Notes under the pieces: generated by a model | Told to the model about the DNA's origin: nothing | What the model saw: only the letters and a program-made list of their open reading frames with translations | The model's database searches: none | Made by a program: the position numbers and the translations under genes | Source of the DNA: Siphonodentalium dalli | Lineage: Eukaryota > Mollusca > Scaphopoda > Gadilida > Siphonodentaliidae | Length of the DNA: 64,000 nt | Reading direction: 5' to 3' | Assembly (NCBI GenBank): GCA_032622095.1 | Contig: CP136067.1 | Span: 133,551,990 to 133,615,989, forward strand | Shown: positions 1 to 64,000 of the stretch, piece after piece | How positions within the stretch are numbered: the stretch's first letter is position 1 | Layout: every line of letters starts with the position of its first letter

Positions 1-5
1 AGGTG

Positions 6-264
6 TAATCCCTTCTATACTAAAGCATCAGTGATGAGTAGTTATCCCATAAGAAATTTTCAAATAATAAATTCAACAAACGACCAGTTTGTTGAACATA
101 TTATCTAAAAATTTCCCTCAATAAATAGGGCTCCTTCTATACTTTTATTTATCTGTTGTCTGCTTTTATCACCTTATCATCCCTTCAAATCAATAATAGA
201 CCATTCCGATGTACATTTTTTAACTGACTGGGAGAATCCATTTCTTCATTATAGAGAGGGTTAA
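6..264. mobile_element. TTAA-type MITE, CTATACT family (copy 1)
   Basis: A degenerate left end resembling TTAACCCTTTCTATACT and a right end closing on GGGTTAA bracket about 260 bp. The body shares CATCAGTGATGAGTAGTT and the GACCATTCCGATGTA segment with copies near 8.9, 12.2, 23.1 and 50.4 kb. It carries no coding potential. TTAA flanks and CCCTTT ends suggest a piggyBac-like non-autonomous element. It lies downstream of the kinesin stop. Confidence 0.6.
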
Positions 265-610
265 TTCTTCATCTTCATGAGCCAGGACAGACTCTGGTAA
301 AGACAAAATTTATTTTGCTCACAAATTCTCTTTATTTAATCAGGAGCACTTTTATTGCCAATAATTAAAGATTAAAGAATGGGTGAAATTACGGGCTGGT
401 TTTTTAAAATTCAAATCTATAAACCTTCCTAACCTCACCCATTCTTGACATTTCCGGTTATTACTTTAAGTTTGGGATTTTAAATTCATATTTCAGGAAT
501 ATACACTACTTATTATATTATATAATGGATTGTTTTCTATAAAAATTATCTGACATAGAAACTAAAATTGTGTATTTACACAAAGGAAGAAACTGTTATT
601 TTAAGAGGTA

Positions 611-788
611 TACAGTAATGCCCTAAATAAACGACTCCTTAACCACAGCAGAATTACGGGTAATTGTTCAGGATTTAGTCGGAAATATGGCTTGTTGTCA
701 TTCATCAGAAAGCTCTCCGACGAAATCCTGAAAAGTTACCCATAATTCTGCTGTGGTTAAGGAGTCGATTATTTAGGGCATTACTGTA
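611..788. mobile_element. TA-flanked foldback MITE, family A (copy 1)
   Basis: The copy starts TA-CAGTAATGCCCTAAATAA and ends with the inverted complement followed by TA. The two arms are nearly complementary and would form a long hairpin. TA flanks and CAGT ends fit a Tc1/mariner-type MITE. At least twelve copies occur in this window; this one lies downstream of the kinesin gene. Confidence 0.8.
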
Positions 789-1512
789 GATTGAGATTTA
801 TGGCCTGTGGTTTATCACAGAAACAAGGTTTTTGGTAGGTGCTTGTTCTTCATTGTTATTAGCATTCAACATTCGTAATAATACCAATAATTCAATTCCT
901 CATTTCACAGGCATGGTCCTGAAACCCCGCATGTGCAACCTTTTTAATCGCGTTTTGCAGATTGCGGTAAGTTTATATAAACTTGGTCCGAACTGAGATC
1001 TAACATGTCCGTTTCCGGATTCAAATTTCACGTTCGTCATGATGAATAATTGGTCTGTAGACTCATTAAAAAATGTGCCCATGATACTTTATTGGGTGAA
1101 ATAAATCATGGAGACCTTAAACTAACTTTTGTGAACATTTGGTTGGGTAATAATGGCCATATTAAATCCAAAGTTAGCCGATCCAGGGGTGGAATGCTTC
1201 GTTGGCGTGTGCCCCAGAAATAAGAAATAAAAAATTAAATTCAAAAACGCACACCCGCGTACTGTTCAAAATGTTTCAGCCTGAGAAATGGGAAATTGAC
1301 TCTTTGTATTGGCTAAAGACCAGCTCCATCTTAAAATATTGTAAATGAAAGACCTGTGTATGATACATATATCATTATATACTGATTGAATTTAACACCT
1401 GGAGTTCAGTGCATGGAGGGAGGTCAGGTAAGCCTAAGTAAATAAAACAAATATTTGTTCTCAGGCATCCTTGTTATTAGAGAGGGCTTCAATAAAAACT
1501 TATATTTATATA

Positions 1513-1775
1513 TTAACCCTTTCATGATGGGAGCCATGCTGGTGCAGCATTAAAGATCCTGTGCCAGTTCATTCTCTTGCATATGCGAATCTTCTATAGG
1601 GAGCCTCACATATATAAGAGAATGCACTGACGTACAAGGTCAATGTAAATATAATTAGGCCAATGTATTCTCTGATATATATGAGGCTCCATATGGGAGA
1701 CTCTCATATATAAGAGAATGCATTGGCACAGGATTTTCACAAATTTTCAGGAAGCTCTAATAACGTAAGGTTTAA
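1513..1775. mobile_element. TTAA-type paired-hairpin MITE, family B (copy 1)
   Basis: It begins TTAACCCTTTCATGATGGGA and contains two successive hairpins built on ATTCTCTTATATATGCGAG and its complement, then a degenerate right end. Small open frames reading LLYMR-type peptides in these copies come from the hairpin arms and are not genes. Confidence 0.75.
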
Positions 1776-1958
1776 CTGAACATTTTCCATATGCTCAAAC
1801 CTTGAGTTATATATGAATATATCATCAATAGGCTTATGTTGGAAATAATTGTTTTCACCAATTGGCATGGGACAGGAAATGTTACTATTTTGAAAACATC
1901 GTAACATTTTGTATTGAATATTTATCTTTTAAAACAAATTTATGTAAAAACTGTAACA

Positions 1959-2108
1959 CAAGCCTGATTATAGTGTGCCTGTCATTTGCAGAATGAGGTC
2001 CCCAGAGGGTGAATTTAGTATGCTAGCCTGCTATGTGGGATAGTGTCACTAAATTCACCCTCTAGGGACCTCATTCTGCAAATGACAGGCACACTATAAT
2101 CAGGACTG
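1959..2108. mobile_element. hAT-type MITE, family C (copy 1)
   Basis: Inverted arms run from CAAGCCTGATTATAGTGTG through GCAGAATGAGGTCCCCAGAG to the mirror image. The flanks CTGTAACA and GTGTAACA match at 7 of 8 positions, an 8-bp duplication typical of hAT elements. Non-coding. Confidence 0.75.
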
Positions 2109-2234
2109 GTGTAACACAAGATGTGTCCCCTGTCTTTTTTGAGAATAATGATGCAAATATGTTTTCAAAAATAGTTTCGTAAAACATTGAGTTGTTGCTG
2201 GAAGTGTTGAATGAGATAGAGCATATTGAGGCTG

Positions 2235-2634
2235 TTAACCCTTTACCCAACAAAAGGGCCCTGTGCCAATGCATTCTCTTATATATGCGAGTCGACCATA
2301 GGTCGCCTCGCATATATAAGAGAATGCATTGGCTTAACACATTAAAAATTATAAAATTGTTAAAGAATGTAAGAAAAAAATGGTAAAAAGTGTTAAAAAA
2401 GATTTTTTTTAGGCCAATGCATTCTCTTATATATGCGAGGCGACCTATGGTCGACTCGCATATATAAGAGAATGCATTGGCACAGGGCATAACTGTAATA
2501 ATCACAATGTGGTCAAGGAGCCGGTTCCAATGATATCCATATTTGTATGGTTCTATTGAGACAGACCGAAGATATTTTAGGCTGTTGAAGCTTTATTTGG
2601 CCGGTTTTGGCCGTTTTGTTGGGTAAAGGGTTAA
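2235..2634. mobile_element. TTAA-type paired-hairpin MITE, ACCCAACAA family (copy 1)
   Basis: A 400-bp element with ends TTAACCCTTTACCCAACA and its complement and a TTAA at each side. Inside are two perfect hairpins of about 70 bp whose loop sequences (TCGACCATAGGTCGCC and its complement) also match each other. Copies at 27.3, 48.9 and 51.7 kb are nearly identical. It lies just beyond the kinesin stop, and its right half offers an AATAAA on the minus strand near 2590 that could serve as a polyadenylation signal; this is inference. Confidence 0.8.
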
Positions 2635-2726
2635 CATATGTTATTTCTTGAACTATATCACTATGTAAAGCATAAATTTACCCCCCCCCCCACACACTGC
2701 CCAGGTAGGAACGCAGCAGGTCTTCC

Positions 2727-3001
2727 TCATAACATCACACACAAACCTGATTTCTTCTGTGAGCTTCTAGATTCAGATCTCCGCGGTGATTCAACTGAGT
2801 CTTTCATTCTCGCGGGAGAAACCTGTTTTTCCTGGGTGTTGTTCTGCGGAGGACCCTGTCTGGCTTTATGTGGAGAGTTTTCTCGAGTTGAATGACTGCT
2901 CTTAGAAGACGTTGACGATTTTATACTTTTCGACCTTGCTTTGCCCTTTGACCCCTCGTCATCTGAGGAATCAGAATCGCTTGAATCAGAATCGCTGTCA
3001 T
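2727..3001 (-). CDS. KIF28: KIF28-like exon 25 (terminal)
   Basis: The acceptor TTTCAG is followed by residues 967-1057, starting [20 protein letters not shown], then a Ser/Lys/Arg-rich low-complexity tail ending SGLCVML and TGA. It is probably disordered and phosphorylatable. A CAG-GTTTGT site shortly before the stop could be a weak donor to a further exon, so the C-terminus is the least certain part of the model. Confidence 0.75.
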
Positions 3002-6000
3002 CTGAAATTACATATTAAGCCATTGGAAATTTCAAATGCAGCCAAATTAACACAGTATACTTGATCTCAGTGAAATCATTGGCTTCAGTTATGTACAGTA
3101 ATGCCCTAAATAACCGACTCCTTAACCACAGCAGAATTATGGGTAATTTTTCAGGATTTAGTCGGAAATATGGCTTGTTGCCATTCATCGGAAAGCTCTC
3201 AATGAGAATCGATTATTTAGTGAGAGCTTTCCGATGAATGGCAACAAGCCATATTTCCGACTAAATCCTGAAAGATCACATAATATAAAATATATGCCAT
3301 ATTATATACCATTTGAAAGAGGAAGCTCCAAAACAATGTATTTTCAACTTATTCGATGTAATAAATTGTGAACATGTTGTTCTTGTTGAGATATCGATGT
3401 CTGTTATGTGCTAAAGTTTCTGCACAAAGTCGACTTTTTTCAATGGAAGGGGAATAACTCTATATATTTAGATATAGAGTTATTTCCCTTCCATTGAAAA
3501 TAAACTACGGTTTGAATTATGTTGCATTCTGGGAGCCATAACAGGGGAAATGATTTTATGATTTCAGCTATTTTCTATTACTCTATGGGCACCTTCTGAG
3601 ACACAGACATTCCAAATGGTGATGAATTATAGTATTTTAATCATATTTATGGCATAGATTGTTATTAAAACAGTATATCAAGGCACTATAAAAAAGACAA
3701 ATCGGTGACTCGAAAATTAAGTGGGTCTTTAAACAAAGCAACACAGATGGGAGCATGCACAATGGAGTGTCGTCTGCTGCAGTCTATGTGCGGCTCTCTA
3801 TGGGTCATGGACGGACGGGTTAAATGTTAGACGAAAGAACAGTAAGTGACAAGTTGGGGTTATAAGTACCGGAGTAAGAGTTTATCTACCCCCGCTGTAC
3901 ATCTACCACCCTGGGAGGAGGGGGCAATAACTTAGGTTATCTCCCGCTGATCATCTTCCCTCTGACCTGAAAGTTTCTTACCTTAATAAGTTACTCTCAT
4001 TTTTTTATCATTCAATATGACTCACAAAAACTATCATTTGTGACAAGGAAGCATGTTTTTTCTTCCGCAGAGACATTATAGTTCGGAATTACCCAGTTTA
4101 CACCACCTGAATTTTTTAACCTTAACACCTAACGGGCAGTTACTCTCATTTTATTATTCAATATGACTATGCGACTCAGACAATGATTTATTATTTATAT
4201 GTGAAAGAGGCAATAATTTAAGTTTGGAGAATTTTCCTTGAAAATTACCTACTACCATTAGATGTTGAGGTAAAATAAATTCGAGGGGGAGATAAATTAG
4301 GGACCCTACGGTAATTTTAAAGTAAAATTCTTTGAACTCTTCTCGCATAGTCATATTCAGACAATAAGATGATAGTAACTGGTCATTAGATCTTGAGGTA
4401 AACAAAGGGGGGAGATAATCCACACCGTATTACAGATCCGGATTACCACCGGTCACGATGCAGATCACTACCGGCTGTTTTGACAAAAGCGTGCCACGTG
4501 GCATCATTGTAGTTGGATCATTTTTGCCCTACATTCTGTGGAAGGTGTGAATTTTTTCTCCCTTCGTGTATAGGAGTAACTGGGCTAGCGGAGGACGCCG
4601 ATAAATCTGATAAGTATACAATATATGTTCACTTAATCTTATATTTGTAACGCATGTTTACCATAGTGTTTCATTATTTCGAGCAGTAGCTGATATGGAT
4701 GGTTCATGTTTTATTTCTTTATGCGGTATTCTCGTGGTACGAAAAGATAGACCATTTACTAAGTCATTCGCCTAATGTACACGTTTGTATGTTCGATTTG
4801 TGGCCATCTGGGACGTTTTGAACATAGATACCCATGAAATGAACGGGTACGTATCTGTACCGGCAAATAGTGAACGGTGCCGATCCGCATCCTGTTTTTT
4901 GGAACCCATGAGTATGGAAATCGATACTACGCGTTTAATTTACATTCAACTTGACAAACCATATTGCCATTTTGTACAGTTATATGGACATTCTTGTATA
5001 CGCAACAGAAATAAGAGAAAATTCCATGTATTTGCATCATGTATTGTGCCAATGAAGATAAATAATGGGCCACGTGCAACTAGATCCTAGTAACATATGC
5101 TACCTCTAAGGTTATCGTAGGCGATTATTTTATATTTTCTTGGCGTGGCCATTTTCTAATGTATGTAAGAAAGACGGCGGCAACAAACTTTGTGTGGGTT
5201 ACATTCAGATATATAATATAATTAACGTTTTAGTCGACCTACCGTTACACAAATTGCCACTTTCAGCCGGTAGTGATCCGCATCGTGACCGGTGGTAATC
5301 CGGATCGGTAATACGGTGTGTAATCTATGTAATTTTAAATGAAAATACTCCGAATTTTAAAATGGTTTCAGGAACATGCGCGCATACCTGACAAACAGGA
5401 AACTGACTATGCATGATCTTAATGAGAGGGGTAACATAATGCCCTAAATAATCGACTCCTTAACCACAGCAAAATTATGGGTAACTTTTCAAGATTTAGT
5501 CAGAAATATGGCTTGTTGCCATTCATCGGAAAGCTCTCACCCATAATTATGCTGTGGTTAAGGAGTCAATTATTTAGGGCATTACTGTAAGCTTGGTATC
5601 CAATTTGGGGTCATAGTTCACCTACGCTCTGCACGTTTCACACTTTTGTTATTGAGGACACTTACCAATGCTTACCTTTCTCCTCGAGAATAAGTTTGAT
5701 GCATTTGTTTGCCTCGTCCGCGTTATTAGTGTTATATAATTCCTTCACTAATTTTGTCGACAGTTTCTTCTTGTTCTTCTTCTCAGCTTCAGCCAACATC
5801 CTCTTCATTGCATCCTGAAAAAAAACAAGAGATTCACCAGGATGTGGCAAAATACGCAAGTGGTAATTCCAACAGAGGGCCATAACTCTGGTGAAAATTG
5901 GTAGGAGGAACCTAAATTTGAACTTGACCTGTATTTTGCCCTAGTAAACCCACGTACCAAAATTCATTCCATTCAGTTGAGACTATCTATCTAATATTAT

Positions 6001-9000
6001 CATCAGGAAACCAAAAGTGAACGAACGGACAGATAAATAACAGAAACTTAAAATGTCTGGTATTTTAGCCGATGATCATACTATAAATTTGATTATCAAG
6101 TCACTCACGTTACAAAATAATTTTGGGTTTTTGAATTAGATTCCAATTTTGGGGTAAAAAAAAGTTTAGTCAAGAAAGTTATCCAATTTATAGGATTAAG
6201 TATTATTGGGGGTGGGGTCATTTTTTTTTTGTTCTGGGGACATGTGGGGGGGGGGGGGTGGATGTAGGGTGATATCATACCATTTTGACCATCATTTTCT
6301 CTTGCCGTTTCTGCAGCAGCTGGTATTGCATTATGTACTTAATCTTTTCTGGATCGAAAGTCTGGAAAATACACAATTCACACATGTTAAAGAGTCATCA
6401 ATGAAATATGTAACACCATATGTTAATCTCCTGTTTAATTTTTTGGGAATAATATTACATAGCCCGTCTGTGTTACACTAAATCCTGTTTGGTGATTGGT
6501 CAACTATCAATAGGGTTACCCGTTTCATACCCAAATAGCACAGACCGCAACACAAACACGACGTCACAAATTGTTGACCTAATCACTAAAAGCGGTCAGC
6601 AGAATAATTGGGTCTGCTTTTCAAATTTCAGTTGTATTGCATCTGAAGCCAGTTATTTATATCGATCACATTAACATTGCTAAGTGCTTGGAAAACATAT
6701 TCGGCTGACATAATGTGCTGCATGGGCTAGTCTCAAATTCCTGGCAGATTTTGTGAAAATAAATAATACAATCAGCTTTTTTATGGGAATAAATCATCGA
6801 CTAAACAGAGGTGGCAGGAGCACATGCCCCCCCCACCCCCCCCCCCCCCCACCATTTTTCACCACTCATGGGTAACATTCAAGTTGTAGCTCATCATGTG
6901 GCATGAACATCAACATATTTTTCAAAATTTTCTACAGGGGAGTATACCCCTAGACCCGACTAATGGACTCGCGATCGATATGTGGACACCACCAGGGTCT
7001 ACGCTGGAATGAAATTTACCTTTGCCAAATAATTTGCCAAATGAAAATATTTTTTGCCAAATTCTATTAGAATTTGCCAAATGTTATCCCTGATAGTATC
7101 ATTTTCTGCAACCTTGATTGAGTTTTATGTTTCGACACTCATGGTTTGAAGAACGTTTGATATCAATAGGAAAGCAGTTAGTTAATAATTATACTCGCTT
7201 GTCATACAACACCAATCACTGAACAATAAAATGATAGAAGATAGAAGAGTTGCTTCATCAGAAGGGAACATCACAAGAGGATTAGCTATGTAAACACCAA
7301 CACCACTCTAAATACTGGTATAATCCATCCACCAATTGATAATAATGTTAGCAGATTAACTGCATCTTAATGTAGGTGTTAACTTTTCCGAAACCATATA
7401 CAACATAACTAATATAATTCTATTGTAATAGTTTCCTAAAATAAATGGTATTGATTGACCGATATTTTTCAACTTTATTGTGGAATTAAAAAGTGACTTG
7501 CCAAAACTTTTGCCAAATAAAAATATTTTTTGCCAAATGTGAATTATTTTGCCATTGGCAAATTTGGCAAGTAGCAGCGCGAACCCTGCACCACATGCAT
7601 ACTTTATGTTTAGTGTAAATCCAATGATTATGAATTTACTGATGCAGTATGTGTCTCACGATATCCCCCCTGAGTATCTCCCCCATGGCCCCATGGGAAG
7701 AAAAATGAGGTTATCACCCCCCACACTGCTAAAAAATGTAACACCCCCCCCCCACCCACTTATTTTGAGCTTTCGCCACCCCTGTCGATAAACAAAATAC
7801 TTTGGTGAATTATAACAAGCTCCCCTTTAGCGATAGTTTCTGTTTGCTTCTGTGTCAAACATTTTGGTGTAGCTATTATCTTATGACTAGAGTGCATTTA
7901 TTTATGTGATTGGATGATAGCTAGATGATATGAGGTCGTCTTCATTGAAATAAGTCATATAACAAACCACTGAAATATTTCATGTATCACATGGTAGCCT
8001 TGATTTGGAAATTACAACCCTGCAGAAATTTGATGTATCATGTCCAAGATCAATATACTGTTTGGAAAGTAATTTTTTTTTTTTACCCCATGTCTATTCA
8101 TGTAGTACAGGTTTGTTTACGTTCCCTAATCCAGCCGTACATATCCCATGAGACCAAGGGCCGAATATGATACGGCTGGCTGCGGGTAGGTAAAAACCCG
8201 TACTATGTGAACAGATAAGGGCTAACAGTAATAACAACTGAAGCAATAGTACTGACCTATGTTTACACCTTGACTTATTTTTTTTTAGTAATGACCTTGA
8301 CCTACCTTTTTGTTTGTATTTGCGGCATGAACAGAACCGGATTTTCCAGCGTCACTTTTTAACATGGCAGCTTTAGTGTTCACTGATTTCTTCTTTGACG
8401 GCTCCTTTTGTTGCCCCCAAATCTGCAGCATCATAGCTCCGTCTTTTAAGAAATCAACCAACTGTAAAGGGAAGTATACAGGGATTACTCAACAGTGAAC
8501 CCTAATCCTAAACCAATTGACCAAAAAATGTAGGAATAAAAGCTCGGAAAAAATTAAACATGTTGTGAAAATGTTCTAAGTCGAAATAGGGGAATAACTC
8601 CACATAAAAAGTCGGACAAGTGCTCATAATCGCAGGTGCACAGGTTCCCATGGTATTAAATATCTGTGCCAAGTTTAAAAAAAAAAAATGTCCTCAAAAT
8701 GTAGGAATAAAAGCTCAGACAAAATTACACATGTTGCGATAGTTTTCTAAGTCGAATAAGGGAGACAACTCCACAAAAAAAAGTAGGACAGACATCATAA
8801 TCGCAGGTAAACAGGTTCCCATGGTGGTTGATGTCTGTGCCAAGACGGACAAGCTGATTTTAGTATACCCTCAATATACTTTGTTGCTGGGGGGTATAAC
8901 CAGAGGCGTGACTGTGCCAATATGACTGTAATTGAGCTACATTAATAGTACTCATGCTGTCCTTCTATTAACTGTCGTATGCTTATTGTTCCGGAAAACC

Positions 9001-12000
9001 CCTCCAGATGAGTGATAGATCGTTCCAATGTATACTTTTATAACTGGTGGGAGAATCCGTTCACTATAGTAAGGGTTAAAAAGGGTTGGAACCTCAAATT
9101 ATACAGTATGGTGTTTTCAGTTGTACAAGTATATTTTTTAGAACATTCAGGGTGAAAGTTTTATAGATTAAAATTTAAAGTACATTTAGGAAATAGTGTT
9201 CTGTCCTAGTTGTTACTTCAGTTTGCAGCTGTTATTTTAGATTTACCTTTTTCGTAGCTTTGGGAAATGAGAATTTCTGTGAGAAGTTCCAGTCGGGATT
9301 ACTGGTGCCCTTGATTGATGGAGATTTAACAAACTCATCTTCTTCCTGGATCTTATACCGACAGCTGATTGTCTGAAAGAGAGACAGATGTATAATGTGA
9401 CCTGGGCCTGATATGATTGACAGCTGATTGACTGTAAAAAAGAGAGATAGAGGTTACACTGGAACTTACTCAGACTGCAGATCATCTGAAAGAGAGAGAG
9501 AGAGAGGGGAGAGAGAGATAAATATAATGAACTGGGACTGACAGGAAGAACTGGCTGGTACATGTGACAAGGATATCTGATAGACTGGAATAGAGATATA
9601 GGGCCAACTAGATCACATCCATTATACTAATTATATGTATATTTATCCTTTACACAAGCCTTGACATAGCGTGTCTGTCATTTGCAGAATGAGGTCCCCA
9701 GAGGGTGACTTTAGTAATGCTGTGGGGTAGCATCACTAAATTCACCCTCTGGGGACCTCATTCTGCAAATGACAGACACGCTATTTCAAGGCTTGCCTTT
9801 ACATCACTCAAATCTTTGGTATATGGTTGAATGTAAAGTCATTAATTTTGATAATATATTTATTCCAACAATAATTCAAACCATTGCTCCCTATTTTCAT
9901 TCAATTTCTGTATCTCATGGAGTTGACCTTCAGAGAAAATGAAAAATTAACATGCTACACATCACAATTTCATACTCTTTGTGAACTTTCCCAGCTTTAT
10001 AATAAAATTAAACCATAAAACCAGAAACATATTTTCATATTGTTCTAACTCCCTTCAATCCCTAAAATGGTGTATTGCTGCCTTAATATAGACGAAGAAA
10101 CCAGCATGACTCGTAATATTTGTGGAGAAGATATTGGTGATGAATAAATGAACTAAAACGATTCCACCAAAGAGGTACATTGAATCGTCGTAAAGCTTAC
10201 CAACAGTTACTATATTCACCTAATACAATGAACCAATATATGCCTTTTTTTTCTGTTGCCCAGTATGTAACTTATTTATTGATCGTCCGGGTGAGGGCAT
10301 ATTTATGATTCTGGTTCATCGAGGCCAATATATTTTGAAAATGGCCAAAGATACTTTCATTTGGTTAAACATTATGGCCAAAATGTTTTCAGGGCTCTAG
10401 TCAGCAATCACCTCTCAAATTATCATCATATCTGTGTGATATCCTTAATTCGTTAACAGGTAATAAGCAGATGCTCACCTGTGTATGAATAGCAATCTAT
10501 CAAAAGTCATACATTCTTACTTATCAAAACAATGATGATTTAATAGCTGTTAGAATGTTGTCCTTTCTAAACCCTTCCATGACTGAGCTTACTGCAATTT
10601 TGCGCAAATCTTGTGCCAATGCATTCTCTTATATATGCGAGTCTCCCATAGGGAGCATCGCATATATGAGAGAATACATGGGCCTAACAATATTTACCTT
10701 GACCTTGTACGCCAGCACATTCTCTTATATATGCGAGGCTCCCTATGGGAGACTCGCATTTATAAGAGAATGCACTGGCACAGGATCTTTAATGCTGCAC
10801 CAGTGCAGCTCCTGTCATGACAGGGTTAATAAATTGACCATATAGAGAGGATACTCACTGTGAATTTTGCTGGCAGGCCCCTCGCACTGATGACATTCAC
10901 CATAAAGTTGATGTTTTTCCCGACGAGTTCATTCGGGTCTTCTATATAAATGTCATCCGATTCGGTGTAGATTTTACCCTTGTCATTACATGGAAGGACT
11001 TCAATCTGAAAAAATTTAATTCAAGTAAAATTAGTTTCAATATTTCTAGTGAAAAATTATTCTGATTACGTGCAGATTTTACCCTTGTCATTACATGGAA
11101 GGACTTCAATCTGAAAAATGTCGATTTAAAGATGCATAATCCGAATTAATCGGGGGAAGAAAAAAAATATTTGAGTCGAGGAACCCACCACCATCAAAGC
11201 TCAGAGTGATCAGATATCGATTTTTGAAATCTATTATTTTTCACCACCGATAATTTTTAGTGGCCCAGTAAAGAGTAGATGAGAAAACTGTGTCAAACCA
11301 AATTGCAGATGAAGATGGATAACTCTAAAATCAAGTGGCTTTTCTGTGTTAGATATTTGACAAACCGGCAAAATTTCGTTGAACAGAATGTTGATAAATA
11401 ACAGGTTTTGGGCAATTTGATACTATAGTTGACTGTGGTTAGCATTATTTTTGGGCAATAAAATGATTCTGATAACTGAGCGGCATTTAAAAAAATGTTG
11501 TTGTTGTGGAATCTGATGACATGGGGACCATCGACTCAGATTGAGTACCTCTAAAGGGGGACTGTATTTCAATCCAATTGAGACACCTTCTAACTAATAT
11601 ATTCAACGGTAAATATGAAATAAATTAATTAATTTTAGTCGAGGATGTGCATGCAAATACAAAGAACTGCAGATAATAATATGATAATTATACTAAAAAT
11701 AGTATTTGACTGCATTCATTTACTAAATTACATTATCTGAAAAGTTTCGGTATAATTAATTAATTAATAATTAACCATTCTTCGACATAAACCAGTATTA
11801 ATCCTACCGATTTCACTAGCTGGTTACATCAAAGGAAATTAAGACTAGACCACACTATTACTTTGAGCACACCATCTTCAAATCAGAATTCTAGAGATTT
11901 TGATCTGATTGATTATCATCAATGATTATCATCGCCTTTGTAAAGAGATGGGATGACATTATAACTCACATTGAGCACACCGACTTTCTTTCCTTGATAA

Positions 12001-15000
12001 TCGATCACATGACATTACAACTAATCAAACACATGGCATGATAACTTACATTGAGCACACCGACTTTCTTTCCTTGATAATCGATCACATCCAGCTGTTC
12101 TTTGGCTTCAATCTGAAATAATGATGAATAAAATATTGGGGACAAATTCGACAAATATATGTGCCAAATTTCCCCACAGCACAAAAATTTAAGCTATTAA
12201 AGGATCCCTTAACCCTGTCTACACTAATATGGATTCTCTCACACAGTTAAAAAAGTACAACAAACGACCTATGGCCGTTTGTTGAAATTGTTATCTTAAC
12301 ATTTCCCTAAGGGATGACTACTCATCAATGATGCTTCAGTAAACAGGTCAGGCACAACATGAATTCAACTATTATAGTTATAATATTTATGTCCAAAATT
12401 GTACCTACCTTGTATTTAAGTATATAAATAAAAGCAAATAGCTGGCTCATTTGGGGAGCCTTTATTCAGCCTTTATTCATTTCTTATGAAACCTCTCAGG
12501 TACATGTATGTGGCATGTCAGGGGCTAATACAGGCTGAATTTGACCAGGTATCAAAGATTTGGACAGCCTAAATTTTCAGCTCTAAATACCATAGCACTG
12601 ATGTCATAAATATCATAATACCATATAAGATAATGCACTGGCACTGGCACAGGGTCTTTAATGCTACATCAGCGCAGCTCGCGTCACGAAAGGGTTAAGT
12701 GATTTGACATACTAATATTGCGACTCACAGCGCATAAACTTGTTTAACTCAAGTATTTCAATAAGTTTGTATAAAAATTTCCAGAACAATACAACATTCT
12801 TTCATATAAATTAAATAAAGTGACTCCCTGTTTTTTTGTGGAAACTATGTGATCGTACAAAACAGTGCACACACACAGGCAAAGTGCACTTGTAGCAACA
12901 TTACAGCATATGAACAGTTTCCTGATAAAATTGGGTGGAAATAGACTGAAGGACAAGCTGATTTTAGGATGGAGTATGACCATACCATCCATATAAGGTA
13001 TTGGACAGAAATAGACTGACGGTCAAGCTGATTTTAGGATGGGGTATGAACATACCATGTAAGGTATTTGATGGAAATAGACTGACGGACAAGCTGATTT
13101 TAGGATAGGGAGGACGGGTTCTTATGAACGTACCATATAAGCTATCGGCTGGAAGAACACAGTCGTGCTGCCGATAAGAGCATCCTGAGTATAATCTTCA
13201 TCGAATGGATCCTTTTCCTAAAACATAAATATCTCGAAGTTACTCAAATGAAGCCATACTGGCCATGACATGATAGAATATATATTATAAGTTACAGGGC
13301 GAGTTGTTGCTGGATACGGTGTCATATGAGCCGAGCCCAATATTAATCTTGCTGAGCCTCATGTCACTGTAGCAGGCAACTAAGAGTCTGGTAATGATTA
13401 CATCATGCTTTCCAATTTGAATTACTTGTACGAATCATGATAAAACTTCACACGCATTTATATAATGTTGTTATTTTTGTATTCAACTTTGATGTACTCT
13501 TTACATTAATGAATTTTTAAAATACCAGAAATACCAGAAAGGAACCCATTACTGTACAAATTATATGTATGTTCGTTCGACAAACTCTCTGACTGATTTT
13601 TCACACATATTAACCCTTTCATGCTTGGGTCTGCGCTGGTGCAGCATTAAATATCCTGTGCCAGTGCATTATCTTATATATGCGAGTCTCCCATATATAA
13701 GAGAATGCACTGGCTTACAAGTTCAAGGTAAATATTGTTAGGCCAATGCATTCTCTTATATATGCGAGGCTATATAAGAGAATGCACTAGCACAGCATCT
13801 TTAATGCTGCACCAGCACAGCTCCCATCATGAAAGGGTTTAAGAGTAGTCTCCCTTACCTTTGGCATATCCCACTCGTCCCCTTCAAGGAACTCCTGGTA
13901 CATCTCTTGCATGACATACTTCCTGTTTGTAAACTTCGGCTGAGACCACACCCACTCATGCTTTGTCTCCAAGTGCGTCACTTTTATCATCACCTGAAAT
14001 TTAACATTTAAATCAGTGAAAATTCAATTCAATTTCTGTTTTGGACTATTTAAGTAAAAAAAAAAGGGTTTTGGATCTCGGGCAATTTTTGTTTTCAAAT
14101 CAGTGATGGAGGGAGGCTTTAATTATTTCTGCACATAGTAAGTATGGTAGTGCTGAAATGGTTTGGGATTTTCAGGAGATGACTAGTCGACAGAGGTAAA
14201 CGAATACTAGTCGATTAGTTGGACCCCTTCCAAAATTTTGCGTTTCTATGCCCATATGTATAAAATGGGCCATGTGGCATCACAGTTTTGAGTATCCAAC
14301 TCTCCATGTCAGAACGTTCAAATGGAAAGCACGAGACCTGTATAATCTCCCGTATTGCCCGTGAGTCTCCCAATTTGATGTCTTAAACCCTGCGCTCCCG
14401 CAACCTCCATATAATTCTCACGGTTTGGTAATGCAGGTAATAAAATAATTTCATTTAAAATAAAAATTGTCGCCGGTAACCAGGAAGTAAATAAACTTGA
14501 GTTCACCACCCATGCATGACTGATGGCAAAGGCATCGTCAAAGGAACAATACATTAAGTTAATATGTGTTAACTGTTACAGTTTACGTGATAATTTGGTC
14601 CATGCAATGACACTGCTGTCGTGATAGCATATAGGTAGTGCTTTTTCCCAATTAAACGACTAGCAGATTTTGGGGTCGACTAATTTAATAATCGCATCGA
14701 CGTCGATTAGTCGGATAATCGTTCAACACTAAAGCATCATGACCGGATCACAGATCTGCAGTTATTGGGATTCGACCAGCTTTGCCATCGCTGGATGGCT
14801 TATATTGGCTTATGCAAAATGCACCTTAATACCGACTGAGCCATTGAAGCACCTGTATGTTTCAGTTTGACCTTGACCTACCTCTGTTCTGCCCTTGAGT
14901 TCTCCCCTGCCTTCAGGTGTCACTATCATCAGCTCAAATTTCATCTTCTTATCAAGCTCCTCGCTTATAGAGTTAGCTTCTTCTATATGTGGCATCATCT

Positions 15001-18000
15001 CGAGCAAGTCATTCTGTAGCAGCAGATCATCTGTGGATTATTAATCATCAATATTTACATAGCCGTCCGTTTTACACTAAATCCTGTTCGGTAATTGGTC
15101 AACTGCCAATTGATTCACCCGTTTCATACCCCAATAACACAGACAGTAAAATGAACATGACGTCACAAATTGTTGACCTAATCACTAAATGTGGCCGGCA
15201 GAATAATTGGTGCTTTTAAAAGTTCAGCCAAATTGCATCTGAAGCCAGTTATTTATATCGATCACATAATCGTTGGTAAGTGCTTGGAAATATTATTTTG
15301 GGCTGACATAATATTTAACCTCTTCGCTGCTATGACGTCCGTATCTATTACGGACGTAAAAGTGCACGCCGTGTGCTATATGGTCCGTAGGTACTACGGA
15401 CCTACTTCAGCACACTAGAAGTAGGCCATCATACATAACTGGAACTGAGAGATTAGTGCATCGGAATAACTGTATCTCGACGTTTCAAACAGTGTATGAT
15501 GTTCCACGATTGTGAACAATAAAAGCCTTTCAGCTGAGTCACTTTTATGGTTCATTTGGCATTCCCGCTATATTTTCCCATTGGAAAATGCCAATAACGT
15601 CAACAGCCCAGCACACGACGTCATAACGTCATTTAGCAGCGAAGAGGTTAATGTGCTGCGTGGGCTGGTCTCAAATTCTCGGCAGATTTGGTGAAAATAA
15701 ATAAGAATACAATCAGCGTTTTTAAGGGAATAAATCATCAAAAAGCTATATAAATATAATAAATGAATGTAGTGGGTGTGTGTTATTAGGGGATAAGGCG
15801 CTGTGGTCATTGGGGGGATATTTAGTGAGAACAATGTGCCCTAACAACAACAGCAGTACTGGAATCCCCAATAACACACACACCCATTACATTCATTTCT
15901 TAATTATATGGGAGGCTAAATTCACACTTTTCAGCATAATTCAATCGCGTCGCAGCCAACTTAATCCTTTTTTATTAAATTTATTCAATATTCAGTTATA
16001 AAAGTATACAAGCCTTAAAATAGTGTGCCTGTCATTTGCAGAATGAGGTCCGCAAAGGGTGAATTTAGTGATGCTACTCTGAACAGCAGGCTAGCATCAC
16101 CAAATTCACCCTCTGGGTACATCATTCGGCTTATGCCTCATCTTCTGGGAAGTATCTATAGTCTCAAATTAACATTGTTTTTAGTTAGTTTTTATCCTTC
16201 TATTCAGGCCTCAGCTTACCAGGCGAGTAGGGCGAAATAGTCGCCCTCGACGCCTCGAAGTCGCCTTAGTGTCGCGCCAGGGAGAAGTGAAGTCGCCCTC
16301 CGATTTCCCCAAAATTATCCTACGGCTGTAGTAAGCGATAAGCCATGCATGTTATAGTGTTACAAATCAATTATGAATATATCGCCTGCGAGTCAAACAG
16401 TGACAAAATGTTGACACAAGGTCGACTCCTTTTGTTTAACAGCGCTGAGTAAGTAAATGCGGTCTTCAATGTCCAGACAAGGATTATAATATATCAAACA
16501 AAGAAGCCTTCCGTTTTGGCCATACTTAATAAAGTGTTGGTTTCTGCTCGTCCCGACTGACTGCTTTAAAACCGCCGACTCAAATTATTATTATATTGCC
16601 GATTTAAACATTTTGTTTGTTTTAGTTCCGTCTTTGTGGTATTCCGTGTTTTTACGCAATAACAGAATGCTAATCGAACGGACCTCAAATAATTCTATTG
16701 AATCCGTACTCCCTTTAAATTATCCGATGTTGCCTGATGTTACTGAATATATTTGACGACAAAATTATCCGAGAGCACCATTTTATAGTGTGCAAATAAA
16801 GTTTTAATCGTTGTATTGCCTTGTTCGAAATAAAACGTGATCCATAACCGGAAAATCGTAATTTTATTCCCAATGATTCAGTGATTTTAGAGACACTCGG
16901 TAGTCGATGTCAAGACTCAAGGCCGTTAATTGTGGCATATATATGCAAACCAAATGCAACAAACAATCTATATTACATTTAAATGAAAAATTTGAATTTT
17001 TTTCCATGATAATGTTTTTTTCGTTTGTTTAACCTCATATTAAATAAATTATCAGATGAAATTATTCTCCAGTCTCTCACTTCTCCCTATTTTTCTCTCA
17101 CTTCTCCCTATTTCTGCCAGAGGGAGAAGTCACTTCTCCCTATTCTCAACCTGCAAGCTGAGGCCTGCTTCTATTCAGTTTCTATATCCCCTAATTTGCA
17201 GAAGATAAAATGAACAATCGAGGTGACCATTCTATGACTATACTATGCTAGCCTGCTGAGCGGGAAAGCATCACTAAGTTCACCCTCTGGTGACCTCATT
17301 CAATTCAATTCAAATCAATATAATAATATTAATATAGATATACTTTTTGATTTATTGCCACCATCCACATCAAATCCTGACTTTTTAGCGACTTCTTCCT
17401 GCGCCATTTCGAAGTTGATCTCTGGGAAGGGAATCTTTGAAGCATCTCGTTCTTTGGGGTTGATGTAAACATAATACTGTGTCGTACCAAATATTAATCT
17501 GTAAGAGAAAAACAATTAATTGAAAATACATGATTCAGACACAAATGTGTGGATTTCTGTAGAGAGCTAACTTAGGAAGGCTTACTCAAGTGAATGCGAT
17601 TGTTTTTGCAAAAAAGATCATATTTTTTCAGCAGTATAAAAATGAATTTGGTTGAAAATAATCTGCATTGGTATATTTTTATACCCCACCTCCATATAGT
17701 TTTTATGCACCCCTCACATAGTTATGTTTTATACCCTTCCTCACATAGGTATGTTTTTATACCCCCCACATAGGTATGTTTTATAACTCCCCACACAGTG
17801 GGCTAGCATCACTATATGGACACTCTGGGAACCTAATTCTGCTTAGGCCTAAACTGCTATGGGAGACCTAGGATCAGAATGAAGTCACCCAGTTCACGTT
17901 GGTGATGTTCACCCATTAGTCATCTCGATTATGCATTTATCTTCTGCAAATTAGGGGATATAGAAACTAAACAGAAGGGAAAAAGAAACTAAAAACTATG

Positions 18001-21000
18001 TTAATTTGAGACTATAGATACTTCCCTGAAGATGAGGCCTAAGCAGAATGAGTTCCCCAGAGGGTGATTTTAGTGATGCTAGCCTGCTGGGCAAGGTAGC
18101 GTCACTAAATTCACCCTCTGAGGACCTCAATCTGCAAATGACAGACACACTATTTCAAGGCTTGGTCATATCTTTCCTTGTAAACATACAGTAATGCCCT
18201 AAATAATCGACTAGTGAGAGCTTTCCGATGAATGGCAACAAGTCATATTTCCGACTAAATCCTGAAAAGTTACCCATAATTCTGCGGTGGTTAAGGAGTC
18301 GATTATTTTGGGCATTACTGTACTTGTCATTTTATTTCAGTACTGTTTTTGTCATGACTGGTTTGGTCATATATTTTCATGTAAACATACCTGTCGTTGT
18401 GTTTGAGTTCTGTTTTTGTCGTGACTGGTTTGCCATTTCTCAGCATCTTCTCGTTTGCCTCATGAGGCTCGATACTAAACACATCACCGGCTTTTGTGAT
18501 TGTACAATGAACGTCCAATATACTGAAATATGAGAAAAGCAGAAATTATATCAGTTAAAGGTACTCAATCCGATCAGAGGGTCCCCATATCATCAAGATA
18601 CAACAACAACATTTCTTCAAAATATGCTTTACTTGCAACAAAATAATGCTAACCACGGTCAACTATGGTATCAAATTTCCCAAAACGTGTTATTTATCAA
18701 CATTTTATTCAACGAAATATGGCCGTATTATCACTTCAGTATTCACAAAATTTGACCGTATTAACACTTGTTTTTAGAGTTATCCATCTTCATCTGCAAT
18801 TTTGACCAAGAACATCCATTTGATGGCGTGTTTCTGGGCCACGAATAATTGAAATAACAAACTTCAAAAATCGATATCTGATCACTCTGAGCTTTGATGG
18901 GTGGGTTCTTCGACTCGAATCAAATATTTTTTACACCTGAAGCCAAAGAAAAAATCATTTAGGAGCGTTAAATCGGATTGAGTACCTTTAACTGAGTACG
19001 GGACAGGACTCAGTCCAAAACAGCATCAACCCAACCGACATCCCAAGCTGCTGTGGACCGAAAAGACTTGGTCTATGTACTGTTAACAGCAGAGAGCTAT
19101 ATTCGATAAAAATTTGTGCATGCTTCAGCTGGCGATGCTGGTGAATTGAAAATCTGAGATATCCCCAAAGGCATACTTTATAAACATACTTTATAAACAA
19201 AATGATCATACGAGACATTTTTGACCGATCAAAGATTGAATTAAATGCATTATATGAGCTTTCAAACTCAAATATAAACAATCATTCCACATGACTCATA
19301 TTGATTTCACTGACCCACGTGCTTGTGTTGATATCTATCAAACATGCTATAATTAAAATACTCAACACTGATTGCAGAATATCTTATGATTTTGGGGCGA
19401 TTCCATTCATTACGCTTGGCTACAATGAGTAAATTACCCTGGGTAAAAGTGAATGGAATGATTTTTGGTGACCGGAGTAATCTAAAAATAAAAATATAGT
19501 TACAACTGCAAACAAAACATAATTTTTTATTCAGGAAATTTGACAAAACTCACTGAGAGCTTTCCGATGAATGGCAACAAGCCATATTTCCGACTAAATC
19601 CTGAAAAATTACCCATAATTATACTGTGGTTAAGGAGTCGATTATTTAGGGCATTACTGTAGATTGCTGTCTACTGAGGATTAGGAAAGACAGCTGAGCA
19701 ATTGAGTAAAATGTTATTTGCAAATGTTTATTACAGGGGGCGACTCAATCCCATTGAATGTAATAGGGCTTCACGGTATTTCGTTTTTTAGTCATATCGC
19801 GATACTGTTTTTGAAACCGTGTAGTTGGTTTCACTTTATGCAAATAGTCGGTACATCGTAGCCGCCGGTGTGGATATTAATACCGACGATATCACTATCA
19901 GTGTCAAGTATTTAACAACCCTCAACACCTCTAATGCTGAGACAAAGGCCATGGCTAACAGCCTCAGTTTAGCGTGGGCGTCAAAATTAATTAACTCTCA
20001 CTGCTCCATAAGCGTTTGTCAACACACTGCGGACAATCAAGTCGGCATGCCTCATTGAACGGGCGGAAATTGATGTTTATATAGTCTGTTCTCAGCTCAA
20101 TATTGCTGGAAGGTTTCCTGGTCAAATACAATAAAAAATGTGTGGTGTTTGTATAATCTGGAGACTCAATGACGCGCGTTCAACAGCGCCACAAAAGCTT
20201 ATCCATTAGACGTATAATGCTCTAACTGATTAGATAATTAATGAAAGGTATATAACTACACGATCAGGTATCAGTCCTATACATCCAGTTCTCATGCTAC
20301 TTTCGAAATGGAAAAGTTAAAATCAGATACGGACTTACTTCCAAAACCAAACACTACATCACCTGTGTGGACCTACTTTGGTTTAGAATCCGGCGACGAT
20401 GGCACACCCAAAGACGACTCACATGCGATATGCCGATTATGCAACAAGAAGGTGGCTGCAAAATCCGGCAACACATCAAACCTTCTTACTCATTTAAAGA
20501 ATAACCATCCTCCAACATATAGTAAGATTAACATTGTTCGGAAACGAAAGCGCGATGAAACGTACATACCAACAAAACAACCAATGATAACAAGCGCAGT
20601 GCAGGCATCATCATCATATGAAACGAACTCACGCCGATGGAACCTTCTGACATCATCAGTAACGGAACATATTGCAGGAGATATGGTTCCAATATACACC
20701 GTTGATCGTAAATTCTTTCGAAAAATGTTACGGAATTTCGATCCCAGATATCAGCTTCCCTGTCGGAATTATTTCAGTGATACTGCTATTCCAAAATTGT
20801 ATAATGATATGCGTGAGCGTGTGCTTCTGGAGATGAACGAGGTTGAGTTTTTCTCTGCAACAACCGATATGTGGTCGTCAATCGGAATGGTTCCTTATTT
20901 AGGGTTCACGGTGCATTTTATTGACAAGGACTGGAGCCTACAATCTCGTGTTCTAGAAACATTGTATTTCCCAGAGTCTCACACTGGTGCAAACATCGCC

Positions 21001-24000
21001 GAAGTTATGAAGGATGTACTGAAATCGTGGAACATAACAAGTTCGCAGTTAGTTTGTCTGACGACCGATAATGGCAGTAACATCGTCAGTGCTGCAGAAC
21101 AGTTAGAGTGGACTCGATTATCGTGTTTCGGCCACAATCTTAACCTTGCTGTTAACAATTCAATTAAAGATGACAAGCGTGTCACCAGAGGTCTCGCAGT
21201 GTGTCGAAAAGTGGTGTCTGCTTTCTCAACAAGTTGGAAACGGCGCCGTGCTCTCACTGTTGCTCAAAAGGAGTTGAAACTAGACCAGCATTCACTAATT
21301 GCCGATTGTCCCACACGATGGGGTACAAAGTATGACATGGTAAAGCGCATCTCGGAACAGGAGGCACCTCTTCGCAAAGTTCTTAGTTCCAGCAACAAAA
21401 CGTCACATTTAGTTCCCACATGGCAAGATAATGACGTATTTGAGGCTATCATTGAAGGACTCGAACCAGTGTCTGATTTTACGGACATATTATCGGCCGA
21501 AAACTATGTGACAGTATCTTCCCTGAAGCCAATGATGGACCACCTCGACACAGAACTACTTAAGACTGATAACAACAAGCACAAACTGACACGTGATGTG
21601 AAAAAGCGAATTAAGTCATATATGGATAATAAATATGACGACGATGAGACAGATCGACTCATTTGTTTGGCATCTTTCCTCGATCCACTCTACAAAAATC
21701 GTTTCCTAAATGAGGAGGACTTAAAGTTTGTCAAATTAGACATCACTGACGACAAAACAATGCATGTTGCCAATAAACCAACCACAGAAATAGTTGACGA
21801 CATTCAACCAGATGCTAAGAAGAAGAAGACACTTGCGTCACTGTTCGCTGCAAAAACTACAGTTTTCGATGGTGACACGTCTGATGATAAGTTCATTTCG
21901 AATGAGATTGACAGCTATCTGGCATTGCCATGTGCCACTGACGATACCAACCCATTGGACTGGTGGATAGTTAACAATAAACAATATCCGAATCTAGCAA
22001 AGTTCGCTAAGAAATATCTATGTGTTTGTGCAACAAGCGTTCCTTCTGAACGATTATTCAGTAAATCAGGAATGATTGTCGCACCGATGCGATCGTGTTT
22101 AAAACCAGAGAAAGTTAACATGCTATCATTTCTCGCTTCCAATTTGTGAAAATATGAAATCAATACATGTTTGCTGTTATTATTTACACGAGCTTCATTT
22201 TTAATGTCATAAGCGACCCGCAGTTGGTAGGGAATTCCCGATTACGTCAGGCACTTATAAATATATCTATCCGTCGTATAAAGAACGAAACTCAGGACCA
22301 TTTATATTAATTATTTATTTGATATACCTGTCAAAGCAACATGTGTTCATAATTATCATTATCAAATCAATAATGCTATATTTTTGTCTGCTTGCTACTA
22401 GTATCATTATCAAACAGTTCTAGTAACTTCTACTCAAATTTATTGGTGACGATATTTAGTCATATCGCGGTATCATTTTCCACACCGTAGTCGGTATTAA
22501 AATCCGGATACCGTGAAGCCCTAGAATGTAAGTGAGAGTATATGATGTTGAAACTTAACTAAGGACAGCTCATACCTTGGACCATGGAGTGGGATGTCAG
22601 CACTTGAGCTTTTGCCGACGGTGATTGACTCTGACTCGAAAAAGTGAATGATATGATCAGATAGCTGTGGATCCATATTCAAGTTGGATAGGTGAGGGAT
22701 GGTTTTCTTCTTAGCGATTCGATCTGAATCATCTATTGCAGACTAAAAAAAAAAGAATTTAAATAATCAGTACCAGTAGTGAGTAAACTCAATCATTAAT
22801 CAACCCTATCTTTATCATCCCTTTCATGACAGGAGTTGCGCTGGTGCAGCATTAAAGATCATGTGCCAGTGCATTCTCTTATATATGCGAGTCTCCCATA
22901 GTTCATATTAGAGAATGAACTGGCTTACAAGGTCAAGGTAAATATTGTTAGGCCAATGTATTCTGTTATATATGTATATGCATATATAACTTATAAGAGA
23001 ATGCATTGGCACAGGGTTTTTGCAAAATTTCAGGTAGCTCCAGTCATGGAAGGGTTAATTACTTATTAATGGGTAGTTCCCTTAGGAAATGTTCATATTA
23101 ATGGCCATTTGTTGAATATATTATCACAACTTTACCCATCAATTAATAGCAATCCTGTTATCTGTTTGTCTGTCTGTCGTCTGCTTATATTTCCTGAATA
23201 CCCCTCCAGATAAATAATAGACCATTCCAGTGTATATATACTTTTATAACTGAATGGGGGAATCCATTAAATAATGAAAGGGTTAACGGATAGGCCACAC
23301 ATTGGGTAGCCACGTCAATGTTGTTTTAAGCCAAATAACAGAGATAAGTCTTAACCCTTTCAGTGCCAAGTCCGATTTTTGTATCAACCCATATTTCCTT
23401 GATGATTTTTCAAATTTATTGATTATAATAATGTGATACATTGATGGAAAGAGCTCTTAGATTGATACAAAAATCGGACTTGGCACTGAAAGGGTTAAAG
23501 ACATACTATGGACTTGATCGCGTGCATGAGATTGATGTTAGTACTCCGCCGCTATGCTAACCTGGGGCATGTAGCATTCCACTAACATTGCCGAAAATTT
23601 CAAAGAAATCGACCAATTCACTCCATAGAAAACATCGTCTGAACTATGCTCAATTGTAAATATTTACATCTCAATTCAGGATGCAAATATCGGCAATAAA
23701 CTCAGACAAATGATTTTGCCATTGAGCATCATTGCATTTAATTAATATTTTAGAGTGACGGTGTGTGATGTCAATTTGGATAAATATTTGTAATAAATAA
23801 CTACTTTGAGCAAGATTATTATCAATTTATATTTGATCACCCAACCAGAGCGCTTCACATCAATTTAATTAAAATGAGTCAGACCAAACTACAGAATACA
23901 GATTCACAAAAGATAGCAGAACAAAGATTCAAACAGAGGGGGTGGGGGATACATACCCCGGCTTCTTTCAGTTTATCTTCGAACGTTTTCTTCATCTCCT

Positions 24001-25564
24001 CCATATCCTTCTGATTTTTATCCAGCAGACTCTTATACTCTGCTTCTAACTCTTGCTTAATCTGCTCCTTCTCTGTAGTGAAAAATACAGTAATGTCCTA
24101 AATAATTGACCACAGCAGAATTATGGGTAATTTTTCAGACTTTAGTCGGAAATATGGCTTCTTGCCATTAATCGGAAAGCTCTCACTGATTCACTGCATT
24201 GCACGAACAAATAATTGGTCTCTCACTGTAATTTTCTCATGAAATGGACCGTGGTAATGTAATTTAATGGGAAGGTTTTTCATGCAAAATGTGAATTTGG
24301 ATTAGTACAGATCCTCTAAGACTGTAAGCTAGCCCATGTCCAACAGGATGGTGTTCCAAAACTGTTTAGAGTACATCATGGAAAGAACGTTTATGTGGGA
24401 ATTTAATTCAAATGGAAGTTTACACCCAGAACTGAAATTATGCAGCTGGACCCACTCACTTTAGTTTTAAATTCAATAGCAGTTTTGAACGAAAAACTTC
24501 TGAACATTTAGAATGAAACAGTAGAAGCTCCTGAATTAAGATGCACATCGCATTCTTTCTATAAATACAAACCTTCTTCAGTGAGATCGTCATCATCACC
24601 ATCAGCTCCGCCCCCAGCTTTTATCATATCCATGGAGATGTTCCCAGAAGCCATTGCAGCCTTAAGTTTCTCGTTCTCCTCCTGAAGCTCTCGGATGAGT
24701 TTTTCTGTTGGGTCCTCGTTCACCGATGCCTTGGTTTTAATCTGTTTGGCTCTATCAGCTGTGGTTAAGAACAAAGTATCATGTTCATTAAGAGAATATA
24801 AGTACATCTACATCTATACTTCATATGTATTGAGGGTTTAAGATTTCCAGTTACGTATATACAACAGTGATTTAAAATGTCAAATTTATCATCACCTTTC
24901 TAATTATGGCAGTGAAAACAGTGCATATAGATGTCAAAGAATGTCAATTTTGTTATTAAAAATTGACAAAATAATTAATGATGTCCCTTTAAAACTTCAA
25001 AATAATATGAAATAAATCAATAGATTATTTAATATCAAACAAGATAATATCCTGTAGACGTCACTTGTTCCAAACATGTGCTTGTAACCTTGAATACATC
25101 AGTAAATTGGGGAAATTCACCAATTCTTTAACTTTTTCTCTTTTTTTGCTATCTATTACCAAGAGCATCGATAGGATGTGGCAAAATACATCAAAATAGC
25201 CATTTCGAACTGTACTACTACTACTACTACCGCAAAATACAATAACAATTTGAGCTTACAAAGAATATCTGATATACCCCTAATTCTATCTTTGTCTGTA
25301 TTTTTAGCACATAAATACACATACCAACTTTAATCCAAACTAGATCTATCGATTGGAACGAAAATTGAGTGCGAATTCCAACAAAAAGGGCTTTAACTCT
25401 GGTGAAAATTGGCAGGCAGAACTCAAATTCGAACTTGACCTATATTTTGTGTTAGTATACCCCACATAACAAATTTCATTCCATTCAGTTCAGACTTACT
25501 AAAGAAAGTTATCATCAGGAAACCAAAAAAAAAGCAAACGGATGAACAGATGGACCGACGGACG

Positions 25565-25621
<57 letters not shown>

Positions 25622-28600
25622 ACGGACGAACCAATAAGATAATACATTCCTTTTTTTCTTCAAACAGGTGTATAAAAACCAATAGCAAATGAAATGATAT
25701 GAACAGATACATTCGGTGATTGATCTTGGATGATTGGAATGGGATGAGACAACTTCAGAAATTGCTGACGACTAATAAACCGATTTGAACTTTTCCTCAG
25801 ACTTTGTTTTGGAAACAGAGAATAGCCATCAATACTAGGTGAAATTTCCTTGGAAGACATCAAGTGTTTTTGACATTTTCCATTCTTAACCTTTCAAATA
25901 TTTAACTATGTATCTCACCATATCGCAGTGTTCCTAGTGACTCATCGTAGTTAATGTCAGCTGGACTAATGGCAGCAATCTGTAAAGATAGGACACATGT
26001 AGTAGACCAAGAAGCCAATCCCTGTCAGTGGATGTTCAACCCTTACCTCCAATAATACAATAGCAGCAGTATGTAGAATTCAAATGAGATTTTAGATAAT
26101 ATATAATAAAGTGGCATGTCTCTATTCCTGGTAGTGTTGAAACAACTAGTGAATATCAAAGTCGACTAGTCGAGGCCCAAAAGTCGCGTTGCGTCGACTA
26201 GTCGGTACCCGATATCAAAACTTTCAAACATAACATGGTATGGAAAATTCATCGTACGTGGCGTACACTGATGACTGATGCAATGACGGTCTATTGCGTA
26301 TCGCATTTCCCTGCACAGACACCAATTTATTTGGGAAATAATACAGTAACATCTTGATATTTATCCAACACACTGAATGTAATTATATAATTAGACATGT
26401 GGTGGATAATGATTAGAAACACGATCATTTATACAGGTTCTAAATTTAATATCAGCGTTCGAGATTTCGTTTAATCACGTGATCACCAATAAACCGGTGC
26501 CGAGCAGTGTCACTATAAAATGTTAATGTTCCGACTAAATACGCCATATAGTATAGGCTACGTTATAGAATACGATAGCAAGTTATTAATGTCAGTATCA
26601 TTTATATACGGTAGCACCAATGACGTCACCTTAAGCGACCTTCACACAGCGTCACATCATAACCCGACGGTGCGAGATCAATTGAAATATACACAGCGTC
26701 TAGATAAAAGCGGTCTCCGACAAACGATAAAGCCGCGTCAATCATTGCATCATGACGCAGTGATGTCTTTGACCTCAAACGACGTGAGACATTGTGTTGT
26801 CAATTTGATTCTTTCAATTTCATAGTCAGGTCACCGTGTGTGTCTATACTAGTAACACTGTCAATTCCGGGTGCCACCAAACGTTATACTTACCGTAACT
26901 TACGCGCAGTTAACACCGTTTATGCCGGAATCGATCTTGAAAACGTTATATATGTAACTAATACACTATGTTCCGACTAGTCGACGGCAAAATTCAGAGT
27001 CGACGTTCTGACATTTCAGCGTCGACTACAGCTAGTCGATTAATCGTTTCAACCCTAATTCCTGGGTCTAAGATCAAAGCTCAATACTTTTTTGCTAAAA
27101 TTCTCTCTTTTCTTGAAAGTCCAAGTTTGCTCTTACGTAAACCAGCCAGTTAAATCGGCATAGCAACATATTGATTTAGGTCCAAGACCGCTCCCATCAA
27201 TCTTTTATGATGGACTTTACTCCCAGATATGATGGTGGGGTTTGTCATCAATTATAATTAACTGTATCCTACATATCATCATGGAATGATAAAATTATTG
27301 GAAAGAGTGATGTATTACAGTCACAATGATGTATTATAATAAAACCTTAACCCTTTACCCAACAAACCGGCCAAAAACGCCCAAATAAAGCTTCAACAGC
27401 CTAACATATCTTCGGTCTGTCTCGATAACACCATACAAATATGGATATCATTGGAACCGGTTCATTGACCACATTGTGATGGTTACAGTTATGCCCTGTG
27501 CCAATGCATTCTCTTATATATGCGAGTCGACCATAGGTCGCCTCACATATATAAGAGAATGCATTGGCCTAAAAAAAATATTTTTTTAACACTTTTTACC
27601 ATTTTTTCTTACATTCTTTAACAATTTTATAATTTTTTCTTACATTTTTTATAATATTTTTCTACATTCTTTGACAATTTTATCATTTTCAATATGTGTT
27701 AAGCCAATGCATTCTCTTATATATGCGAGGCGACCTATGGTCGACTCGCATATATAAGAGAATGCATTGGCACAGGGCCGTTCTGTTGGGTAAAGGGTTA
27801 ATGTTAAAATAGGCATAGAATATGTTTTTAAATTAGAATTAACTATGATTCAATCATGATTTGTTTATGTTTTCAAAAAGACTGTGAATGTAAATTATAT
27901 AAACTGACCATTTTAGTTTATGTCATGTGAACTATATAAACTGACCATTATAGTTTGTCATATGAATTATATAAACTGACCATTATAGTTTTACTGTTTC
28001 CTCCCAGAGCATTCTTCAATAACTTTGTGAGAACAGAGTCTCTGTAAGGCACTGTAACAGAAAAGTTTGTTCTAAAAAAGTGTAAACAACAATCCAATAG
28101 GATCAAGGATCCCTTTTTTTTAACAATAAAGAGCGATAAGTATTTTTCTGGACAAGATAAATATAAAGATCGTTTATGGAAAGTTGTAAACATCTGAATG
28201 ATCTGATAAACTTCTATTCCATATGTACGACCAGGGTTCGCGCTGCCACTTGCCAAATTTGCCAATGGCAAAAATAAATCACATTTGGCAAAAAATATTT
28301 TCATTTGGCAAAAGTTTTGGCAAGTCACTTTTTCAAGAAAGTTGAAAAAATATTGGTCAATCAATACCATTCATTTCAGGAAACTCTTACAACATAATTA
28401 TATTAGTGGTGTTTTATAAGGTTTAGGAAAAGTTAACACCTCTATTAAGATGCAGTTAATCTCAGTAGTTGGTTGGAGGGATTACCAGTATTTAGTGTGG
28501 TGATGGTGTTTACATACATGTAGCTAATCCTATTGTGATGGGCCCTTCTGATGAAGCAACCCTTCTATATATCATGTTATTGTTCGGTGATTGATTTATT

Positions 28601-31600
28601 GTTGTATGATGAACAACAGTGGAGATGCGACCATACTTCTTAACTAACTGCTTTCCTATCGATAGCAAAAGTCGTTCAAACCACGAGTGTCGAAATATCA
28701 GACTCAATGTTGCAGGTAATGATAGTATCAGGGATAGCATTTGACCAATTCTAAAAGAATTTGGCAAAAATAAATATCATTTGGCAAATTATTTGGCAAA
28801 AGTAAATTTCGGCCCAGCGCGGACACTGTGTACGACTGTTCGAGTGTATAACGCATGCATAGTAGTAATTTGTATACTTACCAACTGATATATTGGCATG
28901 ACAAAGGTAAGAAATTACAATGTCAATTTTGAGATCTGAGTCATTTTAAACGAATCAAATGAAAAAATTATGATAATTTCCAGACACCCGGCAAATTTTT
29001 GACAAAACATCCAATTCTCTGAACATTTGTTTCCTAAAACAACTGTTATTAAATAAACATGCAAATTAGCAACCAATGAAAAGCAAGTTAATAGTCATAA
29101 ATCTCACCTCTTGTGTTCTTTCCACCGGATCTGTCGGCCAGAGCCGAGATAACGTTTCCCAAACTGGACAGTGACTGATTGATAGCGGCTCCTTCTTTTA
29201 GTCGATCGCCTGTGGCTCCTGTGCTGTCTGCTCTCTCACTGGTAATTAACAATATTATAATTAATATATAAAGATTTTAATGTTTCCAGGTTGACTCTCA
29301 CTGGTAATTAACAATATTATAATTAATATCTAACTATTTTAATGTTTCCAGGTTGACTCTCACTGGTAATTAACAATATTATAATTAATATTTAAATATT
29401 TTAATGTTTCCAGGTTGACTCTCACTGGTAATTAACAATATTATAATTAATATATAAAGATTTTAATGTTTCCAGGTCGACTCTCACTGGTAATTAACAA
29501 TATTATAATTAATATTTAACTATTTTAATGTTTCAAGGTCGACTCTCACTGGTAATTAACAATATTATAATTAATATTTAACTATTTTAATGTTTCCATG
29601 TCGACTCTAACTGGTAATTAATAATATTCCATAATTAATATATAACTATTTTAATGTTTCCAGGTTGACACCATAGGGATCTGAGAACATTTTCATGATA
29701 ATTACCATGTTGTTTGCATCATTCATAGAGTAAATGAGTGTATTTTGCACTCATCCATGGCTCAAATTTCATTTATTTGTTGCATATATTCTGTTGAGTA
29801 TAAAAGGATATGGCCAGATTTAGTGTACAATACTCCTTTAATTAATCGCAAAGTAATTGGATGTAACCAAAAAGTATTTGATTATTTTCAGAAAAGTATT
29901 GTATTTGTAATCAAACACATCAACTGGTAAAACTATTTGCATTTTATTTGTAATCATAAAATTGTATTTGTATTTTAATCAAATACGTTAGACATGTAAT
30001 TGTTGTTGCACCTAGTAATTAATATGAGAACAAACTTGATCTATTTCTCAATGTTCTTATAAGAGGTTATGTTTTTATAAAACTAGAGGTGTGACTGTCC
30101 CAATGGGACTAAGGATACCCCCCGTGTTTTTAAAATAATAAGATGTTTCACATGTCAGTAAACATTTAGTTAAAATAATAAAATAACAGTTCCCATTGCA
30201 GGTGCACAACCCTAACCATAATCTTAAACCTATTGACCGAAAAGTTTAGGAATAAAAGTTCTAAGTCGAAAAAGGGGAATAACTCCAAAAAAAAAAGTCG
30301 GACAGACATCATAATCGCAGGTGCACAGGTTCCCATGGTACTAAATATCAGTGCCAAGATTAAAAAACATTGAACTAAAAATGTAGGAATAAAAGCTCGG
30401 ACAAAATTATGCATGTTGCAAAAAATATTTCTAAGTCGAAAAAGGGGAGATAACTCCACCAAAAAAAGTCCGACAGATGTCATTGTCATAATCGCAGGTG
30501 CACAGGTTCCCATGGTGGTTTATGTCTGTGCCAAGTTTCACGGAAATTGATAAAAAAAACGACTGAGAAAAACTCCGGACAAATTTGTGTCCACGGACGG
30601 ACAGACAAGCTGATTCCCGTATACCCCCCCCCCCCACCCTAACTTCGTTGCGGGGGTATAATAATATATTTTTTGCACATTCACTTTAAATTTTATATAA
30701 GCCATCTCTGTAGCAACTGAAATTTCACAAGATGTAAGAACTCACCTCCCAGCCAAGTCGACTAAATTAACAATGGACGATTTATTAGTTTCTTAGAACT
30801 CACCTCCCAGCCAAGTCGACTAAATTAACAATGGACGATTTCTTAGTTTCTTAGAACTCACCTCCCAGCCAAGTCGACTAAATTAACAATGGACGATTTC
30901 TTAGTTTCTTAGAACTCACCTCCCAGCCAAGTCGACTAAATTAACAATGGACAATTTATTAGTTTCTTAGAACTCACCTCCCAGCCAAGTCGACTAAATT
31001 AACAATGGACGATTTATTAGTTTCTTAGAACTCACCTCCCAGCCAAGTCGACTAAATTAACAATGGACGATTTATTAGTTTCTTAGAACTCACCTCCCAG
31101 CCAAGTCGACTAAATTAACAATGGACGATTTATTAGTTTCTTAGAACTCACCTCCCAGCCAAGTCGACTAAATTAACAATGGACGATTTCTTAGTTTCTT
31201 AGAACTCACCTCCCAGCCAAGTCGACTAAATTAAAAATGGACGATTTATTAGTTTCTTAGAACTCACCTCCCAGCCAAGTCGACTAAATTAACAATGGAC
31301 GATTTATTAGTTTCTTAGAACTCACCTCCCAGCCAAGTCGACTAAATTAACAATGGACGATTTATTAGTTTCTTAGAACTCACCTCCCAGCCAAGTCGAC
31401 TAAATTAACAATGGACGATTTATTAGTTTCTTAGAACTCACCTCCCAGCCAAGTCGACTAAATTAACAATGGACAATTTATTAGTTTCTTAGAACTCACC
31501 TCCCAGCCAAGTCGACTAAATTAACAATGGACAATTTATTAGTTTCTTAGAACTCACCTCCCAGCCAAGTCGACTAAATTAACAATGGACGATTTCTTAG

Positions 31601-34600
31601 TTTCTTAGAACTCACCTCCCAGCCAAGTCGACTAAATTAACAATGGACGATTTATTAGTTTCTTAGAACTCACCTCCCAGCCAAGTCGACTAAATTAACA
31701 ATGGACGATTTATTAGTTTCTTAGAACTCACCTCCCAGCCAAGTCGACTAAATTAACAATGGACGATTTATTAGTTTCTTAGAACTCACCTCCCAGCCAA
31801 GTCGACTAAATTAACAATGGACGATTTATTAGTTTCTTAGAACTCACCTCCCAGCCAAGTCGACTAAATTAACAATGGACGATTTATTAGTTTCTTAGAA
31901 CTCACCTCCCAGCCAAGTCGACTAAATTAACAATGGACGATTTCTTAGTTTCCTCTCCAGCTGAGTTCTTAAAGACTTGAGCAAATTCTATACCAACGAT
32001 GGTGTGCGCTCGGCTGAAAAGAAATTAATGTCAAGATGAGAGATTTCTATAATAACAATGAAATGAGAAAAAAGATTATAGTACCAAATGTTAAATTATA
32101 GTACGAAAAGTTAAATGTGAACTTCGAAGGATTATAGTTCCAATAGGTAAATGAACAAGGTGGTTTATGTGCATACAGTAATGCCCTAAATAATCGACTC
32201 CTTAACCACAGCAGAATTATGGGTATCTTTTCAGGATTTAGACAGAAATATGGCTTGTTGCCATTCATCGGAAAGCTCTCACTGACTAAATCCTGAAAAG
32301 TTACCCATAATTCTGCTGTGGTTAAGGAGTCGATTATTTAGGGCATTATTGTATCTAAATTACTCTATACACCTGTCAGTAATCCCATCCCTGAGGATAT
32401 ATAAGCCCAGTGTATGTGTTTGCTCCCAATGAGGTGGTCCTCGAAGATAAACCAACCCTATCTTTAGAATTGATGTCAGGTTAACTGAGTGAGGATGACA
32501 AGAATTCATGCATAAAAATAGCATTACTCCAACTAATTTCTACTGCAAACTCATTAATACACTATGGTTTCTACGCTTACTGACAGGTGTATACAGTAAT
32601 TTAAATACAATAATACCACTTTATCCACCGCTCACTACCTCTATTGCCTATATAAAGCGTGCCTAATAAACGTCACGTTTATTACATCAATGTAGCTTTA
32701 TTAGGTCAACTACTTTCATGACGTAATTGTATATGCAAATTGCGCAGCTAATAAGGGACGTCAACCGACCTAAATGACGTCATTGGGATTTTGGGACGAT
32801 TTTATCGTCCATAATTCACCATAATTGATACAAAATTCATAAACGGATATGTGTTTTCGCTCTAAAACATCTATAAACCATTGATACAAGGCCAACTTAG
32901 AAAACTATAAAAAAAAAAAAAACCAACAAACTATTTTGCTCTAAGCTGCACTCCGGTTTTTGCACTTCATGTATGCTAATTAGTTCGCATGACCTAATAA
33001 ATGTAAGGGTGTCATCAAAGTAACGAACGTAAAACTGAGGAAAATGACAGATTTACTTCACAAAAGGCAAGTTTTGTGTGATGGATAAATAAAATATGTA
33101 GCTAATGTTAATTGTCGCTTAAACTGTTTATGTCCGCTCGGGGGATTTAACATCTATTGGACTCGGTAGAGCCTCGCCCAATAGATGCTCAAATCCCGCT
33201 CATGGACATAAACAGTTTAAGCGACGACACTAGCAACATATTCTATATTTATTATTCCTTTATTTATAGACAAATAGAACACACAATCTTCAGGTATGTC
33301 TATGTTTTATGAATTCACAGAAAAAATTATTTGTAGTATTGATATTGGGTTTTTACAAAAATTATGTTATTGTTGTAATTGTATACACTATCTTTAAGTC
33401 ATACATTCATTCATCTATGAATGAGTATGATCTGTCTGTCTGTCTATCTGTTCGCGTTTTTTCTCCCAGACCCCTGGACCAATTACAACCAAAATTTGGT
33501 GTGGCGTTTCGGAGTACCCTGGCCGATATTTTAACGGTGTTAGTTGTTCAATATTTTTATTTTTTTTAAATAATTTAATTTAAAATTGTTTTTAAATCAA
33601 AATGTTTAAAAGATCATGTGCGCTAAGGGGCCACTGAATAAAAGCTCCTAAACGGAGCCTGTTTCAGCTAGTTCAATGAGTTCATGTTATTGTATAAGAA
33701 GGGAGTATGTGTATAAACCACCTTTAAATTAGCACCACGGTAACTGCTTCGATCTGTATGCCTAGCATGCTTCTCATTTCGAACCGGATAAAATATTTAT
33801 CCCCCGTTCTGAGAGGCAACATGAGTGGTGCGTATCAATTAAAACAAATCAATTATGGGCACTTTCTAAAGTATGTAACACTCCTCCTGCTTCCTATTTG
33901 ACATTCAAGAACTGCTACCGGACGGGACACAATGGAAGCCGATAATCCCGCACACTTGTGGAAATAATTGGAAGAATTATAGGGGTGGGTTATCAATAGC
34001 TGTTATAGTGCTGTATACAGATGCCCGTCAGTTTCCGTCAACTCGAAGATGCTTATTAAATGCTCCCATGGTGCTAGCCTATTTATTTGTAAGGATCTGT
34101 TGGCCAAAATGAAATTCTAGTAAAAGGCTGCTGGGCAGGGTTGGCACTGGACCCAAATTTTCTCTTGCCAAAATTTTTGTCAGATGAAATTATTTTTTGC
34201 CAAATTTCAATTTTTTTTGCCAAATTTAATTGTGGGTATAATTGAAGGAAATTCTCATTTTTTACCTTTGTTATAAACAGTAAAAACTAACCACATACAA
34301 AGGAAAAATGAGCTAGTAAAGTAAGTTAGTATTATTAATAAATATTACATTGAGAGCATGTTATTTATTCCACACCCATTGGCGTGAGTCACATGTATTC
34401 AACGGAATCCCAGCCATTGAATACAAATTAGTGTATACCTCTAGTGGAATACAAGCCGGAACTATTCTTGTTGACATTGTCGCCAAGAAAGATGACGTAC
34501 ATTACGTCGACCATCTGCTTCCGGTGATCCCCCCATAATTACTGGTTATTTGTCAGACTTAAATCACAATAAACATAGCTATAGTAACAATGAAGGTGAC

Positions 34601-34817
34601 TTTCATGGATTGAACTTATCTGACTGAACGGTGTAGAATAAATACAGAACAAAACTTGCATCATAATCTCGAATCTTTTATCGAACTCGTTGCGGACAGC
34701 GCAAAGGGATGCCATCCGTAACTCATTCGATAAAAGGGTCTCGATTAAGATGCGCATTGTGTTCTGTCTATAAATTACTTATACCAGCCTCAATGAAAAA
34801 TTTACAGAACATCACTT

Positions 34818-34861
<44 letters not shown>

Positions 34862-37800
34862 ACTCATATTTTAACCATGGTCAATCAACTGTTTCATGAA
34901 AGTTTGATTAGTAGGATGGAAAGAAGTTGTATTACAGTTTTGCAAAAACTAAAGAACACTACATTTATGACTAGATAGTTCACATCCCATAATTAAAAAC
35001 CCACTTGCCCAAATATTTGCCAAATTAATTTCAAATTTGGTGTGGTGACTTGGGGTACCCCAGCGAATATTATAATGGTATTCATTAAAATCAAAATGTT
35101 TAAAAGATCATGTGCACTAAGGGACCCCTACACCGGTGAATAAAGGTCCCCCGACCGAATCCCCCCCAGAATAAGGTGGCTTTCTTTACCAGTGAAAAAT
35201 TGGATTGTGGGAACAACTGTCTGTTGTTAACACACCTAGTTTTATTTTATTCGACACCAGAATATAATCAGTTTATTCTAAGTATATGAAGTTATCACCC
35301 AGAAACTAATGTAATCAGCAAATTCTATGTCGACAAGGTTCTAACTTTGGTAAAAATAGGTGGACCAAACCCAAATTTGAACTTAAATGACAGGAGCTTC
35401 CTGAAATTATGCGAAAACCCTGTGCCAATGCATTTTCTTATATATGCGAGGCTCCCTGTCCTTGCATATATAAGAGAATGTATTGGAGTAACAATATTTA
35501 TCTCTACCGTGTAAGCCAGTGCATTCTCTTATATATGCAAGGCTCCCTATGAGAGACTTGCATATTTTAGATAATGCACTTGATCTTTAATGCTGCACCA
35601 GCGCAGCTCCCATCATGAAAGGGTTAAGCAGAGCCGTGGAGTCCCTGTCATATGATACACCAAGACGTATTTCAGGTCCCGTACCATTTATTAAATGCGA
35701 GGCCCTTACCCTTATTTTGGGAATGGGTCCAGGTCCATTCGAATTGTGAAAAATGTGTCTTTACAGACCAAAATTGGGAATTTTCCATGTTTTAGAAAAA
35801 TTAAATTAATCACTCAGCCTCAGGTAAGTTGAAAATTCACAGATAACAACGGAATGATTCAAGCCATCCACCAAACGTCGACGGAAAAACGGTAACGAAA
35901 CACCCAAGGATGGATAGGTATCTAGTTGTCATTCAATAAATAAAATAAAATAATTAATACCAAATCAATGTGTCCGTGTTATCATTCCCATATTGAGCTA
36001 CCAGTACAGTACTACTCTCGGGCTCCAAATAAACGTGCAGAACCAAATAATAGTGCAGGGGGGAATTTCCAGCAAATGTTTATAAAATTAACAGTGATGA
36101 CGTGAAATGTTTATATTTTATACATAACTCGGCAAGCTTTTTCTTCTCCGCAAGATTATATTTTTGTTTTTTGGACAAAAAGTGTCCGCCATGTTTAAAT
36201 TCTTGCAGGGAAACAACAACAATTTTTACAGAAATTCCCTAAAGACAGTGCGTAATGAGGCCCCGATGTTTTATTCTACGTCCATTTTTAATAATATAGA
36301 CTAAGCTTCCCAACTATAAAGTAACATTTTATTACACTTTCAATGATCCAAATATTTTATAAACCTCTAATAAAATTGTTGGATTATGGCAGTATTGAGT
36401 GTTTGATTGATATCATTAAAACGAAAATATGTGGTGCCTAAATGGAGCCCTACACTGCCGCAGTAAAAAATGTGTATTCTGGTAAGCATGTGGTGCGTCC
36501 CCCCTAATAATGAGATAATCCTGATGAAAACGTGCGCAAACGTCATGGATACACGGCTTAATCGGAAACCGATGGGCCCTCTTTTAAAGGCATGCGGGGA
36601 GGGGAAATGTGTATAAAGAGATAATCCTAACAATCACGTGCGCGAAAGTAATGGATAGTCGGCTTTCTAGTCGGATGCGGCCACTTTTAAATGAATGCGG
36701 GGAGGTAAACACCAGTCTGGCTCGCCCTGCTATTTTCATTTTTGGGAATTCCTCTCAAGCGATTGACGTATTTACTATAATAACTGTCAAACTTTGATAA
36801 TTATTTAATAAACCCGATGGTATTATATACCTGCCTGCAATTGGGAATTTGGTGGTTGAAAATTGGGAATAAAGGTGCCTTTTTCCTATTGGAAATGGGG
36901 CCGTTTACCGGACCCTGAGGACACCTAAAAAAATCCCTGTATCATAACACAGTATCTTAGTTTGTGGACTATAACTTAGTTTAATTTTGCTGGGACATGA
37001 TGCATAACATTAATGAAAATTTCTATATGTACATTAAAGACATATTATGGACTTGTTTGGGTGTGTGAAAATTATAAGTTAGTACTTAGGTGCTATGTCA
37101 ACCTGGGGAATGCAGCATTCTACTAACATCACTGAAAATTTAAGAAATCAACAATACAACTCCGTAGAAAACATCATCTGAACTATGCCCAATTGTACAT
37201 ATTTACATCTCGATTCAGGACGCAACTATCAGCGATAATCTAACACAAATGATTTTGCCATCGAGAGTCATTGCATTTAATTAATATATAAGAATGACAG
37301 TGTGTATCGTCAATTTGGATTAATATTCATATCAAATAACTACTTTGAGAAAGATTATTCTTAATTTATATTTAAAGACATATTATGTACTTGTTAAATT
37401 GTTCAGATGCGTGAAACTGATCAGTTATTATCCAGGCGCTATGCCAACTGGAGGACTAACATCACCGAAAATTTGAAGCAAATCGACCATACGACTGTCT
37501 GAACTACGCTCAAATGTAAATATTTACTACTCGAATCGGGACGCTTCTATCGGCGATAAACTAACGAAAACGATTTTGCCATCGAGAGTCACTGCATTTA
37601 ATTAATATATAAGAATGACGGTGTGTGTTGTCAATTTGGATATAATATTTGTAGAAATTACTACTTTGAACAAAATTATTCTACATTTATATTTGATCAC
37701 CCTACCGGAGTGTTTCACATCACTTTAATCACCCTACCGGAGTGCTTCATATCACTTTAATCACCCTACCGGAGTGCTTCATATCACTTTAATCACCCTA

Positions 37801-40800
37801 CCGGAGTGCTTCATATCACTTTAATAACCCTACCGGAGTGCTTCATATCACTTTAATATGTAGAGAAAAACAAACAGTAGTTTTGTATGCTATATATTGC
37901 GTGTACTTATAATATCGGTTTGGACATGATTCGTGCCTTTAATGTAAATTTCTCACATGAAATGCGTCATGGTCTATTTATAAAATTCAACAGCCAATAT
38001 CAATTTAATCCACATGGAATTCAGTTCAAACACTTTTCTCTGTTCAATCACTTCCATGTCTACAAAATTGCATTAACAAAGTGCAGAACTGTGTTTAAAT
38101 AGGATTCTAATCAACTGATTCCACAGCCCCATGAAAGATTAAGCATGTACGCTAACAAACCCGAACAAAGATCTCGATGAATGGGATCCTTGTATATACC
38201 ATTGTTATTATGACAACGCATGCAGTTGATCCCACAGTGCTACTAGTATGTACTTAAATGGTGCACTTACTGGGATGGTGTCCATTTAATTGCCACCGCG
38301 ATCTATTTCTTCAATCAATAACCACCTCAAAGGGATTATAAATTTGACTGTTCAGGCAATATCAAGGTCTCACAGGTGTTGATTTAAATGCACATGACAT
38401 GGTTTTTAAAGACATTTATTACACTCCTATGAGCGATTTACATTGAAAATGCCGTTAATTAAAAATGGTAATGTCACTATAGTGAATTATGTCATTTCTC
38501 GTTACGTCATTGACGTTACGTCACTTACTGATCTTGACTGAAATATTCGGTGGTTAATCTTTCTCCACATCGCGACTTTCATGCATTAATTGTGTGTGTT
38601 TTAATCATATTTGGCAAACAAAATTGATGCAGAAGTGTAATAAATAGAGTAATCAATTAGTTCCGAGAATTACGTTAAATAATTCACTCGAGGTGAGAGA
38701 CGTTTAGGTAAGAAACTCGTTCGCTAATGCGCACTCCTTTCTTAACGGCGTCTCTCGCCTCTCGTGAATTATTTAGCGTAATTCTCGGAACCAATTGATT
38801 ACTCTCTATGTAATAATATTAATTGTTTTTATATGGTGCTTATCACAGGAGTATTTTAGATCATGTCACAAACCTCTACTCTGGCTAACGTCTGTAGATA
38901 TCATATTCCATCAGTACAAAACCAGGGATTTTGTTTATGTTTTGACAGGGAATCAAATCTTATAAAGTTGAAAAAATAATGTGGGGAATATATTTCTTAG
39001 TTATTACCTGTTAACTTAATAATGTACTGTAGGAGAATGTCCCAACACGAAATTGCACGATTTAAGTGGCTTACAATTATGGAATTTCTCCTGGGTAATT
39101 AATTCAAAGTTTATTGCGATATCAGCTCACAAAAGTCAAAGAAAAGCAGGAAATCTCCAGCTGGGACCACCCCAAATGTGAAGTAGATTATTGAGGAACA
39201 AGTATTAACAAAGAAATATATTCCCTGCATTGTTTGTTCAATATTATAAAGTTCCCTGTCATAATGGCCGGTCAGAACATCAAAACGTTCCCAGGTTTTC
39301 TACTGGTGGAATTTGATCTCTACAGGCTTAGCCAGAGCAGGGACCAGCCTAGACCTGATTTTCAAGGCGAAGTAACTTCTCCCTGTCACAAAAATAAGGC
39401 TAAGTGTGCGTTCAATAGGGCGAAGTGGCCTTTACAAAATTTAAATCGACCAGTCACCAAAATTGATTGTCATATGGCTGCCAGAGGAGAGGTCCATGGC
39501 ATGATCTAATAAGTCTCCAAGTACTCCTTGAACATTACATTGTGCTTTATCATATTCAAGCCTTGAAATAGGGTGTCTGTCATTTGCAGAATGAGGTCCC
39601 CAGAGGGTGAATTTAGTGATGCTACCCCGCATAGCGGGCTAGCATCACCAAATTCACCCTCTGGGGACCTCATTCTGCTGAGGTGTAAGCAGAATGAGGT
39701 CCCCAGAGGGTGAATTTGGTGATGATAGCATGCTATGTGGGGTAGCATCACTAAATTCACCCTCTGGGGACCTCATTCTGCAAATGACAGACACCCTATT
39801 TCAAGGCTTTATCATATTCTGTGTTTCAAACTGATAGTTCAGTAATCAGACAATATAAAACTTAGAAAAATGTATGATTCAACTACATTTATAAAACACT
39901 AGCCACATCACCATGACAACGGCTTATCAGGTCGTCCTAGAATCAGTTTCTTTCTGGTCAAGTTCTACTATGAACACTGATGCGCTGTGTATTTAATTCT
40001 TAAAGAGGAACTGCACACTATATCCGGCCATTTATGGGACCATCTCCTATTATAATCGACAGAATATATGCAAGAAATGAATGAATGGATGAGTGCAGAA
40101 TACACTCATGTGCTCTAAGAATGATGTAAACAACATGGTAATTATAATGAAAATGAGGTAATGACTCGAGCCATAAACTCATTTTCATTATAATTACCAT
40201 GTTGTTTTATATCATTCATAAAGTAAATTATTGTATTTTGCACTCATTCAGGTTCAAATTAATTTATTTGATGCATATATTCTGTTGTGTATAATAGGAG
40301 ATGGTCCCATAAATGGCCAGATTTAGTGTACATTACCCCTTTAAGTGAACCTGGATCTAGTTACAGAGGTTATCCTAGGTATCACCAGGAGATGAATATC
40401 GCACCCCATCCCAATGTAAAATAAACCGATTTTTCCCAAGTTTAGCCTAAAAATGACCAATCACATTCTTCCAGTTTCATCTAGACAACTGTCGGTCCAT
40501 TAAAGAGTCATTACCCCAATTAACTGACAAAAGTATGTCCACAAAGAGCTACCAAACGAAAATCAAACATCCCATAATGGAATTTTGTGCAATCTCTTTA
40601 CTTATTTATATATATGGTAGATCTCTTAACTAAACAAGTATCTACCCAGCCATCTACCCCAATCAATACATGTTATTACCTCAGGTTTGTAATCACATGT
40701 AATTATTCCCATTACCATATGATGTAATTATCCCAATTACCATATGTGTCTAACTCGGTCTCCAATTTCCCACTATACCTTCCAGTACATACATATAATT

Positions 40801-43800
40801 GCACAGCATATTTCAGCTTTGCACATATATATGGTCCAGGGTGATATACGACCGTAATAAGAAAGTTTTAATATTTATAGTCTTGCTGACGTTGATGATA
40901 GAAGGTTGGTACTGAACCATTGAATATATTGACATTGACGATTCCAATAAAAATGACTCTCATGATCATTTGGCAACAACCAACGCATTCAATATTGTTA
41001 AGAAATTTTACAATATCTATTCATGTATTATTGAATATTTATGCACATCTAATGTTGCTTTTGGACGCGTTACAATAACCACGTTCACAAGTCAATATTC
41101 ATGTTCCATCATATTCCAACAAAGACAGAGGTTCCGGAAATAATCAGACTTCTCAATATTTTGAAACCACTGATTAATCATTCAAAGTGTTTTTGGGTAA
41201 TGCAGTTGATGAATGTTTACAGCTGACAAAATCCCATGACAACATTTAACCCTTTCATGATGGGAGCTGCGCTGGTGCAGCATTAAATATCCTGTGCCAG
41301 TGCATTCTCTTGTATATGCGAGTCTCCCATAGGGAGCGACACATATATTAGAGAATGCACTGGCTTACAAGGTCATGTTAAATATTGTTAGGCCAATGCT
41401 TTAGTGAGGCACCCTATGGGAGAATGCACAGGGTTTCCACAAAATTTCAGGAATGTTGTATGCCTAATTGGTTTATTTTCAAGATTGAATGTTTCCATTC
41501 TTAAATTTTGGAGGGTCGGCCTAAACAAAATTGGATGTGATCAGTGGGTTCTTGCTGGCTACAGTTGCGACCAAAATTTAACATTGAACCCTATGGAGAT
41601 TCTCGTATCTGGGATAAACCCCAACTTTGAGTCTATGTTTGCACAGACTGTGATTCCCAGATCATGATTTTGAACTATTGACCTGGAAGCACATGTCTCA
41701 TATAATTAAGATACTAATTAATCTACGTGTAAGTATCAATTTCCCTGCAAACACCATTGCTGAGTACCAATTAGCAAGCTTCTACACATGTATATTGACT
41801 ATTGGTACAAAGGACATGATCACACCCATGCAGCTGCCCCTAATATATATTGAGAAGCCAACATGTTGACAATGGAAACGTTTCAATTTGATGCTGCGAC
41901 CAAGCCTGCATTTAGTGTGTCTGTCATTTGCAGAATGAGGTCCCCAGAGGGTGAATTTAGTGACGAAAATGATAGATGGTGCCATTTGGCACATTGTAAT
42001 GTAATCGGTGCGATTTGAAATATTATGGCAAGTGTGAACCTCAGCACAGTGGGCTAGCATCACCAAATTCACCCTCTGGTGACCTCATTCTGCTTAGGCC
42101 TCAACTGCTATGGGAGACCTAGGATCAGATTGAAGTTCCCCAGTGGAAGTTGGTGATGTTCACTCATTACTAGTAGTCACCTTGATTATGCATTTTATCT
42201 TCTGCAAATTAGGGGATATAAAAACTTCAAAGAAGGGAAAAAGTAACTAACAATGTTAATTTGAGACTATAGATACTTCCCAGAAGATGAGGCCTAAGCA
42301 GAATGAGGTCCCCAGAGGGTGAATTTGGTGATGTTGGCACGCTGTGCGGGATAGCATCATTAAATTCACCCTCTGGGGGACCTCATTCTGCAAATAACAG
42401 ACACACTAAACTCATGCCTGGTCAGAAGCAAACGTATTGACATTGGAAACAATATGACATTTTAGATACTAAGTACTGGTACACACAAACATGCATGGCT
42501 AGCCTAAGCAGAATGAGGTCCGCAGAAGGTTAATTTAGAAATGCTTGCCCTCTGGGGACCTCATTCAGCAAATACTTGGCACCATTTTGGAATATACTAA
42601 CTGGTACCTCAAACTTTCCAACTTCTCTTAAGCTGGAATTTTCCAACTGATTGCCATTTTTTCTGTCCAATAAATTGACAAAAAGTACGGGAAAAATATT
42701 TAACTTTTGGTATAAAAATAACAAATTTCTCAATATTTCTAAATAAATACTGGTTTTATTATCAAACTGTCAGTAAAAATTCTACTGTTGGTCTAAAAAT
42801 TACAAGTAATATTGTGACAGGCCTGAAATGTCCAATTGTTGAAAATTTGAGCCAAAGTTGGATGGGGTGAGACACCCCACCCCCATTGCCACAACCCTGC
42901 TGGCACATGTGTCATATCAGATGACAATTAACTACATATTATATAGGATATCAGTTCCCCTACACACCATCTCTCAGCACCTATTAGCAGTCTATCATAT
43001 TGACTATTGGTCCAAACAGCCCTCTTAATTCAGATTGTTTGGCTTCGGCAATCCGCTACGGCAACAGTATGTCGTGGCACAGTTTGCTTCAGCAAATTGC
43101 TTCGGCAATGCTGATTGCTGTAGCCAATTATGAAGGCTGTCCAAATGACACAATCACACCCAGGCAGCACTAATATAGGAAGCCAATGTATTGACAATGG
43201 AAACAATATGAGACAGATGTAGTTGGGAGGCAAATCATCTAATTATAATACAGGTCTTTCTTTGCTCATGTTTCGGAATGGGAAATCATCATATTTTTTC
43301 TGTTGTCATTTGATTTACATGTACATAACCAGGGTTCACAGTGTCAGTGGCCAAATTGGCCAGATTTTTTTTTTATCTTCAAAAATGGCCAACTTAATTT
43401 ACTTTTGGCCAAAACATTTCAAGCAATTACCTCTCAGAAAATCACCAGATCTCACTAAATCCCTTATGCTCCTTAACATTTAATCAGCATCTGTTAATTG
43501 TCCCTGTATGTTTGGATAACTACAGTAATGCCCTAAATAATCGACTCCTTAACCATTATTTAGGGCATTACTGTATGTACCAGAAATAACACAGCCTTAC
43601 TTATCAAAGAATGATGATTAGCCGCTATTATGGTGTTCTTTCTTTATCAGTCGAAAATACTTTACTGCTTTATCGTTTTACTATTCAAAGTTACATAACG
43701 GCAAACAATAAGCAATTGAATCAGCACATATTTATGTAGGTTCAATTATTTTGTTTTTGGAAATGTCTTTTATTCTGTTGTTTACATTTTTATTTTTGTT

Positions 43801-46800
43801 TTTTTCCCATTATTTTATTATTTTGGATTTCTAATTTGGTTTTTCAATTTGACTAAAATGGCACACAAAAATAAGAAATTACCAAAAAATTGGCCGTTTC
43901 GGAACCAAAAAATGAAACTTTGGTAAAATTAATAATGCATGTAACTCTGTAAATTATTTTATATTTCTGTTCTACAGTGATGCCCTAAATAATCGACTCC
44001 ATAACCACAGCAGAATTATGGGTAACTTTTCAGGATTTAGTCGGAAATATGGCTTGTTGCCATTCATTTGAAAGCTCTCACTGAGAGCTTTCCGATGAAT
44101 GGCAACAAGCCATATTTCCGACTAAATCCTGAAAAATTACTCATAATTCTGCTGTGGTTATGGAGTCGATTAATTAGGGCATTACTGTATATATAAAAAT
44201 TTTCGGGCGATAATGAATGGGTGTTTATCTTCTTATAGTACCTGAATAACCCTACAAATTAAGTGGACCATTTAAGTGTATATGTTTAGAACTAATGGGA
44301 GACTTCATTCAGTAATTATAGGGGAGAATCACTCACCTGCTCGTTGCATTCATGTTGGTAGCAGCGACGGTCCGACTTGTGGTTCCTTCTTCCATTCTCT
44401 TCTCGATATCACTGTATGACCCGACGGGGACGACGCGAAGGTTGTCAGCTAAAAGATTAATATAACATGTTCAGTTACAAGTATATGTGACCAAGTCTGG
44501 GCATAGTGTGTCTGACATTTGCTGAGGGTGAATTTAGTGACGCTATCCTGCCCAGCGGGATATTATCACTAAATTCACCCTCTGGGGGACCTCATTCTGC
44601 TTAGGACTCATCTTCTAGTAAGTATCAATAGTCTATATTAGCATTGTTTTTAGTTACTTTTTCCCTTCTGTTCAGTTTCTATTTCCCTTAATTTGCAGAA
44701 GATAAATTGCATAATCGAGGTGATTAATCAGTGAACATCACCAACTTCAACTGAGGAGCTTCAATCTGATCCTAGGTCTCCCGTAGTGGTTGAGGCCTAA
44801 GCATAATGACGTCCCCAGAGAGTGAATTTGGTGACACTAGCCCATTGTGCAGGATAGCGTCACTAATTTCTCCCTCTGAGGACCTCATTCTGCAGATGTC
44901 AGACACACTATATCCAGGTTTGCATGTGACAATGACATATTGATGTAAAGTAAAACCTCTCAAAACCGAACACCCTTCGGACCGGCCCTTCTTTTCGGTT
45001 TAGAGAGGTGTTCCATTTACAGAAAATCGCACTACGAACTGAATGTATTGACGTCGTTACTATGAGTTGTCGAGGCAAAACCAATCATTATTGATTAATA
45101 TAACTTTATTCAATGAAGTACCAAATAAAATATATAAACTATAGATAACACATGGTTATAATAAAATGTACCTATGGTAAATTATATCTGCATGTGTTTA
45201 TTAATTAATCAACACTTCCCTAATTCCTTTAATAATGTACATTGAAAACTGGAGGCAGGAAAATTACCTAAGTGATGTCCATTGATGACGTAATGAGAAT
45301 ATCTGTTGCTGCTTGCAAGTAAACAACTTGGATTAACTGCTATTTTTGCATTAATCATTGTGCCCTTAATTATATGTAATTTATTGTTTTATTGAATAAA
45401 ACATGAAAAAATAAGTTTGATTTGGCTGTGACCTAATTGAAGTGTGGTATAATTTCCGGTTTAACAGTACACGCGATGTGTCAATTTTACACGGAAATCA
45501 ATCAGTTTACATGGAAAATAAAATCGGATGCGTACTAATTTTGCAAAATCATTAAAATGAAAATGGTTGGGGCGCCAGAATAGGGGCGGGTGGGTCACCA
45601 GATACATAGGTCTTTTTTATTTTGGCCTTATTAATGAAGATTTTTGTATTGTGTATTTTTTAATGAAAAATGCTTTCAAATTAATTAGGTCTGTTCAACT
45701 GACATAAGAAATGTGGATAACTTATGGCGTGCACAAATTAAAAAAAAAATTATATTTATCACATTTATTATTTTGAAACAATAAGAAAAGTGATAAATCA
45801 GAATTGATCATTTTCGTTATACTTACCATAGAATCCAGTTTTGGGACTCTGTCTGACTCGCAGTCCACCTTTCTTCGTGGCTTTGGAGTTAAGTAAATCT
45901 CGAACCTGTTCGTTGTAGATTTCCAACATGCTGAATGTGACCTACAATAACAACAACAACTGCTTCATGAAATTTTGCGAAAACCCTATGCCAATGCATT
46001 CTCTTATATATGCTAGTATCCAGTAGTGAGCCTCGCATATGTAAGAGAATACATTGGCCTAACAATATTTACCTTGACCTTGTAAGCCAGTGAATTCACT
46101 TATAAGATGTGAGAATGCACTGACACTGGATCTTTAATGCTGCTCCAGCACAACTCCAGTCATGAAAAGGTTAACTGATGTAAAAACAAACTGCCAATGA
46201 TGTAATTTAACTGCATTCTCAATTGTTCACTGAAGGTGTGAAATAAATAGAGGATATCTACACTTTTTGGTTGGATATGGAAAAAAAACGGTATCTCATC
46301 AGTGATGACAAAAAAATTAATTTCCAAGAGTGGCTCTGCCACGAGCGGAAATTCATTTTTTTTTTGCTACAGTGTACTATTTTTTGGTTGGATATGGGAA
46401 CTATCTCATGAGTGATTACAACAAAATGAATTTCCATGGGTGGCTCTGCCACGAGTGGAAACTCATTTTTTTGTCATCACAAATGAGATATCTACCATAT
46501 CCAACCAAAAAGTGTAGATGTTATAGACAGAACACAACGCGCATCTTAATCGAGAATCTTTTATCGAATGAGTTGTGGATGGCGCAAGGATATATTTCGC
46601 GAGAGCGTAGCTCGAGCGAAATATAACTTTGCGCCGTCCGCAACGAGTTCGATAAAATATTCGAGATTATGATGCAAGTTGTGTTCTGTATATATTCTAC
46701 ACTGTTCAGTCAGATAAGTTCAATCCATGAGTGTCACCTCCATTGTTACTATAGCCACCTTTATTGTGATTTAAGTCTGACAAATAGCTAGTAATTATGG

Positions 46801-49800
46801 GGGGATCACCGGAAGCGGATGATCGACGTAATGTACGTCATCTTTCTTGGCGACAACGTCAACAAGAATAGTTCCGGCTTGTATTCCACTAGAGGTATAC
46901 ACTACTATGTATTCAATGGCTGGGATTCCGTTGAATACATGTGCCTCACGCCAATGGGTGTGGAATAAATATGTTTATTATATGCTCCGCTCAGTTGGCC
47001 CATTACTCAACTCGAATGAAGAGTAAAAAGTGCAAATTTGTATAGCCAAGCACAGCCATGGTAATGAGCTTGAGCATATAAAAATAGTTCCATTTTCAGA
47101 CTGATTATTGAGGGATAAAGGGGCTAACATCATGGTATGTTTATGAATGAATATGTTTATTATAGTGACATATGTATACAAGCATCCGGCCCATAGGGCC
47201 TATAAGTCACTTTGTGTACGTATACTATTTACAAATGTTTAACAAAAAAATTTAATTTACCACTAATTTATAATTATTTTTACCACTTATTACAGGGACT
47301 TTTAGCAGTCTTCCATCAAGACCCGTCGGAATCACTTTTAATTTTAGAGCGGATGGATAAGAGTGAGATATCAATAACTTACTAGACAGATACCGGTAAC
47401 GTTTTTTATCGGATGCAGAAATACTACTATTTGATAGCTTACCATATGATAAACAGTGATATATAATCAGGCACATGCTGTTGTCGGACTTATAGACTAA
47501 AAGCATTATCCAAACAAATGAAAACTGATTTGGCCATTAGACAATGGTACAAAATCATCAATCAGACGTGCATGCACGTTCAGTTTCTGGAGGTCAAAAT
47601 GCATGTGTTCAGTCTCTTACAGACTCAAAAACCTGAGAAGTTTCACATTACAGAGGTAATTCTTAGTGAGATACATTTGGGACCGGAGAGTTCTTTTGGT
47701 GTGGTGAGCATGAGGTGACTCGGTTTATAGAGGGTCTGGTTTGGAATGGTTTTACTGTAATAACAATAAATATTGTACTGCCCTAAGTAAATGACTCATT
47801 GAAACGGGGTGCGTCCCAGTTAAACCATATTTTGATTAGACATTAAACGCGGTTACAAACAATTAATCATCAACTGAATGGTAACTTATAGTACAAATGC
47901 AGCTCCAGAAAATACAAGTTATATACAGTAATTCCCTAAATAATCGACTCCTTAAAAACAGCAGAATTATGGGTAACTTTTCAGGATTTAGTCAGAAATA
48001 TGGCTTGTTGCCATTCATCGGAAAGCTCTCAACAAGCCATATTTCCGACTAAATCCTGAAAAGTTACCCATAATTCTGCTGTGGTTAAGGAGTCGATAAT
48101 TTAGGGCATTACTGTATATGTCATTGAAATTCGCTGACAGTCAGCAGTTTGCTACAGTGTACTATCTGCAGCAAGGAATATAACCGAGGTTTCTTTACCG
48201 AATTTAATCGCTGATCCAGTCCCGGATCCGTTAACTGTGGTGCAGTTATGGTTTGACCAGTTATAACACATAACACATAACCCCAGTTACTGGATTAATT
48301 GCATGTACAGTAATGCTCTAAGTAATCAACTTCTTAACCACAGCAGAATTATGGGTAACTTTTCAGGATTTAGTCGGAAATATGGCTTGTTGCCATTCAT
48401 CAGAAAGCTCTCCCCGAAGAATGGCAACAAGCCATATTTCCGACTAAATCCTGAAAAGTTACCCATAATTCTGCTGTGGTTAAGAAGTCGATTACTTAGA
48501 GCATTACTGTACTTAGGGCACTATAGTAGGATGCATCGCTAAAGATGTGGTCTCTTTTAAGGTTCAAATATATTAAACACTGTGTTACACACATAGCTTA
48601 TTTATAAAAATAATGACCAGTTTTATATAGCGATTAACTAATCACTTGCTCTAACACGCTTGGTACAATATTTGATTTGAAGCTCTAAATTACATCTGCG
48701 TATTTGTATGGAGGAATAAGATAGGTCGATAGATACATGATATTACCGATTTGCAAGCTTGGTGCAATATTTTATTTGAAGCTCTAAATTACATCTGCGT
48801 ATTTGTATGGAGGAATAAGATAGGTCGATAGATACACCCTTCGGACCGACCCTTCTGTTCGGTTTATAGAAAATCACACTACCAATCTGCAGAGACATCA
48901 ATTTAACCCTTTACCCAACAGAACGGCCCTGTGCCAATGCATTCTCTTATATATGCGAGTCGACCATAGGTCGCCTCGCATATATAAGAGAATGCATTGG
49001 CTTAACACATTAAAAATTATAAAATTGTTAAAGAATGTAAGAAAAAATGGTAAAAAGTGTTAAAAAAAGATTTTTTTAGGCCAATGCATTCTCTTATATA
49101 TGCGAGGCGACCTATGGTCGACTCGCATATATAAGAGAATGCATTGGCACAGGGCATAACTGTAACTATCACAATGTGGTCAAGGAGCCGGTTCCAATGA
49201 TATCCATATTTGTATGGTTTTATTGAGACAGACCGAAGATATTTTAGGCTGTTGAAGCTTTATTTGGCCGGTTTTGGCCGGTTTGTTGGGTAAAGGGTTA
49301 AGAGCTCAGCATCAAGTAAGTCAAATCTACTGCAAGGCTTTCAGTTGGTATCGCGTTCGGATATCGGAGGTTAAAATTAATGTATTTGCTCACTTATAGA
49401 CTAAAAAATCAATGCAATGTTCAGAATAGAGAGGTTCTTTTAGGTAGAATGCACTTGGGTGAATTCGGGACCGAACAAATTGCTTGGTATGGGGAGAGAT
49501 TCGGTTTATAGAAGTATCACAATATAATGAAACAAGAGCATCGCGCGGGTGTGTCAAAATACGTAATTCCAACAAAGGGCCATAACTTTGCAACCCAAAT
49601 TCAAACTTGACCTGTATTTTATGCTAATAAACCAACATACTAAATTTAATTCCATTCAGTTCAGACTTTACTAAAGTTATCATCCAGAAACGAAAATTAT
49701 TGCAACAAAAAGGGCCATAACTTTGGTGAAAAAAGGCGGGCAGAATCCGAATTTGAACTAGACCTGTATTTTATGCTAGTAAACCCAAAATACCAAAGTT

Positions 49801-52800
49801 CATTCCATTCACTTGAGACTATCTAAAGCAATCCAACGGAAAACAAAAGCAAACAGATGGACAGATAGACAGACCAATAACATAACACTTCCTGTTTTTT
49901 TTAAATAGGCGTATAAAAATATTCGAGTCATAGCAATTCTCCAGCTGTTTTAAATAAGTGAGAGAAATGCTGAAAATTTATTTTTACCATGTCAGAAACC
50001 ATGCACAACTGGCATGGTGAGGAACAGACTACTAGAAGGAACTTACCTCAAATTTAATTTCTGCTCCCTCAGCTTTCTTGGCATCAATTCCCTGGAAGAG
50101 CTTTTCCATGAACAAGGGTACAATACCTGTAAGGAATATGAGAATAGATATAAGGCATAAGAGGATATAGTTTGAGATAGGTACATTAACCCTTTCAGTG
50201 CCAAGTCCGATTTTTGTATCAACCCATATTTCCTTGATCATTTTTCAAATTTATTGATTTTAATAATTTTAATAAAGCTCTAAGAACTCTTTCCATCAAT
50301 GTATCACATCATTATAATCAATAAATTTGAAAAATGATCAAGGAAATATGGGTTGATACAAAAATCGGACTTGGCACTGAAAGGGTTAAAGGCCCATTAG
50401 TAGATTAACCCTTTCTATACTACATTAAATGCCCTAAATAATCGACTCCTTAACCACAGCAGAATTATGGGTAATTTTTCAGGATTTAGTCAGAAATATG
50501 GCTTATTGCCGTTCATCGGAAAACTCTCAGTGAGAGCTTTCCGATGAATGGTAACAAGCCATATTACTGACTAAATCGTGAAAAATTACCCATAATTCTG
50601 CTGTGGTTAAGGAGTCGATTATTTAGGGCATTACCATAAATAATCATTGATGAGTAGTTCCCTTAGGAAATGTTCAGATTATAAGTTCGACATACAACCA
50701 TTTCCCACCAATTAATAATAGTCATTTTGCTCTTGTATTATCTGTTTTTCTGTCTGTCATCTGCTTTTGTTACCTGAACACCCCTCCAAATGAATATTAG
50801 ACCATTCCAATGTATACTTTTATAACTGAATGGGAGAATCCATTCAGTATAGAAAGGGTTAAATTGATAGGCGGTACATTTAATATAACTAATTGGGCAA
50901 AGCACATCTCCAGTTAAGATTTTTAGTGACTCTTTAACACGTTGAATGCAACTCCCATTCAATTACACATTCCTCGAAATTAGCCACAGCAACAAGCAAT
51001 TCCGTGGGAAACTCTGTGGCAACATTTGGAATCTAACATGCCACATCATTAAATTTGTTTTGGGAAATTTTTCCTAATTTGGAAAGCTGAATTACATGCA
51101 AAAATTATGAAATAATAAAAAATAATAAAAAAGATAAATTATATATACAAGATAAAAAATTGGGTAACTTTAACCATCGACCCACATCATGACGTCATTT
51201 TGTAAACAATGCCCATAGTTACCAAAGTGGATAAGTGAAACAGTGGACAGTGATAATTTTGTTGGGGGATAAAGGAATATTTTACATGATTTACGCCCAA
51301 TTAAATTTGTTTCTGCTTCACACCAATACTAATATGATTACAAGAGCATAAAATAAGACAATTATAGCATTTGTTTCCATTCCGAAAGACCACAAATTCA
51401 GTTGGGAACACTGAGTACTTTGGAATTTCAATAGACTATGAGGGTGTTTATACTGGCAACAGATGTTGTAGTGTCACTTTAGATGTGCGACTTTTACACC
51501 CGATGGAAGTGTGTATATTTTATGAACTTCCACACAGACGTTGTAAATTTCTATCAATAAAGTTACAGCCTGTCATTCGGATTCATTGATTTCAACCAAG
51601 CCTGGATATAGTTTGTCTGACATTTGCAGAATGAGGTCCCCAGAGGGTGTATTTACTGATGCTACCCCACAAAGCAAGATAGCATTAACCCTTTACCCAA
51701 CAAACCGGCAAAACCGGCCAAATAAAGCTTCAACAGCCTAAATTATCTTGGGTCTGTCTCAATAAAACCATACAAATATGGATATCATTGGAACCGGCTC
51801 GTTGACCACATTGTGATGGTTACAGTTATGCCCTGTGCCAATGCATTCTCTTATATATGCGAGTCGACCATAGGTCGCCTCGCATATATAAGAGAATGCA
51901 TTGGCCTAAAAAAAATCTTTTTTTACCATTTTTTCTTACATTCTTTAACAATTTTATAATTTTTAATGTGTTAAGCCAATGCATTCTCTTATATATGCGA
52001 GGCGACCTATGGTCGACTCGCATATATAAGAGAATGCATTGGCACAGGGCCCTTCTGTTGGGTAAAGGGTTAACAAATTCACCTTCTTGCGACATAATTC
52101 AGCTTATGCCTCATCTTTGGGGAAGTATCTACAGTCTCAAATTAACATTGTTCTTAGTTGGTGATGTTCACCCAATAGTCGCCCTGATTATTCATTTTAT
52201 CTCCTGCAAATAAGGGGACATAGAAACTGATCAGAAGGGGAAAAAGTTACTAAAACAATGTTAATTTGAGACCAGGGTAATTTCCAGGCCAGTTTTGGTA
52301 CCTGTAACAGGTAGAAAGAAGAAAAATTCCTCAGATAATTTGTTTTTGACCATTATTACTAGAAAACAAACACTAAATCATCAAATAAAGCAATAAATTG
52401 TCATTTTATGGCAGTATGTACATGTAGTTCAAGGGGGAGGCCACCCCATACCCTCCCCAACTTAGGGCTGCGGCCTTCGGATATGACTTTGGCATATAAA
52501 CAGGTGTCCCCAAATAATTACTGGAAACTACACTGTTTGAGACTATAGATATTTCCCAGTACATGAGGCCTAATTAAGCAGAATGAGGTCCCCAGAGAGT
52601 GTATTTGGTGATGCTAGCCCTCTGTGTGGGTAGCATCACTAAATTCACCATCTGGGGACCTCATTCAGCAAATATCAGACATACTATATCTTGTAAGAGT
52701 TACTACTGTATAACTTTTATGAGTACATTACCTTTGTTGGTTCCGTATCCAACAACAGACCAACTTTTACCAGAACCAGTCTGACCATAAGCGAAGAGCG

Positions 52801-55800
52801 TTGAGTTGTAGCCTTCCCATGAGTTCTTCAGTACACCCTCTCCGAGATCGTCAAACACTTGTTGCTGAAAATAATAAACAACGACATATTATGGACTTGT
52901 TCGGGTGCGTGAAACTGATTAGTTAGTACTCAGACGCTATGCCAATTGTAGCAATGTAGCATTCTACTAACATGCCAAAATCTCAAGCAAATCGACTTTC
53001 CCACTCCATAGAAAACATTGTCTGAACTACGCTATATTGTAAAAATTTACTTCTAAATAGAGATATACCTGGCCTGCAAATTTCCAGCCATTACAGTGTG
53101 ATGTTAAATAGAGACATACATGTACTGGCCAGGGGCGCCGGAAGCATCCAAGGGCAGGGGGGGGGCAGAGCCTACAAAAAGGGCACTTTTCCGAAAAAAA
53201 AGGGCATTTTCTCCGCAAACTCGGGAAAATAACCATAAATTCATTGTGGCAAAAATCCCTATTTTAAAGGTATTTGTCGGTTTTTATGGCCGTTTTGTGA
53301 TAAAATTGACAAAAAATTAATATTCCTTGTGAAATTGGTGGTATTTAGACAAAAATAGTCACATTTTGCTATAAAAACACGAGATTAAACACACAAAAAG
53401 CATTTTCTGTCTCCAGAAAAAGGGCAAGTCCTGCCCCCGCTCGCCCCCCTTGGTCAAGGGCAGGGGGGTCAGCTGACCCCTCTGCCCCCCCTCTTCCGGC
53501 GCCCCTGGTACTGGCCATTGTAACAGGGTGTGATATCAAATAGACATTCATGGCCTACAAATTTCTTACCATTAGGGTGTGATGTTAAATAGAGACATGC
53601 CTGGCCTGTGAATTGCTTGACATTAGCGTGTAATATTGAATAGAGACATACATGTACATGGACCGAATTTCTGGACATTAAGGTGTGATGCTAAATAAAG
53701 ACATACCTGGCCTGCGAATTTCTGGCCATTAGGGTGTGATGTTAAATATATAGACATACCTGGCCTGCGAATTTCCGGCCATTAGGGTGAGATGGATCAG
53801 GTCCATAGTAACCATTGGACTCTTCTTTGGATCCATCATGTGACCAGTAACTGTGATCAAATGCAAACTTCTTGGCATCTGACGAATCGTTGGGGTCATT
53901 GATTATAGTTGTTGGACCGTTCATCTCAACAATAAGGGTCGCATTTCTTTCTCGTTCTCGTCGGTTGTAATTATGAGTTAAGAAATACTAACGTGTGAAT
54001 CAAATTTAATTAAATTAGGGAGGAAACTATCGCATAATGAAAAGGCATGTTCATTACCGCTATACTTAAAGTAATTGACCACCAATAACGTGGTGTCACC
54101 CCGTTAATACCGCGGTACTATACCGCAGTATCCTCCAATACCGCGGTACTGATACCGCTTGTTAATGCGAACAAGTATGTGGGAGTAAATACCTCCCCTC
54201 AAAGAGTTCCATGAAAATCAGCGCGGTATTCAAAAAAATTAATGCGGTGCCCTGCCCGCAAAAGACCGCGGTATTCAAAAAAATTAATGCGGTGCCCGCT
54301 AAAAGACTGCGGTATCATTATCGCCCAATACCGTAACTCCACCGCCGTGACCATCTCGATACCGCTACCGTTTATTACCGGTATCACCGCGGTCATGACC
54401 GGGGTATCACCCCGTTTTTCTGGTCAATTACTTTGAGAATAGCGGTAAGTAAGCTCGACTCTGTTCATGTGTAAAATCTCCACACAAGATCAGAGATACA
54501 TGTATGGAGTCTCAAACTAACCCACACAAGCAATTATGCCAGTAACTTAATGCCGCCATTTTGGAAGAAATATTATCTCCCGTTATAGTTTGTGACGTCA
54601 CGACCTCACTTGGCTGTTTAACGCTAAACTGTATCCTGTGCAATAGTCTGTGTTTAGACATGAAAATAAATAAAACAGCAGATTGAATGTTTGTTTTGCA
54701 CAATAAATGATTATCTGTTGTGAATAGATTATAGTTTTATTCACGAAAGATTGTTTGGTTGTCATATTTGCACATATAGAAGTCGTGTGAGTTTGGCCGA
54801 GATTGTCACATTCAAATGTTATGTGACCATTAACTTGCTGTAAATTAATTGTTCAAATTTATAAGGCCAAAACAAAATTAATGCGTGTTTCCCGTAACGA
54901 GTCCAATAAAAATAGGGGCGGGCGGTAGGCTTTTCGTTTTATTTTATTTTTTCATTTTATTTTTTTATGGTCTCTTGTGGGCCATGACTATACTCTCCCC
55001 TGCCTAATAATAGTGATGGCCAAATAATAGTGATGGTGCACATTTTCGGGTGTTATTAATAATAGTGATGGTGCCAAATAATAGTGATGGCGCACAATGA
55101 TGGCATTTTACCATATTTCTACTATAAATGAAGCAGAATGTAGGCCTTAATTAATTTGGCATTGTTGGGCAAGTTCCCATGCATGCAAGTTGTTCTCATT
55201 GGCTCCTTTAATAATGACAGTAAGTAATTTGGTAACAGTACCAGTCTGAGTAAGGTAAAGTACTGTGGTGATTGTAGCCAGGTTGGGTGGAAGCAGGCAC
55301 GGCTTTCTCAAAATCACAGCGAGGCTGCCAAGGAGGCCTCGCTAAATAATTTGCGAGGCTGCCTCACCTTTTTTGGGGCTGATTTTTTATAAACTCTAAA
55401 GATAGTTATCTTTCTTATGTCGCACATCGGCTATTTAAAATCCGACATAAAACTTAAATCCGACATAAAACGTAAGTTGTGGTTAATAATGTGGAACTGT
55501 TGCCAAGTCATCGCATTCATAATTAAACTGTGCTTTGAATACACGGACATGTTATTGTATTGCTTTATTGCATAGATTTAAATACATGTTCCTGTGTACA
55601 CACAGAAGCTACTGCGGTGTCGTAACTTTCCATTTATAGCCAAAACCAGTCACGCATGTGTGCACACGACTCACAGCTTCTGTGTCTTCATGATAGCGCA
55701 TAATTGGGTCACGATAACAGTATTGTTTGGAGAAGTCGGCCACGTCAAGTTAAATTAGTTCATCAGTTGTCACTCAGATTAGTTTCACTGATTATTTTAT

Positions 55801-58800
55801 AATATAAGCCTGGTGATGTGATTTTAGCATTAAGTCCCGTTTTGATAGTAGAAGTCGGTTCCGTCCCAACGATAATTAGTTGTCACTGTGTGATTATAAG
55901 CTTTGATGAGTTGTAATTAACTGCGATAATCCGTCTGTTTATACACGGACATCATGATCTAGAGGCCTAAATCCTGTTAGGAATGAGATTCTCCCACATT
56001 CCTGTCAACTTGTCAAGTGCACTTCTATTTTTTTTAGTGAGCTGCACGTTTTTTCTAACTTTTTGACTGAAAATTCCGCGACTTTGCAAGAACTTTAAAT
56101 AATCGTGATGGCGCCTAATAATCGTGATGCTGTCGTATTTTTCTTTAAATAAATAAACGTGACGTCACGTTTATTTGGCAGGAGAGAGTAACCACCATCA
56201 AACACCATACAATGACCCACGGGGAACTTGTAGCAAAAACATATTGAAATATATATATATACCTCATATACATGCCTATTAAAGGGGAGTTGGGAGACAG
56301 TAATTCGCTACGGAAAATAAGCGCAGTACGGCCGTCAACATTGATTTTCTGACTTACTGCAACGATTTTGGTCGGATAAACGGTATTGTCGCGTATATTG
56401 CTACTTCCAAAAGTGATAGAAACCCTCCTTACCATGTACAGTGCTGTAGAATGCCAATATAAACCTGTTTTATACTTTCAAGTGGTAGAAATCTTTCAAT
56501 CGATGCATAAACATGGCCCGATTTGCCATTGTTGAGATGAACTTGTTCCTGCGTTCGAATTTCGGTTCAAATCAACCTCGGAGAACATCCATGTTTAATA
56601 TAAATACTCCATGTCAACACAAACACGTGCTTCTGGTCAGCGAAGAGGAACGATAACTCGTGATCTTCTGGTGTCAGGTCGTAATTTGACTTTCCGTTAG
56701 AGTGACGATGTGGCTTTGCGAAACATATATAAATATATCAAAGATATCATTTATCTCGCGAGGTGAATCAGATAAAATGGAACCATGCGTACATAGTTTG
56801 GTTATCAGTGCGGTTGGTCGGTTTATAGATTGATTTTTTTTATTTAAAACCAATAAAATAAAATTAACTTGGGTCGGGGGGTTTTGAAGACGGTCGGTTG
56901 GGTTACGGGAAACACGCATTCATTTTGTTTTGGCCTAACGTAAATAATTTTTGGCTTATAATACATGAATGTAGTCTTCAATAGGCTGTGATTGCTTGGA
57001 TTTTGCGCAGAATAACAAAAAAAAGGCAAAATGATTTTAGTGTGATAGCCTTTATACATATCTGTACAAAGGATGAGTAATGCGAAGTTAGGCCATGACG
57101 TCATGATCTTATAAATATGGACGTCGTAATTAGCAGGAGTTTTGTATTACGCAATGTGATATCGTTAGAGCCCGAAGCCGCCATCGCACGCCGCCGCCGC
57201 CAGCCATATTGGCCACAAGCCGCCGCCAGCCATATTATCGCTAACGCCAGCCACATTTAAAAATCTCCGCCACCGGAATTGTAAAATGGCTGAGCCATGT
57301 GCATGGGCTTATATGTCAAGCACAACTGTACTGTGAATCGCAAAGAACTAAACCACATTACCTAATATTGGCATATACTCACATGGACACGGCATGGTTG
57401 TTATATTATCAGAACACCGGCCCCCTTAGTGTGGAATAGACTATCCCAATGCATGCTTTCATATAACTGAATGAGCGCATCCATTCGGTATTGAAAGGGT
57501 TAAAATATAAATTGTTTATATCGACAACACAGTCTCGGACATCGCTGGCATTTGTCAATATATAATACACATAAGAATAGAAAATAGTTTGAAATATTAT
57601 ATATCATTACTATCGGGTTCATCATTCAATGATGCATGCATATATCGCAAGATGGCAGTGATGGTAGCAGTCTGAAGTCGACAGAAGTCCCAAATGTAAC
57701 TTCTCATACCGATTAGATGGGAAACTACATATAGTATATCCATACCAGTCCTTCGTGAATTTTCGCCATAATGGAAAAGCCCAACATCAAAAGATTACGT
57801 GTGGTCTGGAATTCTACGGGTTCACCACAAACGCTAAAAAAAACACGGCGTCTATAACCGGTAACAGGGGATTAGGAACGTTTCGGAAACGAGAATACGC
57901 TGAATGACAACATCTCAGCCGGCTCAGCCGCCATATTTCGTCAGCCACGAACGTCGTGACTGAGCCGGCTTAGCTAGTTAACCAGCCACGAAAATCGGTT
58001 GAGCCAGCCATGAAAACTATTTGTCGTGGCTTCGGGGTCTAGATATCGTATTTGAGCATAACTGAGAAATGGGAGGAGTTTTACCGCACCATAGTTGATA
58101 TACTAAATATAGAAACAGCCTGATTTGTTGAGGGTTAATTTCCTTGCCTTTAAATTAAATTTTAATGAGTAAAAATTGATAAATTACAAAATGTAATAAA
58201 TTTTCTAGCAATGTCTGAGAGACTGAGAATTGTCTGAGATAAAACCTGGATATACATGTAGTGTGTCTGACATTTGCAGAATGAGGTCCCCAGAGGGTGA
58301 ATTGATGCTATCGCACACAGCAGACCTCATTCTGCTTAGGCCTCAAATGCTACATGGGAGACCCAGGATCAGATTGAAGTTCCCGAGTTGAAGTTGGTGA
58401 TGTTCACCCATTAGTCACCTCGATTATGCAATTTGTCAATTTCAACCAATAAAGTTCCAGCTTGTCACTCGGATTCATCAATTTCAACCAAGTCTGGATA
58501 TAGTTTATCTGACATTTGCAGAATGAGGTCCACAGAGGGTGTATTTAGTGATGCTACCATGACACAAAGTGGGCTAGCATCAATAAATTCACCCTCTTGA
58601 GACCTCATTCAGCTTACACATACCGTAGGCCTCATCTTCGGTGAAGTATCTATAGTCTCAAATGAACATTGTTTTTGGTTGGGCCTTAAAAAAAAAACGT
58701 TTGTTTCCGCTAACCCGACCGACCCTATTTTAAACCCCCGACCCTAAACTTTTTATTGCCATTGCAAAAAAAAAAAATTGGACCAAAAAAACAAAAAACA

Positions 58801-60710: not shown

Positions 60711-61260
60711 GATGTAAATATCCTTTCAAGAAAAGTTTATCGAAGAATCCAGCCCCGATGCTTGCATAAAGTTGAAAGAATTTGTAAAAACAACGACTGA
60801 AAACTCAAAACGAAGAGACACCCATGTCTGTATTTTGTTTACATGGTTACTAAGGGGGGTAATCGATAGTGGTGACAACAAACGCTGGTCACAATGGCCA
60901 ATGTTTGGCACTCATTCATTTGTTACTAACTGATGTTACAATCAAGACACTGTCCTGCTCAATTAAACAGTAATAATAACCACGACACCATTGAAGCAAA
61001 AAAACGCAAGTCCCTACGTCAGAGTGCACGTGTTACCAAATTTAGCCCACTGCGCTCGATCGACTTTGCAATAGAATAACTGGCAGCAGTCCCGATCGTG
61101 CACATTAATTTTATATACATAATGTACAGGCCTACCGGTATACGACATAAACTATGACTATTCATCAACATCCATTTATATACGACAGAAAGTCCAGAAA
61201 CTAATGACGTCTTATTTATAATATTTACCGCGTACCGGTACTCGTATTACATAAGAAATG
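60711..61260 (-). promoter_or_regulatory. Probable 5' UTR and promoter region of the kinesin gene
   Basis: Upstream of the start codon and free of recognised repeats, unlike most of the window. No TATA box is convincing. Assigned by position only; transcript start unknown. Confidence 0.4.
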
Positions 61261-61379
61261 AACGGCGGTTTCAATGTGGTCATGGGATTTTAACCGCGAG
61301 AAAAAATTATTCAGCAAACTGCATGAACAGAGACGTGGCGACAGGAGAGTGGGGGGGATTGGGGGCGAGGGGGCGGCTC

Positions 61380-61830
61380 ACCCCCAACTTTGGTCAATTT
61401 TTTCAACAGTTGGAAATTTCATATCTGCTAAAACATTACTTGGCAATTTCACACCAACAATAGGTTGAAAATGTTCTTGTAGTTTGATTTTCAAACAATT
61501 TATTGGGGGGGGGGGGGGGGGGATTAACTGTGTTTGGACCAATATTTGCATATTTTCCTATTTTTTGTCAAAATTTTGTTTGGACTGAAATGGTCATCAG
61601 TTGGAAATTTTCCAACCTTAGGGGGGGGGGGGGTGACAGGTTGGAAATTTCCAACACTTGGAAAGCTTGTGTCCTGGTCCCTCCCCGTGGCCAGTTAAAA
61701 ACTGCTAGTTAATTTAAGAAAACAATATTGTCATAATTTGGTAAACATTGTCATTGGAATTGTCATCAGTTGGAAATTTTCCAACCTAAGTTGGGGGTGT
61801 CGGGTTTGAAATTTCCAACTCGTTGTTTGG
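61380..61830. repeat. GTTGGAAATTTTCCAAC-rich block with G tracts
   Basis: CAGTTGGAAATTT or TTGGAAATTTCCAAC occurs five times within 450 bp, with runs of 18 G (61505-61522) and 13 G (61621-61633). Related motifs appear near 42590-42640. Nature unknown. Confidence 0.5.
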
Positions 61831-62155
61831 GTGCGTGGAACTGATAAGTTAGTAGAAATGTAACAGTCTACTAGCATTGCAAAAAATTCAAGGAAATCGA
61901 CTATATCACTCCATAGAAAACATCGTCTGAACTACGCTCAAAATGTAAATATTTACATCTCGATTCGGGACGCAACTATCGTCGATAAACCAACACAAAT
62001 GATTTCGCCATCAAGAGTCATTGCATGTAATTAATATATAAAAATCACGGTGTGTGTTGTCAATTTGGATTAATATTCGTAAAAAGTTACTACTTTGAAC
62101 AAGATTATTCTCAATTTATATTTGAGCACGCTATCGGAGTGTTTCACATCACTTT
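61815..62155. repeat. ACATATTATGGACTTG-family repeat (copy 5)
   Basis: Left start lost; contains GAAAACATCGTCTGAACTAC, TCGATTCGGGACGCAACTAT and GGAGTGTTTCACATCACTTT. Intergenic. Confidence 0.6.
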
Positions 62156-62270
62156 AATACAAAATGTCATATATTTCCTTACATTCTGTATACGTGGTGG
62201 CAGTGGTCAGACCGGCGTGCCTCGTAGCGAGGTGTCATAACTCTGCCTTGTAGTTTGACCTGTATGGAGC

Positions 62271-62814
62271 TTAAAGTGGTACTGTACGCCATTTTCAATA
62301 ATTTCCCGATGATAACAGCGATCTAATATCGATAATATATAGAAAACTAAGTAATTTGAGTCGGAGATGTATTCTGTAAACGTTCAGGTTAATAGGTTAT
62401 CTTAAAATCAAAGTTAATAAATATGGCTGGAGCCATAAATTAAATTACGAATTTCTGTGTACAAGACGTAATCAAAATAATTCACGGAAAGTGGATTAGG
62501 CAACGCGTGGCATACATGGTCGTGTAAAAAATATGTTGATACGGGGCGTAAACTCAAGCCACTCATCGACTATGCAATGACTTCAATGAGTATATGGGAC
62601 TATTGTATGAATGCAAATTAACATTTATTTGATACATTTGGTTCAAAAAATTACTCGACAACGACAATTGGTATTTTCGCATTCCGGCTAATCTTCCATC
62701 CGTAACATTTCTTCGTACTCAACAGACTTTCAAATAATGGAAATCTGGTTACCTATTCTACGACTCAGAGGCTATGGAAACCAACAACAACATTTGAGTA
62801 CAGTATCCCTTTAA
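62271..62814. mobile_element. TTAA-flanked element with AGGGATACTGTAC ends
   Basis: TTAAAGTGGTACTGTACGCC mirrors GAGTACAGTATCCCTTTAA. 544 bp, non-coding, TTAA at both borders. Confidence 0.65.
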
Positions 62815-62915
62815 TTATGACCACATGTATAACCGATAAATGCAGGATGTGTACTCACCCCTTTACCTCTTAATGATTATATCTTGTCGGAAAAGCCAGA
62901 TTGCACGGAGAGGCG

Positions 62916-63076
62916 TAACCCTTTCATGACGGGAGCTGCGCAGGTGCAGCATTAAAGATCCTGTGCCAGTGCATTATCTTAAACATGCAAGTCTCCCATA
63001 GGGAGACTCACATATATATAAGAGAATGCATTGACACAGGGATTTCGGCTTTTCGCAATATTTCAGGAAGCTCCAT
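62916..63076. mobile_element. Family B MITE, one hairpin (copy 8)
   Basis: GTAACCCTTTCATGACGGGA left end, one ATATATAAGAGAATGCATTG hairpin, ends TTTCAGGAAGCTCC without TTAA. Confidence 0.68.
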
Positions 63077-64000
63077 TGGGGACGAATATCACGTTATTTT
63101 GAAGTGCACCAAATTTACTGATCACAGGAAAAAGTACATTAAACCATATTATTACACCCGACCAATGCATTGAAACTTCACAACCTTTTCAAAACAAGAA
63201 ATAGGAAAACTCTTATGAACCTATCGATATTTATCCACGAAGCCCTCTTTCAGAGAGGAGCTCCTGAGGCATTAAACTAGAAGTCCCCCACCCCATATAG
63301 ATACAACACCTTGTATACAAGCGACCGAAAAAAAACGCCCACGCAGGAAATACCCATACATAATATATAATAGAATGACATAATTTGCACTATATTTGAT
63401 CAACAATGTGTATGATTATTATCCATAGCCCCATCCCCGCCCAACCCCACCACACCCGGTAAACCAAAATAACTAATAAGACAATTATACTGAGATATAT
63501 ACTCTGAACATGTCACATTCATTTATTTTGTTATCTTCGCATATATATGTACATATCTTATATATGTTTAATTCCTTTTGTTCATGCTCATATATCTTGT
63601 CGATGAAAAGAGTAATAATCTATCTATCTAATCAATCTATCCATTCATGGAATTAAGGATTAATATATAGGTCACTGAGAGACATTAATTTGGACAGAGA
63701 AGCCGCGAATCGGCAGCACAGGTGCGTCAATCTCTACCAGAGCGCACCAGTCATACTTCCTTTCTGAATCGTCAAGGGAGGTAAACCATGCATGGGGTTT
63801 GCAGGGGCGTGTCTTTAAAACGAGTTAAAATGTAAATTACAAAAAAATTAAATTTTAAAGGAGCGCGTCACTTTAAAAAAAACGCATCGCTAAATTTATG
63901 TATATATCGTATACTAGCAGGGTTACCCGGCGTTTCCCAGGTTAAAGTGATGTGAAAGGTGAAAGTTGAAACCCTCTGCATATTGTGGATATATGGTGGG
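63077..64000. other. Intergenic sequence without recognised genes
   Basis: AT-rich, with a short (CTAT)n stretch near 63620. A GGGTTACCCGGCGTTTCCCA segment at 63921-63940 resembles a motif seen in invertebrate repeats, but it runs out of the window. No exon or RNA gene recognised. Confidence 0.4.

What the first reader, a model, noticed from the sequence alone, without database searches (positions are those of the whole stretch)
9360..53790. Splice junctions of one gene repeatedly captured in tandem duplications
At least nine of the 24 introns of the kinesin gene have tandem repeats whose unit straddles an exon-intron boundary: donors of exons 2 (~7 copies), 7 (21), 9 (3), 14 (2), 18 (about 3) and 19 (2), and acceptors of exons 8 (7), 20 (2) and 21 (2-3). 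Units are 35-105 bp and unrelated in sequence. Exons are only about 5% of the gene, yet only two clear tandem arrays (32 bp x5, 99 bp x2) avoid junctions. Exon homology makes junction arrays easier for me to notice, so part of the excess may be ascertainment. If real, it suggests a junction-linked duplication process or selection tolerating or favouring spare splice sites.
Basis: partly seen in the sequence, partly recalled or inferred. Interest (0 to 1): 0.9.

Follow-up and report, generated by a model that had tools for sequence, protein, structure and literature searches.

The report
Splice junctions caught in tandem duplications
In one intact animal motor-protein gene, short head-to-tail DNA duplications cover splice junctions several times more often than random placement would give, leaving rows of spare splice sites (up to 21 in a row), but only a whole-genome test could say whether this is a real process or a striking accident of one gene.

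Summary
Confirmed with corrections. The window holds a 25-exon, 24-intron KIF28/KLP-6-like kinesin-3 gene (minus strand, 60710-2727) with one open frame. All nine junction repeats exist: donors of exons 2 (5 copies), 7 (21), 9 (3), 14 (2), 18 (~3, weak at the junction) and 19 (2); acceptors of exons 8 (7), 20 (2) and 21 (3, weak). Exon-blind detection still shows an excess: 7 of 15 or 8 of 14 clear, non-dispersed tandem duplications straddle a junction against 1.4-1.8 expected (p 5e-5 to 1e-3). It is weaker with TRF alone (4 of 12, p = 0.02) or with transposon-borne repeats kept (9 of 34, p = 0.005; 9 of 41, p = 0.04). The gene was picked because of the pattern, so p values are optimistic. Decoy sites look neutral, and the junction has no fixed place in the unit. 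I favour ordinary short tandem duplications, tolerated because the exon-side splice site stays intact, with better survival there plus the choice of a striking window explaining much of the excess. A junction-linked mutational process is possible but untested: no genome or relative was available.

The parts
2727..60710 (-). KIF28/KLP-6-like kinesin-3 gene, start codon to stop codon, 25 exons; intron 1 reads AT-AC, the other 23 GT-AG
   Evidence: tblastn exon finding, splice-site reading and continuous translation; best PDB relative KLP-6 7wrg, E 9.2e-73, and Pfam kinesin and FHA domains on joined exon pieces
53525..53794 (-). Exon 2 donor array, about 51-53 bp x 5; real junction 53760/53759
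   Evidence: TRF 5.2 copies; copies at +0, +53, ~+106, +159, +210
30737..31952 (-). Exon 7 donor array, 58 bp x 21, every copy ends TGGCTGGGAG|GTGAGT; real junction 31906/31905
   Evidence: TRF 21.0 copies, 98%; 21 exact donors, three variable positions among the 20 decoy copies
29233..29669 (-). Exon 8 acceptor array, 62 bp x 7; real junction 29239/29238
   Evidence: TRF 7.0 copies, 94%; six upstream ATTACCAG copies at 62-bp steps
27888..27991 (-). Exon 9 donor array, 35 bp x 3; real junction 27981/27980
18321..18432 (-). Exon 14 donor duplication, two diverged copies (offset 67); real junction 18391/18390
   Evidence: 38/45 identical
12930..13154 (-). Exon 18 donor array, 66-78 bp, about 3 copies; the exon-bearing copy is weak; real junction 13134/13133
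   Evidence: TRF 12930-13110; junction-reaching hit score 34, 26/32
11953..12090 (-). Exon 19 donor duplication, two copies 80 bp apart; 41 exonic nt identical; real junction 12050/12049
   Evidence: 55/58 identical
10940..11118 (-). Exon 20 acceptor duplication, two copies 105 bp apart; real junction 11006/11005
   Evidence: 66/73 identical; TTTTTCAG|ATTGAAGT in both
9346..9501 (-). Exon 21 acceptor, three weakly similar copies (-113, -59, 0); real junction 9373/9372
   Evidence: scores 41 (34/43) and 35 (25/30)

Best explanation
Ordinary short tandem duplications arise in this gene from error-prone joining of staggered breaks or slippage, and a few grow into minisatellites by unequal exchange. 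Those that take in a splice junction leave the exon-side splice site and the exon intact, so splicing can still give the normal message and the extra copies sit in the intron as decoys. The excess at junctions is best put down to such duplications surviving better beside exons, where other insertions are fewer, together with the fact that this gene was chosen because it looked striking. Shown: the arrays, the intact frame, the excess in this gene. Inferred: use of the exon-side site, the break-repair origin, the survival advantage.
For: Continuous 25-exon frame with the outermost site at every repeated junction. Junction position in the unit varies widely: 35, 47, 6, 11, 42, 21, 41, 66 and 27 exonic nt. 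Units are unrelated. Strict loci: the excess is clear among diverged duplications (5 of 7 vs 0.93, p 7e-4) and slight among young ones (3 of 7 vs 0.81, p 0.04; lenient 3 of 12 vs 1.26, p 0.12). Within-window dispersed repeats cover 14% of intron within 50 bp of an exon and 35-45% at 50-400 bp. Decoy sites fit neutral ageing: donors 26-28 of 30 keep GT (6-8 of 10 outside exon 7; two are ambiguous by register), acceptors 9 of 9 keep AG. Tandem duplications from joining of breaks with protruding ends are shown in mouse stem cells (PMC5730883, passages).
Against: The young/old contrast is not significant (Fisher p 0.59), and the age classes are confounded with length, since short repeats are seen only when near identical. 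If exon constraint preserved the repeats, their exonic parts should match better; they do not (20 of 207 exonic vs 10 of 157 intronic positions differ, Fisher p 0.34). Allowing a twofold survival advantage still leaves 8 of 14 vs 3.1 expected, p 0.0045 (lenient 9 of 24 vs 4.7, p 0.03). Among loci within 400 bp of an exon, strict straddlers remain in excess (8 of 9 vs 3.7, p 0.005), which a general near-exon effect does not predict. Dispersed-repeat cover falls to 20-30% beyond 400 bp, so disruption is not simply greater further in.
Confidence: 0.5

Rival explanations
1. Junction-linked birth: something tied to transcription and splicing, such as polymerase pausing, nicks or RNA-DNA hybrids at exon edges, makes staggered breaks there, whose repair duplicates tens of bases across the junction.
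Against: No fixed register to the junction. Young duplications, which should show birth best, show little excess (3 of 7, 3 of 12). [quoted passage not shown] the repeats here are at later exons. One gene, chosen for the pattern.
Confidence: 0.25
2. Pure chance plus choice of window: duplications fall at random and this is the extreme gene among many scanned.
For: The number of windows read before this one is unknown; the loosest counts are weak (9 of 41 vs 4.83, p 0.04; TRF 4 of 12, p 0.023).
Against: Strict tests give p 5e-5 to 1e-3, so many genes would have to have been looked at.
Confidence: 0.15
3. Selection keeps the copies as spare or regulatory splice sites, for instance as poison sites that lower output.
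For: All tested decoys at the eight junctions other than exon 21 would put an in-frame stop into the message; 21 donors and 7 acceptors flank one intron.
Against: Stops are expected in AT-rich intron DNA anyway; exon 21 decoys give no stop (0 of 2); exon 2 decoys have lost the site (GC, GA); decoy sites age like the rest.
Confidence: 0.05
4. Assembly artefact: repeats inflated or created by the assembler.
For: Long near-identical arrays such as 58 bp x 21 are hard to assemble; no reads could be examined.
Against: Most arrays have diverged copies (78-95% by TRF or alignment), which assemblers do not invent.
Confidence: 0.05

Closest known systems
Tandem duplication crossing an intron-exon boundary in the potato RdRp gene (Ma, Lan and Niu 2016, PMC4974935; passages seen)
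   Same: A tandem duplication includes the end of an intron and the start of the next exon, with all splice signals copied.
   Different: One event, one extra copy, and it made a new spliced intron; here nine junctions of one gene are affected, up to 21 copies, and the gene model works without any new intron.
Intron gain by duplication of an AGGT-containing exon segment (Rogers 1989 model, as described in PMC4974935)
   Same: Tandem duplication supplies extra splice sites.
   Different: There the source is exonic; here existing junctions with intron sequence are copied.
[quoted passage not shown] known to me only from citations in PMC4974935 and PMC2809761)
   Same: Duplications inside genes that carry splice junctions.
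   Different: Not read here; whether arrays of this copy number at many junctions of one gene were recorded is not known to me.
Intronic minisatellites in earthworm metallothionein genes (PMC12783039; passages seen)
   Same: Minisatellite-size repeats in introns of an invertebrate gene.
   Different: The passages seen do not describe repeats that cross splice junctions.

Membership tests
KIF28/KLP-6 branch of kinesin-3 | Kinesin motor domain plus FHA domain | tested here: met
   PF00225 E 3.7e-36 and PF00498 E 2.8e-5 on joined exon pieces with X spacers
KIF28/KLP-6 branch of kinesin-3 | Closest relative by sequence is KLP-6, also outside the motor | tested here: met
   7wrg best hit for the motor-FHA pieces (E 9.2e-73) and the only hit for the C-terminal pieces (E 1.3e-30); only solved structures were searched, no tree was built
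Tandem duplication across an exon-intron boundary | Adjacent direct copies that contain both exonic and intronic sequence of one junction | tested here: met
   Clear for E2, E7, E8, E9, E14, E19, E20 (7 of 9, score >=50); weak for E18 (34) and E21 (41)
Intron gain by tandem duplication | A new intron is spliced from the duplicated segment | not testable with these tools
   No RNA data; the open frame needs no extra intron
Minisatellite | Tandem units of roughly 10-100 bp in many copies | tested here: met
   58 bp x 21, 62 bp x 7, 51 bp x 5.2
Junction-linked duplication process | Excess at junctions across many genes of the species | not testable with these tools
   No genome held; no relative found in viral contigs, the one collection scanned for it

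The most novel reading that the evidence does not exclude
In this species short tandem duplications are born preferentially across splice junctions, through breaks linked to transcription or splicing, so that splice junctions are hotspots of minisatellite birth and the spliceosome routinely has to pick the exon-side copy out of rows of identical sites.
Probability: 0.15. Interest if true: 0.85.

Novelty: new variant of a known kind. Interest (0 to 1): 0.5.

Why it matters
If it holds across the genome, splice junctions would be mutation hotspots with a direct route to new splice sites, shifted exon edges and new introns, a long-standing question about where introns come from. Even if it is only this gene, intron 7 is a natural experiment: 21 identical donors at one end and seven near-identical acceptors at the other, in a gene whose frame requires the first donor and the last acceptor. 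That makes models of splice-site choice (first made, nearest to the partner site, or fixed by the exon) directly testable with RNA from one tissue.

Tried and rejected
Self-BLAST for tandem hits was dropped because I judged that BLAST discards hits close to the main diagonal. My first aligner run timed out; the next versions let the 21-copy array's score run on and hide loci downstream of it, including the exon 8 and 9 arrays; repeated masking mended this, and counts after that use loci.

GC-driven duplication: units range from 23% to 47% GC, introns average 37%, so no GC preference is evident. Clustering of affected exons (7-9, 18-21): 5 adjacent pairs vs 2.9 expected, p 0.07, not claimed. 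Exon constraint keeping repeats visible: not supported (20/207 vs 10/157). In one search the E18 and E21a-2 comparisons aligned a stretch to itself and were not used, and E7 was not included. Rfam: no match at gathering score. Search for the same DNA or gene in viral contigs: nothing. The single genome-contig scan (bacteria and archaea) was not used.

Paper searches for earlier reports of the pattern. They returned the boundary-crossing potato case, but none of the listings or passages I saw describes repeats at many junctions of one gene; these searches cover open PMC papers only and cannot show that it is unpublished. Searches were for mechanism and gene background; of them I opened PMC5705216 and PMC5730883 (passages).
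Full report
What is there. The window is eukaryotic (no prokaryote genome is held for it). On the minus strand it holds a complete gene, 60710 to 2727, with 25 exons and one continuous open frame. The best solved relative is KLP-6 (7wrg; E 9.2e-73 for motor and FHA pieces; only hit, E 1.3e-30, for C-terminal pieces), with Pfam kinesin and FHA domains. Intron 1 begins ATATCCTTTT and ends AC with TTCTTAAC upstream, which matches the U12-type AT-AC pattern as I recall it; the other 23 are GT-AG.

The observation. TRF gives 58 bp x 21 (exon 7 donor), 62 bp x 7 (exon 8 acceptor), 51 bp x 5.2 (exon 2 donor) and 35 bp x 2.9 (exon 9 donor). Alignment adds exon 14 (38/45 identical), exon 19 (55/58, with 41 exonic bases identical) and exon 20 (66/73). 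Two are weak where they meet the exon: exon 18 (score 34, 26/32), although the array beside it is clear, and exon 21 (scores 41 and 35). The nine arrays are not related to one another (best E 0.07).

Is it more than chance? I wrote a band-limited local aligner that knows nothing of exons. At its threshold 20 shuffled windows gave 5 false hits in all, and the real window gave 45 loci; four low-complexity loci, none covering a junction, were dropped. Non-dispersed duplications with score >=50, period >=30 and gap <=50 number 14 in the gene; 8 cover a junction against 1.41 expected under uniform placement or 1.75 if only non-dispersed DNA is allowed (p 5e-5 and 1e-4). Exon 18 counts there only because its array reaches the junction through the weak hit; requiring a strong hit across the junction gives 7 of 15 against 1.46 or 1.81 (p 2e-4 and 1e-3). 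Lenient settings give 9 of 24 against 2.1 or 2.6. Shifting all loci together by 200 bp or more never reaches 8 in the strict set.

Results that weaken it. With transposon-borne loci kept, the counts are 8 of 19 (p 6e-4), 9 of 34 (p 0.005) and 9 of 41 (p 0.04). TRF alone gives 4 of 12 (p 0.023). All of this is one gene chosen for the pattern, among an unknown number read.

Birth, survival or selection? Young duplications (identity >=0.93) show little excess, 3 of 7 (p 0.04) or 3 of 12 lenient (p 0.12); diverged ones show more, 5 of 7 (p 7e-4) (exon 9, at 62/67, fell just into the diverged class). The difference between the classes is not significant (Fisher p 0.59), and short repeats are visible only when nearly identical, which confounds age with length. 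Dispersed repeats cover 14% of intron DNA within 50 bp of an exon, 35-45% at 50-400 bp and 20-30% beyond, so the strip next to exons seems shielded. I therefore lean to survival plus the choice of window, and keep a junction-linked birth process open.

How the gene can live with it. At each repeated donor the frame needs the first copy, and at each repeated acceptor the last, that is, always the exon-side site. Using a decoy would bring an in-frame stop into the message in every case tested at eight junctions, and a frameshift without a stop at exon 21 (for exon 7 the first two decoys were tested, the stop lies 1 nt into the extension and so applies to all). In the exon 7 array the 20 decoy copies vary at only three positions and all keep the donor. 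Elsewhere 6-8 of 10 decoy donors keep GT (two depend on the register chosen) and all nine decoy acceptors keep AG, roughly what neutral ageing would leave. That the exon-side sites are the ones used is inferred; no RNA was available.

Mechanism of each duplication. The units (period 35 to 113 by alignment) include the junction at any place, with 6 to 66 exonic nt, and several two-copy cases carry spacers of 22-70 bp between the matching parts (exon 19: 22, exon 14: 22, exon 20: 30, exon 21: 70). That fits joining of staggered breaks with filler or later decay better than simple slippage; tandem duplication by end joining of breaks with protruding ends is documented in mouse stem cells (PMC5730883, passages). 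Growth to 21 near-identical copies is the usual course of a minisatellite (general knowledge). R-loop edges at exon-intron junctions, one possible link, were seen only at first junctions in human cells (PMC5705216, passages), and none of the repeats here is at the first junction.

Relation to known work. A tandem duplication crossing an intron-exon boundary that made a new intron is known in potato (PMC4974935, passages). Each array here is of that kind; the number of junctions affected in one gene, the copy numbers and the lack of need for a new intron are what differ. My searches found no description of this recurrence, within open PMC papers only.

Verdict. Interest 0.5: a good natural experiment for splice-site choice now, and potentially much more if a whole-genome test shows the same.

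Noticed in passing
60665-53967 (intron 1, minus strand): The first intron begins ATATCCTTTT and ends AC, with TTCTTAACTCAT just upstream: the pattern of a U12-type AT-AC intron (recalled consensus), splitting the conserved kinesin motif RPFNxRE.
   Followed up: partly
19764-22523 (intron 13): A hAT transposon with a 634-aa open frame on the + strand (zf-BED and Dimer_Tnp_hAT domains), terminal inverted repeats and an 8-bp target duplication gaatgtaa, inserted about 53 bp past the exon 13 donor.
   Followed up: partly
whole gene: Dispersed repeats (copies elsewhere in the window) are sparse within 50 bp of exons (14%), densest at 50-400 bp (35-45%) and 20-30% further in.
   Followed up: no
25565-25620 and 34820-34857: Pure poly-C tracts of 56 and 38 bases in introns, possible assembly or biological oddities.
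   Followed up: no
39586-39781 and about 20 other places: A palindrome-rich mobile-element-like motif (GAGGTCCCCAGAGGGTGAATTTGGTGA) occurs 21 times in the window with up to 3 mismatches; at 39586 it forms a 103-bp tandem pair.
   Followed up: partly
9459-9501 (minus strand): The outermost exon 21 acceptor decoy is followed 16 nt later by CTGA|GTAAGT, a good donor by eye, so it could act as a tiny cryptic exon (sequence).
   Followed up: no
30717-30736 (minus strand): The 21-donor array is followed at once by an acceptor-like stretch, TTGTGAAATTTCAG.
   Followed up: no
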